From Gordonia bronchialis DSM 43247 (GTDB lineage: Bacteria > Actinomycetota > Actinomycetes > Mycobacteriales > Mycobacteriaceae), in the NCBI RefSeq assembly GCF_000024785.1, contig NC_013441.1, positions 496,001 through 560,000 on the forward strand: a DNA stretch of 64,000 bases, in the 5' to 3' direction. Under the pieces are notes generated by a model. It saw only the letters and a program-made list of their open reading frames with translations. It was not told the DNA's origin and searched no databases. This document shows, piece by piece, positions 1 through 64,000 of the stretch; within the stretch, counting starts at the first letter, position 1; every line of letters begins with the position of its first letter. The translations under genes were made by a program, and so were the position numbers.

Positions 1-720
1 TGGAGTCCTCGCACCGCGCGACGAGGCTGCCGCGGTACGCGCACTCGCCGAGCGCTTCCCGTCGGCGCGAGTCACCTTGGACCCCAACGGCGGCTGGCTG
101 CTGAGCGAGGCGATCGAGGTGTGCCGCGATCTGCGTGAAGTGCTGGCCTACGCCGAGGACCCCGTGGGCCCCGAGGGCGCTTTCTCCGGACGAGAGGTGA
201 TGTCGGAGTTCAAGCGCGCCACCGGACTTCCGACCGCCACCAACATGATCGCCACCGACTGGCGGGAGATGGGACACGCGATCCGCTCCGGCGCCGTCGA
301 CATCCCACTGGCCGATCCGCACTTCTGGACGATGAGCGGCTCGGTGCGCGTCGCGCAACTCTGCGACGCCTGGGGGCGGCTGACGTGGGGATCGCACTCC
401 AACAACCACTTCGACGTCTCGCTGGCCATGTTCACCCACGTGGCAGCGGCCGCCCCCGGCGACATCACTGCCATCGACACCCACTGGATCTGGCAGGACG
501 GACAACGCCTGACCACCGAGCCGTACACCATCTCCGACGGGTACCTGACGGTCCCGGACAAGGCCGGCCTCGGCGTCGAACTCGACATGGACCAGGTGCA
601 AGCGGCCACGAGCTGTATCTGCGCGAGGGGCTCGGCGCCCGCGACGACGCCGCCGGCATGCAGTACCTGATCCCCGGCTGGAGCTTCGACAGCAAACGCC
701 CGGCGCTCTGCCGGAGCTGA
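1..720 (+). pseudogene. gudD: Glucarate dehydratase, 3' part, frameshifted near its end
   Basis: This is the C-terminal part of an enolase-superfamily D-glucarate dehydratase, which converts glucarate to 5-keto-4-deoxyglucarate. The 5' end lies outside the window. Reading frame 2 gives the typical core, with [26 protein letters not shown] and [10 protein letters not shown]. After about position 607 that frame becomes nonsense, while the next frame continues with [15 protein letters not shown] and GMQYLIPGW, the family's normal C-terminus, to a TGA at 718-720. Restoring one C (gccacg to gcccacg near 605-608) rejoins the two parts. The lesion is therefore a one-base deletion in a C run about 37 codons before the end. 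It is either a recent mutation or a homopolymer sequencing error. Identification is confident; the biological reality of the frameshift is not. Confidence 0.85.
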
Positions 721-755
721 CTGACCGGGGCAGGCTGCTGTGGCATCATGCCTGC

Positions 756-1172
756 ATGAGCAGATTCGGGGTCATGCTTACGGGGTCAGTCGTCCGGGGA
801 GTTGCGGCAACCGTCGCGGTCGGGGCCGTCGCGGCGGTGACCACCCTCGGCGCGGCACACGCGCATGCCGTCGTCGGTCCGAAGGTCGCCGTCGCGGCGT
901 CGGGCACATCCAACTGGCAACTCACCTATCAGCACGGTGACGCCCTGGACAGCTCGTGTGTGATCCACGTCGGGAAGACCATCGCGATCACCGGCCCCAG
1001 AAGCGGTACGACGACGATCGCCGGCTCGGACCTGCGCCCCGGCCGCTCCCCGGTACAAGTTCGCTGCGGTTCCCAATCGAGCCCGACCATCTGGATCTAC
1101 GCGCCGCGGGGCCAGATCAACGACCTGGGCACCTGGGCCAGCAACACCACGGCCGGTGTCCTGGGAATCTGA
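756..1172 (+). CDS. Small secreted protein of unknown function
   Basis: The product is 138 residues. Its N-terminal signal peptide has an Arg-containing start, a hydrophobic core (about residues 12-32, GVAATVAVGAVAAVTTLGAA) and an AHA-type cleavage site. The mature part is about 100 residues, polar, and has two Cys residues (in SSCVIHVG and VRCGSQ) that could form a disulfide. The content suggests a small beta-rich extracellular domain, but I recognise no family. It stands alone between gudD and a convergent oxidoreductase gene. The ATG at 756 is chosen because the signal peptide begins there. Confidence 0.7.
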   Translation: MSRFGVMLTGSVVRGVAATVAVGAVAAVTTLGAAHAHAVVGPKVAVAASGTSNWQLTYQHGDALDSSCVIHVGKTIAITGPRSGTTTIAGSDLRPGRSPVQVRCGSQSSPTIWIYAPRGQINDLGTWASNTTAGVLGI

Positions 1173-1210
1173 CCCTCGCGAACGGCACGCGGTCGGCGTG
1201 TCGCTACGCA

Positions 1211-1274
1211 GAAACCGCGTGTCCCGTCAGGAACCGCGGTCACAAAGACGGTTTCTGACGAGACACGCGGTTTC
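1211..1274. terminator. Long hairpin between convergent genes
   Basis: Two 26-base arms (1211-1236 and 1249-1274) pair over their whole length with only two G:T-type mismatches, around a 12-base loop. It lies between the stop of the secreted-protein gene and the stop of the convergent luciferase-like gene, and the right arm ends in tttct. A bidirectional terminator is the likely role. The arms are longer than most intrinsic terminators. Confidence 0.65.
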
Positions 1275-1291
1275 TCTATGTGCGGCGTGGC

Positions 1292-2314
1292 TCAACGCCA
1301 GCCGAGAGCCGGCGCCACGTGGGTGAGGATCGACTCGATGACGTGTGCGTTGTACTCGACGCCGAGCTGATTCGGCACGGTCAGCAGGAGTGTGTCCGCC
1401 GCCGCGATCGCCTCGTCCTCGCGGAGTTGTTCGATCAGCTTGTCGGGTTCGTCGGCATAGCTGCGACCGAAGCGCGCGACGCTGTTGTCGATGACACCGA
1501 CCTGGTCGTCTTCGGCGCCACCGCGGCCGAAGTACGCGCGGTCGCGATCGTCGGTGATGGCGAAGATGCTGCGGCTCACCGAGACCCGTGGCTCACGATC
1601 ATGGCCCTCCTCGGACCAGACCTTGCGGAAGCGCTCGATCTGCTCGGCCTGCAGCTGATGGAACGGGACGCCGGTGTCCTCGGTCAGTAGCGTCGAACTC
1701 ATCAGGTTCATCCCTTGGCGCGCAGTCCATTCCGCGGTCGCACGGGTGCCGGCGCCCCACCAGATGCGGTCGCGCAGACCCGGTGACTGCGGCTCGATGG
1801 GCAGCAGTCCGGGCGGGTTGGGGAACATCGGGCGCGGGTTCGGCTGGGCAAACCCCTGGCCCTCGATGACCTTCAGGAAGACATCGGTGTGCGCACGCGC
1901 CATGTCGGCATCGTCGGACCCCTCCGGCGGGACGTAGCCGAAGTACTTGTAGCCCTCGATGACCTGCTCGGGGGATCCGCGGCTTACGCCGAGTTGCAGC
2001 CGGCCGCCGGAGATCAGGTCGGCCGCGCCGGCGTCCTCGGCCATGTACAGCGGATTCTCGTAGCGCATGTCGATGACGCCGGTGCCGATCTCGATGCGGC
2101 TGGTCCGCGCGCCGATGGCGGCGAGCAGCGGGAACGGTGAGGCGAGCTGCCGGGCGAAGTGATGGACCCGGAAGTACGCGCCGTCGGCGCCGAGTTCCTC
2201 GGCTGCGACGGCCAGATCGACGGACTGCAGCAGCGCGTCGGCGCCGGAGCGCACCTGGGAGCCGGGGGAGTCGGACCAGTGTCCGAAGGACAGGAAGCCG
2301 ATGTTCTTGGTCAT
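1292..2314 (-). CDS. LLM-class flavin-dependent oxidoreductase
   Basis: This 340-residue protein has the bacterial-luciferase-like TIM-barrel fold that uses reduced FMN or F420. Visible markers are the N-terminal strand IGFLSFGHW, the ELGADGAYFRVHHF stretch, RIEIGTGVIDMRYENPLYMAEDA, and LISGGRLQLGVSRGSPEQ. The length is typical of the family. Many members are NADH:FMN-linked monooxygenases with unassigned substrates, and nothing nearby shows which substrate is used here. It appears to be a single-gene unit, with its own ATG at 2314 and a strong hairpin downstream. Confidence 0.85.
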   Translation of the reverse strand: MTKNIGFLSFGHWSDSPGSQVRSGADALLQSVDLAVAAEELGADGAYFRVHHFARQLASPFPLLAAIGARTSRIEIGTGVIDMRYENPLYMAEDAGAADLISGGRLQLGVSRGSPEQVIEGYKYFGYVPPEGSDDADMARAHTDVFLKVIEGQGFAQPNPRPMFPNPPGLLPIEPQSPGLRDRIWWGAGTRATAEWTARQGMNLMSSTLLTEDTGVPFHQLQAEQIERFRKVWSEEGHDREPRVSVSRSIFAITDDRDRAYFGRGGAEDDQVGVIDNSVARFGRSYADEPDKLIEQLREDEAIAAADTLLLTVPNQLGVEYNAHVIESILTHVAPALGWR

Positions 2315-2340
2315 ATCACCCTAAACGTACCGCGGTCCGG

Positions 2341-2889
2341 TTAATTCCCGGCCGTGGACGAGCCGTGCAGCGACCACCCCGGTGACGTCGTGTCCAGGAC
2401 GAGTCCCATGACGATCGCGTCCCAGAGCTCGCCGCTGCGCCGACGATAGTGCCGGCGCAGATAGCCCTCGCGTTCGAAGCCGAACTTCTCGTACAGGGCG
2501 ATCGCGGCCGCGTTGTGCGGCCACACCTGCAATTCCATCTTGTGCGCGTCGTGCGCCCGGCTCCACGCCACCGCCGCATCCATCAGTGCCGAGCCGATGC
2601 CCCGGCCCCGCCACTCGCGGTCGATCTGCATGCCCAGTGCCGTCACGCCGGGCGTGGTGAACTGCACACCCAGGCCGCCGACGAGAACGCCGTCGACGAT
2701 CGCGACGAACAGGTCGCGGTCGTCGGCGTCGAGCGTCGCGGAGAACACGGTGAGCTCCCGTTCGGCGTCGACGGGTGCTTCGGTACCGATCCAGATACCC
2801 TCGCGCGCAACACGTTCACGAAGCGCGAGCAGAGGCTCCACGTCGTCGGGCCGGGCGGGGCGCACCTGCGCGGGTGAACTGGTCGCCAT
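2341..2889 (-). CDS. GNAT-family N-acetyltransferase
   Basis: The product is 182 residues and has the GNAT acetyl-CoA binding motif (MQIDREWRGRGIGSALMDAA) followed by the AIALYEKFGFEREG C-terminal strand-helix typical of RimI- or PhnO-like enzymes. The start is placed at the ATG at 2889 because residues before it are not family-like and that ATG leads straight into the conserved RPARPDDVEPLL beta strand. It is divergent from the LysR gene, with only 33 bp between the two starts. Its acceptor could be a protein N-terminus, an amine or a small molecule; the sequence does not say which. Confidence 0.82.
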   Translation of the reverse strand: MATSSPAQVRPARPDDVEPLLALRERVAREGIWIGTEAPVDAERELTVFSATLDADDRDLFVAIVDGVLVGGLGVQFTTPGVTALGMQIDREWRGRGIGSALMDAAVAWSRAHDAHKMELQVWPHNAAAIALYEKFGFEREGYLRRHYRRRSGELWDAIVMGLVLDTTSPGWSLHGSSTAGN

Positions 2890-2922
2890 GGCCCGATGGT
2901 ACCGAGGGGCTACGGTCTTCCC

Positions 2923-3855
2923 ATGGACGTCAAGCGCCTGCGCATCTTGCGCGAATTCGCCGACCGGCAATCGGTCGGCGCCGTGGCCGACGCCATGCAC
3001 ATGACCCCGTCAGCGGTGTCCCAGCAGCTCAAGGTGCTTGCGCGGGAGGCGGGCGTGGAACTGCTCGAGCAGGACGGCCGGCGCATCCGCCTGACCGCGG
3101 CGGGACAGGCGCTGGTGCTGCGGGCCGACGAGGTGATCGCCGCCGTCGACCGCGCCCATGAGGAGATGGCGTCCTACCGGACAGGAAACGCTCTGGTGCG
3201 CTTGGCCATGTTCCCGTCGGGTGCCTCACTATTGCTGCCGGCCGTGCTGCACGGCGCTGCCGACGCCGGCATCGACATCGAGGCCGCCCATCTCGACGTC
3301 GGATACACCGACGCCCCACCGAAACTGGCGGAGTACGCCGTGGTGGTCACTCACCGCGACGAGCGAACACCATCGGTGACCCTGCCGCGAGTCAGTGTCA
3401 CGGAGTTGATGCGCGAACCGCTCGATGTGATCGTGTCGCTGGATTCGACGCTGGCGGAGCGTGATTCGGTCGCGGTATCCGAACTCGCCGATTGTGACTG
3501 GATCAGCGTCGAAGGCGGATTCCCGGTGGACGACGTGCTGTTGTCGATCTCGGCGATCACCGGCGTGGCGCCCCGGGTCACCCAGCGCATGCTGGACTTC
3601 ACCACCATCGAAGCGCTGGTCGCCGCCGGCCACGGCATCGCGCTCATGCCGCGATTCGCGGTGCGGCATCCGCGTGTGAAGAGATTGGAGCTCAGGGGAG
3701 TTCGGGCCGCGCGCGTCTACGAGGCGCTGACCCGACCGCGAGCGCGCGGGGCGGTCGGCACCGTCGTGGCACTGCTCGTGGATGCCGGCGCGGAGCGGGT
3801 CTGCGCATCGACCGCATCCGAGAAGCCGGGCGACGGCGCCCCCACCGCTCCCTGA
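2923..3855 (+). CDS. LysR-family transcriptional regulator
   Basis: The product is 310 residues: an N-terminal winged helix-turn-helix (residues 1-60, with LRILREFADRQSVGAVADAM and MTPSAVSQQLKVLAREAGV), a linker helix, then a periplasmic-binding-protein-like effector domain. The ATG at 2923 is preferred over an upstream GTG because it begins the DVKRLRIL helix. LysR proteins often regulate a divergent neighbour, which here is the GNAT gene. The effector is unknown. The stop codon sits inside the downstream hairpin. Confidence 0.87.
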   Translation: MDVKRLRILREFADRQSVGAVADAMHMTPSAVSQQLKVLAREAGVELLEQDGRRIRLTAAGQALVLRADEVIAAVDRAHEEMASYRTGNALVRLAMFPSGASLLLPAVLHGAADAGIDIEAAHLDVGYTDAPPKLAEYAVVVTHRDERTPSVTLPRVSVTELMREPLDVIVSLDSTLAERDSVAVSELADCDWISVEGGFPVDDVLLSISAITGVAPRVTQRMLDFTTIEALVAAGHGIALMPRFAVRHPRVKRLELRGVRAARVYEALTRPRARGAVGTVVALLVDAGAERVCASTASEKPGDGAPTAP

Positions 3856-3875
3856 ACTCGGGGAGCGATGGGGGC
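3838..3875. terminator. Hairpin between convergent LysR and acyl-CoA dehydrogenase genes
   Basis: A 15-base arm at 3838-3852 pairs with 3861-3875 with one mismatch (gcccccaccgctccc against gggagcgatgggggc). The left arm overlaps the last codons of the LysR gene. The position between two convergent stops supports a bidirectional terminator. Confidence 0.6.
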
Positions 3876-3890
3876 AGCTGTGCCGGCTGG

Positions 3891-5039
3891 TTACAGTCCC
3901 AGGTCGCGACCGATGATGTCCTTCATGATCTCGGTGGTGCCGCCGAAGATCGTCTGGATGCGAGAGTCCTTGTACGCGCGGGCAACCCGATACTCGTTCA
4001 TGTATCCGTAGCCGCCGTGGAGCTGGACGCAGCTGTCGATGACACGCTTGCCGAGTTCGGTACACCACCACTTGGCCTTGGACGCGTCGACGGCGGTCAG
4101 CTCATCGTCGAGCACACCCTGCAGGCAGCGGTCGATGTAGACCTCGGCGAGGTCGAGTTCGGTGGCGATCTCGGCCAGCACGAAGCGGTTGTGCTGGAAG
4201 GTGCCGATCGGCTTGCCGAAAGCCTTGCGGTCCTTGGTGTATTGCAGGGTCTCGTCGAAGATCGCGCGGGCACCGGCGATGGCGCCGATGGCGATGGACA
4301 GCCGCTCCGAGGGCAGGTTCTGCATCAGGTGGTAGAAGCCCTTGTTCTCCTCGCCGAGCAGATTCGCCTTCGGGACCCGCACGTTGTTGAAGTGCAGTTC
4401 GGCGGTGTCGGCCGACTTCAGGCCCATCTTGTCGAGCTTGCGGCCGCGTTCGAAGCCCTCCATGCCGCGTTCGACGACAAGCAGGGAGAACGCCTTGTGG
4501 CCGGCCGCGGGATCGGGATTGGTGCGGCACACCACTACGACCAGGTCGGAGTTGATGCCCGCGGAGATGAAGGTCTTGGAGCCATTGACGATGTAGTGAT
4601 CACCGTCGTCCTTGGCCGAGGTCTTGATGCCGGCGAGATCCGATCCGGCTCCCGGCTCGGTCATCGCGACCGCGAGAATGGTTTCGCCGCTGGCCATTCC
4701 GGGCATCCAGCGCTTGCGCTGCTCGTCGTTGGCCAGGTGCAGGAAGTAGGGGACGAGGACGTCGTTCTGCAGGCTCAGGCCCGGGGCCGCGCCGTCGAAC
4801 TTGGCGAACTCCTCGACGACGACCGCGTTGAATCGGAAGTCCTCACTGCCGCCGCCACCGAATTCCTCGGGGATGTTGAAGCCGAGCAGTCCGGCGTCGC
4901 CGGCCTTCTTGTAGATCTCGCGATCCACCTGGCCCGCGGCCTCCCACTCCTCGTTGTGCGGGGCGCATTCGCGTGCCAGGAACTCGCGGGCGGAGGCGCG
5001 CAGGGCCTCGTGGTCGTCTTCGAAGATGGTGCGTTTCAT
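3891..5039 (-). CDS. Acyl-CoA dehydrogenase
   Basis: This 382-residue FAD enzyme should catalyse alpha,beta-dehydrogenation of an acyl-CoA, the first step of beta-oxidation. It shows the family signatures AVAMTEPGAGSDLAGIKTSA and QLHGGYGYMNEYRVARAYKDSR, and the C-terminal catalytic-Glu region GGTTEIMKDIIGRDL. It is the last gene of an operon with a TetR regulator (9-bp gap) and a thiolase. That context supports degradation of a fatty acid, branched-chain acid or other CoA thioester. The chain-length or ring specificity cannot be read from the sequence. Confidence 0.9.
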   Translation of the reverse strand: MKRTIFEDDHEALRASAREFLARECAPHNEEWEAAGQVDREIYKKAGDAGLLGFNIPEEFGGGGSEDFRFNAVVVEEFAKFDGAAPGLSLQNDVLVPYFLHLANDEQRKRWMPGMASGETILAVAMTEPGAGSDLAGIKTSAKDDGDHYIVNGSKTFISAGINSDLVVVVCRTNPDPAAGHKAFSLLVVERGMEGFERGRKLDKMGLKSADTAELHFNNVRVPKANLLGEENKGFYHLMQNLPSERLSIAIGAIAGARAIFDETLQYTKDRKAFGKPIGTFQHNRFVLAEIATELDLAEVYIDRCLQGVLDDELTAVDASKAKWWCTELGKRVIDSCVQLHGGYGYMNEYRVARAYKDSRIQTIFGGTTEIMKDIIGRDLGL

Positions 5040-5048
5040 GACAGTTCG

Positions 5049-5744
5049 TCAACTCCTCTGTTGGGGTGTGGGTGTGGTCGGTCGGGGTGCGGCGGTGGCT
5101 CCGACCGCACGAAGGGACATGGCGGCGTAGCCGGCTGCGATCTCGTCGGCAGAGCGGGGGCCGGTCGGGCGGTACCAATCGGTGACCGCGCGGCAGGCGC
5201 CGAACAGATAGCGCATCATCTCCCGCACATCGGCATCGGTCGCGGCGCGCATCGTGAACTCGCCGGAATCGATTCCGCGGCGCAGGATGTCGGAGATCAG
5301 GTCTTCCATCTCGGTGCGCTTGGCGACGTACTGCTGTCGCTGCGGATTGTCGGTGTCGAGGTAGCGCAGTTCGCCGTCGACGCTGGCCAGCCGATGATCG
5401 ATGGTGCGGTGCAACACGACGGCCTCGATCGCCCGGGACAGTTGCTCGGTCCGGGAATCGGCGCTGGCGATGGCGGCGCGGACCTGCGCGAGTACCGACG
5501 ACATGCCGACGTCGAGTACTGCCACCAGAAGGCCCTGCTTGTTCTCGTGGTGGTAGTACAGCGTCGGCAGTGACACCCCGGCGCGGGCCGCGATGTCACG
5601 GGTGGCGGTGCCGTGAAAGCCATAGTCGTGAAAGGCATCTCGTGCCGCTGCCAGGATCTGGCTCATCGGCGTCGGCACCGTCTGGCGCCAGTGGGCGGAC
5701 ACGGGTCCGGCCACCGGCGCCTCCGGGACGGACAGGTCAGACAC
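5049..5744 (-). CDS. TetR-family regulator of the acyl-CoA degradation operon
   Basis: The product is 231 residues. The DNA-binding domain begins around residue 25 (ILAAARDAFHDYGFHGTATR, then DIAARAGVSLPTLYYHHENK), followed by a helical ligand domain. I place the start at the GTG at 5744, whose first 8 bases overlap the thiolase stop region (GTGTCTGA), a normal tight operon junction; longer upstream readings would overlap the thiolase extensively. By analogy with other TetR repressors in such operons it may bind an acyl-CoA and control the operon through the site upstream of the thiolase gene. Confidence 0.85.
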   Translation of the reverse strand: MSDLSVPEAPVAGPVSAHWRQTVPTPMSQILAAARDAFHDYGFHGTATRDIAARAGVSLPTLYYHHENKQGLLVAVLDVGMSSVLAQVRAAIASADSRTEQLSRAIEAVVLHRTIDHRLASVDGELRYLDTDNPQRQQYVAKRTEMEDLISDILRRGIDSGEFTMRAATDADVREMMRYLFGACRAVTDWYRPTGPRSADEIAAGYAAMSLRAVGATAAPRPTTPTPQQRS

Positions 5745-6930
5745 GTTCGATGATGGTGGCGTTGGCCATGCCCGCACCCTCACACATCGTCTGCAGGCCG
5801 TAACGGCCGCCGGTGGCCTCGAGGTGATTGACCAGGGTGGCCAGTAGGCGGGTGCCCGACGATCCGAGCGCATGCCCGAGGGCGATGGCGCCACCGCGCG
5901 GGTTGAGTTTGGCCGGGTCGGCACCGAATTCGTGCGCCCATGCCATCGGTACCGGCGCGAAGGCCTCGTTGACCTCGTAGGCGTCGATGTCGTCGATGCT
6001 CAGACCCGAGCGGTCGAGCAGCTTGCGGGTGGCCGGGATGGGGGCGGTGAGCATGAACACCGGGTCGTCGCCGGCGAGGGCGAAGGTGTGGAAGCGGGCG
6101 CGCGGGGTGAGTCCCAGCTTCGACGCCATGGTGTCGCTCATGATGAGCGCGGCCGACGCACCGTCGGTCAGCGGCGAGGAGTTGCCCGGCGTGATGTGCC
6201 AGTTGATCTCCGGGAATCGTTGCGCGTACTGCTCGGAGTAGAACGACGACTTGAGACCGGCGAGTCCCTCCGCGGTGGTCGATGCCCGGACGGTCTCGTC
6301 GACGCGGTGGGTGACGGTGTTGCCGTCGGCGTCGGCGACGTCGATGGGCAGGATCTCGCGGTCGAAGAAGCCGTCGGTGGCGGCCTGGGCGGCGCGGCGA
6401 TGCGATTCGGCGGCAAACGAATCGAGGGCGTCGCGGTCGAACTTCCATTTCGCGGCGACCAGTTCGGCCGAGATCCCCTGCCCCACCAGACCGTCGGGGT
6501 AGCGCTCGGCGATGCTCGGACCGTACGGGCTCTGTCCGGCCACCGAGAAGCCCATCGGCACCCGGCTCATCGACTCCACACCGGCGGCGATCACCACGTC
6601 GTAGGCGCCGGCGATGACGCCCTGTGCGGCGAAGTGGGCGGCCTGCTGGCTCGAGCCGCACTGCCGGTCGACGGTGGTGGCCGGTACCGACTCGGGGAAG
6701 CCCGCGGACAGCAACGCGGTGCGGGAGATGTTGAGTGCCTGCTCGCCGGCCTGTCCGACGCAGCCACCGATGACGTCGTCGATCAGGGCCGGGTCGATGT
6801 CGTTGCGGGCGACGAGCTCACGCAGCACGTGCGCGAGCAGTTCCACCGGCTTGGTGCCGGACAGGGCGCCGCCGGGCTTGCCTTTCCCGGATGCGAGACG
6901 GGCAACGTCGACGATGACGGCTTCGGGCAT
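5737..6930 (-). CDS. Acetyl-CoA C-acyltransferase (thiolase), FadA type
   Basis: This 397-residue thiolase cleaves a 3-ketoacyl-CoA with CoA. The nucleophilic Cys is about residue 91 (TTVDRQCGSSQQA), the mid-domain NEAF motif is present, and the C-terminal region carries GGAIALGHALGSSGTR and QTMCEGAGMANATII. In most thiolases the latter two read GHPxGxxG and CxGxGxG, so both are variants here, although the His and Cys positions are kept. It is the first gene of the thiolase-TetR-acyl-CoA dehydrogenase operon. The sequence resembles actinobacterial FadA5-like enzymes, so a steroid side-chain or other unusual substrate is possible but unproven. Confidence 0.88.
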   Translation of the reverse strand: MPEAVIVDVARLASGKGKPGGALSGTKPVELLAHVLRELVARNDIDPALIDDVIGGCVGQAGEQALNISRTALLSAGFPESVPATTVDRQCGSSQQAAHFAAQGVIAGAYDVVIAAGVESMSRVPMGFSVAGQSPYGPSIAERYPDGLVGQGISAELVAAKWKFDRDALDSFAAESHRRAAQAATDGFFDREILPIDVADADGNTVTHRVDETVRASTTAEGLAGLKSSFYSEQYAQRFPEINWHITPGNSSPLTDGASAALIMSDTMASKLGLTPRARFHTFALAGDDPVFMLTAPIPATRKLLDRSGLSIDDIDAYEVNEAFAPVPMAWAHEFGADPAKLNPRGGAIALGHALGSSGTRLLATLVNHLEATGGRYGLQTMCEGAGMANATIIERV

Positions 6931-7002
6931 GAGCTGGTCCTCTCAGAAGAACGGTGAATCGCCTGTTCACGGCTGAATGAAGGGGCGCACCTGCGCCACC
7001 GA

Positions 7003-7018
7003 TCTAACGCTCGTTCTA
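7003..7018. promoter_or_regulatory. Candidate TetR operator upstream of the thiolase operon
   Basis: TCTAACGCTCGTTCTA is an imperfect palindrome with AACG and CGTT half-sites. It is 73 bp or more upstream of the thiolase ATG. The half-site style fits TetR repressors of fatty-acid and steroid operons, and the operon encodes such a regulator. This is inferred from position and symmetry only. Confidence 0.45.
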
Positions 7019-7082
7019 CTGGTGTAGCACGTACCCGCGTGTCCAGACAACACCGCGGACGAGAAAAAGGAAACCCGCGTGG

Positions 7083-7403
7083 TCAGATGACGCCCTTGTC
7101 GGCATCTCCGGCGGGGACGGCAGTGAAGGTCTTGACGTCGAGGGGGCCGGCGAGTAGTCCGCCGATCGCCGCGCCGAGTTCGGTGAGCGCGGGTGCGCCA
7201 CCGTGGGTGGCGAGCGCATCCATAGATTCCCAGCGTTCGATCATCACCAGGTCAGTGGAGTCACCGGTGGCCTCGTGAAACGCGTACTTGCCGCAGCCCG
7301 GTTCGCCATGCACCTTCGGGATCGCGGCCAGCACGGCCTCGCGGACCTTGTCCTCCTCGCCGGGCTTGGGCGAGATGGTGGCGACGACGATGACTGCGGA
7401 CAT
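7083..7403 (-). CDS. Antibiotic biosynthesis monooxygenase (ABM) domain protein
   Basis: This 106-residue ferredoxin-like-fold protein has the ABM/YgiN layout: VIVVATISPKPGEEDKVREA, then GEPGCGKYAFHEATGDSTDL, then VMIERWESMDALATH. The family includes quinol monooxygenases and heme-degrading enzymes, but many members are uncharacterised. The ATG at 7403 starts directly at the first strand and is followed by the normal length for the family. It appears monocistronic, with 152 bp separating its stop from the thiolase start. Confidence 0.8.
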   Translation of the reverse strand: MSAVIVVATISPKPGEEDKVREAVLAAIPKVHGEPGCGKYAFHEATGDSTDLVMIERWESMDALATHGGAPALTELGAAIGGLLAGPLDVKTFTAVPAGDADKGVI

Positions 7404-7457
7404 ACATACTCCTGATGACTCGATTGGCTCGATCCCCAACGGGGACCCCGGCTCACG

Positions 7458-7624
7458 CTAGTGTCCCGTGTTGGAAATTCGTTTGCGCGAGTCCGGCGAT
7501 CCAGGTGGATGCATCGCAAGGCGGCGGAGGACGCAGCTACTGGATGTACCTGCGACGACGCCAACGCAGCGAGGCGCCGCCTGGGCGTCGGAATCGTCAA
7601 CGAATTTCCTACACGGGACACTAG
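7458..7624. repeat. MITE-like 167-bp palindromic element
   Basis: The ends are near-perfect 26-bp inverted repeats (7458-7483 and 7599-7624) that differ at one base; the outer bases are CTAGTGTCCCGTGT on each strand. Inside, the two halves continue to be imperfectly complementary, so the whole element can fold into one long hairpin. No protein of convincing composition is encoded. CTAG at both tips could be part of the repeat or a target duplication. The form fits a miniature inverted-repeat element mobilised in trans, but a structured RNA is possible. Confidence 0.55.
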
Positions 7625-7743
7625 TGCGGCGGTGTGCCCGACGGGGCAGATTCACGAGTGAACGGGATCCTCGCGGTCGCGCGGAGCCAAAAGCCGGCCG
7701 GGCAGACTTCCGCGTGAACTGATTCGACGACCACGAAAGGTGA

Positions 7744-7795
7744 TGGGCCGGACACGGCAGACGGGGATCGCCCGTCGGGGTGCGTGTCCGGCCCA
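7744..7795 (-). terminator. Nested hairpin downstream of leuA
   Basis: Perfect 13-bp arms (7744-7756 and 7783-7795, tgggccggacacg) enclose a second hairpin (gacggg...cccgtc). It lies about 85 bp past the leuA stop, between leuA and the mobile-like repeat. A perfect 12-bp palindrome GTAACCGGTTAC at 7863-7874 lies even closer to the stop and may add a weak structure. Confidence 0.5.
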
Positions 7796-7878
7796 ACCCG
7801 ACACGATGGCGCAGGGATCACCTGCCCACCGTGGGTATGTGGGGGATGAAAAGTGCTGTGGGGTAACCGGTTACGTGG

Positions 7879-9738
<1,860 letters not shown>

Positions 9739-9764
9739 TCAGTCTCCTGGTCGGGAAGGAAAGT

Positions 9765-9884
9765 GACCGGCGCATGAAAGGCCCCGCGACGGAGGGCCGG
9801 TCGATTCAGACCCCGCCGCGGCAACCGAGAAGGAGCGCGCGCTGCATGGCCGCCAGGCTACTCCCGCCGGACCCCGATGATCAA
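9765..9884 (-). promoter_or_regulatory. leuA promoter and attenuator region
   Basis: On the minus strand, TTGATC (9879-9884) and TAGCCT (9855-9860) are spaced 18 bp apart, and transcription would begin at or next to the leader ATG at 9847, so the leader mRNA may be leaderless. After the leader stop, two hairpins compete for the same bases: GGCCC (minus strand, 9794-9798 with 9780-9784) ending in tttc, and the outer GACCGGC/GCCGGTC pairing (9796-9802 with 9765-9771). Mutually exclusive hairpins behind Leu codons are what transcription attenuation needs. Confidence 0.6.
9806..9847 (-). CDS. leuL: leuA leader peptide
   Basis: A 13-codon reading frame encodes MQRALLLGCRGGV and ends in TGA 73 bp upstream of leuA. 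Three consecutive Leu codons (CTC CTT CTC) stand before the hairpins. Stalling of the ribosome there under leucine starvation would change which hairpin forms. Leader peptides of this kind are known for amino-acid operons in actinobacteria. The peptide has no obvious ribosome-binding site, which fits a leaderless start directly at the predicted transcription start. Confidence 0.65.
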   Translation of the reverse strand: MQRALLLGCRGGV

Positions 9885-10055
9885 ATGCCGGCCGTCGGAC
9901 GTGGATCGGGCGAAGGAGGCAAAAGCCGCAACTAGTGCTCTGACCTGCGAAAATGCGGGTGAAATTCCTAGTCGTCTCTCAGCTGGCCCTCACGGAACGG
10001 TCATAGGTTCACGCTGTGCCGACCAGTGGGGCCGGCGCTGACGAAAGGCTCTCCG

Positions 10056-10466
10056 ATGGACATGAGACTTCTGCGGAATCGGATCGGTTACACCGTGGTG
10101 GGTGCGGGTCTGGCGTCGGCCATTGCCGTCGGCGGCGCGGCCAACGCGGCACCAACGCATCCGGCACGCCCGGCACTGGTGCCGGGTACGCACTGCACCG
10201 TCGCCCAGGTGGACCGGGCACTCGCGCATGAGGATCCGGCGCTGTGGCACAGGATCGAATCCAACCCCAAGCTCAAGCGGCGCTTCGAGCACATGCTGAC
10301 GCTGACCCCGCAGCAGCGCAAGGCGATGCACCAGAAGTGGGCGCAGCATCATCCGGTGCGCTCGGAGATGATGAAGTTCCTTCGGCACCAACATATCTCG
10401 CGCTCTGAGATGGCCAGGGACCGGGCCGCGGTGATGCGGGCAAAGCAGACCTGCGGTCAGTTCTGA
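10056..10466 (+). CDS. Hemophore-like secreted protein (first of a pair)
   Basis: This 136-residue protein has a signal peptide (residues 1-31, ending ANA) and a helical mature domain with two Cys residues, one near each end (GTHCTVAQVDRAL and KQTCGQF). The repeated PALWHRIESNPKLKRRFEHM and LTPQQRKAMHQKW segments match the actinobacterial hemophore-related family that includes M. tuberculosis Rv0203, a heme-binding secreted protein. The ATG at 10056 follows a GAAAGG-type ribosome-binding site. The mature part is unusually rich in His (about a dozen), which could serve heme or metal binding. Confidence 0.75.
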   Translation: MDMRLLRNRIGYTVVGAGLASAIAVGGAANAAPTHPARPALVPGTHCTVAQVDRALAHEDPALWHRIESNPKLKRRFEHMLTLTPQQRKAMHQKWAQHHPVRSEMMKFLRHQHISRSEMARDRAAVMRAKQTCGQF

Positions 10467-10476
10467 GGTGATTGAC

Positions 10477-10803
10477 GTGACCACCTCATTCGTTCGTCGG
10501 AGCGTCCTCGTGCTGGCCGGTGCGGCGGCATTGTCGATCGGTGTGGCCGGGCCGGCCGCCTTTGCCGACACCCCCGAAACCGCCACCGTCCCGGGCACCG
10601 GCTGCGACCTGATGGACGCCGAACACGCCTTCCATGAAGAGAATCCGGATGTGTGGACCCGGATCTCGAACAATCCGGCCACCCTCGCCCGCTTCGAGGG
10701 CTTCGCGACCTCGACGCCGGACCAACGCTCGGCCATGCAGTCGCAGTGGGGCTCGGACGCGGGCGCGGTGACCCGGGCCGTCGACACGTGCGCGCAGTGG
10801 TGA
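10477..10803 (+). CDS. Hemophore-like secreted protein (second of a pair)
   Basis: This product of about 108 residues has a signal peptide ending FADT and the same pattern as the upstream gene: a first Cys in GTGCDLMDAEHAF, NPDVWTRISNNPATLARFEGF, TPDQRSAMQSQWG, and a C-terminal Cys in DTCAQW. The GTG at 10477 is chosen because the TGAGGTGA stretch 8 bases upstream is a good ribosome-binding site; a GTG at 10468 is the alternative. It is co-transcribed with the first paralogue (10-bp gap). It lacks the His-rich tail of its neighbour, so the two may differ in ligand or form a pair. Confidence 0.72.
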   Translation: MTTSFVRRSVLVLAGAAALSIGVAGPAAFADTPETATVPGTGCDLMDAEHAFHEENPDVWTRISNNPATLARFEGFATSTPDQRSAMQSQWGSDAGAVTRAVDTCAQW

Positions 10804-10818
10804 GCGCGGGTCATCGGG

Positions 10819-10860
10819 CGTGAGTCACCCGGCTTGAGTTACCCGGTTTGAGTCACCCGG
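10819..10860. repeat. Three tandem copies of a 14-bp repeat
   Basis: The units cgtgagtcacccgg, cttgagttacccgg and tttgagtcacccgg follow each other without gaps. The third unit overlaps the last codons and stop of the convergent nitroreductase gene. The units contain GAGTCAC/GAGTTAC but no strong hairpin. Confidence 0.7.
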
Positions 10861-11440
10861 GGTAGGGCTCGCCCCACCGTCCGGCGAAGGCCACCTCGGT
10901 GAGCGGTAGCCGCGTCCGCTCCCGGGTGTCACGTTCGCGGATGTCGTCGGGCAGGCTCGCTTCTTCGGCGAGACGGCCGACGGCCAGCAACACCAGCGGT
11001 CGCTTGTCGTCGGGGATGCCGAAGGCCTCGACCGCCGCGGCGGCGTCGAAGCCGGCCATGGGGTGCCCGTGCAGGCCGAGTGCGCGGGCCTGCACCAGCA
11101 TCTGCCCGACCGCGAGGCCGAGATCGACGGCGCCGTAGGTGTGCGCTTTGGCGTCGGCGGGGTCGTTGGTGGTGCTCACCAGGATGAGCGCCGACGAGCG
11201 CGGCGCCCAGCCCGCGTTGCCGCGGGTGAGGACGGTGGTCAGGCGCGCGAAGGTGTCGTCGCCGCGCAGTCCGACGATGAACCGGACCGGCTGGATGCGA
11301 CCCCAGGTGGGTGCCCATCGTCCGGCGTCGAGGATCTCGGTGATCTCCGACGACGAGATGGTGGCGGTGTCGTCGTACCCGCGCGGACTCCAGCGGCTCT
11401 CGATGAATTCGTGCACACCTGCCACCGTAGCCACGGTCAA
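10853..11440 (-). CDS. Nitroreductase-family protein
   Basis: The product is 195 residues with the FMN-dependent nitroreductase fold: the N-terminal ESRWSPRGYDDTATISSSE region with the FMN-phosphate-binding SxRxY-like motif, the AGRWAPTWGRIQPVRFIVG helix, and ALGLHGHPMAGFDAAAAVEA with IPDDKRPLVLLAVGRLAE at the C-terminus. Members reduce nitroaromatics, quinones or other electrophiles with NAD(P)H. It sits 34 bp downstream of the MFS gene on the same strand (MFS stop at 11474, nitroreductase start at 11440), so the two may be one unit. Confidence 0.85.
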   Translation of the reverse strand: MTVATVAGVHEFIESRWSPRGYDDTATISSSEITEILDAGRWAPTWGRIQPVRFIVGLRGDDTFARLTTVLTRGNAGWAPRSSALILVSTTNDPADAKAHTYGAVDLGLAVGQMLVQARALGLHGHPMAGFDAAAAVEAFGIPDDKRPLVLLAVGRLAEEASLPDDIRERDTRERTRLPLTEVAFAGRWGEPYPG

Positions 11441-11473
11441 CGATGTCGGGCGCGCGATGAACGCCCGGTCGGG

Positions 11474-12985
11474 TCAGCGGGCAGGCTTGCGTTCCGGCCG
11501 CAGCACGATCATCAGCACCACACCGAGGATGGTCAGCGCGATGACGGCCGCCAGCGAGGCCGCATGCATCCCGTCGACGTAGGCCTGCCGCGCGGCGTCG
11601 GCCAAAGCCGTTCCGCCGTCGCCCATCTCGAGTGCCCGATGCAACGTCTCGCCGAGCGTCTCGCCGAAGTCCCAACCGCCGCTGCCGGCCCGGAAAACCA
11701 GGGTGGCCAGCGACCCGAGTAGCGCCAGGCCGAGTGCGGTTCCGAGTTCGAAGCTGGTTTCCGAGATGCCCGATGCGGCACCGGAGCGCTCCACCGGGAC
11801 CGAGCCGACCACGACGTCGGACACCAGGCTGAACTGGATGCCGTAGCCGATACCGGCGATCGAGGTGAACACCAGATAGATCCAGATCGGGCTCGACGTG
11901 CTCAGCCACAGCAGGCCCAGGTTGCCGATCGCGGCAAAGGCGACCGATCCGACGAAGGCGGCGCGGCTGCCGATGGCCGTGGCGATCCGGGTGGCACCGA
12001 TCGAGAAGACCGCGACGGCCACCGCCATCGGTAATCCGGCGAGCGCGGCGGCCAGTACGTCGTGGCCGAGGACCGACTGCAGGTACACGCCGGTCAGATA
12101 CGACATCCCGCCGAGCGCCATCATGCCGACCAGCGCCACCGAGACGATCGCGCTGAACCGCGGATTGGCGAACAACCCCACGTCGAGCAGCGGGGCGCGG
12201 ACCGTGCGCTGATGGATCACGAAGACGGCCAGCATCAGCAATCCGAACACCCCGATGAGGATGGCCTTGGGGCTGACGCCATCGGCGGCGAGGCTCTTGA
12301 CGGCGTAGATCGCGGGCAGGATGCCCAGCATCGACAGGCCGACGCCGGCGAAGTCGAACGGGTCGGAGGTGCGCGCGCGATACTCCGGGATGAGTCGCGG
12401 GCCGAGCACGAACAGCACGGCGAGCACCGGAACGTTGATCAGGAAGACCACACCCCACCAGAAGTGGTGCAGCAGAAAGCCTCCCACCACCGGTCCGATG
12501 GCACTGCCGCCGGCGAACGCGGCGGTCCACACGCCGATGGCGCGGCCGCGGTCGCGGACGTCCGGGATCATGTTGGCGATCAGCGACAGGCTCGACGGCA
12601 TCAGCGTGGCACCGCCGACACCCATCAGCGCTCGGGCGGCGATGAGCACGGCCGCGTTGGGAGCGAAGGCCGCGATGACCGAGGCGACGCCGAACAGGGC
12701 TGCGCCGGCGAGCAGGATGCGCCGCCGGCCGATGCGGTCACCCACGTTGCCCATCGTGATGAGCAGGCCGGCGATGAGGAAGCCGTAGATGTCGAGAATC
12801 CACAGCTGCTGGGCCACGGTCGGTTCGATGGCGTCGGTGATTGCCGGGATGGCGAGGTAGAGCACCGAGAAGTCCATGGACACCAGCAGGACGGGCAGGG
12901 TCAGGACGGCCAGACCCCACCACATACGTCGGTCGGCGCCCAGGGGTGCCTGGGGCTGATGCAACGGGTTGAGTCGGGTGGCCAT
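11474..12985 (-). CDS. MFS drug transporter, DHA2 (14-TM) type
   Basis: The product is 503 residues with about 14 membrane segments. It shows DHA2-family motifs: TM1 with VSMDFSVLYLAIPAI, motif A after TM2 (GNVGDRIGRRRILLAGA), and ALMGVGGATLMPSSLSLIANM. The ATG at 12985 is preceded by AAGGAG at good spacing. Family members export antiseptics, antibiotics and dyes by proton antiport. It is divergent from a TetR gene with repeated operator-like sequence between them, a standard repressor-pump pair. Confidence 0.9.
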   Translation of the reverse strand: MATRLNPLHQPQAPLGADRRMWWGLAVLTLPVLLVSMDFSVLYLAIPAITDAIEPTVAQQLWILDIYGFLIAGLLITMGNVGDRIGRRRILLAGAALFGVASVIAAFAPNAAVLIAARALMGVGGATLMPSSLSLIANMIPDVRDRGRAIGVWTAAFAGGSAIGPVVGGFLLHHFWWGVVFLINVPVLAVLFVLGPRLIPEYRARTSDPFDFAGVGLSMLGILPAIYAVKSLAADGVSPKAILIGVFGLLMLAVFVIHQRTVRAPLLDVGLFANPRFSAIVSVALVGMMALGGMSYLTGVYLQSVLGHDVLAAALAGLPMAVAVAVFSIGATRIATAIGSRAAFVGSVAFAAIGNLGLLWLSTSSPIWIYLVFTSIAGIGYGIQFSLVSDVVVGSVPVERSGAASGISETSFELGTALGLALLGSLATLVFRAGSGGWDFGETLGETLHRALEMGDGGTALADAARQAYVDGMHAASLAAVIALTILGVVLMIVLRPERKPAR

Positions 12986-13058
12986 GACTGGGGTCTCCTT
13001 GTGGAAGCGGCTGGGAGAAGTGGAATCGGCTGGGAAAACAAAGCTGGCCGCACGCCCT

Positions 13059-13105
13059 GCGTACGCCGTACGCGCAAACGGTACGTGGGTGAGTACGCTG
13101 TACGC
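13059..13105. promoter_or_regulatory. Paired operator between MFS pump and TetR genes
   Basis: GTACGCCGTACGC (13061-13073) and GTACGCTGTACGC (13093-13105) are repeated 32 bp apart, about three helical turns. With the preceding GC the first forms GCGTAC-gcc-GTACGC, a perfect inverted repeat. A related GGTACGT lies between them. The site is 57-75 bp from each start, right for repression of both promoters by the divergent TetR. Confidence 0.65.
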
Positions 13106-13161
13106 AATAGTTTTATTCCGCTGGTGAGGGGTATCACCGGCGGTCGGAAACCAGGAGGGGC

Positions 13162-13845
13162 GTGACCGGATCCGACGGCACCAGACTGACGCTGGAGACC
13201 ATCGTGGACGCGGCGATCGTCGTCGCCGACCGGGACGGCATCGGCGGGTTGTCCATGCGGCGCATCGCCGATCAGCTCGGCGTCGGGGCGATGTCGCTGT
13301 ACCGGCACGTCGAGGACAAGGAATCCCTGCTGCAGGAAATGGCCGAGGAGGTCGGCCGCCGGTTCCCCTATCCCGTCGGTGACGAGTCGACCCGATGGCG
13401 CGAGCGGGTCCGGACCATCGTTGACATCGACTGGGATCTCTATCGCCGGCACCCGTGGGTGGTGCTCGCCTATTCGTCACCGCGGCACAGCTTCGGCGAG
13501 GAATCGCTGCGCTGCCTGGACTGGTTCGCCGCCGGTTTCCTCGATCTCGGTGTCGACATGGTGGAGGCGACCGAGATGGCGCTGACGGTGTGGAGCTACG
13601 TGCACGGGGTCGCGCTGGTCGCGGTCAGCGACGACCTGCTGCGACCGGACCGGCCCAGCGACCGGCCCGACGGTATGGCCCGACTGACCGGTGGCCAACC
13701 CGATTCCGCGTTGCCGCACCTGACCCGCCTGGCCGACTGTCCCGATGCCGCGCGACTACTGGACACCCGTCGTCGGCTCGACGTGGGGATCGACTACTTG
13801 TGCGCCGGGTTCGAGGTGTCGGCGCCTGGTAGCGAGAAAAGCTGA
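13162..13845 (+). CDS. TetR-family regulator of the MFS pump
   Basis: The product is 227 residues. The N-terminal helix-turn-helix (IVDAAIVVADRDGIGGLSM, then RRIADQLGVGAMSLYRHVED) is of the TetR/TetR_C type found in drug-pump repressors. The C-terminal domain, about residues 85-220, is likely to bind the inducing compound. The start is GTG at 13162, after AGGAGGGGC. Divergence from the transporter and the shared operator support repression of both genes. Confidence 0.87.
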   Translation: MTGSDGTRLTLETIVDAAIVVADRDGIGGLSMRRIADQLGVGAMSLYRHVEDKESLLQEMAEEVGRRFPYPVGDESTRWRERVRTIVDIDWDLYRRHPWVVLAYSSPRHSFGEESLRCLDWFAAGFLDLGVDMVEATEMALTVWSYVHGVALVAVSDDLLRPDRPSDRPDGMARLTGGQPDSALPHLTRLADCPDAARLLDTRRRLDVGIDYLCAGFEVSAPGSEKS

Positions 13846-13914
13846 CACAAACCCCACGGGAGAGCGGCGGTACGTCGATATTTTGGATGCCGGCGCTCTC
13901 CCGTGGAGTTTGTG
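13846..13914. terminator. Hairpin between convergent TetR and PIG-V-like genes
   Basis: Arms of 21 bases at 13846-13866 and 13894-13914 pair with a single mismatch (core ACGGGAGAGCG/CGCTCTCCCGT) around a 27-base loop. It lies directly after the TetR stop and before the convergent membrane gene stop. Confidence 0.65.
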
Positions 13915-13959
13915 GCGAGCGCGGCGCCGCGCTCGCCGACGTCGTCGGCCGGTGAACGG

Positions 13960-15129
13960 TCAGATCGCGAACGGGAACACCGTCAGCATGTGCGCCCCGA
14001 ACCAGGCACTGCCGAGGACCACCGGCACCAGGATCGCGATCGCGACCCCGCGGCGCAGGCGGGCCAGACCCATTGCGAGCGGGATCAGCAGCACGAAGGC
14101 GGGCAGCAGCAGACGCGGACGGCTGATGATGAGCCCGGTGGACAGCAGGATGGAGACGACGACGAAGGACCCGTAGACCAGCACCGGCCACGGCAGTCGC
14201 GACCAGCAGGCCACTGCGATCATCGCCACCGAGGCCAGCATCACCCAGGCCGTGCCGGTGGCCGCCACCTCACCGGACCCGACGAGGGTCTGGTTGATGA
14301 AGTTGAACGCGGCCACACCCCAGTCGATGTGGGTACCCCAGCCCTCGTTCTGAATGCGAAACCATCCCGTGGGTGAGCCGGTGTGCGCCCACACCACGCC
14401 GAGGTAACCGAGGTAACCGAGCGGACTGAGCACGATGGCCGCCCAGGCGCGCGGACCGTCACGATGCGCGAGAAACGCGGCCAGCATCACCACGCCGATG
14501 AGCACCACCGACGTGGGCCGCGACAATCCGGCCAGAAGGGTCACGGACCCGGCCAGCAGCCACCGGTGCTCCATCACGCCGACGAGCGCCCACACCACCA
14601 GCGCGCAGAACAAGGCCTCGGTGTAGGCCATGTTCAGCACGATCGACATGGGTGTCGCCGCGAACAACACCACCAGGATCAGCCCGGTGGCGCGGGGCGA
14701 CGCCGGTCCGACCGGCGAGGTGGGGGCCATCTCCCGGGCGCAGACGGCACCGAGTCGGGCGGCGCCGACGGCGGCCACGCAACCGAGGATGAGGTTGACC
14801 CCGATCGCCGCACCGAACGGTGTGACCAGCGGTAGCTTCGCGACCAGGCCGACGAGGAGCGGGTAGCCGGGAAAGAAGGCGTAGGCCGTGTCGCCGGTGT
14901 GCAGGCCGTTGGCGTCGGTGAGGGTCGTGGGCACGCCGCCATAGCCGTATTCGGCGATCGCGAGCATCCACTGGCCGTCCCACAACGACAACCGGCCGCC
15001 CACGCTGTGACCGTTGAGATCGGCGATCCGGGCAAGAGCGATGATCCCGACGGCGCGGACCAGTAGGAACACGACGACGGCCTCGAGCCACCAGAAGCGC
15101 GCGGGGACCGGCCAGCCGCGGTGCGTCAT
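13960..15129 (-). CDS. PIG-V-like GT-C mannosyltransferase, membrane protein
   Basis: This protein of about 389 residues has at least eight hydrophobic segments and a luminal loop near the N-terminus carrying SLWDGQWMLAIAEYGYGG, followed by AYAFFPGYPLLVGL. Acidic residues in that loop and the W-rich layout match actinobacterial relatives of PIG-V, a GT-C enzyme using polyprenyl-phosphate mannose. A role in envelope lipoglycan or protein mannosylation is inferred. The start is taken at ATG 15129; an in-frame GTG at 15198 is an alternative. Confidence 0.72.
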   Translation of the reverse strand: MTHRGWPVPARFWWLEAVVVFLLVRAVGIIALARIADLNGHSVGGRLSLWDGQWMLAIAEYGYGGVPTTLTDANGLHTGDTAYAFFPGYPLLVGLVAKLPLVTPFGAAIGVNLILGCVAAVGAARLGAVCAREMAPTSPVGPASPRATGLILVVLFAATPMSIVLNMAYTEALFCALVVWALVGVMEHRWLLAGSVTLLAGLSRPTSVVLIGVVMLAAFLAHRDGPRAWAAIVLSPLGYLGYLGVVWAHTGSPTGWFRIQNEGWGTHIDWGVAAFNFINQTLVGSGEVAATGTAWVMLASVAMIAVACWSRLPWPVLVYGSFVVVSILLSTGLIISRPRLLLPAFVLLIPLAMGLARLRRGVAIAILVPVVLGSAWFGAHMLTVFPFAI

Positions 15130-15343
15130 CGCCCTACGATGCGCCGACGAGGTGACTCGTGCGTCGTCGGCTTCGCCGACACCGGTTCGGGTGGCCACCT
15201 GAGCGATCGTAAAGCCTGCGTCGGTTGGTGATCCGACGGCCTCGCTCGGGCGGCAATGCTGCCGCGCGCGGGTTCGCCGGTAAGGTTGTCCCGGCAACAA
15301 GACGCGAATCGGCCGGCGACTGCCGGCAGGGAGGTAGCTCGAC

Positions 15344-17637
<2,294 letters not shown>

Positions 17638-17653
17638 CGGCGTCGAGCAACAG

Positions 17654-18673
17654 ATGACAACCCCCGACACCACACCGCTGGCCGATCGCGTCGGCCACTA
17701 CTACCAGGTCGAGGACACCTACGTCGTCGGACGTGAGAAGGTCCGCGAGTACGCACGCGCCGTGCAGGATCACCATCGTGCGCACCGCGACGTCGGCGTC
17801 GCCACCGAACTCGGCTACTCGGGACTCGTTGCGCCGCTGACCTTCACCTCGATCCCGGCGATGGCGGCCAATCGGTTGCTGCTCGAGACCGTCGTGGTGG
17901 GTTACGAGACCTATCTGCAGACCGAGCAGGTCTTCGAGCAACACCGGCCGATCGTCGCCGGCGACGAACTGACCGTCGATGTCGAGCTGACCGCGGTACG
18001 ACGCGTCGCGGGACGCGACATGATCACGATCACCAACACGTTCACCGACACCGCGGGCGAGACCGTGCACACCATGCACACGACCGTTGTCGGCGTCACC
18101 TCCGACGAAGTCGACCCGTCGATGACCGAGGCCGGACGCGCCATCATGGTGCACGACGTCAGTGTGCCCACGGCCGATGCGGTCATCGAGTATCAGAAAC
18201 AGGTTCGGCCCGAGGGTGCTCAGCGCCTGGCGGACCCGACCGCCCGCACGCCCCGGTCGCGCGACTTCGACTCACTGAGCGTCGGAGATCCGTTGCCGAG
18301 CAGCGAGATTCGAGTCACGCGCGGCGATCTGGTCAACTACGCCGGGGTGTCTGGCGACGGCAACCCGATCCACTGGGACGAGCCGATCGCCAAACTCGCG
18401 GGTCTGCCCGACGTGATCGCGCACGGCATGCTCACGATGGGCCTCGGTGCCGGTGTGGTCTCCGAATTCACCGGGGACCCGGGTGCGGTCACCCGCTACT
18501 CCGTGCGATTGTCGTCGCCCGCCGTCGTACCCCATGCCGGCAGCGAGATCGAATTCAGCGGCAAGATCAAATCGCTGGACCCCGAGACCCGCACCGGCGT
18601 CGTGCTGCTGGTGGCCAAATCCGGCGGGCGCAAGATCTTCGGGATGGCGACCCTGGACGTCCGCTTCAGCTGA
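17654..18673 (+). CDS. hadAB: Fused (3R)-hydroxyacyl-ACP dehydratase HadA-HadB
   Basis: The product is 339 residues and carries two hot-dog domains. Residues 10-150 resemble mycobacterial HadA (GREKVREYARAVQD, GLVAPLTF, TYLQTEQVFEQHRPIVAGDEL). Residues 205-339 resemble HadB, with the MaoC-type catalytic region DLVNYAGVSGDGNPIHWDEP and IAHGMLTMGLG. In M. tuberculosis hadA and hadB are separate genes of the FAS-II cycle that elongates meromycolate chains; here one chain carries both. It lies 16 bp after asd, so it may share that transcript. The fusion is visible directly; the substrate is inferred from the family. Confidence 0.88.
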   Translation: MTTPDTTPLADRVGHYYQVEDTYVVGREKVREYARAVQDHHRAHRDVGVATELGYSGLVAPLTFTSIPAMAANRLLLETVVVGYETYLQTEQVFEQHRPIVAGDELTVDVELTAVRRVAGRDMITITNTFTDTAGETVHTMHTTVVGVTSDEVDPSMTEAGRAIMVHDVSVPTADAVIEYQKQVRPEGAQRLADPTARTPRSRDFDSLSVGDPLPSSEIRVTRGDLVNYAGVSGDGNPIHWDEPIAKLAGLPDVIAHGMLTMGLGAGVVSEFTGDPGAVTRYSVRLSSPAVVPHAGSEIEFSGKIKSLDPETRTGVVLLVAKSGGRKIFGMATLDVRFS

Positions 18674-18676
18674 CCT

Positions 18677-18756
18677 CGTCGTCGAAGTCTGTACGTCCGG
18701 GCACTGGCAGGCGGATAGGGCGGCTGACGCCGCGTCAGCGTACAGATTCGACGACG
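18677..18756. terminator. Nested inverted repeat after hadAB
   Basis: Outer arms at 18677-18695 and 18739-18756 pair except for one bulged base (CGTCGTCGAA and TTCGACGACG at the tips). A perfect inner hairpin, gctgacg-ccg-cgtcagc, lies at 18723-18739. It directly follows the hadAB stop, so transcription termination of ask-asd-hadAB is likely. Confidence 0.5.
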
Positions 18757-18825
18757 GGACCCGAAGCCAGTCTGGACATGAGCCCTATCACCTGTCCAAG
18801 TTACTCTGTGGTAGCTTACCCGTTC

Positions 18826-20097
18826 ATGAGACAAACACGGGGGTTCTTCTCACTACGTCTTCGACGACGGTTGACTGCCGCGGCACTGGTGGGCGCGGCG
18901 GTGGGCGCCGGGCTGACGGCCGCGCCGACTGCCGAGGCGGCGACCGACTTCTACACACCACCGGCGCGATTCGCGACCGAGCCCGGTTCGGTGATCCGCA
19001 GTGAGCCGGTCGGGCTGCTCCTGCAGATCCCGGGCGCGCCCAACCAGTGGCCGGGTACGGCCAAACGGATCATGTACACCTCGCGCTACCAGGACGGGAC
19101 GCCCGCGGCGGTCACCGGGACCGTCGTCGAGCCGACCGTGCCGTGGCGGGGTCGCGGTGTACGGCCGACCGTCGTCGTCGGCCCGGGGACCATCGGCCAG
19201 GGCGATCAGTGAGCGCCGTCGAAGATGATGACCCTGCCCATGTCGGTGGACATCAGTAAGCCCAGCGTCGGCGTCAACTACACCGCGCCGGAGATGTATT
19301 ATCTTCTGGCACATGGGGTCCGGGTCTTCGTCACCGACTACATCGGCATGGGCACGCCCGGCATCCACACCTACGTCAACCGGGCCGAGACCGGCCACGC
19401 GATGCTCGACGGCGGGCGTGCCGCACTGCGTTCGGCGGGTGCTCCGGCCGACGCGCCGGTCGGGTTCGCCGGCTACTCGCAGGGCGGGGGAGCGGCCGCG
19501 TCGGCGGCAGAACTGGCGTCGACCTACGCGCCGGACCTCAACGTGCGCGGCACCTACGCGGGTGCACCGCCGGCCGATCTCATCAAGGTGATCCCGGCCA
19601 TCGACGGGACGACGATCGCCGGTGCGATCGGATTCGCGATCAACGGTCTGACCGCGCGGTATCCGCGGGTGGCCGACATCGTGCGCAAGGAGACCAACCC
19701 GGCGGGTAAGGCTGCGCTGCAGAAGATCTCGCAGCAATGCATCGGTGACATCATCCTGAGCTTCGCCTTCGGCCGGACCCAGAACTGGCCGCGCACCGGG
19801 GAGTCGCTGTCGGCGCTGATCGCCCGCTACCCGGACGTGCAGCGGGTGGTCGACGAGCAGCGGATCGGTCGTCTCAAGCCCAACGCTCCGGTGTTCCTCG
19901 AAGGTGGGCTCGCCGACGACGTGATCCCCTACGGTCAGGTCGCGCAGCTCGCCCGGGACTGGCGGGCCCAGGGCGCCGACGTCCGCTTTGTCACCAATCC
20001 GACACCACCCATCCTCACCAAGACGATCGTGAACCACGTCGTGCCGATGCTCGAGACGTTGCTGCCGGGACTGCAGTTCCTGCTTGCCCGGTTCTGA
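18826..20097 (+). pseudogene. Secreted lipase, interrupted by an in-frame TGA
   Basis: The reading frame encodes a secreted LIP-family lipase of about 423 residues: a signal peptide (MRQTRGFFSLRLRRR, hydrophobic core, TAEAAT), the nucleophile motif GYSQGG, a catalytic-Asp region GGLADDVIPY and a late His (NHVVPM). A TGA at 19210-19212 falls inside GPGTIGQGDQ-APSK, exactly where relatives have Cys (TGC). The two halves are in the same frame, so a single base change accounts for the break. Cys in QQCIGD further on would be its usual disulfide partner. Selenocysteine is a formal possibility but no convincing hairpin follows. Confidence 0.8.
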
Positions 20098-20151
20098 TCC
20101 GGTGCGGCGCAATGGGTGTCGAACCAAGCCCGAATGTGCTTGGGTGATCGG

Positions 20152-21573
20152 GTGAAGGTGAGAAGGATGGGTGCGCGGGGCATGCTGGCGCTCCTCGCGA
20201 GCGTGGCGGTGGCAATGCCGTCGGGGATGACGCAGGCGTCGGCCGATCCGGTGCCCGCCGCACCGGGTCTGGGCCCCGTCGGTACGTCGCTGATGCACGG
20301 GGATCTGTGGTCGAGCGACTCGACACCGTTCGCCGGCCCCGGCCGTGGTGGGCATGTGGTGGCGTCGTCGGTGCCGGGCGGGGCCTGCGCGGCGACCTTC
20401 ATCGGCTCCGATGGTCTGCCGGTGTCGCTGTGCACCAGGTTCATCGGCACCGATCCGCCGGGATTCGCGGTGCCGTCGGTGACCCTCTTCGACCCGCGGA
20501 CCGCCGCCCCGCTCGCCCACCTCGAACTCACCAAGGGCGGCCTGCTCGGCGGCGTCTACGGCTACCTCGACAACCGGGATCGGGTGGTGGTGGCCGACGG
20601 CTCCAATGCGATTCTGCGCGTGGCACATCGACGGACCAGTCGTGGCTGGACGGTCTTCGTGGACAACCGGATCGACGTGTCCGCGCATATCCCGGCCGGC
20701 GACGCGATCACCGGTCTCGCCCCGGATCCGGACGGCCGCATCTGGTTTGCCACCACCAACGGCGTCATCGGAACCGTGAACCGGGCCGGCCGGGTCGCCG
20801 CGATGCACTTGCCGCGCGGTGAGCAGCTCGGCAACGGGCTGTCCATCCGCCGCGGCGGTGCCTCGATCCTCACCACCCATGCGCTCTACGAGATGACGGC
20901 GGCCGCCGACGGCACGCCGCGGGTGATCTGGCGGCGTGCGTACGACCGCGGAAAGGCGCGGCGCCCAGGGCAACTCACCTGGGGATCGGGTACCACGCCG
21001 ACCTACTTCGGCCCGGGTGGTGACGGGTGGGTGGCCATCGTCGACAACGCCGAGCGTCCCCGGCTCCTCGTCTACAACAGCGCATCCGGTGGATTGGTGT
21101 GCAGCACAACCGCATTCGGACGCTCCGGGCAGGGGACCGAGAACTCGCCGATGGCGTGGGGCAACTCGCTGGTCATCCCCAGCACCTACGGATATCAGTA
21201 CCCGCCGATGGCCGTGACCGGCCCGAGTGTGCCGCCCGACGCACCCTTCATCGGAGGCGCCACCCGCATCGACGTCGGTCCGAACGGCTGTAATCGGGTG
21301 TGGGAGAACAACGATCGCATCGCGACCCTTCCTCGGCTCTCACGTGCCGACGGCCTCATCTACGGACTCGGGTACGGCCCGTACCGGCCTGGTCCGCAGC
21401 AACTCGGGCCGGTGTACTTCATCGCCACCGACTTCGCGACGGGACGGCGGGTGGCAACCCGCAAGGTCGGCGACGCTCCCGTCGACGAGCCCCTCGAGCT
21501 GACCGGCACCATCTCTCGCGACGGCGCGATGTGGCAGGCGAGCCTGGGACGGATGTTGAAGATTGCCGGGTAG
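20152..21573 (+). CDS. Secreted beta-propeller-like protein of unknown function
   Basis: The product is about 473 residues with a signal peptide ending ASADP. The mature part has repeated beta-strand blocks resembling NHL/SMP-30 propellers: GGVYGYLDNRDRVVVADGSNAIL, GLAPDPDGRIWFATTNGVIGTVN, and GGDGWVAIVDNAERPRLLVYN (each a blade-like unit). Four Cys may form disulfides. It follows the lipase gene by about 55 bp on the same strand. GTG at 20152 is the chosen start; other GTG and ATG codons nearby (20158, 20167) are possible. Function is unknown; the fold is inferred by eye. Confidence 0.72.
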   Translation: MKVRRMGARGMLALLASVAVAMPSGMTQASADPVPAAPGLGPVGTSLMHGDLWSSDSTPFAGPGRGGHVVASSVPGGACAATFIGSDGLPVSLCTRFIGTDPPGFAVPSVTLFDPRTAAPLAHLELTKGGLLGGVYGYLDNRDRVVVADGSNAILRVAHRRTSRGWTVFVDNRIDVSAHIPAGDAITGLAPDPDGRIWFATTNGVIGTVNRAGRVAAMHLPRGEQLGNGLSIRRGGASILTTHALYEMTAAADGTPRVIWRRAYDRGKARRPGQLTWGSGTTPTYFGPGGDGWVAIVDNAERPRLLVYNSASGGLVCSTTAFGRSGQGTENSPMAWGNSLVIPSTYGYQYPPMAVTGPSVPPDAPFIGGATRIDVGPNGCNRVWENNDRIATLPRLSRADGLIYGLGYGPYRPGPQQLGPVYFIATDFATGRRVATRKVGDAPVDEPLELTGTISRDGAMWQASLGRMLKIAG

Positions 21574-21614
21574 ACGGGGGAGGTCGGGGTTGATCCGCGT
21601 GGAACAATCGTCCT

Positions 21615-22286
21615 ATGAGTGACGTGCCCGCCTCCGGCGCTCCAGAACCCGATCCCGAGCGTGTACCCAGTCAGGCGGAGCTCGACGCCGAGGATCTCGC
21701 CGCGCTGGCCAGGACGTCGAAGGATCGTGATCGCGCCAATCTGTACCCGTCGCGGCAGGATCAGCCCGGCCCGCCGCCGCGTGCGCTGGCCGTCCATGCC
21801 CGTGTCGCCTGGTGGGGTGCCGCGGTCTGTGGGCTGATCTGCGTGGTCTACGGCTTTCTCAATCTCGGGATGATCTCCGATCTGCTGCGCCAGCGGCTGC
21901 TGGACGGCGTCGCGTCCGACCGCGTCAACGCTGCCCCCGAGAATCAGGTGAACTCGCTCGCCGGCTTCTTTCCGCCGTTCATGCTGGTCATGATCATCGT
22001 GTTCCTGGCCATCGAGTATCCGCTACTGGTGGCCGCGGCGAGCCGGCACAGCCGCAACAGTCGCAACTTCTTCCTGACCACGGTGATCGTCCACATGCTG
22101 TGCGTCCCGATCGGCGTCGACCTGCTGTTCCGGTATCCGCAGGTGTGGTCGTCGATGGTAGTCATCTCCTGGCTGATGTTCGCGCTGCTGGCCGTCGCGG
22201 GTCTGTGCAGTCTGCGCCGCGTCGTCGACCGTTGGCTGCCGGAGTCGTCGCGGATGCGCCCGAGCCGGATGTTCCGCGGCCGCTGA
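21615..22286 (+). CDS. Four-TM membrane protein of unknown function
   Basis: The product is 223 residues. The first 60 residues are soluble and charged, with an acidic stretch (SQAELDAEDLAALARTSKD). Four hydrophobic segments follow at about residues 65-85, 118-140, 150-170 and 178-200, and the tail is basic (RMRPSRMFRGR). I recognise no family. Its stop codon lies in the first unit of an 18-bp tandem repeat. Confidence 0.7.
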   Translation: MSDVPASGAPEPDPERVPSQAELDAEDLAALARTSKDRDRANLYPSRQDQPGPPPRALAVHARVAWWGAAVCGLICVVYGFLNLGMISDLLRQRLLDGVASDRVNAAPENQVNSLAGFFPPFMLVMIIVFLAIEYPLLVAAASRHSRNSRNFFLTTVIVHMLCVPIGVDLLFRYPQVWSSMVVISWLMFALLAVAGLCSLRRVVDRWLPESSRMRPSRMFRGR

Positions 22287-22371
22287 GACCTACTACAACG
22301 CTGAGACCTACTACAACGCTGAGACCTACAACAACGCTGAGACCTACGACAACGCTGAGACCTACGACAAC
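22282..22371. repeat. Five tandem copies of an 18-bp repeat
   Basis: The unit is gctgagacctactacaac, with substitutions only at the tac/aac/gac position in later copies. The five units fill exactly 90 bp. The array begins on the stop codon of the membrane protein and ends 47 bp before the furA operator. It has no coding role in a conserved frame. Confidence 0.9.
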
Positions 22372-22418
22372 TCGGCCGGATGCCGGGCGAGGGTGGACTG
22401 AGTTTGGATAGCCTCCAG

Positions 22419-22439
22419 AAACTGGACATATTCCAGTTT
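22419..22439. promoter_or_regulatory. FurA-type operator
   Basis: AAACTGGA and TCCAGTTT form a perfect inverted repeat around CATAT. It ends 18 bp upstream of the furA ATG in an AT-rich stretch. Mycobacterial FurA represses its own gene at an AT-rich site directly upstream, so autoregulation is likely. Confidence 0.65.
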
Positions 22440-22457
22440 AGGTTCTATAGTGGGGTC

Positions 22458-22901
22458 ATGCTCGATCGTAAGGAACTCCATCGACAACTCCGGGAGGCCG
22501 GCCTGCGGGTCACCGCGCCCCGGGTTGCCGTGCTGGAGATCCTGGACGAGCATCCCCATTCGACCGCCGACTTCGTCGCGGCCGGTGTTCGCGAGAACCT
22601 CGGCGGCGTGTCCACGCAGACGGTGTACGACGTGCTGCGTTCGTGCACGGAGCGTGGGCTGCTCCGTCGGATCGAACCCGCGGGATCGGCCGTGCGGTAC
22701 GAGACCCGCACCGACGACAATCATCACCATCTGATCTGTCGGACGTGTGGGGAGATCGTCGATATCGACTGCGTCGACGGCAGGTCGCCCTGCCTGACGC
22801 CCGATCGCGATCACGGGTATCGGGTCGACGAGGCCGAGGTGATCTTCTGGGGTGAATGCGCCGCATGTCAGCAGGTCTCGGCCGGCGGCGACCCGCGATG
22901 A
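22458..22901 (+). CDS. furA: Fur-family regulator, FurA-like
   Basis: The product is 147 residues. The N-terminal winged helix (LREAGLRVTAPRVAVLEILD and VSTQTVYDVLRSCTERGLL) is followed by the dimerisation and metal domain with DDNHHHLICRTCGEIVDID and a second CxxC near the end (CAAC). These fit the iron- or peroxide-sensing FurA of actinobacteria. FurA usually precedes katG. Here katG is absent and an Ohr-type peroxidase and Dps follow instead. The ATG at 22458 is immediately downstream of the palindromic operator. Confidence 0.88.
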   Translation: MLDRKELHRQLREAGLRVTAPRVAVLEILDEHPHSTADFVAAGVRENLGGVSTQTVYDVLRSCTERGLLRRIEPAGSAVRYETRTDDNHHHLICRTCGEIVDIDCVDGRSPCLTPDRDHGYRVDEAEVIFWGECAACQQVSAGGDPR

Positions 22902-23029
22902 CATCGGATCGTATGACAGCGTTGTGGTTTCAGGTACAGCCCGCCTGGCAGCAGGACCGTGTCGGGTCGAGATGTCGAAAGATGTTTCCCCGCACGGCCT
23001 TTGCTGTTCACCCGCATGGCGCACACGGT

Positions 23030-23043
23030 CCGAATATATTCGG
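23030..23043. promoter_or_regulatory. Perfect 14-bp palindrome upstream of ohr
   Basis: CCGAATATATTCGG is a perfect palindrome in an AT-rich patch 84 bp upstream of the ohr start. It differs from the known OhrR box (TACAATT-AATTGTA). It may be a second FurA or other redox-regulator site, or part of the promoter. Confidence 0.4.
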
Positions 23044-23127
23044 GTTCGGGGGAATTCGACGACCCTGACGGTCGTTGAACCGTAACGGTGTCCGAGCATC
23101 TCGACCCATCAGAGAGGAACCCACCAC

Positions 23128-23559
23128 ATGGCAATCGAACCGGCATACCGCATCTCATCCAAGGCATCGGGCGGAGGACGCGACGGAGAGGTCGTCTCCG
23201 AGACCGGACAGATCGACCTCGACCTGCAGCCGCCGAAGGAACTCGGTGGTAGTGGCGAGGGCAGCAATCCCGAGGAGTTGTTCTCTGCCGGCTATGCGGC
23301 GTGCTTCCTCGGTGCGCTGCGGGCGACCTCCAAGCAGGCCGGCTCGCCGGTGCCCGACGAATCGACCGTGAAGGTGACCATCGGTATCGGCAAGGACCCG
23401 GCCGACGGCGGGTTCGGATTGACCGCCGACATCGAGGTCTACATTCCCGGCGTCGACGAGGCCAAGGCCCAGGAACTCGCCGACGGGGCACACGCCTTCT
23501 GCCCGTACTCGAAGGCGACTCGCGGCAACATCGCGCAGACCGTCAGCGTCAGCGTCTGA
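23128..23559 (+). CDS. ohr: Organic hydroperoxide resistance protein (Ohr/OsmC)
   Basis: This 143-residue dithiol peroxidase reduces organic hydroperoxides. The catalytic Cys pair is visible in SAGYAACFLGAL (about residue 60) and AHAFCPYSKATRGN (about residue 125), with the preceding EGSNPEELF motif. The ATG at 23128 follows GAGAGGAACC. It stands between furA and dps, giving a peroxide-defence cluster. Confidence 0.92.
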   Translation: MAIEPAYRISSKASGGGRDGEVVSETGQIDLDLQPPKELGGSGEGSNPEELFSAGYAACFLGALRATSKQAGSPVPDESTVKVTIGIGKDPADGGFGLTADIEVYIPGVDEAKAQELADGAHAFCPYSKATRGNIAQTVSVSV

Positions 23560-23602
23560 GGTCGCCGCACAGCAGAACTCGACGAAAGGAAAGGTGACAA
23601 CG

Positions 23603-24082
23603 ATGAGCACCGCAACCCCCATCACCAGCACGCTGACCGATGAGCAGAAGACCATCACCGGTGGCGCTCTGCAGGACACGCTGGTCGATCTGATCGACCT
23701 GTCCCTGATCGCCAAACAGGCGCACTGGAACGTGGTCGGCCAGCAGTTCCGTTCGGTTCATCTCGAACTGGACGAACTCGTCACCGTCGCACGCGAATTC
23801 ACCGACGCGGCAGCCGAGCGCGCCACCGCTATCGGCGTCAGCCCGGACGGCCGTGCCGAGACCGTGGCAAAAACGGCGCACACCAAGGGATTCGGTGAGG
23901 GATGGACCAAGGACACCGATGTGGTGACCGCCATCGTCGCCAACCTGAAGGCCGTCATCGCCGGCCTGCGTGAGCGTATCGAGGCCACCGAGGACGCCGA
24001 CCCGGTGACCCAGGACCTGCTGATCAGCTTCGCATCGAAGCTCGAGCAGTTGCACTGGATGTGGCAGGCGCAGGTCGCCTGA
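23603..24082 (+). CDS. dps: Dps-family ferritin-like DNA-protection protein
   Basis: This 159-residue protein forms a four-helix bundle expected to assemble into a 12-subunit shell that oxidises and stores Fe(II), and it may protect DNA. The ferroxidase-site residues are visible in KQAHWNVVGQQFRSVHLELDEL (His, His, Asp, Glu). The ATG at 23603 is preceded by GAAAGGAAAGG. It follows ohr by 43 bp and ends at a strong hairpin. Confidence 0.88.
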   Translation: MSTATPITSTLTDEQKTITGGALQDTLVDLIDLSLIAKQAHWNVVGQQFRSVHLELDELVTVAREFTDAAAERATAIGVSPDGRAETVAKTAHTKGFGEGWTKDTDVVTAIVANLKAVIAGLRERIEATEDADPVTQDLLISFASKLEQLHWMWQAQVA

Positions 24083-24105
24083 TCGCCTCTGGCCACAACT
24101 GAACA

Positions 24106-24141
24106 AAGCGGACCCCACCGAGTTGTCGGTGGGGTCCGCTT
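24106..24141 (+). terminator. Rho-independent terminator of ohr-dps
   Basis: Perfect 16-bp arms (aagcggaccccaccga at 24106-24121 with 24126-24141) with a 4-base loop, followed by cgtc. It is 24 bp past the dps stop. Confidence 0.75.
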
Positions 24142-24179
24142 CGTCTGGCGGAACCAGTCCCGAGGTCAGGACTTGTCGG

Positions 24180-24707
24180 TCAGGACTTGTCGTGGGGCTT
24201 TGTCTCCGGGGCCGGCTCGTCGACGACGGGTTTCTCGACCGCGACCTCGTCGACCGGGCTCTCCTCGGTTGCGTAGGACTCACTGAACGAGACGCGTGGG
24301 GTGGTCGCGGTGTGGAACAGGGCGGTGCCCGCACAGGCGAGGGTGGCGAGCCCGAAGACGATCACGAGACCGATCGCCACGATGTAGAGGCAGGTCGCGA
24401 CGACGCCGTCGAGCGGACCGATGGTGAGGGCGGCGGCACCGGCGAGGGCGGTCCCGAGGAGCGCCCATGCCGAACTGCGCACCCACGGCGCCACCACGGA
24501 GGCGTAGAAGAGGCGCTGATAGATGGTCTGCTCGAACTCGTCGACCGCGGCGAGGCGGACCTCGTCGCCGTCGGCGAGGGCGCGCAGCTCACGGGCCAGC
24601 GCGGTATTGCGTGTCAATGCCACGCTCTCACGCTCGCGATACCGGACGAAAGCGATGACCGCGATCGCGGCCGACAGGAGTCCCAACCCCACACCCCAAG
24701 TACTCAT
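24180..24707 (-). CDS. Small membrane protein of unknown function
   Basis: The product is 175 residues with an N-terminal membrane segment (LGLLSAAIAVIAFVRY), a soluble stretch rich in Arg and Glu, then two further segments (AWALLGTALAGAAALTIG and CLYIVAIGLVIVFGLATLAC). The C-terminal tail is acidic and rich in Val, Glu and Pro. I recognise no family. The ATG at 24707 begins just before the first membrane segment. The last bases repeat a short unit (gtcaggacttgtcg, twice, around 24160-24190), so the stop lies in a small duplication. Confidence 0.68.
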   Translation of the reverse strand: MSTWGVGLGLLSAAIAVIAFVRYRERESVALTRNTALARELRALADGDEVRLAAVDEFEQTIYQRLFYASVVAPWVRSSAWALLGTALAGAAALTIGPLDGVVATCLYIVAIGLVIVFGLATLACAGTALFHTATTPRVSFSESYATEESPVDEVAVEKPVVDEPAPETKPHDKS

Positions 24708-24860
24708 GGGCCACACCGTACCGGCCGCGTCGGCAATGGCGTGAAGCAGGTCACAACCCTTCGGGGTGGCAGGTGGGGTGTCGCAAGCTCGTGGGTGCGG
24801 GAAGGGCCGTCGCACCGCTGGTACGTTGACACGCAGTGACCGCAGGCGACGAGTGAAGAG

Positions 24861-26327
24861 GTGAAACGGGGTCTGATGACGCGTGCCCGGATGGCGTGGA
24901 TTCTGGTTCTCGGCTTGGTCGTCGCGCTGCTGACCGCCGCCTCCGCGGCAGTGGTGCAGTCCGGGCCGGCGGTGATGCTCACGACTCAGGTTGCCGGGGT
25001 GTCGGTAATCGGTGGCTCCGAGCCGGCTGCGGTGCTGCTGAGCCGTCAGCTGTTCGGGTCGTCGGCGAGCGCGATCGTCGTCGGGTCCGACGCCGGCGAC
25101 GCGGACTGGCAGCGGGCCACCGATGAGGCCATCCGCCGGCACGTACCGGTCTTCGGTGTCGGCGCCGACGGCGCGGACACCGTTTCCGCGGAACTTCGAC
25201 GTCTCGGCGTCGGATCGCTGCACATCGTGGGGTCGGTCCCCGACGACGTGCGGGCGATCGCACCCAATCGGGATCTGGATTCGGTGAGCGGCAACGAGCC
25301 CGCCGACGGACCGGCACCGCTGGTGTACGTCACCACGACGGCCGGCCGGGATGCGGTGGCGACGGCCCGGGCGGCGTCGGCGCGCGTCGTGACGCTGCCG
25401 GTGGCCGATCCCCGGGCGACCGGGGAATCGGTTGCGGCGCTGAAGGACTCGGATGCGCCGGTGCTGGCCGTCGGAGATCAGTTCGGCGACGACGCCGAGT
25501 TCGCGCGCCGGGTGGCGGCGGCACGCTCCGTTGCCGAACTGCCCGGCGGTGGTCAGCTCATCTTCCCGATGCGCCGCATGGTCGCACTCTACGGGTCGCC
25601 GGATGCACCGGCGCTCGGTCCGCTTGGGAGACAAGACATCCCGTCGTCCATCGCCCGAGCGAAGCGGCTGGCCGCCGACTATCAGCGGGTGAGCCGCGTG
25701 CCGGTCATCCCGGCGTTCGAGATCATCGCGACCGTGGCGTCGGCCTCCCCCGGTGAGGGCAATACGTACACCAACATGATCGACCCGGCGGTGATCCGAC
25801 CGTGGATTGCCGCGGCCCGTGCCGCCGGCGTATATGTCACCCTCGATCTGCAACCCGGACGCATGGACTTCCTCAGCCAGGCCAAGCGATACGCGGAGTT
25901 CCTGCGGCAACCGCACGTGGGTCTGGCCCTCGATCCGGAGTGGCGGCTCAAGCCCAATCAGGTGCATCTGACCCAGATCGGGTCGGTCGAGGCGGCCGAG
26001 GTCAATCGGACCTCCGACTGGCTGGCCACGCTGATCCGTGACAACCAGCTGCCCCAGAAGCTGTTCGTGCTGCACCAGTTCGACTCCGACATGCTGGCCA
26101 ACCGCAAACAGATCATCACCTCGCATCCCGAACTCCAGGTGTTGCTGCACGCAGACGGTCACGGGGCGCCGCCGGTGAAGATGGACACGTGGCGTCGACT
26201 CATCACGGATTTGCCCGCCGGGGTGTGGATGGGATGGAAGAATTTCTACACCGAGGACAAACCCACGTTCACGCCGGCGCAGACGATGGCGGTCACACCG
26301 ACACCGTGGTTCGTCTCGTATCAATAG
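24861..26327 (+). CDS. Secreted protein with cell-wall-binding-like and TIM-barrel-like parts
   Basis: The product is 488 residues with a signal peptide (ILVLGLVVALLTAASAAVV). Residues 50-240 resemble the repeated units of cell-wall-binding repeat 2 (SAIVVGSDAGDADWQRATDEA, VPVFGVGADGADTVSAELRRL, APVLAVGDQFGDDAEFARRV). The C-terminal half looks like a catalytic barrel, with VYVTLDLQPGRMDFLSQAKR, VGLALDPEWR and LFVLHQFDSDMLANRK. Similar proteins are widespread in mycolic-acid bacteria but I know no assigned activity. Confidence 0.7.
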   Translation: MKRGLMTRARMAWILVLGLVVALLTAASAAVVQSGPAVMLTTQVAGVSVIGGSEPAAVLLSRQLFGSSASAIVVGSDAGDADWQRATDEAIRRHVPVFGVGADGADTVSAELRRLGVGSLHIVGSVPDDVRAIAPNRDLDSVSGNEPADGPAPLVYVTTTAGRDAVATARAASARVVTLPVADPRATGESVAALKDSDAPVLAVGDQFGDDAEFARRVAAARSVAELPGGGQLIFPMRRMVALYGSPDAPALGPLGRQDIPSSIARAKRLAADYQRVSRVPVIPAFEIIATVASASPGEGNTYTNMIDPAVIRPWIAAARAAGVYVTLDLQPGRMDFLSQAKRYAEFLRQPHVGLALDPEWRLKPNQVHLTQIGSVEAAEVNRTSDWLATLIRDNQLPQKLFVLHQFDSDMLANRKQIITSHPELQVLLHADGHGAPPVKMDTWRRLITDLPAGVWMGWKNFYTEDKPTFTPAQTMAVTPTPWFVSYQ

Positions 26328-26369
26328 CTGCGGCGACGAGTGCGGCGGCGTGATGAGAAGCTGGCCATC

Positions 26370-27758
26370 ATGATGAGCGACTCTGCGGCAATCGATCTCG
26401 CGTCGTGTCCCGAACCGACGGAGCGCGCAGATCCGTTGTCGATCCTTTCCGCACAGGCGCGCAACCGCGTGGCCGAACTGGTTCCGGTGCGCAACGCACG
26501 AATGGCGGCGACGCCGTTCACCTTCTATCGGGGTGCTGCGGCGGTGATGTCGGCGGACCTGTCGCGCACCCCCGATTCCGGCGTGTACACCCAATTGTGC
26601 GGTGACGCCCACCTCAGCAACCTCGGTCTGTTCTTCAGTCCGGAGCGTCGGATGACGTTCGACCTCAACGACTTCGACGAAACCCATCCCGGGCCTTTCG
26701 AGTGGGACGTCAAACGCCTGGCGGCGAGCTTTGTGGTCGCCGGCCGGAACAACGTTTTCGACGACAAGACGAATCTCAAATGTGCACGCGCGGTGGCCAA
26801 GGCGTACCGCCGCTCCATCGCACACAGCGTCACCAAGTCCACTCTGGACTGCTGGTATGCCCGGATGGACGTCGACGAACTCGTCGCGCTGATCGGCGAG
26901 AAACTCGACACCTCCATCAACCAGCGAACACAGAAGGCGCTCAAGAAAGCTCGTCACCGCAACAGTGAGCAGGCGTTGTCCAAACTGTGCGTGATCGATG
27001 CCGACGGCAAGGCCCACATCCGCAGCGAACCGCCACTGCTGGTGCCCATCCACGAGCTCTACCCCGACGACGTCGCCGACACCGCCAACGAGCGCATCGA
27101 CGAGCGGCTGCACGCCTATCGCGGCTGTCTGCAGGGGCATGTCCGCGCGTTGCTCGACCAGTTCACCATGGTCGACGTGGCTCGCAAGGTGGTGGGTGTG
27201 GGCAGCGTCGGGACACGAGCGTGGATCGCGCTGCTCGTCGGGCAGAACCTCGACGACCCGCTGTTCCTGCAGATCAAGGAGGCGCAGCGGTCGGTCCTGG
27301 CCGATTACGTCCCGGCCGCCGGTTACGCCAACGAGGGCCAGCGGGTGGTGGAGGGGCAGCGGCTGTTGCAGGCGGCCAGCGACATCTTCCTCGGCTGGAC
27401 CGGTGGCGACGACGAGAACGGTGAGCGGCGCGACTTCTACGTCCGCCAGTTGCGTGACGGGAAGGGATCGATCGTCGTCGAGGCGCTCGAGCCCGAGGCG
27501 ATGCAGCTCTACGCGCAGCTGTGCGGACGTACCCTCGCGCAGGCACACGCACGCACCGCGGGTCGCCGTGGGATCGCCGAATTCCTGGAGAACAACCGGG
27601 GCTTCGTCAAACAGATCGGTGCGTTCTCGATTGCCTACGCCGACCTCAACGACGGCGACCACGCTCGGATGATCGATGCGATCAAGTCCGGCGAACTCGA
27701 GGTCCATGATCTCGAAGGCCCTGGTCCCCAGGTCCGGGACGTAGCCGCCGCGCGGTGA
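26370..27758 (+). CDS. DUF2252-family protein
   Basis: The product is about 462 residues and belongs to the DUF2252 family, which has a kinase-like arrangement of motifs: YRGAAAVMSAD, CGDAHLSNLGLF (the GDxHxxN-like catalytic loop), then FDLNDFDETHPGPFEWDVKR (a DFD-like metal site). The substrate is unknown. The ATG at 26370 is the first convincing start; a second ATG follows directly. It follows the secreted protein by 42 bp on the same strand. Confidence 0.82.
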   Translation: MMSDSAAIDLASCPEPTERADPLSILSAQARNRVAELVPVRNARMAATPFTFYRGAAAVMSADLSRTPDSGVYTQLCGDAHLSNLGLFFSPERRMTFDLNDFDETHPGPFEWDVKRLAASFVVAGRNNVFDDKTNLKCARAVAKAYRRSIAHSVTKSTLDCWYARMDVDELVALIGEKLDTSINQRTQKALKKARHRNSEQALSKLCVIDADGKAHIRSEPPLLVPIHELYPDDVADTANERIDERLHAYRGCLQGHVRALLDQFTMVDVARKVVGVGSVGTRAWIALLVGQNLDDPLFLQIKEAQRSVLADYVPAAGYANEGQRVVEGQRLLQAASDIFLGWTGGDDENGERRDFYVRQLRDGKGSIVVEALEPEAMQLYAQLCGRTLAQAHARTAGRRGIAEFLENNRGFVKQIGAFSIAYADLNDGDHARMIDAIKSGELEVHDLEGPGPQVRDVAAAR

Positions 27759-27852
27759 ATCGAACTGGGTCGAAGCCGGAATCGGCGGTGGTACCGGGGT
27801 AATCTCATTCGCGGAGCGGTGCCACAGTTGCCATGTCGGGGGCGAGAGCGGG

Positions 27853-30401
27853 GTGAGCCGAGTGGGCCCGGATGCGGATGTCTCGTCACCGGGTGCCGTC
27901 GCCGAGCGGCCGTCTTTCGATGAGTTCGCCCCGCCCGCACATGGTCGCATTGCCGACCTGCTCGTCGCCGCCACCACCCGCACCGGTGCCGGGCACGGTT
28001 CCGTGATCCTGGTCAGTGCGCCGTCGGGAACCGGGAAGACCGCTTACCTCGAGCAGTGGTCACGGGTGCTGGAGCGTCAGGCGTCGGTGGTCACCTGGGA
28101 CCGAGGCGCCCCCAGTCGTGACTTCTGGACTCGCATGCCCGACGAGTGGTTCGTGTCCGACGATCCCGACGTGCCCGGCCCGTCACCCCGGCGGGTCCTG
28201 ATCGTCGATGACGCGCACCAGATCTCGGGCCCCGACGATGTGTCGGCCGTCGTCGAGTTGCTCGATCGGATGCCCGCACACACTGCGATCGTCTTCTGCG
28301 CCCGGTACGACCCGCCGCTGCCCTGGCATCGGTACGCCCGAGATCACCGGTTCACCCGGATTGGCGAGACAGACCTTGCCCTGCGGGCCGACGAGATCGC
28401 CGACTCGCTGGGCGAATCCGCCGTCGTTCTGAATCACGTTCAGGCCGAACGGATTCGCGAGCTCACCAGCGGTTGGCTCATACTGGTGTCCGCAGTCGCC
28501 GACAGACTTGCCGGCCGGCGAGACGTCGATGACTGCATCGACGGGCTCGCGTCGTCGCCGCGTCCGCCGACAGATGATCTGATCGGTTCCCTCATCGCTG
28601 ATCTCCCCGAACACCTACGTGCGCTGGCCTGCCGGACCGCCGTGGTCCAGTCGTTCGACCGCGACCTCGCCATCCACCTCGCCGGCACCGGGCACGACGT
28701 CACCGACATCGACACAGCGCTGTGGGACCTGGCCGCACAAAGATTTCCGGTCATCATCGCCGGGTATCGCGAATCCCGCACCTACTACACGTACCCGGGA
28801 CTGGTCCGGGCGTACCTGCAGGCCGAACTCCGGCGCAGTGGGATCTCGCCGGACAACGTATTGCGTTCTGCGGCAATGTGGTCGATGCATCGGCGCAGAA
28901 GTGTGGACGCTCTCTCACTAGCCCTTCAGATGTCAGACCCGGAGGAATTGTCGACCGTACTGGTGACCAGCGGGATACGGATGGTGATCGCCGGCGACGT
29001 CGCCGGCTTCGAGGTGCTGCTCAACCGATGGTGCCGGGTGGCCCCGGGGTCGGCCGAGCCCACCATCATGCGAGCGCTGGTGGCGGCCGAACGTGGCGAC
29101 CTGGCGGCGTCGAGCATGCACCTGAACGAGGTCGACCGGGCGGCGGTGTCCGGCGCCGATCTGACCTGCCTCCTCGGGGCGCTTCGGCTCGTCGCCGACG
29201 CCCGACACCGACCGGGCGGGAATGATCGCCCGATCGGATGGCTCGACCCGGTCGGGGTTCAGGACGAGGTGCGGGCGTTTGCACTCATGACCGCAGGCTC
29301 GGTGCACATCAGTCGTGGGGACCTGTCCTGGGCCAGAAGAGTCTGGGTCGCGCCGATGCCATCGCCACGGCGGCATCTCTCGACCTGTTGCGCGTCCGGA
29401 TCGGCGCTCATCGCGCGGCCGCAGCAGGTCGGCGTGGGGACCTGGCGTGCATGCGCAGCCGGGCACGCACGGCCATCGAGAGCGCGCGTGCGTGCGGCCG
29501 GCAGGCGGACAACTACGTCGCGCAGTGTGCGGCGATGGAGGCGATGGGGCAGTACCTCGCCGGGGAACCGCCCGCTTCCGAACCGATGATCCGGCCGGCG
29601 TCGGAAACCACGGCGGTCACCGGTCCCCGTGCCCCGCTCCTCATGCTGATCGCCGGATTCGCGGGGGCCGAGGACCGATATGACACGGCGGTACATGCCT
29701 GTCGAGCACTGACCGAGATGATCCGGACGGAGGCCTATCCGTATCCCGCGGTGGTCCTTCTGCCGCGAGTGGCCTACATGTGCGCCGCGGTCGGCGGGAC
29801 GGAAGGGATCACGGGACTCGTTGCCGCGACCGAGAGGTCATACGGCCCCGGGCCGGAGACGGCCATCGCGACCGCGGTGGCAATGGTTGCCAACTCGAGG
29901 TTCGATGCGGCACGCAAGACTGTCACGCCGATTCTCGACGCTGCCGACGCCGCTCATCCCTCCACCGCGATGTCGGCGTGGGCCATGTACGCCTACACCT
30001 CGGCGCAGCTGAGCGACTCATACGCAACCCACCGTGGCCTGCGCCGGGCGTTGGCGGCCGGTGCGCCGTCGGGAATGATCGCACCGCTTCTCGAAGGTGG
30101 CGAGGTGATCGCCGACGAACTGGCACGTCATGTGGGGACATTCGGGCACCTCGACGCGCTGGCCGCCAAGGCGATGCGGGCCATCCGCGCGCAAGCCCTT
30201 CCTGAGCAGTTCCACCTGACACCATCCGAACGCAGGGTGCTCGACTTCTTGCCGTCGGGGTACACGGCCGACCAGATCGCGGGCATGCTGTCGGTGTCGG
30301 TCAACACCGTCAAGACCCACAGCCGGAGTATCTACCGCAAACTCCAGGTGTCGACCCGCCGGGACGCCGTGATGGTGGCGCGTCGAGCCGGATTGCTGTG
30401 A
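27853..30401 (+). pseudogene. STAND ATPase LuxR-family regulator, split by a frameshift
   Basis: The first part (27853 to about 29334) has an AAA/STAND-type ATPase with Walker A in SAPSGTGKTAYLEQW and Walker B in RRVLIVDDAHQI, then a helical sensor region. The second part (about 29334-30401) continues a TPR-like region and ends in a LuxR helix-turn-helix (LTPSERRVLDFLPSGYTADQ, then VNTVKTHSRSIYRKL). The parts are in different frames; one missing base in the ggcc stretch near 29331-29335 would rejoin them as DLSWAQKSLGRADA. The full MalT/LAL-like regulator would be about 850 residues. The target is unknown; neighbours are transport genes. Confidence 0.78.
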
Positions 30402-30421
30402 GCTTCACGGTAATCGGCGGA

Positions 30422-30634
30422 TCACGGAAATCTGCGGAAGGAGAGCAGGGTCAGGCCCAGCTGATCGAGACGGGCGATCACGCCACGGGCGGCGGCGGTG
30501 TCGGGAAGCTCGCCGGTCAGCTTTGTGGCGATCTGTTGCCGGTCGACCTCGGCTCGCAACTCCGGGAACGCGGCCAACGCACGCTCCGAGAGCTCACCGT
30601 CGACCGTGAACTCGTACTCGAACGGATCGCGCAT
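30422..30634 (-). CDS. Short conserved-looking protein
   Basis: The product is about 70 residues, charged and soluble (MRDPFEYEFTVDGELSERAL, then AAFPELRAEVDRQQIATKLTG), with no membrane segment or Cys. I place the start at ATG 30634, behind GAGGCGGC; a GTG at 30652 is an alternative. It lies 37 bp downstream of the FUSC-type gene and may be co-transcribed. No function is assigned. Confidence 0.55.
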   Translation of the reverse strand: MRDPFEYEFTVDGELSERALAAFPELRAEVDRQQIATKLTGELPDTAAARGVIARLDQLGLTLLSFRRFP

Positions 30635-30670
30635 GTGTAGCCGCCTCGACACCTCGGAACGTCGTTGCCC

Positions 30671-31696
30671 TCATGGTGCGTCGTCGGGGGCGTCTGTGGC
30701 ACCACCCAGGCCGGGTGATTGCTGCGGCCGACGCCGTAGCAGCGCAGGCACTCCCAGCCCGATCACCGCTGCCACCGCCAGGCCGAACAATGTCTCGCCA
30801 ATCCGTTCGTCGACGCGGCCGGCGGCCGAGTCCGTCGAGTAACTCAGCATCGTGATCACCAGGAACGTGGTGAAGGTCGGCAGGATGTACCAGCGGCTGC
30901 CACGGGTACCGGCGGCCGCGACGATGGCCAGGCCGATGGCGACGGCGAAGGCGGCGGGCGGTGCTCCGAGCTCCACCAGCAGTGCGGCGGCCACGGCTCC
31001 CACGCTGACCGACACGAAGCGGCCCAGGGTGCGCCACTTCTGCAGCCCGGCATCCGGACGCATGACGAGAAGCGCTGCGGCGCAAGCCCACCCGACATGA
31101 TCGAAGTGCAGCGCAAAGCCAACCGATGAGGTGATCACCCCGATTACCCCGAGGAGGATTCCGTAGCCGAGGCCCGGCATCGCGGCCGATTGGCCGGTAG
31201 CGGGTGTCGTCTCGGCGATCCACGCCGGCGGAATGACGATCGCCACGACAAAGGTCGTCACCGATCCCGCGACGAACAGCAGGGCCAGGACGAGCCCGCT
31301 ACCGAACCCGTCCTCGCTGAACCCGACGCCCACCAGGGCGGGGGCGATGACGACGAGAAGCATTGCCAGCCGCGGTCTGTCGATGCGACTCGCCAGCCAG
31401 GTGGCGCCGACCGGGAGCAGGAAGATCGTGGCGACCGCGGCCACCGGCCACGGTGCGACGGTGGCCCCGACGAGGATCGGCACCCCCAGCACCAGTCCGG
31501 CGATCAGGATGATGACCCGTCTGCGACGTTCCCGGGGGACTCCGGCGATCACGGCCGGGATGATCCCCACCGCCAGCGCGGCGCCCTTCTGGACATCGCC
31601 ACCGGCCGCGACCACCACCGCCGGGATGACCGCGATCGCCGCGGTCAGGGCCGGCAACCAGCGCCAGGCGATCATCGGAGCCGTCGGAGAACTCAT
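30671..31696 (-). CDS. FUSC-like membrane protein
   Basis: The product is about 341 residues with about ten hydrophobic segments in two blocks, resembling aromatic-acid exporter/FUSC proteins. It includes WRWLPALTAAIAVIPAVVVA at the start and GAVAAALLVELGAPPAAFAV and WYILPTFTTFLVITMLSYST in the second block. The C-terminal tail is basic then acidic. The ATG at 31696 is preferred because the first membrane segment begins soon after. The substrate is unknown. It is divergent from the APC transporter gene. Confidence 0.7.
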   Translation of the reverse strand: MSSPTAPMIAWRWLPALTAAIAVIPAVVVAAGGDVQKGAALAVGIIPAVIAGVPRERRRRVIILIAGLVLGVPILVGATVAPWPVAAVATIFLLPVGATWLASRIDRPRLAMLLVVIAPALVGVGFSEDGFGSGLVLALLFVAGSVTTFVVAIVIPPAWIAETTPATGQSAAMPGLGYGILLGVIGVITSSVGFALHFDHVGWACAAALLVMRPDAGLQKWRTLGRFVSVSVGAVAAALLVELGAPPAAFAVAIGLAIVAAAGTRGSRWYILPTFTTFLVITMLSYSTDSAAGRVDERIGETLFGLAVAAVIGLGVPALLRRRPQQSPGLGGATDAPDDAP

Positions 31697-31859
31697 ACCC
31701 CGAACCTTAGTGGTCTGCACCGAATCTCCGGAGCGGACGATGTGATGGCGCCCCTCCGCCGGCGGCAGCCTCTCGGTTCACTCCCTGCGGGTGATGTTCT
31801 CCCGCAGGAGCAATGGGACGCTCCGACATGGGTTTGCCCACCTCTCTAGGAGGACGAGT

Positions 31860-33330
31860 ATGGCCACCGAATCTGACGCCGGCGACGAGCAGGCGCGTAC
31901 GACTGCGATCGGGAAAAGGGCCGTACCGGCGACCAGCTACATCACCTGGACCGCGCTGGCCCTGATGACCGTGTCCTCGGTGGCGAGCCTACGGCCCGCG
32001 CCGACGATGGCAGTCTAGGGCCTGGCATGCGTGTTCCTCTACGTGTTACCGGCCATCGTGTTCCTCGTCCCGACCGCCCTGGTCTCCGCCGAGTTGGCAT
32101 CCGGCTGGTCCGGCGGCGTGTATCGCTGGGTGACAGAAGGAATTTCGCCCAACATGGGCTTTGCCGCGGCCTGGCATCAGTTCGCGATGACCATCTTCTA
32201 CTATCCGACGCTGCTGTCGTTTGTGGCGAGCACGCCGGCGTATGTGATAAATCCGGGGCTGGCCAGTAGTGTCGTCTTCACCGCGGTCGTGATCATCGTC
32301 GTCTATTGGTCCGGGGTGTTGCTCGCTCTGCGGGGTGGTATCGGTGTGATCGCCAAACTGGCGTCGAGTGGTGTTCTAGTGGGCACTCTCATCCCGGGGG
32401 CTTTGCTGGTTCTGCTGGGCGTCGTCTATCTGTTGCAGGGCAATCCGTCCGCGGCCCCGATGACCGGCGGTCACCTGCTGCCGGCCTGGACCGGCATCGC
32501 CAGCATCGTGCTGATCGTCAGCAACTTCGGCGCGTGCTCCGGTATGGAGATGAACGCGGTGCACGTGAACGAGTTGAAGGAACCAGGCAAGCAGTTCCCG
32601 CGCGCGATGTTCCTCGCGGTGATCCTGGTGCTGGTGATCCTGATCCTCCCGCCGCTGGCCATCTCTTGGGTGGTGCCGTCGGATCAGATCAGTCTGACCG
32701 CCGGCGTGATGCAGGCATTCGAGGTGGTCTTCGGCCACTTCGGATTGCAGTGGCTCGTGCCGATCGTCGGGCTGGCCATCGTGATCGCCTCGCTGGCCGG
32801 ATTCATGACCTGGCTGTCGGGGCCGTCGAAGAGCTTGCTCCTGGTGGCTCAGGTCGGTGGGTACCTGCCCCCGTACTTCCAGAAGACCAACAAAGTCGGT
32901 GTGCAGCAGAACATCCTGGTGGTCCAGGGCTGGGTGACCACGGCGCTGGCCCTGCTGTTTGCGTTGGTGCCCGCGGTGTCCAACGCCTACTGGATCTTCA
33001 TGACCATCACCACATCGGTGTACCTGTTGGTCTACCTGTGGCTGTTCGTCGCGGCCTACCGGTTGCGCAAGATCGCGCCCGACCATCCCCGCGGCTTACC
33101 GTGCGCCGGCGCTGCCGTTGTTGTGCGGCGTCGGACTCGTCGCCTCGATAGCGGCGATCGCGATCAGCTTTGTGCCGCCGTCACAATTCGGTGGGGGCAG
33201 TCCGTGGGTGTTCGTCGGGATCGTCGGCGGCGGGATCCTGTTACTCGGGCTCATCATTCCGGGACTGCTGATCTGGTTGCGAAAGCCGAGTTGGCAAACG
33301 GTCGTCGCGACCCCCGAGGAGAAGTCATGA
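31860..33330 (+). pseudogene. APC-family amino-acid transporter (GadC-like), two lesions
   Basis: The frame begins at ATG 31860 behind AGGAGG. It encodes a member of the APC superfamily, of the glutamate/GABA-antiporter-like branch (VPTALVSAELASGWSGGVYR, WVTEGISPNMGFAAAWHQF). A TAG at 32016-32018 interrupts SSVASLRPAPTMAV-GLACVFLY in frame, where a Tyr codon is expected. Near 33087-33090 an extra C in a cccc run shifts the frame; the true C-terminus continues as AYRAPALPLLCGVGLVAS to the TGA at 33328-33330. Two independent lesions argue for real loss. It overlaps the next gene by 4 bases. Confidence 0.8.
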
Positions 33331-33731
33331 GCCACAAGGCGATTTACTGGACCGTCGGCGCAGTGCTGGTAGTGCTGCTGGTGGTCATGCTGGTCAGCTA
33401 CGACCACCATCGCGACAACGCCGAGGCCCGCGCCAAGGCCGATCAACTCATCAGCACGTTCCACGATCACGGGCTGGCCACCCCGATTCCGGCCGACCAG
33501 ATCGCGCAACGTCTCGGCGACGACGGTGGGACGGTGTGTGCGGCGGCGGGCAGCGAGACTCAACTCGGATACCTCAAAACCCAGATCGGCGTCGGCGGCG
33601 AGTTCTACGTACGGCCGATCATATTGCCCGAGAACGTATTCGAGGGACTTCGTTTGTTCGTCGAGGTCTATTGTCCGGAGAATCTGCCGACAGTGGAAGA
33701 CTTCATCGCTGACCAGCACTACGCGAAATGA
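33327..33731 (+). CDS. Single-TM anchored small protein, unknown function
   Basis: The product is 134 residues with one N-terminal membrane segment (WTVGAVLVVLLVVMLVS, residues 8-25) and a soluble domain of about 105 residues (AEARAKADQLISTFHDHGL, DDGGTVCAAAG, GEFYVRPIILPENV). It overlaps the APC gene by ATGA and the next MFS gene by ATGA, a tight three-gene operon. No family is recognised. The soluble domain could face outside the membrane given the positively charged tail near the start. It may act with the transporter. Confidence 0.7.
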   Translation: MSHKAIYWTVGAVLVVLLVVMLVSYDHHRDNAEARAKADQLISTFHDHGLATPIPADQIAQRLGDDGGTVCAAAGSETQLGYLKTQIGVGGEFYVRPIILPENVFEGLRLFVEVYCPENLPTVEDFIADQHYAK

Positions 33732-35119
33732 CCGGTACCGACGGGGAGGTGCCGTCGCGGCGACGATGGATATCGCTGGCCGCCACCTGCACCGCCGCCG
33801 GCCTCGTGTGGCTCGCCTTTGCCGACTTCGGGGTCGCCGCTTTGGCCCCCGGCGTGGGGGTGTTGATCGCCGGGCGCGGATTGATGGGGATCGGCGCCGC
33901 ACTCATCCTGCCCGCGACACTTGCGCTGATCCCGGTCCAGTTCTCCGGGGCCGCACAGCTCACCGCCTTCGGGATCTGGCAGGCGGTCGCCTGGGGTGGC
34001 CAGGCGCTGGCACCCGCCATCGGCGGGGTGATCACCGACGGTCCGGGCTGGCGATGGCTGTTCTGGATCAATCTGCCGCTGGCAGTCGCCGCGGTGGCCG
34101 TGATCCGTTCCGTCACACCGGAAACCAGTGACGACACGGTCGATCGCCGTATCGACTGGCTGGGACTGGCGACCATCGGCCTCGCGATCTTCGCGCTGCT
34201 CTACGCACTCACCGATGGACCCACCGCGGGATGGGCAAGCCCATTGGTGCTCGGGTTGCTGGTGGCCGCCGTCGTCCTGGCGCTCGTCTGGGTCGTCGTC
34301 GAACGCAGGGTGAGCAGTCCGTTGGTGAATCTGTCGTTGTTCCGGCTGCGGCCCTACGACGGTGCGCTGATTGCGAACCTCACCATGAACCTCGTGTATG
34401 CGGGCCTCAGCTACCTGCTCGTGCTGTGGCTGCAGAATGCCCGCGGCTACAGCGCGGTCACGGCCGGACTGCTGATGCTGCCCGCGATCCTCGGCATCTT
34501 CGTGCTGATACCGATGGGTGGACGGCTCGAGAGCCGGGTCGGTGGCCGAATACCCGTCATCGTCGGCCTGGTGGTGCTCGGCGCTGGTCTGGCCGTCCTG
34601 ACGCCCCTACAGTCAGACAGTTCGATGTGGCTGATCGTGGTGTCGCTCATCGTCATCGGCGCCGGACTGGGGCTGCTCTCCACACCGGTGTCCAACACCG
34701 CGGTCGGTGAGGTCCCGGCCGCGTTGTCGGGTACCGCGGCGGGCGTGTTCAAGATGTCGAGCATGGTGGGCGGTGCGCTGGGCGTCGCCATCCTCACCGC
34801 ACTGACGCGTGGTCTCACCCTGGCCGATTCCGGCCACGCCGTGCAGCATTCGGGACTGACCGATGCCGAGGTGGATCAGGCGCACGCGGCCCTGGTCAAC
34901 TCGTCCTCCTACGACGACGCGCTGTCGCGGTTGCCCGCCGAACTGCAGGACAAGGTGACCGCAGCAGTGGTCGACGCGTTCTCGCGCGGCCTCGGAGTGG
35001 CCATGCTCTCCGCGGCCGCGCTCACACTCGTTGCGGGCGCAATAGTGTGGGCGGTATGGCCGCATCGCGATCGGCAGCAGGCGCATGATGAGACGGTCGA
35101 ATCCAGAACCGACGGCTGA
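33728..35119 (+). CDS. MFS transporter, DHA2-like, lacking the first membrane segments
   Basis: The product is 463 residues and about 12 membrane segments. It opens with MTGTDGEVPSRRRWISLAAT, then goes directly to APGVGVLIAGRGLMGIGAAL, which in DHA2 pumps belongs to segments 3-4. The TM1 motif and the loop after TM2 are missing, while the rest (PAIGGVITDGPGWRWLFWIN, TAVGEVPAALSGTAAGVF) is normal. The start overlaps the upstream stop, so it seems native. An internal deletion of roughly 40-80 codons is likely, and function is doubtful. Confidence 0.7.
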   Translation: MTGTDGEVPSRRRWISLAATCTAAGLVWLAFADFGVAALAPGVGVLIAGRGLMGIGAALILPATLALIPVQFSGAAQLTAFGIWQAVAWGGQALAPAIGGVITDGPGWRWLFWINLPLAVAAVAVIRSVTPETSDDTVDRRIDWLGLATIGLAIFALLYALTDGPTAGWASPLVLGLLVAAVVLALVWVVVERRVSSPLVNLSLFRLRPYDGALIANLTMNLVYAGLSYLLVLWLQNARGYSAVTAGLLMLPAILGIFVLIPMGGRLESRVGGRIPVIVGLVVLGAGLAVLTPLQSDSSMWLIVVSLIVIGAGLGLLSTPVSNTAVGEVPAALSGTAAGVFKMSSMVGGALGVAILTALTRGLTLADSGHAVQHSGLTDAEVDQAHAALVNSSSYDDALSRLPAELQDKVTAAVVDAFSRGLGVAMLSAAALTLVAGAIVWAVWPHRDRQQAHDETVESRTDG

Positions 35120-35156
35120 GCCGTCGGACACGAATCCGAGAGATCCGGAGGGTGAG

Positions 35157-36518
35157 ATGAGCGAAGAGACATTGCGGGAACGGGTGCGTGACCTGATGCC
35201 GCAGGCCCAGCAGGACTTGACGGAGATGGTCGGGTTCCGGTCGGTGCACGATGCCGAGCAGCAGCCGCCCGAGGAATGCGACAAGATGGTCGCCTGGCTC
35301 GAGGAGGCGTTCACCGAGGCCGGCCTCGCCGACGTGGCCGCCCACGAGACCGCCGACGGCAGCAAGGCGGTCACCGGGCACCTCGACGGCCCCGAGGATG
35401 CGCCGACGGTCCTGCTCTACTTCCATCACGACGTGCAACCACCCCTGGGCGATGACGAATGGGACTCGCCGGTCTGGCAGCTGACCGAACGTAAGGGACG
35501 CTGGTACGGACGCGGTGCGGCCGACTGCAAGGGCAACATTGCCACCCATCTCACCGCGCTGCGGGCGCTCGGCGGGGACGTGCCGGTCAACATCAAGATC
35601 ATCGGTGAGGGCTCGGAGGAGCAGGGCACCGGTGGGCTTGAGGACTTTGTCCCCAAGAATCCCGAACTGATGCGGGCGGATACCATACTCGTCTGCGACT
35701 CAGGCAATTTCGCGGTCGGCAAACCGAGTCTCACCACCACGCTGCGCGGCATCGCCAACGTCGTCGTCACCGTCGAGACCCTGGGTTCGGCCATGCATTC
35801 CGGGATGTTCGGCGGTGCGGCGCCCGATGCCCTGGCGGCGCTCATCACCATGCTCGCCACGCTGCGCGACGTCGATGGGAACACCACGATCACCGGGCTG
35901 GACAACACCCAGTCGTGGGATGGCGTCGACTATCCGGCTGAGCAGTTCCGCACCGACGCAACGGTTCTCGACGGTGTCGATCTGGTGGGTTCGGGTTCGG
36001 TCTCGGAAATGGTCTGGGCGCAACCGGCTCTGACGGTCCTCGGCATCGACGCGCCGTCGGTGGTCGGATCGTCGGCGGCCGTGCAGGCCAAGGCGCGAGC
36101 ACGGCTCAACCTGCGAGTGCCGCCGGGGATGGATGCGCAGGTCGCACAGGATGCGCTCGTCGACCACCTGACGGCGGCAGCCCCGTGGCACGCCCGGGTG
36201 AGTTTCGAACGGGAGGCCGTCGGATCACCGTTCGTCGGCTCCACCGGCGGGGTCGGCTACGACACGCTGGTCGATTCGATGCGCACCGCATATGGCACCG
36301 ACGTCCTCGTCCAAGGTCAGGGTGGCTCCATCCCGCTGTGCAATGTCTTCGCCGAGACCTTCCCCGACGCCGAGATCATGCTGATGGGCGTCGAGGAACC
36401 GCAATGCCTGATCCACGCGCCCAACGAGAGCGTGGCGCCGTCGGAGATCGAGAACATGTCGGTGGTGGAGGCGCTGTTTCTCCGGGACTACGCCGAGCGC
36501 TTCCGGCGGGGCGGGTAG
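35157..36518 (+). CDS. M20-family dipeptidase
   Basis: The product is 453 residues and has the metallopeptidase M20 layout, with the metal ligands visible in LLYFHHDVQPP (His, Asp), GRGAADCKGN (Asp), EGSEEQGTGG (Glu pair), VCDSGN (Asp) and IHAPNES (His). A lid and dimerisation domain lies between about residues 200 and 320. It likely cleaves dipeptides or an N-acyl amino acid. The ATG at 35157 follows CCGGAGGGTGAG. It lies 37 bp after the MFS gene on the same strand. Confidence 0.88.
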   Translation: MSEETLRERVRDLMPQAQQDLTEMVGFRSVHDAEQQPPEECDKMVAWLEEAFTEAGLADVAAHETADGSKAVTGHLDGPEDAPTVLLYFHHDVQPPLGDDEWDSPVWQLTERKGRWYGRGAADCKGNIATHLTALRALGGDVPVNIKIIGEGSEEQGTGGLEDFVPKNPELMRADTILVCDSGNFAVGKPSLTTTLRGIANVVVTVETLGSAMHSGMFGGAAPDALAALITMLATLRDVDGNTTITGLDNTQSWDGVDYPAEQFRTDATVLDGVDLVGSGSVSEMVWAQPALTVLGIDAPSVVGSSAAVQAKARARLNLRVPPGMDAQVAQDALVDHLTAAAPWHARVSFEREAVGSPFVGSTGGVGYDTLVDSMRTAYGTDVLVQGQGGSIPLCNVFAETFPDAEIMLMGVEEPQCLIHAPNESVAPSEIENMSVVEALFLRDYAERFRRGG

Positions 36519-36584
36519 CCCACCTGCTGCTGGTCGGCTCGGCTCAGCCGGCAGAAGGAGCGGCCCAACCAGCAGAAGATTGGT

Positions 36585-37676
36585 TCAGCCGGTCGTCCGA
36601 GGATCGCTGAATCGCTGCAGCAGAGCACCTTTCAGCTGTGGTCGGCTTGCCGCGACGAGAATGAAGGCGCATTCTCGGAAGAGGCGTTCGGCGTCGGCTC
36701 CCTGCAGCAACGCCTTGCCGCCGTCCGCGGCGACCAGGGCGGCAGCGGCATCGAGTGCGAGTTGCGCAGCATCGGCCCGCGCGACGAGGAGGCCGTCGGC
36801 GTCGGCGAGTGACGCGTCGAGTGCATCGCGGACCGTGTCGGCCCGCCCACGGAGGTGTCTGGCCTCCGCGGTGTGTCCGCCTGCATCGAGCAGAGCCGTC
36901 GCGCGGCGCAGCAATCCGAACGGCAACGTGCCGTTGAGCCGGACCCCGATGTTCTGATTGGCGAAGAAGTCGTCGAGGGTGACACGGCTCACCACGGCGT
37001 CGTCGGCGACCGGCAGGCCGTCCACGGTGAGCGAGACGGTGCGGGTGGCGTCGGCGGCGGCGAGATGCAGTCGTCGGGGCACGACGGCATCCGGCAGGTC
37101 CGCGGTGCGCACGATGGCTGCGATGACGTCGTCGGTCTCACAGTCGCGGGCCGAGATCTGCAGGAGATCGATGACGCCCCAGCCGCTGACGAACGGTGCG
37201 TATCCGTCGAATCGCCAGCCGCCGTCGGTGCGGGTCGCCGTCATCCGCGGTGGCGTCGGGACCACGCCGGCGTAGGCGACTCCGGCGCGCAGCCGGCCGG
37301 CGGTCACGTCGTCGAAGAATTCTGACCGCAGGGTGCTGTTGGTGGTGCCGGCCAGTGACAGCACCACGCCGTGATGCTGGATCCAGGTGAACGCGGTCGA
37401 CAGACATCCGCTACACAGGACTTCCAGTATCTCGGTGACCTGCCCGAAGTCGAGTCCCGGTCCGCCGACCGGTTCGGGTGCGGCGATGCCATAGAGGCCG
37501 GCGTCGGCGAGGGCCTGCCAGTGCGATGCCGGTATCTCGCCGGTCCGGTCGATCTCGGCGGCTGCCGGGAACAGCACCTCGTCGGCGACGCGATAGGCCG
37601 CGCTGCGCAGGGACGTGCGGCGAAGGTCTGGTTTGTCGGTGGGTATCGGGGGCTGCGGATGCGTGTCGCCCGGCAT
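36585..37676 (-). CDS. Acyl-CoA dehydrogenase-family protein
   Basis: The product is 363 residues. It resembles the acyl-CoA dehydrogenase fold (ADAGLYGIAAPEPVGGPGLD at the N-terminus; TDGGWRFDGYAPFVSGWGVI in the middle). The C-terminal catalytic region is weak: it lacks the GGxxEI-type segment and ends in ADAERLFRECAFILVAASRPQ. It may be a related oxidase or monooxygenase-type member with another substrate. It stands alone, convergent with the dipeptidase gene. Confidence 0.75.
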   Translation of the reverse strand: MPGDTHPQPPIPTDKPDLRRTSLRSAAYRVADEVLFPAAAEIDRTGEIPASHWQALADAGLYGIAAPEPVGGPGLDFGQVTEILEVLCSGCLSTAFTWIQHHGVVLSLAGTTNSTLRSEFFDDVTAGRLRAGVAYAGVVPTPPRMTATRTDGGWRFDGYAPFVSGWGVIDLLQISARDCETDDVIAAIVRTADLPDAVVPRRLHLAAADATRTVSLTVDGLPVADDAVVSRVTLDDFFANQNIGVRLNGTLPFGLLRRATALLDAGGHTAEARHLRGRADTVRDALDASLADADGLLVARADAAQLALDAAAALVAADGGKALLQGADAERLFRECAFILVAASRPQLKGALLQRFSDPRTTG

Positions 37677-38077
37677 GTTGCCAGCCTATCCGGAGGGTGA
37701 CAATCGGCAAGGATGCGACATCCGAGGCGCACGATTGTGCCAGGAACGTCGCGTTTGTGACGTTGCGTCGTGGTCGGCCGGGTACCGATTTGTGCCATGT
37801 CGAGTGAAAGATCGGACCGTGCCCGGCATTGTGTGGCGGTCACCGTGGGACGGGTGCTATGAAGAATGGTTGGCCACATTTCCCTTCCCGGGCGACTCAA
37901 TCGTCGGCCGATCAGAGTGAAAATCTGCAAAAGTCTTGCAGCACAGTGCATGTGAGTGGCATAAACTGCGAACGTGGAGCGGGTCGCGGTGGGGCGATTG
38001 TCATCGTCGACGCCGGCGCAGACGGGCCCTGGCACAAGCTTGGACACCCGCCGTGACGCCTGGATAGCTTTGCGCAC
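37677..38077. other. 401-bp intergenic region with a palindrome
   Basis: This region separates two divergently transcribed genes. I see no convincing gene. It contains the 17-bp inverted repeat CTGCAA-aagtc-TTGCAG at 37925-37941 in an AT-rich patch, followed 20 bp later by TAAACT (37962-37967), which could be an extended promoter or an operator for the amidohydrolase gene. The remainder is unstructured by eye. Confidence 0.45.
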
Positions 38078-39358
38078 ATGACACATGGTGGTGCAGGTTC
38101 GCGAGTGATCATCCGGAATGCGCGGGTATTCGACGGTCGGGGTGACTCGGCGACGGCGGGACAGGACATTCTGATCGAGGGAACTCGGATCGCTGCGGTG
38201 TCGGACTCGCCGATCGGGGATGCACCCGGACAGGACACGGTCGAGATCGACTGTGGCGGCCGCTTCTTGATGCCGGGGATGAGTGACGCGCACGTCCACC
38301 TGATGGGCAACGCGAACAGCTACCTCGACTTCGTCATGGGCGCGACCGGGCTCCTGTTCGCGAATACGATCTCCGAAGCACGACGCATGCTGCATCGCGG
38401 CTTCACCACCGTCCGCGACATGGGCGGTGACACCGCTCCGGTCAAGACGGTCATCGACCGGGGCGACTTCGAAGGGCCACGGATCTACCCGAGCCAGGCG
38501 ATGATCTCGCAGACATCGGGGCACGGCGACTTCGCCTTCGTCTACGAGACCCCGCACGCCTTCGGCGGCGGCGAGAGCCGAACCGACTCCATCGGTTTCA
38601 CGCGCACGGCCGACGGGGTGGAGCGGGTGCTGACCGCGGTGCGCGAGCAGCTCCGAAAAGGTGCCTCGCAGATCAAACTGACGATCGGCGGCGGTGCGGC
38701 GTCGATGTACGACCCGTTGTACACCCTCCAGTTCACGCCCGACGAGATGCGTGCGGCCGTCGACGCGGCAGCGGACTACGGAACCTACGTCGCCACCCAC
38801 GTGTACACGGTGCCCGGCATCAAACGTGCCATCGAGGCGGGCGTGCGGTCCATCGAGCACGGACATCTCGCCGACGAGTCGACGATCGCGTTGATCGGCG
38901 AGAAAGAGATCTGGCTGTCCATGCAACCGTTCGCCGAGGACGACCACCACTATCCGGATCCGGATCGGGCCGAGAACAACAAGCAGATCTGTCACGGCAC
39001 CGAAGACGTGTACAACTGGGCCAAGAAACACGGGGTCAAGGTGGCTTTCGGCACCGACCTGCTTCTCGAACCACAGTCTGCGGCAAGGCAATCGGTGATG
39101 GCATCGCGGATGGGTGAGTTCTACAGCAATGCCGAGGCGCTGCGGATGCTGACCTCGGGCAACGCGGAACTGTTCGAGATGTCCGGTGAGCAAAATCCGT
39201 ACGGAGCGGCGAAACTCGGGGTCATCGCGCCGGATGCGTGGGCCGATCTTCTTGTCGTCGAGGGTGATCCGCTGCAGGACATGTCCGTGATCGCCGACCC
39301 GGACCAGAATCTCACCCTGATCATGAAAGACGGAAACGTCGTCAAGAACACGCTCTAG
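38078..39358 (+). CDS. Metal-dependent amidohydrolase
   Basis: The product is 426 residues and has the amidohydrolase-superfamily barrel. The first metal site is DAHVHLMGN (HxH); a carboxylated-Lys candidate lies in SQIKLTIGGGA; His residues follow in ATHVYTV and EHGHLAD; and the terminal Asp is in FGTDLLLEP. This order matches imidazolonepropionase-like and prolidase-like enzymes. The substrate is unknown. It is divergent from the acyl-CoA dehydrogenase-like gene and is followed by the ABC transporter pair. Confidence 0.85.
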   Translation: MTHGGAGSRVIIRNARVFDGRGDSATAGQDILIEGTRIAAVSDSPIGDAPGQDTVEIDCGGRFLMPGMSDAHVHLMGNANSYLDFVMGATGLLFANTISEARRMLHRGFTTVRDMGGDTAPVKTVIDRGDFEGPRIYPSQAMISQTSGHGDFAFVYETPHAFGGGESRTDSIGFTRTADGVERVLTAVREQLRKGASQIKLTIGGGAASMYDPLYTLQFTPDEMRAAVDAAADYGTYVATHVYTVPGIKRAIEAGVRSIEHGHLADESTIALIGEKEIWLSMQPFAEDDHHYPDPDRAENNKQICHGTEDVYNWAKKHGVKVAFGTDLLLEPQSAARQSVMASRMGEFYSNAEALRMLTSGNAELFEMSGEQNPYGAAKLGVIAPDAWADLLVVEGDPLQDMSVIADPDQNLTLIMKDGNVVKNTL

Positions 39359-39420
39359 ACGATCGCGCAGGCCCCGATGGTGTGCTGCTGATCAAGGCGA
39401 TACGAGTTCAAGGAGTGCAA

Positions 39421-40182
39421 GTGGCGGTGTCAGGCGACGAGTCGGCCGACGACGTGACCGCGGAAATCCCACCCGTCGAGGATGAGGTGGCTCTGCTGGT
39501 CGCCGACGGGATCGGCGTGCGAGCGACATGGGGCCACATTTACGGTCCCACCGACTTTCGCATCCTGCCGGGTGGGTTGACCGTGCTCGCCGGCTCCGGC
39601 GGGCGCGGACGAACCGCCCTGTTGTTGACGTTGGCCGGGCGGATGAAGCCCAGCTCGGGTCACCTGTGGGCATTCGGGCGGGTCAACGACGCCCATCACC
39701 TCTTTCGGCAGGCGGCGATCGCCGACATCGACGAGGTCGACGGCATCGTGCAGGCAATCAAGGTACGAGACGTCATCACCGAGCAGATCCGTTGGAGCGC
39801 ACCCTGGTACAAGTGGGTGCGCCAGGCGCGGCAGGCCGATCTCGAGCGTGTGTGTGCACCCGTGTTCGGTGATCTCGCGCTGCCGTCGATGGATGCCTTC
39901 GTGGAGGAACTGCCCGAGTTGACCGCGGCGTTGTTGCGCATCGCGGTGGCCAATGTTCGTCGACCGCCACTACTGGTGGTCGGCGGTGTGGACCGGTTGA
40001 CGCGGATCGAATCGGCGCGAACCCTCACCAGCCGGCTGGTCGCGCTCGGTCGCGAGCAGACGGTGATCACTGCGGACGTCAACGGGGCATACCCGGGACT
40101 TGGTGTGCGCGAGGTGATCTCGGTGGACAACCTCACCGATGACGAGTTCGTGATGCTGGAACAACAAGAACGGATCTCCTGA
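39421..40182 (+). CDS. ABC transporter ATP-binding protein with degenerate motifs
   Basis: The product is 253 residues. Its P-loop reads GSGGRGRTALL, so the usual Lys is Arg. The signature region reads ELPELTAALLRIAVANV rather than LSGGQ, and the Walker B region reads PPLLVVGGVDRL. The start is GTG 39421 behind AAGGAG. It precedes the YhgE/Pip-like permease by one base. Similar degenerate ATPases occur beside such permeases in other actinobacteria as I recall, so this may be a family trait. Whether it hydrolyses ATP is doubtful. Confidence 0.75.
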   Translation: MAVSGDESADDVTAEIPPVEDEVALLVADGIGVRATWGHIYGPTDFRILPGGLTVLAGSGGRGRTALLLTLAGRMKPSSGHLWAFGRVNDAHHLFRQAAIADIDEVDGIVQAIKVRDVITEQIRWSAPWYKWVRQARQADLERVCAPVFGDLALPSMDAFVEELPELTAALLRIAVANVRRPPLLVVGGVDRLTRIESARTLTSRLVALGREQTVITADVNGAYPGLGVREVISVDNLTDDEFVMLEQQERIS

Positions 40183-40183
40183 C

Positions 40184-42148
40184 ATGCTTGCTGCGTTCTC
40201 GCCGGGCAGCGATTTCAAACGCTACTATCGCGGCCGCATGCCGCGGCTGGCATTGATCGTGATCATCCTGATGCCGCTGATGTACGGCGCCCTGTACCTG
40301 TGGGCGTTCTGGAACCCGTTCGACGCGGTCAACAAGATTCCGGTGGCACTGGTCAACGTCGACCGCGGAGCAACGGTACAGGGCACACCTCTCAATGCGG
40401 GGAAGCAGGTTGCCGACGGGCTGATCGCATCCGATCAACTCGATCTGCACGTCGTCTCCGAGCAAGAGGCCAAAGACGGTGTGGAGCATGGCAAGTACTA
40501 CTTCTCGATCACGCTGCCCGAGGACTTCAGTGCCGATATCGCCTCGCCGGCCGGCGGAGACGCGCGCTCGGCACAACTGATCTTCACCTACAACGACGCC
40601 AACAACTATCTGTCCACGGTGATGGGGCAGGACGCCGCCCAACAGGTGGTGAACAAGGTGGGCGCCCAGGTCGGTGCCACCACCTTCGACATCGTCATCA
40701 ACGACGTCACCGGATTGATGCCCAAACTTCAAGAGGCACAACAAGGCGTCAACAAGCTGAACACCGGCATGCAGCAGGCCAACACCGGCGCCGGTGAACT
40801 CGCGACGAATCTGGTGACGGCGAAGAACGGTGCGGCGGAGCTGTCCGGCGGACTCGGTCAACTCGACTCGGCAGTGGTGCGAGCGACGGACCCGGTTCTG
40901 AACGCATTGAACGGCGCGAACACCGGGGGGCTGTCAGCGGTCGAACTCAACGCGCTCGTCTAACGCCTCGGTTCGGGTACCACGACGGTGTCGGATCAGC
41001 TTTCCGCAGTGGCAAATTCGCAGTCGCAGGCCAGTCGGACGGTCGATGGCGTCGTCGCAGCGCTGCGGGCGAGTCCAGACCCCAACATGCGTCGACTGGC
41101 GGATCTGCTGGCGCCGGTGCAATCGGTGCTGACCACCCAGGGCCTGGGCCCGGATGCCACCAATCAGCTCGCCCAACTCCGCAGCGATTCACAAGTTCTG
41201 TCCACACAACTGGGCAACCCCGGCAGTCCACTTCGAATGGGGTTGGGGCTCTTGCAGAGTGGCACTCTGCGGTCCGATGTCCTGGCTGTACGAGGTGCGG
41301 CAGGAGAGCTCAGTTCGGGTGCCTCGCAGTTGAGCAACGGTCTCGTCGAGCTGAGCAACGGGGCCGATCAACTGTCGTCGGGGACCAAGCAACTCGCCGC
41401 GGGAACATCGGAACTGGCCGGCCAGGTGGATGCAGGAGTGAAAGCGGTACCGCACTGGTCGCAAGAGCAGCGCACCGCGCTGGCCAACACCCTCTCCCAG
41501 CCGGTGGCCCTGCAGGAGAACACCCTCAACGAGGCCAAGACCTTCGGGACGGGATTCACCCCGTTCTTCTTCGGCCTGGCGCTGTTCGTGGGCAGCATCA
41601 TCGCGTGGATGCTGTTCACCCCGTTGCAATCCCGGCCGATCGCACAAGGCCTCGGGTCACTGCGGGCCGTCCTCGCGTCCTTTGCCCCGACGTTCTTCGT
41701 CGGGTTCCTGCAGGCGACGATCCTGTACCTGGTCGTCGTGTTCGCGGTAGGCCTGCGGCCGACGCATCCCATTGGCACCTTTGCGTTCATGCTGCTCATG
41801 GTCGCGGTGTTCCTGGCGATGATCCAGATGTTCAACGCGGTGTTCGGGCCGGCCGTCGGCCGGGTGGTCACCCTGGCGTTCCTGATGGTGATGCTGACGT
41901 CGGCCGGCGGCATCTATCCGGTGCCGACGACCACCAAACCATTCCAGTACATCCACTGGGTCGACCCGATGACGTACACGGTCAACGGGCTTCGGCAGCT
42001 GACCGTGGGCGGTGTCGATCACCGGCTCTGGATAGCGGTCGGTGTCCTGACGGCGCTGACGGCGGTCTTCCTGGCAATCTCGACGTGGGCGGCACACCGC
42101 AACCGGCAGTACAACATGGACCGCCTCTATCCGCCGGTCGAGGTCTGA
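40184..42148 (+). pseudogene. YhgE/Pip-family ABC-2 permease, in-frame TAA
   Basis: The combined frame encodes about 654 residues: an N-terminal membrane segment (LALIVIILMPLMYGALYLW), a long extracytoplasmic coiled-coil-like region (LQEAQQGVNKLNTGMQQAN; LSSGASQLSNGLVELSNGA), then five membrane segments of the ABC-2 type. A TAA at 40961-40963 lies in VELNALV-RLGSGTTT; both sides are in the same frame and composition. One substitution from a sense codon explains it. Pip-like proteins serve as phage receptors or export systems. The upstream part alone would be a single-segment anchored fragment. Confidence 0.8.
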
Positions 42149-42235
42149 GATGACCATGGACCGGTAGACAATTGAGCTCGACCCGACCCCCCGACGTGAA
42201 CCAACCGCACTGCCCTCCGAAGGAGACCAACGATC

Positions 42236-43635
42236 ATGGCCAACCACACCAACGCCCGTACCACAACCAATATCGGTGACACGCTGTCGCTCAACCCCGT
42301 GTTCGTCCGCCCCGGGGAGGCGAGCTCCCCAAGTTCACCATCCCGGACGGCATGAGCCTGCCTGAGACGGCGTATCAGATCGTGCACGACGAGGCCATGC
42401 TCGACGGCAACGCGCGACTCAACCTGGCCACATTCGTCTCCACCTGGATGGACGCGGAGGCGAACAAGCTGTACGCCGAGACCTACGACAAGAACATGAT
42501 CGACAAGGACGAGTACCCGCAGACCGCGGCGATCGAGGACCGCTGCTGGAAGATCATCGCCGATCTGTGGAACGCGCCGGACGTGGACAACGCCATCGGT
42601 ACGTCCACCATCGGCTCGTCGGAGGCCGCGATGCTGGGTGGCCTGGCACTGAAGCGTCACTGGCAGGCCCGGCGTCGCGCGGAGGGGAAGTCGACCGAGA
42701 AGCCGAACCTCGTCCTGTCGACGGCGGTCCAGGTCTGCTGGGAGAAGTTCCTCAACTACTTCGAGGTCGAGCCACGCTGGGTGCCGGTCTCCGAGGAGCA
42801 CTTCGTCTTCGACGGTCACGATCTCGAGAATTACGTCGACGAGAACACCATCGGCGTCGTGGCCATCATGGGCGTCACCTACAACGGTCTCTACGAGCCG
42901 GTGAAGGAGATCTCCGCCAAGCTCGACGAGATCCAGGAGAAGACCGGACTCGACGTCAAGATCCACGTCGACGGTGCGTCGGGGGCCATGATCGCTCCGT
43001 TCTGCCAGCCCGACCTCGAATGGGATTTCCGGGTGCCGCGGGTGGTGTCGATCAACACCTCGGGACACAAGTACGGCCTCGTCTATCCGGGCCTGGGCTG
43101 GATCATCTGGCGCGACACCGACGCACTGCCGGAGAGCATGGTGTTCCACTGCAGCTATCTCGGTGGCGACATGCCCACACTCGCACTGAACTTCTCGCGG
43201 CCGGGCGCACAGGTTCTGCTCCAGTACTATCAGTTCCTCCGGCTCGGCCGGGAGGGCTATCGACAGGTCCAGCAGGGCTCTCTCGACGTCGCGCAGTACC
43301 TGTCCGCCGCGATCGCCGAAATCGGGCCGTTCGAACTCGTCAGCCAGGGTGACACCACCCCGGTCTTCGCGTGGCGGCTCAAGGCGGGCCACACCGACAA
43401 GTGGACGCTGTTCGATCTGTCCGACCGGCTTCGCATGAAGGGGTGGCTGGTACCCGCGTACCCGATGGCCGACGGTCTCGCCGACATGACGTTGCAGCGC
43501 ATCGTCGTCCGGGCGGGTCTGAGCCGCGACCTCGCCGACGCGCTGCTGCGGGATATCGAGGGCGAAGTCGACTTCCTGGACCAGCTGTCGGGACCGCTGC
43601 CGCGGGAACTCGAAGGATCGCATTTCCACCACTGA
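42236..43635 (+). pseudogene. gadB: Glutamate decarboxylase, frameshifted in the N-terminus
   Basis: GadB converts glutamate to GABA and CO2, consuming a proton. The PLP-enzyme core is clear: LNLATFVSTWMDAEANKL, GSSEAAMLGGLALKR, the PLP Lys in INTSGHKYGLVYPGLGW, and YLGGDMPTLALNFSRPG. Translation from ATG 42236 (behind AAGGAG) reaches PVFVRPGEA and then loses frame; adding one G near 42320-42322 restores GEAELPKFTIPDGMSLP. An ATG at 42352 could start a protein lacking about 40 residues, so partial function cannot be excluded. The end EGSHFHH matches the family. Confidence 0.82.
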
Positions 43636-43704
43636 TCACGGTGCCGTTGCGATGACGACATTCTCGAGGATGCATTCCTCGTCACCCGGACAGGTGGTAC
43701 TCGG

Positions 43705-44451
43705 ATGACCGAAGAGGCGCTCCCCGCCGGGGCGGCGTCGGGGCCGTTCTTCGACCTGCCGCCCGGTGTGGACAGGCGGCTGCTGACACCCACCCTGACC
43801 AAGCAGTGCGTGGGCTTCATGATCGGTTCGTCCCTGTTCGCGCTGGGTTCCGCGCCCGGGTTCGGGCATGTGGTCGGCGCATCGGTGGTCAACCTGTGCT
43901 TCTTCGTGGGCGCGTGGTTCTTCACCGGCGCCGCACTCATCCAGCTCCTGCGCAGCGGCCGGGTCACGGTTCCCGTCTCCTACCCGCCCGGAACGATGGT
44001 GCGTGCGGAATGGCTCGCGGCCGCGACCCAGTTCTTCGGAACTCTGCTGTTCAACGTCAGCACGGGCGCCGCGCTGCAGGCCCATACGATCGCGGCGCAG
44101 AAGCACCTGGTGTGGACGCCGAATGCGGAGGGCTCAGTCGCCTTCCTCATCAGCGGATTCTTTGCCCTGGTCGCCTATTCCCACACCGGCGGCGGCTGGG
44201 CACCCCGACGTGCGGACTGGTGGTCGGGACAGGTGAACATGCTGGGCTGCGTCGCCTTCGGCGTGTCCGCGGTCGGGGCCTACATCACCCCGAACGGGGT
44301 GACGGTGGATGCCGTACTTGCCAACGTGGGTACATTCGTCGGCGCTGTGTGCTTCTTCATCTCGTCATTGTTGGTATTGCCGGCATTGTCTCGAAACCCT
44401 GGAAACGGGACCGGATTTCAAGCGACAATGGCGTGCGAACCCGACGAATAG
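43705..44451 (+). CDS. Six-TM membrane protein of unknown function
   Basis: The product is 248 residues with about six hydrophobic segments, paired around polar loops (CVGFMIGSSLFALGSAPGFG; LCFFVGAWFFTGAALIQLLR; WLAAATQFFGTLLFNVS; NVGTFVGAVCFFISSLLVL). The repeated N-x-G-S/T...F motif resembles YrhK-type membrane domains, which is tentative. It follows gadB by 69 bp on the same strand, so a role in acid or membrane stress is possible. The ATG at 43705 gives a short soluble N-terminus. Confidence 0.65.
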   Translation: MTEEALPAGAASGPFFDLPPGVDRRLLTPTLTKQCVGFMIGSSLFALGSAPGFGHVVGASVVNLCFFVGAWFFTGAALIQLLRSGRVTVPVSYPPGTMVRAEWLAAATQFFGTLLFNVSTGAALQAHTIAAQKHLVWTPNAEGSVAFLISGFFALVAYSHTGGGWAPRRADWWSGQVNMLGCVAFGVSAVGAYITPNGVTVDAVLANVGTFVGAVCFFISSLLVLPALSRNPGNGTGFQATMACEPDE

Positions 44452-44483
44452 GTAAGCAAAGTCCTTTGCGGGTGGCGAAACAG

Positions 44484-44502
44484 GGTGTGACATGATCACA
44501 CC
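44484..44502. promoter_or_regulatory. Palindromic site before the AraC-type gene
   Basis: GGTGTGA and TCACACC form a perfect inverted repeat around CATGA. The TGTGA...TCACA core resembles Crp/GlxR boxes, but the spacer is five rather than six bases. It is 32 bp upstream of the AraC-type start, so it may be an autoregulatory or Crp site. Confidence 0.4.
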
Positions 44503-44533
44503 AGAATGGGGGCGCCGAAGCAGAGGAGCAGGC

Positions 44534-45301
44534 GTGAACCAGTCTCGTCCCGGTCTTTCCCCCGACGTCCTCGAGTACTGGCGGCGCGCCATCGGTGTCG
44601 ACCATCCGCTGGGGTCGAATCCGTCTCGGCAGATCCGGTTTCGCGGGGCAGATGCCCTCGACGGGCACATTGCTTTGCTCCACATCGAGCCCGAGGACCC
44701 GGAGGGTTTCGAGCAGATTGCCTATTGGGTGCCGCTGACACACATCCAGGCGTGCTGCATCTTGCAGACCCCCACCCGCACGCGACGAACCCCGGACCTC
44801 ATCCGGGAGTTTCCGTCGAATGATCTGATCATCGCGGTACATTCCATGGGAAGTGTCACCGGACGCGTCAACGGCTTCGAGTATGCCTGCCGGCCCGGCC
44901 AATTGACGGTCACCGACAATCGGTTGCCCTACGACGTGACCGGTCACGGGGTGACCGACCCGACCGGGATCTGGGTTCCCGCGGCACTCTTGGGCGCAGA
45001 TATCGCGGCGGGTGCCACGGTGCCACCGATACCCCGCGATACGCCCCTCACCCGAGCGTGTGCGGCGCTCGTGGTGGGACTGGCGAAGGACGTGGCCGCG
45101 CGTGGCGACGAGATCGACGACGACACCGAGTTGGCCGCGGTCGAGGTAGGCAGCGGGCGGCAGACAGCGGCGAGCCCGCGGCCTCGCTCAACCCATGAAC
45201 GGCGTCGCCGTGCTCGGCAGCGGTCGTTGCGTCATGACCGGTACGTCACACGGTGCACAGCGGCGAATAGTCGCTGCGCCCACCGGTTGTCGGTGAGATG
45301 A
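44534..45301 (+). pseudogene. AraC-family regulator lacking its DNA-binding domain
   Basis: The N-terminal effector-binding region is recognisable (IRFRGADALDGHIALLHIEP; GFEYACRPGQLTVTDNRLPY; PRDTPLTRACAALVVGLAKD). It stops resembling the family after DDDTELAAVEV near 45147, just where full-length homologues enter the helix-turn-helix domain. The remaining residues are Arg-rich and look out of frame, running into the 3' end of the convergent lipocalin gene. The likely cause is a deletion that removed the last half of the gene. The start GTG at 44534 follows GAGGAG. Confidence 0.65.
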
Positions 45302-45869
45302 GGAAGGTGCAGGAGTTGTAGCCGACGCGTTCGATCTCACCGCGCAGACGGCGCAACTCGGATGTCGGGACCACCTTGTCGCGGGACAGGAGGAAGCCCG
45401 ACGATCGCGTCGGATCACCGACGATCGCGTAGCGGTAGGGGGCCGTGGGTGTCCTGCCCTCCTGTAGCCAGGCGACGATGTAGTTCGGCCGGCCGCCCGG
45501 ATCAATACTGTTGGGGGTGAACGGGAATCGGACACTCAGCTGCGCGTTGGTCGTGGTGTCGACGACGGTGGCCTTGCCCTTCACCCCGTCGATCTGGCCG
45601 AAGGGTGAGGTGCACTTGTTGTTCACTCCGATCGTCGTCTTGTTGATGAGCGTGTAGGTGGCGTTGGTGTCGCGTGCACAACGAATCCCGAAGAACGACG
45701 GTACGGTCGCGAGTTGCCACCAGGTGCCCAGGTAGCGCTGCACATCCAGAGAGGGCACGGGTTTCAGCGGAGCGGCGTTGGCGGCCGAGGTGCCGGCCAG
45801 GAGACCGAGTCCGGTCAGGACCGCGACGAACGCGGCGATGATCGATCGGGTGAGGGGCGCTCGCAACAT
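45246..45869 (-). CDS. Secreted lipocalin-like protein
   Basis: The product is 207 residues with a signal peptide (IIAAFVAVLTGLGLLAGTSA, cut near ANAAP). The mature domain has the lipocalin motif QRYLGTWWQLATVPSFFG, later YIVAWLQEGRTPTAPYRYAI, and Blc-like features such as SGFLLSRDKVVP. Lipocalins bind hydrophobic ligands. The ATG at 45869 is preceded by GAAGGAATC. Three Cys lie in the mature domain, two of which (in GIRCARD and NSCTF) may form a disulfide. Confidence 0.8.
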   Translation of the reverse strand: MLRAPLTRSIIAAFVAVLTGLGLLAGTSAANAAPLKPVPSLDVQRYLGTWWQLATVPSFFGIRCARDTNATYTLINKTTIGVNNKCTSPFGQIDGVKGKATVVDTTTNAQLSVRFPFTPNSIDPGGRPNYIVAWLQEGRTPTAPYRYAIVGDPTRSSGFLLSRDKVVPTSELRRLRGEIERVGYNSCTFLISPTTGGRSDYSPLCTV

Positions 45870-45959
45870 GTGATTCCTTCGCGGTCGGATCGTGCGCTGG
45901 ATGGGTCCGGTCAGCGATTCGATGCGAGGGGATCAGCGGATGGGTGAGCCGCCACAACA

Positions 45960-45994
45960 GCGGGCGGGACACGGTCCTGCCGTGCCCCGCCCGC
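45960..45994 (-). terminator. Hairpin after the membrane-protein gene
   Basis: Arms of 15 bp (gcgggcgggacacgg at 45960-45974 and 45980-45994) with one G:T-type mismatch and a 5-base loop. It directly follows the stop of the membrane protein on the minus strand. Confidence 0.6.
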
Positions 45995-46010
45995 CGTCTG
46001 GTTCGTCGGC

Positions 46011-46433
46011 TCAGCCGTTGTAGACGTCGTTGGGCTTCCAGGTCGCGACCGCCCAGATGACGATCAGATCGAGCACGATGATCAGGATCGCCCACGCCGG
46101 GTAGTACGGCAGCCACAGCAACTGCGCGATGATCGACAACGACGCGATGATGATCGCCGAGACCCGTGCCCAGTCGGCGCCGACCGCGAGTCCACCCGCG
46201 ATGAGGATCGCGATGATGCCGAGGATGAGGTGGACCCAGCCCCAGGTGGTCAGGTCGAACTCGAACACATAGTTGGGGGTCCGCACGAACACCTCGTCAT
46301 TCGCGAGCGCGGAAATGCCCTGGAACACGGCCACCAGACCTGCGACGAACAGCAGGGCGGCCGCGACGATGGAAATACCGAAGGCGAAACCGCTCTTGGC
46401 GGACGAATTCGCTTACTGATCAGTGTTGCTCAT
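46011..46433 (-). pseudogene. Small membrane protein, TAA in the seventh codon
   Basis: Reading from ATG 46433 gives MSNTDQ, then TAA (46413-46415), then the in-frame continuation ANSSAKSGFAFGISIVAAAL and four membrane segments (LLFVAGLVAVFQGISAL; WVHLILGIIAILIAGGLAV; SAIIIASLSIIAQLLWL; AILIIVLDLIVIWAVATW). The whole frame is about 140 codons and resembles the DUF7144-type membrane proteins of actinobacteria. A new start inside (GTG at 46334) would lose the first membrane segment. A single substitution explains the stop. Confidence 0.72.
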
Positions 46434-46633
46434 GAGATGACGACCTCCAGACTCGGCAACTGCAGGGTTTGACCACATGATCGTGCCGGATGGTCCCCCG
46501 CGAATCACCCGAAACGGATGATCCGGGAGCGGTTGCGGTCACCGTGACGGCAAAGCATCCGTCTGGAGCAACGGTCTGACCTGCCGATTTAGTTGTCCGC
46601 AGGTCTCGGGGGTAAGCTATCGCAGGTTGCACA

Positions 46634-46707
<74 letters not shown>

Positions 46708-46728
46708 CGCTAGGTTGAGATAGCAGAA

Positions 46729-46761
46729 GAGGCCCTGACCAGTTCCTTTGGTCAGGGCCTC
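46729..46761 (+). terminator. tRNA terminator hairpin
   Basis: Perfect 13-bp arms (gaggccctgacca at 46729-46741 and its complement at 46749-46761) with a 7-base loop, followed by ctcgttt. It is 21 bp past the tRNA. Confidence 0.8.
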
Positions 46762-46840
46762 CTCGTTTCTGAGCTCGGCTGCGCGGTTCGTCGTCGGCGA
46801 ATCCGCCGATCGGACACCATGACTGTGTGACCATGGCCAC

Positions 46841-47122
46841 ATGGCAACTCTTCTGACGTCAGACGAGCTCGACATCTCCATCCTCTTCACTGAACCCCTC
46901 ACCGAGGTCCTGCCGTTCGTTCGGGCGGTAATCATCAAACGCGAACCCCTCGATCTGCTGACCGGTGGCGACAGCATCGCCCACGTCATCAACCTGGCGA
47001 ACCTCACACAGTTCCAGCTGGCCGAGACCGAGGCCGACGAGCTGGACCCGGAGCGTCGGACCGTGGTCCTGTCGCTCGCGGAGGTGCGGGCCGAGGAGGT
47101 CGCCGACGGTGGGGACGAGTAG
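46841..47122 (+). CDS. Small acidic protein of unknown function
   Basis: The product is 93 residues, acidic (many Glu and Asp), with no Cys or membrane segment. The middle has a hydrophobic stretch (LPFVRAVIIKREPLDLLTGG). The C-terminus (EEVADGGDE) overlaps the start of the enoyl-CoA hydratase gene, so translation is probably coupled. I recognise no family. Confidence 0.6.
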   Translation: MATLLTSDELDISILFTEPLTEVLPFVRAVIIKREPLDLLTGGDSIAHVINLANLTQFQLAETEADELDPERRTVVLSLAEVRAEEVADGGDE

Positions 47123-47891
47123 TCACGACCGTCCCGTCACGGTCCGCACCGACGGGCCGGTCACCATCGTCGGGATCAATCGGCCCGAGGTGCGCAACGC
47201 CGTCGACCGCGTCACCGCCGAGGCGCTGGCCGACGCGTTCGGCTCCTTCGACGCCGACCACGCGCAATCGGTCGCCGTCCTCTACGGCGAGGGCGGAACC
47301 TTTTGTGCCGGGGCAGATCTGAAGGCGATCGCATCAGGGGGCGGCAATCGGGTTGCCGTCGATGGTGATGCGCCGATGGGGGTCTCGCGGATGCGGATGT
47401 CCAAACCGGTGATCGCGGCGATCGCCGGGCATGCGGTGGCCGGGGGGCTCGAACTCGCGTTGTGGGCCGATCTTCGGGTCGCCGAGGAGGACGCGGTGTT
47501 CGGCGTGTTCTGCCGACGCTGGGGTGTGCCGCTGATCGACGGCGGCACCGTTCGGCTGCCGCGGCTCATCGGGCGCAGTCGCGCGATGGACCTGATCCTC
47601 ACCGGACGGCCGGTGTCCGCGGCCGAGGCACTCGACATCGGGCTCGCGAACCGGGTTGTGCCGCACGGTGAATCGTTGGACCGCGCGGTCGAGCTCGCCC
47701 GCGAGTTGAGTGAGTTCCCGCAGACGTGTCTGCGGCACGACCGGCTGTCGTTGCTGGAGCAGGGCGGCTTCGACGAGGCCGACGCCATGCGTAACGAGTT
47801 CGCGCACGGGATGGAATCGCTTGCCGCGGATGCGGTATCAGGTGCGGCGAGATTCGCCGACGGTGCGGGGCGGCACGGCGATCGGGCGTGA
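47109..47891 (+). CDS. Enoyl-CoA hydratase/isomerase-family protein
   Basis: The product is 260 residues with the crotonase fold. The oxyanion-hole and CoA-binding segments are visible in INRPEVRNAVDRVTAEALAD, GEGGTFCAGADLKAIASGGG, and AIAGHAVAGGLELALWADLR. Catalytic-Glu positions lie around the VFGVFCRRWGVPLIDGG helix. The start is GTG 47109 behind AGGAGG, overlapping the preceding small gene. The substrate is not evident; such single crotonases act in many CoA-dependent routes. Confidence 0.88.
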   Translation: MGTSSHDRPVTVRTDGPVTIVGINRPEVRNAVDRVTAEALADAFGSFDADHAQSVAVLYGEGGTFCAGADLKAIASGGGNRVAVDGDAPMGVSRMRMSKPVIAAIAGHAVAGGLELALWADLRVAEEDAVFGVFCRRWGVPLIDGGTVRLPRLIGRSRAMDLILTGRPVSAAEALDIGLANRVVPHGESLDRAVELARELSEFPQTCLRHDRLSLLEQGGFDEADAMRNEFAHGMESLAADAVSGAARFADGAGRHGDRA

Positions 47892-48075
47892 AAATTCAGC
47901 CGGTGCGGCGCCGTCGGCCACTGGAAGTGGGGAAGAAACTTCCTCCTCCTGCAATTGGTTCTTCCGCCGACTGCAAACGGAGGAGGAGCAGAATGCAGGA
48001 GGATGAATCGTGTTGTGGTGCTGGCCCTTCGTGGCTCGTCGCTAACGCTCCTCGCACCTCAGGGGGCGTGGGGCC

Positions 48076-48774
48076 TCACACACCCAGTTGCGCAGCCAGA
48101 TCCAGGAGATCGGTGGCGTGCAGGTCGTTGTCGGCCGAGCCCGCGTCGTCCTTGGGAGCGCCGCCCCATTCGTCGGGACGCTCGACGAAGGCGCTGCGCA
48201 GACCGTAGGAGCGGGCGGCGTCGAGGTCGGTCTGGTGGGTGGCCACCATCATCACCTCGTGCGGCTCTGCCTCCATGAGTTCGGCAAGCCCGCAGTAGGT
48301 TTCGCGGGCTGGTTTGTAGTGGTGCCAGAGGTCGGAGCCGCCGATGAAGTCCCACGCGAAGTCGTTGTGCTTGGCCATCTCGGTGAGCAGGGCGACGCTG
48401 CCGTTGCTCAGCGCGCACACGGTGAATCCGGTTGCGAGGCGGCGTAACCCGGGCGCCGCGTCGGGCCATCCGGGGATGATGCGCCAGGCGCGCACGAGGC
48501 GGCGGGCGGTGTCGTCGTCGACGGTGACCCCGAACTCCGACGCCACGTCGGCGAGCGTCTCGGTCTGCAGGTCGTCAAGACCGCGCCACCCGAGATCGCC
48601 GGCTTCGACGCGGGCGAGGATGGGGCCGTACCGGCGCCGCCACTCGCGAGTGAACTCGGCCGCGTCGACGGCCGGCAGTTCAGCCCCGACCGCGCCGGAG
48701 ATGCCGGTGAACCAATCGGTGACGGTGCCGAAGGTGTCGAAGGCGAGGACGCGGACGCCGGTGGTCGCGCTCAA
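48076..48774 (-). CDS. Haloacid dehalogenase type II-like hydrolase
   Basis: The product is 232 residues with HAD motifs: the nucleophile Asp in VLAFDTFGTVTDW, motif II in VCALSNGSVALL, the Lys in HHYKPARETYCG, and motif IV in VATHQTDLDAARSYG. The match to L-2-haloacid dehalogenases is by motif order and the Ser/Asn pattern. The start is TTG 48774, whose last bases overlap the metallophosphoesterase stop (TTGA). The two genes are probably coupled. Confidence 0.85.
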   Translation of the reverse strand: MSATTGVRVLAFDTFGTVTDWFTGISGAVGAELPAVDAAEFTREWRRRYGPILARVEAGDLGWRGLDDLQTETLADVASEFGVTVDDDTARRLVRAWRIIPGWPDAAPGLRRLATGFTVCALSNGSVALLTEMAKHNDFAWDFIGGSDLWHHYKPARETYCGLAELMEAEPHEVMMVATHQTDLDAARSYGLRSAFVERPDEWGGAPKDDAGSADNDLHATDLLDLAAQLGV

Positions 48775-49736
48775 CTGGTTTCGGTGGCCAGCTGCGGCAG
48801 CGAGTGGTCGGCGTCGAACTCCGCATCCCCGTGCGACACCGGGGTCAGGGTCAGCAGGCTCGCCTCGGGGCGGCAGCAGAACCGGGCCGGGGCATACGGT
48901 GAGGTGCCCAGACCGGCGCTGACGTGCAGCTTCATCGTCGACCCCCAGTTCGACGGGCCCTTGACCCGCGACCGGTCGATGTGGCAATTGGTGACGATGG
49001 CGCCGAAGAACGGCAGGCACAGCTGGCCGCCGTGAGTGTGCCCGGCCATCACCAGGTCGTAGCCGTCGGCGGCGAATCGGTCGAGGACCCGCGGCTCGGG
49101 GGAGTGCGTCAGGCCCAGCCGGAGGTGGGCGAGCGGGTTGGGACGGCCCTCGACGGTCTCGTAGCGGTCGCGTTCGATGTGCGGGTCGTCGACACCGGCG
49201 GCCACCACCCGGACACCGCCGACCTCGAGTTCGCGGACGGTGTGCGTGGCGTCGAGCCAACCGCGCTCGGTGAACGCGGCACGCAGATCCTGCCAGGGCA
49301 GCGGGTCGCCGTGGCTGCGCTGGTGGTCGGTCTTGAAGTACTTGAAGGGGTTCTTCGGCCGCGGCCCGAAGTAGTCGTTGGAGCCGAAGACGAACAGGCC
49401 GGGTCGCGACAGCAGCCCACCGAGCGACTGGATCACCGCCGGCACCGCCTGCGGGTGGGCCAGGTTGTCGCCGGTGTTCACCACGAGGTCGGGTTCGAGT
49501 GCCTCGAGCTCGGACACCCACGCCTGCTTGAGCCGCTGGTTGGGCATCATGTGCAGGTCGCTGATGTGCAGCACCCGCAGCGGGGTGGCCCCGGGTTCGA
49601 GCACCGAGAGCGTCGTGTGGCGCAGCGCGAAAGCGTTGCGTTCGATGACCGTCGAATAGAGCAGGCCCGCGGTTGCGAGACCGGCGGCGCCGGCCAGCAC
49701 ACGGAGGGGGGCCTCGCGGTTGGCGAGTTGGACCAT
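48771..49736 (-). CDS. Membrane-anchored metallophosphoesterase
   Basis: The product is 321 residues with a hydrophobic N-terminus (LAGAAGLATAGLLYSTVI) and the calcineurin-like motifs RVLHISDLHMMPNQ, DLVVNTGDNLAH, VFGSNDYFG, and MAGHTHGGQ. Its position beside ponA2 matches M. tuberculosis Rv3683. Likely substrates are phospholipids or nucleotides at the cell surface. It ends with a 4-base overlap into the HAD gene. Confidence 0.9.
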   Translation of the reverse strand: MVQLANREAPLRVLAGAAGLATAGLLYSTVIERNAFALRHTTLSVLEPGATPLRVLHISDLHMMPNQRLKQAWVSELEALEPDLVVNTGDNLAHPQAVPAVIQSLGGLLSRPGLFVFGSNDYFGPRPKNPFKYFKTDHQRSHGDPLPWQDLRAAFTERGWLDATHTVRELEVGGVRVVAAGVDDPHIERDRYETVEGRPNPLAHLRLGLTHSPEPRVLDRFAADGYDLVMAGHTHGGQLCLPFFGAIVTNCHIDRSRVKGPSNWGSTMKLHVSAGLGTSPYAPARFCCRPEASLLTLTPVSHGDAEFDADHSLPQLATETS

Positions 49737-49760
49737 CCGTTCAGGATACGCGGGCCAGGC

Positions 49761-52211
49761 TCACCCGGGCAGCTGGATGACCACCGGTCCCACGCCGGGC
49801 ACCTGCACGGTGGTTTCGGTCGGGCCGTTGCTGTCCCCGGCGGCACGGCGGCCGTTGCTGACGTAGATGGTGATCACGCTGCCGGGCATCGCCGAGTCCG
49901 ACGGCGCGGTGAACACCACCGTGCCCTGCGGGCGGGCGCTGTCCACGTCGAGCTGGCTGACCTTGAACCCGGCGGCCTGCAGTCGTGCGGTCGCCGCACT
50001 CGCGGTCAGCCCGGTGACCCCGGGAATCCGGCCGCGACTGCTGCCACTCAGGTACTCGGGATCATTCGGTGGGAGACGGACCGGACCGAATTTGGTGGCC
50101 ACCGGCAGCATCCCCTGATACCAGGTGCGCGCCGGCTCCATACCGCCGTAGAGGTTGCCGTCGTAGCAGGACCGCAGCGGGCTGCTGCACACACCCTGCG
50201 GGTTGGGGCCGTCGCTGTAGACGTAGGCGGCGCCCGCCAAGCGGTTGGTGAAGCCGACGAAGGCCGAGCTGCGGTGGGCCTCGGTGGTGCCGGTCTTGCC
50301 GGAGCTCGGCAGCGTCCAGCCGATGGACCCGGCGGCGCCGGCCGAGGTGCCGCCGCCCTTGTCGTCCTGGCTCATCGCGTTGGCCAGCGTGTTGGCCAGC
50401 CCCTCCTCGACGACCTGCTCGCAGGCGGGCCCGTTGAACGGCACGGACGTCAGCGCGGGACGCCCCGACGGATCCATCACCGGGTTGCCGTAGGCGTCGC
50501 GCTTGATGCGGCTGATCGACTTGATCGGGTTGGGCGGGCACCAGGTGCCGCCGGAGGCCAGCGTCGCCGCGACGTTGGACAGTTCCAGCGCGTTCAGCGG
50601 CAGCGGTCCCAGCGTGAACGACCCGAAGTTCCCGTCCTTGACGTACTGGGCCATGCTCTTCTCGCCGTAGCCCGACGACCCGGGCACCGTGTACGAGCGC
50701 AGCCCCAGCCGGACGGCCATGTCCACGGCCGGTTTCACACCCGTCTGCTGCAGGAGCTTGACGAAGGCGGTGTTGGGCGACTGGGCCAGCGCCTGCGTCA
50801 CCGACATCGACGCCGGATACCGGCCGTCGTTCTTGACGCAGTACGCGTTGGCCGGGCAGCCATTGGCGCCGGCGCTGTTACCCATGCCCTCCACGGCGAC
50901 GAAACCGGGGACGGGGATGTTGGTGTTGATGCCGAGGCCCTTCTCCATCGCCGCGGCGACGGTGAAGATCTTGAACACCGAGCCGGCGCCGTCGCCGACC
51001 ATCGAGAAGGGCTGCGGCTGCATCGTCTGGCCGACGCGCAGGTTGAGCCCGTAGTCGCGGCTCGACGCCATCGACACCACGTCGTGGGACTGTTTGCCGG
51101 GCCGGATGAAACTCATCACGTCGGCGACGCCGTCGGCGTCGGGGCTGGCCTGGGTCTTGACCGCGCGGACCGTCGAGCGCTGGACCTCGGGATCCAGCGT
51201 GGTCTGGATGATGTACCCGCCGCGCAGCACGGAGTCACGCGACATCCCGTTCTCGGCGAGGAACTGCATCGCGTAGTCGCAGAAGAAGCCGTTGTTGCCG
51301 GCCGCGATGCACCCCTGTTGCGGCGTGACCGGACGTCGCAGTACACCGAGCGGCGCGGTCTTGGCCGCGGTCAGTTCGGCGCTGCGTTCGGGGAAGTTCT
51401 GGATCATCGTGTCCAGCACGGTGTTCCGGCGGGCCGTCGCCGCCTCGGGATTGGTGTAGGGGTTCAGTGCCGAACTCGACTGCACCATGCCGGCGAGCAG
51501 TGCGGCCTGCGCGACGTTGAGGTCTTTGGCCGGGATGCCGAAGTAGGTCTGTGCGGCGGCCTCGATGCCGTAGGCGTTGTTGCCGAACGGTACGACGTTG
51601 AGGTAGCGGGTGACGATCTGCTTCTTGGCCTCCTGCTTGGCCGCGGCGTCGTCGAGTCCCTTGTCGCGTTTGGCCGCATCGATCAGGGACTGCTCCATCG
51701 TCAGGGCCATCCGCACCTCGCGGAGCTTGCGCGCCGGCGTGGTCTCGATCGCGGCCTGACGTTCGGCCTCGGTGCGGGCGAGCACCAGCAGCTGGAAGTT
51801 CTTGATGTACTGCTGATCCAGCGTCGACGCACCCTGCTGCACCTCGCCGGACGAGGAGTTCTTGAGTGCGGCGCGGATGGTGCCCTTCCAGTCGACGCCG
51901 TCGTGCTCGAGGAAGCGGCGGTCCTCGATGGAGATGATCGCGCGGATCATGTCCGGCGCGATGTCGTTGTACCCGACCTGATAGCGGTACTGATCGAAGA
52001 GCAAGGCGATGGGTGTGCCGCTCGCGTCGGTCATCGTCGTCACCTCGGGCAGTGTCCCGTTCAGCAACTCCGACGACACGTTCTCCACTGCGGCCGCGGC
52101 GCGGTTGGAGACGACCCCGAGACCGCTGGCCACCGGGTAGAGAAGTCCGGCGACGAGCACACCGGACAGCAGGCACGCCCACGCGAGTGGCCACAGCTTC
52201 TTCGAGATCAC
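49761..52211 (-). CDS. ponA2: Bifunctional penicillin-binding protein, PonA2-like
   Basis: The product is about 816 residues, with an N-terminal membrane anchor (WPLAWACLLSGVLVAGLLYP). It then has a GT51 glycosyltransferase domain (SIEDRRFLEHDGVDWKGTIR, GASTLDQQYIKNFQL), then a transpeptidase domain with the Ser motif GSVFKIFTVAAAM, SPN in LAQSPNTAF and KTGTTEAH. A C-terminal PASTA domain (IPGVTGLTASAATARLQAAG) follows. It polymerises and crosslinks peptidoglycan. The start is GTG 52211. The order with whiB4 and the metallophosphoesterase matches M. tuberculosis. Confidence 0.94.
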   Translation of the reverse strand: MISKKLWPLAWACLLSGVLVAGLLYPVASGLGVVSNRAAAAVENVSSELLNGTLPEVTTMTDASGTPIALLFDQYRYQVGYNDIAPDMIRAIISIEDRRFLEHDGVDWKGTIRAALKNSSSGEVQQGASTLDQQYIKNFQLLVLARTEAERQAAIETTPARKLREVRMALTMEQSLIDAAKRDKGLDDAAAKQEAKKQIVTRYLNVVPFGNNAYGIEAAAQTYFGIPAKDLNVAQAALLAGMVQSSSALNPYTNPEAATARRNTVLDTMIQNFPERSAELTAAKTAPLGVLRRPVTPQQGCIAAGNNGFFCDYAMQFLAENGMSRDSVLRGGYIIQTTLDPEVQRSTVRAVKTQASPDADGVADVMSFIRPGKQSHDVVSMASSRDYGLNLRVGQTMQPQPFSMVGDGAGSVFKIFTVAAAMEKGLGINTNIPVPGFVAVEGMGNSAGANGCPANAYCVKNDGRYPASMSVTQALAQSPNTAFVKLLQQTGVKPAVDMAVRLGLRSYTVPGSSGYGEKSMAQYVKDGNFGSFTLGPLPLNALELSNVAATLASGGTWCPPNPIKSISRIKRDAYGNPVMDPSGRPALTSVPFNGPACEQVVEEGLANTLANAMSQDDKGGGTSAGAAGSIGWTLPSSGKTGTTEAHRSSAFVGFTNRLAGAAYVYSDGPNPQGVCSSPLRSCYDGNLYGGMEPARTWYQGMLPVATKFGPVRLPPNDPEYLSGSSRGRIPGVTGLTASAATARLQAAGFKVSQLDVDSARPQGTVVFTAPSDSAMPGSVITIYVSNGRRAAGDSNGPTETTVQVPGVGPVVIQLPG

Positions 52212-52386
52212 ACACGACAGGATACGTGTGATGCCAGAAACATTGCCGCACCTCGCCCGCGGAGGTTCGCCGGCCCCCCGCCGCCCGGGCTGAACTGCGC
52301 AAACAGCGGCGGGTTGCACGCATGTGCCATTTTCTTGGCCCCAGGGCTTGCATCCCCATGCACAGATCCCTAGATTGAGTGCAGAA

Positions 52387-52402
52387 TGTGACTCACCTAA
52401 CA
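52387..52402. promoter_or_regulatory. Candidate Crp/GlxR box between ponA2 and whiB4
   Basis: TGTGACTCACCTAACA matches the TGTGA-N6-TCACA consensus with one mismatch. It lies in the 298-bp intergenic region, 123 bp upstream of whiB4 and 176 bp upstream of ponA2. The crp gene is 8 kb away in the same conserved block. This is by consensus only. Confidence 0.4.
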
Positions 52403-52509
52403 ATCACTTGAGATAGTGGTCTGAACAGCCCAAACGAGTTGGGACTTCAGCTCGCTCGGGCACGAGACATTCACGGTGTTCTGGGACAACGACAGACAGG
52501 GGTCGGCGG

Positions 52510-52821
52510 ATGGCGAAAGCGGCAGTTTCCACCGGAGAAGAACGCTTGACCTGGGTGGCGCAAGCCCGGTGCCGAGGGGGAGACCCCGATGAACTCTTCG
52601 TTCGAGGAGCCGCGCAACGCAAGGCCGCAACCATCTGCCGGCACTGCCCGGTGCAGCTGGAGTGCGGCGCCGATGCGCTCGACAACCGGGTGGAGTTCGG
52701 GGTCTGGGGTGGCATGACGGAACGTCAGCGGCGGGCGCTGCTGCGTCAGCATCCCGAGGTCACGTCGTGGTCGGCGTTCTTCGCCGCGCAGCGACGGCGA
52801 CAGCAGGCCGACGCGGTCTGA
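52510..52821 (+). CDS. whiB4: WhiB-family iron-sulfur regulator, WhiB4
   Basis: The product is 103 residues. Four Cys that ligate a 4Fe-4S cluster are at 21, 43, 46 and 52 (ARCRGG and TICRHCPVQLEC). The GVWGG turn follows (EFGVWGGMTERQRRALLRQH). Sequence around DELFVRGAAQRKA and the neighbour ponA2 identify it as WhiB4, which in mycobacteria senses oxygen and redox state and regulates antioxidant genes. The ATG at 52510 is consistent with family length. Confidence 0.92.
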   Translation: MAKAAVSTGEERLTWVAQARCRGGDPDELFVRGAAQRKAATICRHCPVQLECGADALDNRVEFGVWGGMTERQRRALLRQHPEVTSWSAFFAAQRRRQQADAV

Positions 52822-52837
52822 CACACGATCACGACAA

Positions 52838-52874
52838 ACATCGCCGGCCGGGTGCAGAACCCGGCCGGCGATGT
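52838..52874. terminator. Bidirectional terminator whiB4/GET3-like ATPase
   Basis: Perfect 16-bp arms (acatcgccggccgggt at 52838-52853 with 52859-52874) around a 5-base loop, between convergent stops. The right end continues with ctgtttctg. Confidence 0.8.
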
Positions 52875-52893
52875 CTGTTTCTGCCGAAGAAGG

Positions 52894-53997
52894 TCAGCCG
52901 CGGCCGGTGATCTGTTCGGCCACCGCGCGCAACGCCACGGCGTCGGCGACCTCGAACGGCAACGACGGCACTCCGACGATCGGCACCCGCGGGTGCGACG
53001 CAGTGAACCGCTGCAGCAGGTGGAGTTCGCGTTTGCCGGTCGCCGCGCGGTCGGCGTGGATGGCCAGCACCCCGCGGGTGAGTTCGTCGGTCGCCGATTC
53101 CATCGCCACCCGCGCCGACTCCTCGGACAGTGAGGTCAGATTCGGGTGGGTGCGGTTGAGGATCAGGCCCGCGAGCGGCATCGTCTCCTCGGAGAGCCGG
53201 TCGACGAAGAACGCGGCCTCACGCAACGCATCCGCCTCGGCCGCGGCGACCACCGCGAACTGGGTGCCCGGCTGCTTGAGCAGGGCGTAGGTCTTGGCCG
53301 CGCGATCCTGAAAGCCGCCGAACATCGAGTCGAGCGACTGCACGAAGGTCGCGACATCACGCAGCATGTCGCCACCGATGATGGTGGACACACCGCGCAT
53401 CGCCAGGCTCATCGCGCCGGTCACCACGCGGCCCACGCCACGTCCGCCGCCGACGAGCATCTTCATCAGTCGGCCGGACAGGAACGAGGTCATCCGCTGC
53501 GGGGCGTCGAGGAAGTCCAGCGCGTTGCGCGACGGCGGGGTGTCGACGACGATCAGGTCCCACCGATCCTGCTCGATCAGTTTCCCGAGCTTCTCCATCG
53601 CCATGTACTCCTGCGTGCCGGAGAACGACGACGCCATCGTCTGATAGAAGGAGTTCTCCATGATGGCCGCGGCGCGCTCGGGGGTGGAGTACTCCAGCAC
53701 CATGTCGTCGAAGGTGCGGCGCATGTCGAGCATCATCGCGTCGAGCGAGCCGGTTCCGGTGACCGGCGTGATCTGGACCGGTTGCGGGTCGTTGGTCAGC
53801 TCCGACATGCCCAGCGACTGGGCGAGTCGGCGGGCCGGGTCGATGGTCAGCACGGCGACCGTGCGACCGTGCTCGGCGGCGTACATCGCCATCGCCGCGG
53901 CCGTGGTGGTCTTGCCGACTCCACCTGCGCCGCAGCAGATCACGACCCGGGTCTCCGGGTCGGTCAGGATGGAACCCATCTTGAGGTCGAGGGGCAT
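52894..53997 (-). CDS. GET3/ArsA-like ATPase (Rv3680 type)
   Basis: The product is 367 residues and a P-loop ATPase of the anion-transporter/GET3 class: [20 protein letters not shown] (deviant Walker A), [18 protein letters not shown] (switch region), and [12 protein letters not shown]. The ATG at 53997 shares one base with the upstream stop (or GTG at 54000 overlaps by four). In M. tuberculosis Rv3679 and Rv3680 form a heterodimer linked to protection against glycerol toxicity; a similar role is inferred. Confidence 0.9.
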
Positions 53998-55031
53998 CAC
54001 GCACCCGCTTTCTGCAGAAGGTTGGCGAGCTCGTAGATGGAGCCGAGGTCGACGCCGCGGTCGCCGAGACTGGGCAGTTCCAGCGTCGGCAACTCCACCT
54101 CGTCGAGCTGCGCCTTGGCGATCTGCTGTGCCTGCAGTCGGGTGGCGTGTTCGATGGTCTCGGTCAGCAGACCGGCGAAATCCTGGTCCTCCAGCGAGAT
54201 CCCGGCGTCGGCCAGACCGGCGCGGATTCGCTCGGCGTCGATCTGTCCCTCGGCGATGGCGTCGACCTCCGAGCTGGGCAGATGCGCCTGGCTGACCCGG
54301 TTGATGATCAGGCCGCCGATGTTGAGGTTCTTCGCGCGTAGCTCGGCGACCGCCTCGATGGTCTCCTGGATCGGCATCGCCTCGAGCAGTGTCACGAGGT
54401 GGACGATCGTCTCCTCCGAATGCAGCAACCGGACGACGCCGTCGCTCTGATTGCGGATGGGGCCGGTCTTGGCGAGGTCGGCCATCGCCTTGGTGACGTC
54501 GAGGAAGTTGCCGATGCGACCGGTCGGCGGGGCGTCGACCACCACGGCGTCGTAGACGCGGTTGCCCTGCTTGTCGGTGTGGATGATCCGCTCTTTGATC
54601 TTCCCGGTGAGCAGGACGTCGCGCAGCCCGGGGGCGACGGTGGTGACGAAGTCGATGGCGCCGATGCGCTTCATCGCGCGGCCGGCGAAGCCGAGGTTGT
54701 AGAACATGTCGAGGTATTCGAGCAGGGCGTGCTCGATGTCGATCGCGAGCGCCGACACCTCTCCGCCACCCTCGGCGGTCGCGATGCGCGTGTCGGTCGG
54801 CGGCAGCGGCGGGATGTCGAAGAGCTGCGCGATGCCCTGACGCCCTTCGCATTCCACGAGCAACACCCGTTTGCCGTCGGCGGCCAGCGCGAGGGCGAGT
54901 GCCGCGGCGACCGTCGTCTTGCCGGTACCGCCCTTCCCCGACACGAAATGCAGGCGGGCTCGGGAGGCCGCATCCGGCCACGTATTGCCGGCGAATTCGG
55001 CGGGATCGACCGAGATCTCTTCATTGGCCAC
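53997..55031 (-). CDS. GET3/ArsA-like ATPase (Rv3679 type)
   Basis: The product is about 344 residues, the partner of the downstream ATPase: [20 protein letters not shown] (Walker A), [40 protein letters not shown] and [17 protein letters not shown] choose GTG 55031, which has AAGG upstream; the first GTG of the frame is 55049. It forms a two-gene unit with the Rv3680-like gene and is divergent from the small DUF4177 gene. Confidence 0.9.
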
Positions 55032-55075
55032 GGTCAACACCTTAACCACACCTATGGAGCGGTTAGGGTGGGTCC

Positions 55076-55240
55076 ATGAGTGAAGTCACCGCCTGGGAAT
55101 ACGCGACCGTACCGCTGCTCACCCACGCGACCAAGCAGATCCTGGACACCTGGGGCGCCGACGGCTGGGAATTGGTGTCGGTGCTGCCCGGCCCGACCGG
55201 CGAGCAGCATGTCGCCTACCTGAAGCGGCCGAAGGGCTGA
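55076..55240 (+). CDS. DUF4177 small protein
   Basis: The product is 54 residues, MSEVTAWEYATVPLLTHATK followed by a short hydrophobic repeat (TWGADGWELVSVLPGP). It matches the small DUF4177-type proteins seen between the GET3-like ATPase and ridA genes in the Mycobacteriales (Rv3678A position). Its stop overlaps the ridA start (TGATG). The function is unknown. Confidence 0.8.
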   Translation: MSEVTAWEYATVPLLTHATKQILDTWGADGWELVSVLPGPTGEQHVAYLKRPKG

Positions 55241-55728
55241 TGAGTCCCATGACCTGGACGGACAAACTCGCCGAACTCGGTATCTCCCTGCCTGCGGTGG
55301 TGCCGCCGGTGGCGAGCTACACGCCCGCGGTGCGCACCGGTGATCTCGTCTACACCTCCGGTCAGCTCCCGATGGTCGACGGTGAACTCGTCGCCCGCGG
55401 CAAGGTGTGCGACGGCGCGGAGGGGATCGTCGATCCCGAGCAGGCGCGGGCAGCCGCCCGGATCTGCGCGCTCAACGCACTGGCCGCGGTCGACGCACTG
55501 GTCGGCATCGACTCGGTCGTCCGAGTGGTGAAGGTCGTCGGGTTCGTGGCGTCGGCAGCCGGTTTCTCCGGGCAGCCGCAGGTGGTCAACGGGGCGTCGG
55601 ATGTACTCGGTGAGATCTTCGGCGAGGCGGGCGTCCACGCGCGGTCGGCGGTCGGGGTGGCCGAGCTGCCCCTCGGGGCGTCGGTCGAGGTGGAGCTGAT
55701 CGTCGAGGTCGCGCCTACCCGGACGTGA
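55240..55728 (+). CDS. ridA: RidA-family protein
   Basis: The product is 162 residues and belongs to the YjgF/YER057c/UK114 (RidA) family, which hydrolyses reactive imines and enamines. It has the ASYTPAVRTGDLVYTSGQLP motif with the LxRxGxG-like pattern, an ARICALNALAAVDAL helix and a VELPLGASVEVEL end (ELPLGASVEVELIVEV). It overlaps the DUF4177 gene by one base and matches Rv3678c in order. Confidence 0.9.
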   Translation: MSPMTWTDKLAELGISLPAVVPPVASYTPAVRTGDLVYTSGQLPMVDGELVARGKVCDGAEGIVDPEQARAAARICALNALAAVDALVGIDSVVRVVKVVGFVASAAGFSGQPQVVNGASDVLGEIFGEAGVHARSAVGVAELPLGASVEVELIVEVAPTRT

Positions 55729-56755
55729 CCCGGAAGCTGCTTCGATAAGCGCTGGGGGACAACGACATTCGGGACCGGAACTGTACCCGCAGACTTTCCG
55801 TGCCCAGTCCGACGGCGGCGGCGACCTGCTCCACCGGGAGGTCGGTACGTTCGAGGAGTTGCGCGGCCACCCGGATGCGCTGGCCGGTCAGCCACCGGCC
55901 GGGACTCATTCCATAGGTGTCCCGGAAACGACGGTTGAAGGTGCGCAACGACATTCCGGCGTGATCGGCGAGGTCGGCGACGCCGATCGGGTCGGCCAGG
56001 TTGGCCACCGCCCATCCGGTGGTGGCGGCCATGCGGTCGTCGGACTCTTGCGCGGAAATCATTGCCTGGTGGTTGATTTCGGCCACCGCCTGATCGTGCA
56101 GACTCACCTGGGGTGAGCGCGGTGCGGCGCCCGGCGGCATGAACTGGGCCTGACCACCCGGCCGGTGGAAGGCGACGACGGTGCGCCGCGCGTAGTCCCG
56201 GGCGACGTCGGCGCCGTAGTCGCGTTCGACGAGATGTAAGCACAGGTCGATGCCGGCGGCCAGGCCCGCGCTGGTCAGCACGTCGCCGTCGTCGACGTAG
56301 AGCACCGACGGGTCGACCTCGACCGCCGGATAGCGCGCCGCGAGCGCCGCGGCGTCGAGCCAGTGGGTGGTGGCCCGGCGGCCGTCGAGCAATCCGGACT
56401 CGGCGAGGGTGAAGGCGCCGACACAGATCGAGGCGATCCGAGCGCCCCGGCGATGTGCCTGACGCAGCGCCGCGGTCACCGTGCGCGAGGGTGTGCGGCG
56501 TGCCGCGTCGTGGTAGCCGGGGATGACGATGGTGTCGGCGTCGGCGAGGGCTTCGAGGCCGTGCTCGGTGTGTACCGAGACGCCCGCGCAGGTCGGTACC
56601 GGTCCGGGATACTCGGTGCATGTGCTCAACGCATACCGGGGCGCGCCGACGTGACCGAACAATTGGACCGGTGCGGCCATGTCCATCAGGACCAGGCCCT
56701 CGGTGAGCAGGACGACGACGCGATGCGGGTTGTCCGCGCTCGACGAGGATGGCAT
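55715..56755 (-). CDS. GlxA-type AraC-family regulator with DJ-1/PfpI domain
   Basis: The product is about 346 residues. The N-terminal part is a class I glutamine-amidotransferase-like domain (PHRVVVLLTEGLVLMDMAAP, with IASICVGAFTLAESGLLDG). The C-terminal part holds two AraC helix-turn-helix units (VADLADHAGMSLRTFNRRFR and PVEQVAAAVGLGTESLRVQF). It is divergent from an MFS gene, with 80 bp between the starts. The ATG at 56755 is preferred to upstream readings. It likely controls the neighbouring pump. Confidence 0.85.
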   Translation of the reverse strand: MPSSSSADNPHRVVVLLTEGLVLMDMAAPVQLFGHVGAPRYALSTCTEYPGPVPTCAGVSVHTEHGLEALADADTIVIPGYHDAARRTPSRTVTAALRQAHRRGARIASICVGAFTLAESGLLDGRRATTHWLDAAALAARYPAVEVDPSVLYVDDGDVLTSAGLAAGIDLCLHLVERDYGADVARDYARRTVVAFHRPGGQAQFMPPGAAPRSPQVSLHDQAVAEINHQAMISAQESDDRMAATTGWAVANLADPIGVADLADHAGMSLRTFNRRFRDTYGMSPGRWLTGQRIRVAAQLLERTDLPVEQVAAAVGLGTESLRVQFRSRMSLSPSAYRSSFRVTSG

Positions 56756-56835
56756 ACAGTCTGGTGGCACGAATAAAGGGTATACCGACATGAATGCCAC
56801 TGTTGCGGACCGCATCGACCCCCGATGCTGAGTGG

Positions 56836-58077
56836 GTGACCGAGAGAGCCGTGACCGAACCCCAAGCCGCCCCCGAGCAGGACCGCGCCGCCGTCGCTCG
56901 ACGTACCGTCGTATTGCTTTGCGCCGCACAGATACTCGGCGGACTGTCGATGGGTGCCTCGCTGGCGCTTGGGGCGATTCTCGGCGAGCAGCTGTCCGGG
57001 TCGGAATCACTGGCCGGGCTGCCGACGACGGTGCTCACGCTCGGTGCGGCCGCGGCGGGGCTCCCGCTGGCCGCCCTGGCGGGACGACGCGGCCGTCGCC
57101 CCGCGCTGTCGTTGGGGCTGGTGATCGCGGCCGTCGGTGCGACCGTGGTCGCCCTCGCGGTGGATCTCGGCTGGTTCGGGTTGCTGCTGGTTGGCATGGC
57201 CTGCGTCGGCACCGGGACCGCGGTGAGCCTGCAGGCGCGGTTCGCCGCGACGGACCTGTCGTCGGCGGCCACCCGCGGACGCGACCTGTCGCTGGTGGTC
57301 TGGATGACGATGGTCGGGGCGGTCGCTGGGCCGGCGCTGGTGCCGGCCGGGGCACGGGTGGCCGGCTGGCTGGGTCTGGCCGATCTCGCCGGACCGTTCG
57401 TGCTGGGCGCGGTGGGAAGCGCGGCCGCCGCGGTCGTGCTCTGGGCCGGGTTGCGTCCCGACCCCCTACGTCTCGCCGGCGGCATTCCCGGCGGCACACG
57501 TCGGGGATCGCTGGTCGCGGGCTTCGCGGTGATCCGGCGAACCCCGTCGGCGCGGGCCGCGGTGGGAGCCGTGGTGGCGGCGCACGCGGTGATGGTCGCG
57601 GTGATGGCGTTGACGCCTGTCCACATGCATCACGGCGGCGCGAGCCTGACCGTCGTCGGACTCTCCATCAGTGCGCATGTGGCGGGGATGTACGTGCTGG
57701 CGCCGGTGATGGGTGTGCTGGCCGATCGCGTCGGCCGGGTCCCGACGATCCTGCTGGGACAGGCCCTGCTGCTGACCAGCTGTGTCCTCGGGTTCCTGCT
57801 GGCGGACTCGCAGACCGGGCTCGTGGTGGCGCTGGTGATCCTCGGGCTCGGGTGGTCGGCGTCGACGGTGGCGGCGTCGACCCTGCTCACCGAGAGCGTC
57901 GACGTCTCGCTGCGACCACCCGCCCAGGGCGTGGCCGACACCTCGATGAGCCTGGCCGGAGCCGTCGCCGGGGCGTTGGCCGGCGTGATCGTCGGCGCCT
58001 TCGGATACTCGACGCTGGTGCTCGGCGCCGGGGTGATCGCGGTGATCACCGCGATCTATGTGGTCGCCGACCGATAG
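56836..58077 (+). CDS. MFS transporter
   Basis: The product is about 413 residues with about 12 membrane segments and a motif A-like loop (LAALAGRRGRRPALSLGLVI; later GVLADRVGRVPTILLGQALL). The start GTG at 56836 avoids a non-membrane extension from an upstream ATG. Its divergence from a GlxA-type regulator suggests an inducible exporter. The substrate is unknown. Confidence 0.85.
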   Translation: MTERAVTEPQAAPEQDRAAVARRTVVLLCAAQILGGLSMGASLALGAILGEQLSGSESLAGLPTTVLTLGAAAAGLPLAALAGRRGRRPALSLGLVIAAVGATVVALAVDLGWFGLLLVGMACVGTGTAVSLQARFAATDLSSAATRGRDLSLVVWMTMVGAVAGPALVPAGARVAGWLGLADLAGPFVLGAVGSAAAAVVLWAGLRPDPLRLAGGIPGGTRRGSLVAGFAVIRRTPSARAAVGAVVAAHAVMVAVMALTPVHMHHGGASLTVVGLSISAHVAGMYVLAPVMGVLADRVGRVPTILLGQALLLTSCVLGFLLADSQTGLVVALVILGLGWSASTVAASTLLTESVDVSLRPPAQGVADTSMSLAGAVAGALAGVIVGAFGYSTLVLGAGVIAVITAIYVVADR

Positions 58078-58114
58078 GGTCGTCTCAACCGGACGATGCG
58101 GAGGGGACGCGACG

Positions 58115-58330
58115 ATGACGTCGGAACTGATCGGCCGCACCGGGGTGGTGACACTGGGTATCGGCGGTGGCGAGTCGCTCGGTGAGGTGGAACTGGCGAT
58201 GGCTCTCGGTACCGAACGGTTTCTGGCCCGCTGCGCCACGCCGGTGGCCACCGACGAGACGGTACTCGTCGTCGGGGTGTCGCCCGGCCGGATCGTCGAC
58301 GTCGAGCCGTGGGTCGCGATGCCGACCTGA
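58115..58330 (+). CDS. NfeD-like small protein
   Basis: The product is 71 residues with a beta-rich OB-fold-like pattern (LIGRTGVVTLGIGGGESLGE; FLARCATPVATDETVLVVG; GRIVDVEPWVAMPT). This resembles the C-terminal domain of NfeD proteins, which pair with flotillins. The SPFH gene follows at 97 bp. The ATG at 58115 follows GGAGGGG. Confidence 0.68.
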   Translation: MTSELIGRTGVVTLGIGGGESLGEVELAMALGTERFLARCATPVATDETVLVVGVSPGRIVDVEPWVAMPT

Positions 58331-58426
58331 CCTGCGGGAGTGCAGCGACCGAATGAGTGCGGGCCCGCGGTGCAATAGGGTGGCCATAACCGGCCGATCC
58401 AGGGCCGTCGAGGCGAGGGGGATGAC

Positions 58427-59539
58427 ATGCTCGGCTACAACGTTCCAGAACCCGATGAGGCGATGCTCATCTCGGGCAAGAAGGCGCATGAAGGCGGCGC
58501 GCCATTCGATGTGGTTGTGGGACATGGTAAATGGGTGATGCCCTTCTTCCGCAAGGTGCGGTACCTGTCGATGGCCGTGCACGAGGCGCAGATTCGCGAG
58601 GTCTGCGTGACCACGCAAGGTATCCAGCTCGACGTGCGTGCGGTGATCGCACACAAGGTCGGCGGCGACGAGGTGTCCATCGTCAACGCCGGGCAGCGCT
58701 TCATCTCCGAGCAGTCCAATGAGATGAATCAGCTGACCGGACAGATCTTCTCGGGCCACCTGCGCTCCATCGTCGGGTCGATGACGGTCGAACAGATCAT
58801 CCGGGAACGGGACACTCTTGCCCGGCAGGTGCTCGAGGCGTCGAAGCGGGAGATGGGTTCCATCGGCCTGGTGGTGGACTCGTTCCAGATCCAGTCCATC
58901 GACGACATGGTTTCCGGTTACATCAACGCGCTCGCTGCGCCGAACATCGCCAAGGTGCAGCGGGAGGCGGCTGTCGAACGCGCCCTCGCCGACCAGCAGG
59001 CCTCGAAGGCGCAGCAGGAGTCGCTGCGCAATCAGGCCGACTACGAGCGGGAGACCGCCATCAAGCGCGCCTCGATCAAGTCCGAGACCGACAAGGCCAA
59101 TGCCGAAGCGGCGCAGGCCGGTCCGCTCGCGGAGGCGCGGGTGAGCCAGGAGATCGTTCGGGAGAAGTCGTTGCTGGCGCAGGCGCAAGCGGAACTGCGT
59201 GAGCAGGAACTGATCTCCGAGGTCGTCAAACCCGCCGAGGCGGAGGCGCGTCGTACCCAGATCATCGCCGAGGCCGATGCGAAGGCGGTCGAGATCTCGT
59301 CGGAGGCGGCCGCCAAGAACAACCGCATCGCCCTCGACCAGCAGCTCATCGAGCAGTTGCCCGCGCTGGTGGGTGAGGTCGCCAAGGGACTCGGGTCGGC
59401 CAACCTGACCGTGTTCAACGGTGCCGAGGGCGTCAACGAGATCATGACCGGCGTGATCACCCAGGGTGCGGCACTGTTGAAGTCGCTGCAGAACGATCTG
59501 TCGGGAACCGTGGTCGACGGACAGGCCGACACGCGGTAG
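58427..59539 (+). CDS. Flotillin-like SPFH-domain protein
   Basis: The product is 370 residues: an SPFH/Band 7 domain (KVRYLSMAVHEAQIREVCVT and IFSGHLRSIVGSMTVEQIIR), followed by a long coiled-coil rich in Ala and Glu (residues 195-300). There is no clear N-terminal membrane segment, so it may attach peripherally. Flotillins organise membrane microdomains. The NfeD-like gene directly upstream supports this family. Confidence 0.87.
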   Translation: MLGYNVPEPDEAMLISGKKAHEGGAPFDVVVGHGKWVMPFFRKVRYLSMAVHEAQIREVCVTTQGIQLDVRAVIAHKVGGDEVSIVNAGQRFISEQSNEMNQLTGQIFSGHLRSIVGSMTVEQIIRERDTLARQVLEASKREMGSIGLVVDSFQIQSIDDMVSGYINALAAPNIAKVQREAAVERALADQQASKAQQESLRNQADYERETAIKRASIKSETDKANAEAAQAGPLAEARVSQEIVREKSLLAQAQAELREQELISEVVKPAEAEARRTQIIAEADAKAVEISSEAAAKNNRIALDQQLIEQLPALVGEVAKGLGSANLTVFNGAEGVNEIMTGVITQGAALLKSLQNDLSGTVVDGQADTR

Positions 59540-59555
59540 CCGATAGGCTGCGGAC

Positions 59556-60359
59556 ATGACACCGCAACACCCGGCGTACGGCGAACTGCGTGAGATCACC
59601 CCGTTCGCGTCGGTGATCCTGTGCGACAACCCCGGGATGATGGAGCTCGACGGGACCAACACCTATGTGCTGCGGGCGCCGGGCAGCGACGAATGCGTCG
59701 TCGTCGACCCGGGCCCGCCCAAGCACAAGAAGCACGCCCGGCAGCTGGCCGAGTTGCCCGGGGTGGCGCTGATTCTCATCACGCACCGTCACTTCGATCA
59801 CACCGGCGGGATCTCGCGGCTGCACAAGCGGACCGGCGCGCCCACGCGGGCCCGGCTGGCGAAGCACTGTCGCGGTGCGGCGCCGCTCCGCGACCGCGAG
59901 GTCATCGAGGTCGCCGGCCTGCGGATCACCGTGCTGTTCACCCCCGGCCACAGCGGTGACTCGGTGAGCTTCCTCGTCGAGCACGATGGCGAGCGCGCCA
60001 TGCTCACCGGCGACACCATTCTGGGCAGCGGCACCACCGTCCTCGATCCCAGCGACGGTGGGCTGCGTGACTACCTGAACTCGCTCAACCGCCTCATCGT
60101 CGAAGGCGAGAACACCAAGCTGCTCCCGGCACACGGGCCCGACCATCCCGAGCTCATCCCGGTCGCCCGCTTCTACAAGACGCATCGCGAGGAGCGGATC
60201 GACCAGATCGTGGCCGCCCTCGACGAGATGGGCGTCACCGCGCACGAGGCGAAGCCGATGAAGGTGGTCCGCAAGGTCTACCGCGACGTCGACAAGAAGC
60301 TGTGGCCGGCTGCGCGGATGTCGGTCAAGGCGCAGCTGGAGTATCTGCGGGAGGCGTGA
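59556..60359 (+). CDS. MBL-fold metallohydrolase
   Basis: The product is 267 residues with the beta-lactamase fold motifs LILITHRHFDHTGGI (HxHxDH), TPGHSGDSVSF, LTGDTILG and LLPAHGPDHP. This order matches Rv3677c, next to crp. The family contains esterases and nucleases, so the substrate is open. It follows the SPFH gene by 16 bp. Confidence 0.9.
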   Translation: MTPQHPAYGELREITPFASVILCDNPGMMELDGTNTYVLRAPGSDECVVVDPGPPKHKKHARQLAELPGVALILITHRHFDHTGGISRLHKRTGAPTRARLAKHCRGAAPLRDREVIEVAGLRITVLFTPGHSGDSVSFLVEHDGERAMLTGDTILGSGTTVLDPSDGGLRDYLNSLNRLIVEGENTKLLPAHGPDHPELIPVARFYKTHREERIDQIVAALDEMGVTAHEAKPMKVVRKVYRDVDKKLWPAARMSVKAQLEYLREA

Positions 60360-60385
60360 GGGCGTTGATCGGGCGCGTGAGGACA

Positions 60386-60409
60386 ACGTACGTCGCAAGT
60401 GACGTACGT
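60386..60409. repeat. Inverted repeat between MBL hydrolase and crp genes
   Basis: ACGTACGTC and GACGTACGT are perfect arms around gcaagt. Each arm contains ACGTACGT, itself a palindrome. It lies 27 bp past the MBL stop and before the terminator hairpin, so it may be a protein site or part of the transcript's 3' structure. Confidence 0.45.
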
Positions 60410-60440
60410 CGTCGGTAACGTAAGTACTGGTGAACGGCGA

Positions 60441-60485
60441 AAGCAGAGATCCCCGCAGCTGTTGATGCCGCGGGGATCTCTGCTT
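60441..60485. terminator. Terminator between MBL hydrolase and crp genes
   Basis: Perfect 16-bp arms (aagcagagatccccgc at 60441-60456 with 60470-60485) around a 13-base loop, with T bases near the end. It lies between convergent stops. Confidence 0.75.
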
Positions 60486-60498
60486 GATCGGGTGAGCG

Positions 60499-61173
60499 TC
60501 AGCGCGCGCGACGCGCCAGCCGCTCCGAGTCGGCGATCAGCACGCTCTTGCCCTCCAGGCGCAGCCAGCCGCGCTGGGCGAAGTCGGCGAGCGCCTTGTT
60601 GACGGTTTCGCGGGAGGCGCCGACGAGCTGGGCGATCTCTTCCTGCGTCAGGTCGTGGGTGACGCGCAGCGCGCCGCCCTCCTGGGTGCCGAACCGCTGA
60701 GCGAGCTGCAGCAGCTGCTTGGCGACGCGACCGGGCACGTCGGTGAAGATGAGGTCGGCCAGGTTGTTGTTGGTGCGGCGCAGGCGGCGGGCCAACACGC
60801 GCAGCAGCTGCTCGGCGATCTCCGGGCGGTCCTTGATCCAGGCGCGCAGGGCGTCGCGGTCCATCGACACCGCACGCACCTCGGTCACCGTCGTCGCCGA
60901 CGAGGTCCGGGGCCCGGGGTCGAAGATGGACAGCTCGCCGAACATGTCCGACGGTCCCATGATCGTCAGCAGGTTCTCGCGTCCGTCCGCGGAGCGTCGG
61001 CCGACCTTCACCTTGCCGGACAAGATGATGTACAGACGATCGCCGGGCTCGCCCTCATGGAAGATCACGTGTCCGCGAGGAAAATCGACAGGCTGAAGCT
61101 GTTTGGTCAGCGCCGCGACGGCAGAAGGCTCAACGCCCTGGAAAATGCCTGCCCGCGCCAATACTTCTTCCAC
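60499..61173 (-). CDS. crp: Crp-family cAMP-responsive regulator
   Basis: The product is 224 residues. The N-terminal cyclic-nucleotide domain has [20 protein letters not shown] and the phosphate-binding [18 protein letters not shown]. The C-terminal winged helix is [20 protein letters not shown] and [16 protein letters not shown]. It corresponds to Rv3676 of M. tuberculosis and GlxR of corynebacteria, a global regulator binding TGTGA-N6-TCACA sites. The ATG at 61173 is behind AGGCTCCC. Confidence 0.95.
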
Positions 61174-61318
61174 CTAGGGAGCCTTTCTCATCAGTCTGGA
61201 GATCTCGTGCGGGGTCATGTACTGAGCACGCACATCGAGCAACGCTACTCGCGTCCCCAGCATAAGTGTTGAATGGGTCACTTGTCGGGGGCCGCGGTGG
61301 GTGTGTCCACGCGGGACA

Positions 61319-61612
61319 CTAGCTGGCTCGCTGGGGCGAACGGTGGTGTTCGTCGAATTCCGGTTCGTCCGATTCGGTCCGGCCGGTCGCTGACTCGTGC
61401 CGGGTGACGCGGCGGCTGCGCAGTTCGTCGAGGGCGGCGGGCATGCCCTCACGGGCGAGGGTGTCGACGTTCTCGGCGTCGGCGGACTCCAGGAAGTCTT
61501 CGACGTGCTCGCGGGAGACGGTCAGACGGTCGAGCCGGGCCTGGACCTTGTCCATCGCCATGGCGAAGAGCATCAGGACGGCCGGGAACAACAGCGCGGC
61601 GAGACCTTGCAT
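61319..61612 (-). CDS. Small single-TM protein next to nth
   Basis: The product is about 97 residues with one N-terminal membrane segment (MQGLAALLFPAVLMLFAMAM), then a charged helical tail (VQARLDRLTVSREHVEDFLE; ENVDTLAREGMPAAL). An earlier in-frame start would add a second hydrophobic patch. The position matches Rv3675 in M. tuberculosis. The function is unknown. Its stop codon lies in a short sequence similar to the tips of the MITE-like element. Confidence 0.72.
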   Translation of the reverse strand: MQGLAALLFPAVLMLFAMAMDKVQARLDRLTVSREHVEDFLESADAENVDTLAREGMPAALDELRSRRVTRHESATGRTESDEPEFDEHHRSPQRAS

Positions 61613-61770
61613 GGGGACCAGTAAACACAATGAGACCCGCAGGTCCGGCATCGCAGAGGCGGACGTCACTGAGTTGTTACCAAGCGTGCAGCCGCGCGAC
61701 GCCGCCCGGACGGCGCTGATCGACGCCGTGCCGGACGGGTGTTGTCGCCGGTCGGGCTAACCTGAATCAC

Positions 61771-62517
61771 GTGAGCGCACGCACGAGCAAACCCGAGACC
61801 CACCTGGGACTGGTGCGGCGTGCGCGGCGGATGAACCGGACCCTGCAGGTCGCCTTCCCGCACGTCTACTGCGAACTCGACTTCACCACTCCGCTGGAAC
61901 TGTCGGTGGCGACCATCCTCTCGGCCCAGTGCACCGACGTCCGCGTCAATCAGGTCACCCCGGCCCTGTTCGCCCGATACCGGACCGCGCAGGACTACGC
62001 GGGAGCGGATCGCACCGAACTCGAGGAGATGATCCGCACCACCGGCTTCTACCGGAACAAGGCGAACTCCATCATCGGGCTCGGGCAGGCACTGATCGAG
62101 CGGTTCGACGGCGAGGTGCCGCACACGCTGAATGAACTCGTGTCGCTGCCGGGCTTCGGTCGCAAGACCGCCAACGTGGTGCTCGGGAACGCCTTCGGGG
62201 TGCCGGGCATCACCGTCGACACGCACTTCGGCCGACTCGTCCGGCGCTGGGAGTGGACCACCGAGACCGATCCGGTGAAGGTGGAGCACGCCGTCGGCGA
62301 ACTCATCGAACGCAAGGAATGGACCGACCTGTCGCATCGCGTGATCTTCCACGGCCGCCGTGTCTGCCACGCGCGCAAACCCGCCTGCGGGGTGTGCATC
62401 CTGGCCAAGGACTGCCCGTCGGTGGGCACCGGGCCGATGGACAAGGCGCAGGCCGCCGCGCTGGTGAAGGGCCCGGAGACCGATCATCTCCTCGAGCTGG
62501 CGGGGATTTCGGCGTAG
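61771..62517 (+). CDS. nth: Endonuclease III
   Basis: Nth excises oxidised pyrimidines and nicks the site. The 248-residue product has the helix-hairpin-helix [20 protein letters not shown], the catalytic Lys and Asp in that region (Asp in [13 protein letters not shown]), and the 4Fe-4S loop with C-x6-C-x2-C-x5-C ([17 protein letters not shown]). The start GTG at 61771 gives the usual length. It is co-transcribed with the TlpA-like gene (1-bp overlap). Confidence 0.95.
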
Positions 62518-63263
62518 TGAAGGACATCTCGACGACGTCGGGTCCAACGCCCCCGAGTCCCGAATCCCAGGTTTCTGACCCGCAACCTCGTACGTCCCGC
62601 TTCCCACCCGCGGCGCGCTGGACGCTGGTGTTCGTCGTGGTCATGGTGGCGCTCATCGTGGCGATCTGGCCCCGCGGCGACGACCCGGCACCGTCGCAGT
62701 CGGGGTCCCCGGTGGCGTCGGGACCGCGGGCCACCGACGCGCCCGTCAGCGACGACGAACTCGCCGCCGCCCGCCGGGATGCGGCGATCAACCCCTGCCC
62801 GGCGACCGGTGGCGTGCCTGGTCCCGACGCCGTGCTGGCCGGGATCACGGTGCCGTGTCTGGCGACCGGCGCCCCGATCGACGTCGGCGCGGCAACCGCC
62901 GGCCGGCCGCTGGTCATCAACATCTGGGCGACGTGGTGTCTGCCCTGCCGCAAGGAACTGCCCTACTTCGAGGAGTTCGCGCAGCGCGCGGGAGACCGCG
63001 TCACCGTCCTCGGTGTGCATGCCGCCGAAGGCGCGAGCAGCCCGGTCCTCGTCCTGAAGTTCCTCGCCGAGAACGGAATTCACCTGCCCAGCGTGCTCGA
63101 CACCAAGGGTGCGGTGTCGGCGGCGCTGGGTGCGCCGCCGGTCTTCCCGAGCACGATCCTGGTGCGACCCGACGGCACCGTGGCCAAGGTGCTGCCGATC
63201 CTGTTCCACAGCCCGGATCAGATCGCGGCGGCGGTTGCGGAGAACCTCGGGGTGACGGTGTGA
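62517..63263 (+). CDS. TlpA-like membrane-anchored thioredoxin
   Basis: The product is 248 residues: a short cytoplasmic start, a membrane segment (WTLVFVVVMVALIVAIW), then a thioredoxin fold with NIWATWCLPCRKELPYFEE (WCxxC) and the cis-Pro region PPVFPSTILVRPDG. Extra Cys in NPCPATGG and VPCLATG may form a second pair. It corresponds to Rv3673c and acts on extracytoplasmic disulfides. The GTG start overlaps the nth stop by one base. Confidence 0.9.
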   Translation: MKDISTTSGPTPPSPESQVSDPQPRTSRFPPAARWTLVFVVVMVALIVAIWPRGDDPAPSQSGSPVASGPRATDAPVSDDELAAARRDAAINPCPATGGVPGPDAVLAGITVPCLATGAPIDVGAATAGRPLVINIWATWCLPCRKELPYFEEFAQRAGDRVTVLGVHAAEGASSPVLVLKFLAENGIHLPSVLDTKGAVSAALGAPPVFPSTILVRPDGTVAKVLPILFHSPDQIAAAVAENLGVTV

Positions 63264-64000
63264 GTAGCGAACCGACGGTCGGGCCACTGGTTGACGCGGC
63301 GCAGATCCCGCCGTGGCTGCGCGGCCTCACCGGCAACGTCGACGCGGTGGCGCAGAGCGTGCTCAATCGTGGCGGCGACCGCGCCCGCTGGGCCACCATG
63401 TTCAACCGCAACCGCCGTGCGGCCGCGGTACTCGTGTTGTTCGCCGGCTCCTGGGACGCCGACCCGCAGCGGCCGGGTGGACTGCCCAGCGACGCCGAGG
63501 TGCTGCTGACCGAGCGCGCCCCGACCCTGCGCCAACACAGCGGGCAGGTTGCCTTTCCCGGCGGCGGCGCCGACCCGGGTGACGACTACCCGGTCGGCAC
63601 GGCACTGCGCGAGGCGACCGAGGAGACCGGACTCGACGCCGCGGGCGTGCACGTCGTCGCGAATCTGCCCAGCTTCCCGGTTCCGGTGTCGAGCTTCGAC
63701 GTGACGCCCGTGCTGGGCTACTGGCGCGAACCGAGCGAGGTGCGGGTGGTCGACGAAGGCGAGACGGCGCGGGTGGCCCGGGTCAACGTTCGCGAGATGC
63801 TCGCACCCGAGAACCGCTTCCAGGTCCGTCGGTCGGTCCTCGGCGGCCGGGTCTATCAGGGACCCGCGTTCTTTGTCGACGGCCTGCTCGTCTGGGGCTT
63901 CACCGGCGGGCTGATCGCCGCGATCAGCGAGGTCGCCGGGTGGGACGTGCCGTGGGACACCGACGACGTCCGTCCGCTCGACGAGACGATCGAGCGAGCG
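63260..64000 (+). CDS. Nudix hydrolase, CoA-diphosphatase-like (3' end beyond window)
   Basis: The start is GTG 63260, overlapping the upstream stop by 4 bases. The 247 visible residues include the Nudix box in GGGADPGDDYPVGTALREAT continuing EETGLD, preceded by LRQHSGQVAFPGGG, a pattern of coenzyme-A diphosphatases. There is no stop before the window end. The order matches Rv3672c. Confidence 0.9.
   Translation, partial: MSSEPTVGPLVDAAQIPPWLRGLTGNVDAVAQSVLNRGGDRARWATMFNRNRRAAAVLVLFAGSWDADPQRPGGLPSDAEVLLTERAPTLRQHSGQVAFPGGGADPGDDYPVGTALREATEETGLDAAGVHVVANLPSFPVPVSSFDVTPVLGYWREPSEVRVVDEGETARVARVNVREMLAPENRFQVRRSVLGGRVYQGPAFFVDGLLVWGFTGGLIAAISEVAGWDVPWDTDDVRPLDETIERA

Follow-up and report, generated by a model that had tools for sequence, protein, structure and literature searches.

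The glutamate decarboxylase GadB and the antiporter GadC form the glutamate-dependent acid resistance pair. The finished genome of the Gordonia bronchialis type strain 3410T (DSM 43247) has a length of 5,290,012 bp and was reported with 264 pseudogenes, so broken genes are common in it; it was built from 8x Sanger and 23x 454 coverage, with a stated error rate of less than 1 in 100,000 (PMC3035257). We have analyzed a window of 64,000 nucleotides of this genome, in which eight neighbouring genes within a block of 27.6 kb are broken. These breaks are probably real and mostly recent.

Genes of the block and their lesions

A sequence-only reading had listed seven of these genes as broken and suspected that an MFS gene at 33728 was short at its N-terminal side. 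The frames were read directly and compared with relatives, and all eight genes are indeed broken at or very near the sites stated there (positions below are those of the window).

18778..20097, + strand: secretory lipase (PF03583), TGA stop in frame at 19210, where an invariant cysteine is expected
27853..30401, + strand: LuxR/MalT-type regulator, frame change near 29333
30671..31720, - strand: FUSC-type membrane protein in a patchy module, apparently intact
31860..33330, + strand: GadC-family glutamate/GABA antiporter (APC), stopped by TAG at 32016 and shifted by one base near 33088-33095
33310..33731, + strand: small protein between gadC and the MFS gene, open frame, present in other Gordonia that have the module
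33728..35119, + strand: DHA2-like MFS transporter, about 60 residues of the N-terminal half absent in comparison with G057, G059 and G034
39382..40182, + strand: ABC ATPase with an open frame, paired with the broken permease
40184..42148, + strand: YhgE/Pip-type ABC-2 permease, TAA at 40961, open 654-aa frame in G006
42242..43635, + strand: gadB (glutamate decarboxylase), frame altered at about 42325
44492..45301, + strand: AraC-type regulator, sensor part matching, C-terminal DNA-binding part absent
46011..46433, - strand: DUF7144 membrane protein, TAA at codon 7 (46413-46415)
46634..46708, + strand: tRNA-Pro, right edge of the block

Where the type strain is broken, the frames are open in G006, the closest of the relatives compared, or in other Gordonia; the G006 counterpart of the lipase, for example, is an open frame of 442 aa. 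Coding character on both sides of the lesion, which the sequence-only reading had claimed, is seen as third-position excess in three genes: the lipase (0.53 and 0.68 on the two sides), the ABC permease (0.73 and 0.64) and gadB. The flanks look intact, as had been proposed. The remainder of the window has 24 rows with a G006 counterpart, one of which (7096) is an antisense shadow ORF and was set aside; among the other 23 there is no lesion flanked on either side by sequence with coding support.

The GadC piece scores 519.5 bits against NF053662 (cut-off 640) over profile positions 32-387, both ends being lost to the lesions, and this is the best of seven models. An intact GadC copy of 489 aa in the database, of undisplayed source, differs at 2 of 407 residues, and an intact 654-aa copy of the ABC permease, of similarly undisplayed source, differs at 1 of 645. 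The gadB lesion is a length difference of four bases from G006 and is no homopolymer slip. An ATG at 42352 would leave a GadB of 427 aa, and the piece from this start scores 622 bits against TIGR01788, above the cut-off of 380.4. The type-strain genome yielded no further close copy of either gadB or gadC. The AraC gene matches residues 3-207 of a 346-aa G006 homologue with 55% identity. At the position of the DUF7144 stop the frame is open in all 11 relatives read, and in 10 of them an in-frame ATG lies 3 to 14 codons ahead of it; a shorter frame with a GTG start at 46334 remains open in the type strain. Judging from these frames, gadB and DUF7144 may be translated from the later starts (42352 and 46334) to give working products.

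Density of lesions

At the genome-wide frequency (264 in 5.29 Mb), 1.4 pseudogenes are expected per 27.6 kb and 8 were seen, with a Poisson value of 1e-4, or about 0.02 after multiplication by 192 windows. The block is thus denser in lesions than the genome at large. Among genes with a G006 counterpart, 4 of 18 are broken in the block; for the neighbouring sequence together with two control regions the figure is 6 of 225 (p=0.003). The p values are post hoc, as the window was picked for its cluster of lesions. This comparison drew on 266 kb plus two 100-kb samples. The value becomes 0.007 when two doubtful outside rows are counted, and 0.02-0.04 without DUF7144 (3 of 18 in the block). The automatic block set held 13 genes, of which 4 were broken (p=0.001); five genes dropped by the non-overlap filter (DUF2252, M20, lipocalin, Dps and the ABC ATPase) were re-added manually as intact, whereas the outside set received no such additions.

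Several rows were left out of the lesion counts after inspection: shadow antisense ORFs (7096, 13173, 138214, 138228 and 148989); stops or frames with an upstream third-position fraction of about 0.4 or less, which were taken as called start extensions; and stops few codons from the start (-30841, 49763 and 122843) or at the very end (58075). In DUF7144 only six codons precede the stop, which is not enough for the codon-position test; the gene was retained because the starts of its relatives lie ahead of the stop. Missing N-termini (for example at 21642 and 36606) were not scored as lesions. In the control regions, 4952194 was dropped since it lies at the very C-terminus, and 3475501 and 4947178 are doubtful, being excluded from the count of 6 and included in a count of 8. 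Outside the block, the six clear lesions all change the frame by a single base.

Structure of the locus

The block is a mosaic locus and no simple dispensable island. Two modules are patchy between species, luxR-FUSC-gadC-MFS (27.8-35.1 kb) and amidohydrolase-ABC-gadB-AraC (38.0-45.2 kb), and the GC content of the block is about 1.5 to 2 points below that of the flanks. To this extent the dispensable island of the sequence-only reading stands. However, most genes between the two modules occupy the same locus in relatives, and lesions also affect genus-wide genes: the lipase and DUF7144 are each present in 11 of 12 relatives in the stretches read, and 56 of the 58 other Gordonia genomes examined have a full-length gadB, though often at another chromosomal site. 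A scan of 40 window ORFs gave no domain of an integrase or transposase. No att repeat was found either: the 3' end of tRNA-Pro has no second copy in the window with up to 6 mismatches in 28 bases. A horizontally acquired island that decays as a unit is therefore very unlikely. Of 59 Gordonia genomes, only 7 have gadC. That the 27.8-35.1 kb module was inserted into G. bronchialis was considered and rejected; the module is absent from G006, but G052 and G059 keep most of it in the same order, and loss elsewhere is equally likely. For genome overviews the blastn part of the comparison was used, and the tblastx part was discarded as too permissive.

Origin of the lesions

We consider it very likely that the eight genes of this locus have suffered real loss-of-function mutations, acquired stepwise. 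The LuxR frameshift, with the same out-of-frame tail, is shared by another entry of the species. The lesions therefore arose at different times, and the one in LuxR would have been an earlier step. The ABC permease and GadC would have been broken later and recently, since near-identical intact copies exist. The proposal that the damage is recent thus holds for these two genes but not for LuxR. In a relative-rate test that leaves out the PBP row, the broken pieces carry 72 changes on the branch to G000 and 77 on that to G006, compared with 197 and 268 for intact genes (p=0.22); the four broken genes that could be tested show no significant acceleration since the split from G006. Selection may have been relaxed on glutamate decarboxylation and GABA antiport, on a membrane exporter and on a secreted lipase, and relaxed selection would leave further losses free.

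The sequence-only reading had offered a low-quality assembly as the alternative to real decay, and local errors, made where coverage of the hybrid Sanger/454 assembly was poor, would indeed leave one-base frame changes of the kind seen in the six clear outside lesions and in gadC, where the change adjoins a C run. It is also true that 454 data went into the assembly, although the stated coverage is 8x Sanger plus 23x 454 (PMC3035257). Four stops made by error in 19.6 kb of coding sequence would be accompanied by about 17 missense differences in the ABC permease and GadC, and 3 are seen (P=4e-5), so base errors do not explain the stops. In addition, the LuxR frame is common to another entry of the species, gadB changed by four bases and the MFS and AraC genes lack whole segments. 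Errors are thus very unlikely as a general explanation, although they could account for individual lesions, the one-base frame change of gadC foremost. The earlier remark that several indels lie at C or G runs would fit that change but not the four-base change of gadB. A reassigned stop codon was rejected, as TGA, TAG and TAA all occur. Recoding of the lipase TGA as selenocysteine, by which part of the lesions would not be lesions, has two points in its favour: the codon stands at an otherwise invariant cysteine position (a cysteine in G006 and in all of the 20 further relatives examined), and the genome contains tRNA-Sec, SelA, SelB and an AIRS-family (SelD-like) protein. But TGA is found at this site in none of the 21 relatives, and the other stops of the block are TAA and TAG. 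The molybdopterin oxidoreductase gene adjoining the Sec genes, the sole positive comparison, has a 7-bp hairpin 18 nt downstream of its in-frame TGA, whereas in the lipase the hairpin is of 5 bp only and lies at 32 nt, by a loose rule that 47% of coding positions satisfy (2844 of 6070). The lipase folds lie between -1.05 and +0.87 standard deviations relative to shuffles; by hairpin rule and shuffled folds no convincing SECIS was found downstream of the TGA. Downstream of Met17 the G006 protein has only two cysteines, of which this is one, and they probably form its disulfide. Recoding is accordingly extremely improbable. Stops were also seen in the best lipase matches of 9 other genomes; a recurrent stop across the genus was rejected, as in seven the stop lies upstream of the start Met17 and in two the local alignment contains none.

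Loss may also have been adaptive, with inactivation of the GAD pathway and of surface and export functions favoured in the host lung or in laboratory culture and nonsense mutations in excess of neutral drift. From the 3 missense differences in gadC and the ABC permease, counts that cover two genes and rely on copies of undisplayed source, drift predicts 0.7 nonsense mutations in the 19.6 kb of coding sequence; 4 are seen (P=0.006), although the region was chosen for its stops. Of the 7 point lesions in the block 4 are nonsense, as opposed to none of the 6 clear lesions elsewhere (p=0.07), and gadC is broken in G030 as well. Against this, no phenotype is known and the LuxR lesion is older than the others. 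Adaptive loss is unlikely. It is similarly unlikely that the locus records, in mid-course and as an excess of nonsense over missense changes, a favoured stepwise shutdown of GAD/GABA antiport and surface functions, which would have begun with the LuxR-type regulator, with a separate loss of gadC in at least one further Gordonia (G030).

Comparison with known systems

On the reading of real, stepwise loss, the locus looks like an ordinary patch of gene decay with some specialist interest. The broken frames are likely to be real, and the type strain of an opportunistic pathogen has no intact gadB, which nearly the whole genus keeps. The lesions also form a small natural series of ordered losses, with LuxR older and both the ABC permease and gadC recent, and isolates could be used to date it. 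In the literature library searched, no paper joins G. bronchialis with glutamate decarboxylase or with selenoprotein.

The lipase resembles selenoproteins of the SelB/SECIS type in that its TGA replaces an otherwise invariant cysteine and the genome has Sec machinery, but differs in having no SECIS comparable to that of the TGA-containing molybdopterin oxidoreductase of this genome. The stops, frameshifts and truncations are of the same kind as the pseudogenes of the 3410T genome; for these the paper gives the number alone, and the passages of it drawn on here mention neither a cluster nor a gad lesion (PMC3035257). The likeness to the GadB/GadC acid resistance system consists of a GadB piece above the TIGR01788 cut-off and an APC piece for which NF053662 is the best model, at a score below its cut-off. 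Here, however, gadC lies about 9 kb from gadB and both genes are broken, which fits the loss of a single pathway.

Broken genes in the block

Eight genes are broken in the ~27.6 kb between 18826 and 46433 of the window (the block). All of the lesions listed in the sequence-only reading were found again when the frames were read directly:

19210: lipase, in-frame TGA
~29333: LuxR, frameshift
32016 and ~33088-33095: gadC (APC), TAG and one-base frame change
MFS: shortened in its N-terminal half
40961: ABC permease, TAA
~42325: gadB, four-base change
AraC: C-terminal part absent
46413-46415: DUF7144, TAA

The finished genome of this strain, 3410T, is described as 5,290,012 bp including an 81,410-bp plasmid, with 4,944 protein genes and 264 pseudogenes (PMC3035257); the assembly analyzed here (G000) totals 5,290,012 bases and consists of two contigs, of which the larger has 5,208,602. 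The genome-wide 264 predict 1.4 pseudogenes per 27.6 kb, against eight seen (Poisson 1e-4, ~0.02 after correction for 192 windows). As a direct test, genes of G006, the nearest relative compared (gadB identity 93%), were placed on 266 kb of G000 around the window and on two control regions of ~100 kb each, and shadow ORFs and start extensions were removed before lesions were counted. Clear lesions affect 4 of 18 block genes, 2 of 107 surrounding genes and 4 of 118 control genes. Of the 18, 13 were placed automatically and 5 were entered manually as intact. The Fisher p value for block versus outside is 0.003, or 0.007 with two doubtful outside rows and 0.02-0.04 without DUF7144, all post hoc. 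When G006 was examined in turn, a single clear broken gene turned up among 123 compared on a 252-kb contig; the controls, with 121 genes, added three doubtful cases. The clear case (C35, L041) carries three stops and lies opposite an open 408-aa frame, G000:C1:622668-623894 (L034).

All six clear lesions outside the block are one-base frame changes (G000:C1 near 468907, 619796, 4945107, 4958147, 4988946 and 3476868), which either belong to the 264 reported pseudogenes or are sequencing slips. Stops account for four of seven point lesions inside the block and none of the six outside (p=0.07).

Organization of the locus

Stretches of the locus were read for 12 relatives. The locus generally includes the genes for lipase, propeller protein, 21615, OsmC, Dps, DUF2252, M20 peptidase, acyl-CoA dehydrogenase, lipocalin and DUF7144. 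The luxR-FUSC-gadC-small protein-MFS module, between DUF2252 and M20, is patchy, and the amidohydrolase-ABC-gadB-AraC module occurs here only in G006, with gadB alone in G009; ABC and gadB lie together elsewhere on the chromosome in G002, G007, G004 and G010. Among 58 other Gordonia genomes, gadB is full-length and free of stops in 56 (G041 and G046 lack a close full-length homologue) and the ABC permease is full-length at at least 60% identity in 26; the permease is in two frames in G041 and a remnant with a stop in G001. gadC is found in 7 of 59 Gordonia genomes and is broken in G000 and G030, where the homologue (G030:C101:12949-13661; L143, L189) has two frames and a TAG. Between gadC and MFS, 33310-33731 is a candidate gene for a small protein (~134 aa), also found in the gadC carriers G031, G057, G053, G059 and G052.

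The stretch had been proposed to be a dispensable island. Two modules are indeed patchy, but gadB is full-length in nearly all the Gordonia genomes compared, no integrase was found in 40 window ORFs scanned, no att repeat was found within the window, and most genes between the modules occupy the same locus in relatives. The block is a mosaic locus, not an island.

Nature and age of the lesions

The proposed comparison with close relatives found lipase, ABC permease, gadB and DUF7144 broken in G000 and open in G006. For lipase, ABC permease and gadB, changes relative to G006 are in excess at third codon positions both before and after the lesion, a pattern that sets these lesions apart from the numerous false stops in start extensions. 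The DUF7144 frame is open at the stop position in 11 of 11 relatives, with an ATG 3 to 14 codons upstream of the stop in 10. G006 has no counterpart of gadC, LuxR or MFS at the locus. Open gadC frames occur in G052, G031, G057, G059 and G053; for LuxR the open frames are those of the database protein P0242 (~80-83% identity) and of a distant homologue in G059, and MFS is ~60 residues longer in G057, G059 and G034. The AraC match is confined to the sensor part of its homologues. By family model gadB is a glutamate decarboxylase, scoring above the cut-off; the model closest to the APC gene is the GadC antiporter, with a score below the cut-off, as expected for a broken piece. Judging from its sequence, gadB could still yield a product from an alternative start, ATG 42352 (427 aa, profile positions 24-430 of 431).

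Real decay and a low-quality assembly had both been offered as explanations. The genome was sequenced with 8x Sanger and 23x 454 coverage, at a stated error rate below 1 in 100,000 (PMC3035257). A 654-aa database ABC permease differs from the two G000 pieces at 1 of 645 residues; for GadC, the database copy of 489 aa shows 2 differences in 407. Were base errors so common as to leave four stops across 19.6 kb of coding sequence, these two genes would carry ~17 missense changes (P=4e-5 for three or fewer). A 581-aa protein named Gordonia bronchialis carries the LuxR frameshift, with a common out-of-frame tail (116/119 residues), and the gadB change involves four bases outside any homopolymer. 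On these grounds the majority of the lesions are probably real, the one-base gadC change being the least safe.

The damage had also been called recent. This fits the ABC permease and gadC, whose losses, on sequence comparison, postdate the split from the lineages of intact copies, but not LuxR, whose frameshift, common to another G. bronchialis entry, predates the split from the lineage of the database protein P0241. Lipase, ABC permease, gadB and DUF7144, the four testable broken genes, accumulated 72 changes on the G000 branch versus 77 on that of G006, against 197 and 268 for 14 intact neighbours, which is no significant acceleration along the G000 branch (p=0.22).

The lipase TGA replaces a cysteine that G006 and all of 20 additional relatives have without exception, and G000 encodes tRNA-Sec, SelA, SelB and an AIRS-family (SelD-like) protein, so that a selenocysteine codon merited testing. 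However, the lipase hairpin is weak, under a rule satisfied by 47% of coding positions, its folds are unremarkable compared with shuffles, and none of the relatives compared has TGA at this position. The selenoprotein reading was rejected, a nonsense mutation being far more likely. The Sec genes (L221, G000:C1:3794001-3814000) adjoin a molybdopterin oxidoreductase gene, taken for formate dehydrogenase, whose in-frame TGA (L221:4380) has a strong, clear SECIS-like hairpin downstream.

Probable loss of function in the lineage

Most likely, the G. bronchialis lineage came to need the functions of the block less; the regulator would have been lost early, and other genes then by single events. The joint damage to gadB and gadC suggests the loss of one pathway, although a gadB product may still be made from ATG 42352. 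Adaptive loss keeps some plausibility from the surplus of stops relative to missense changes (P=0.006), although the region was picked for its stops.
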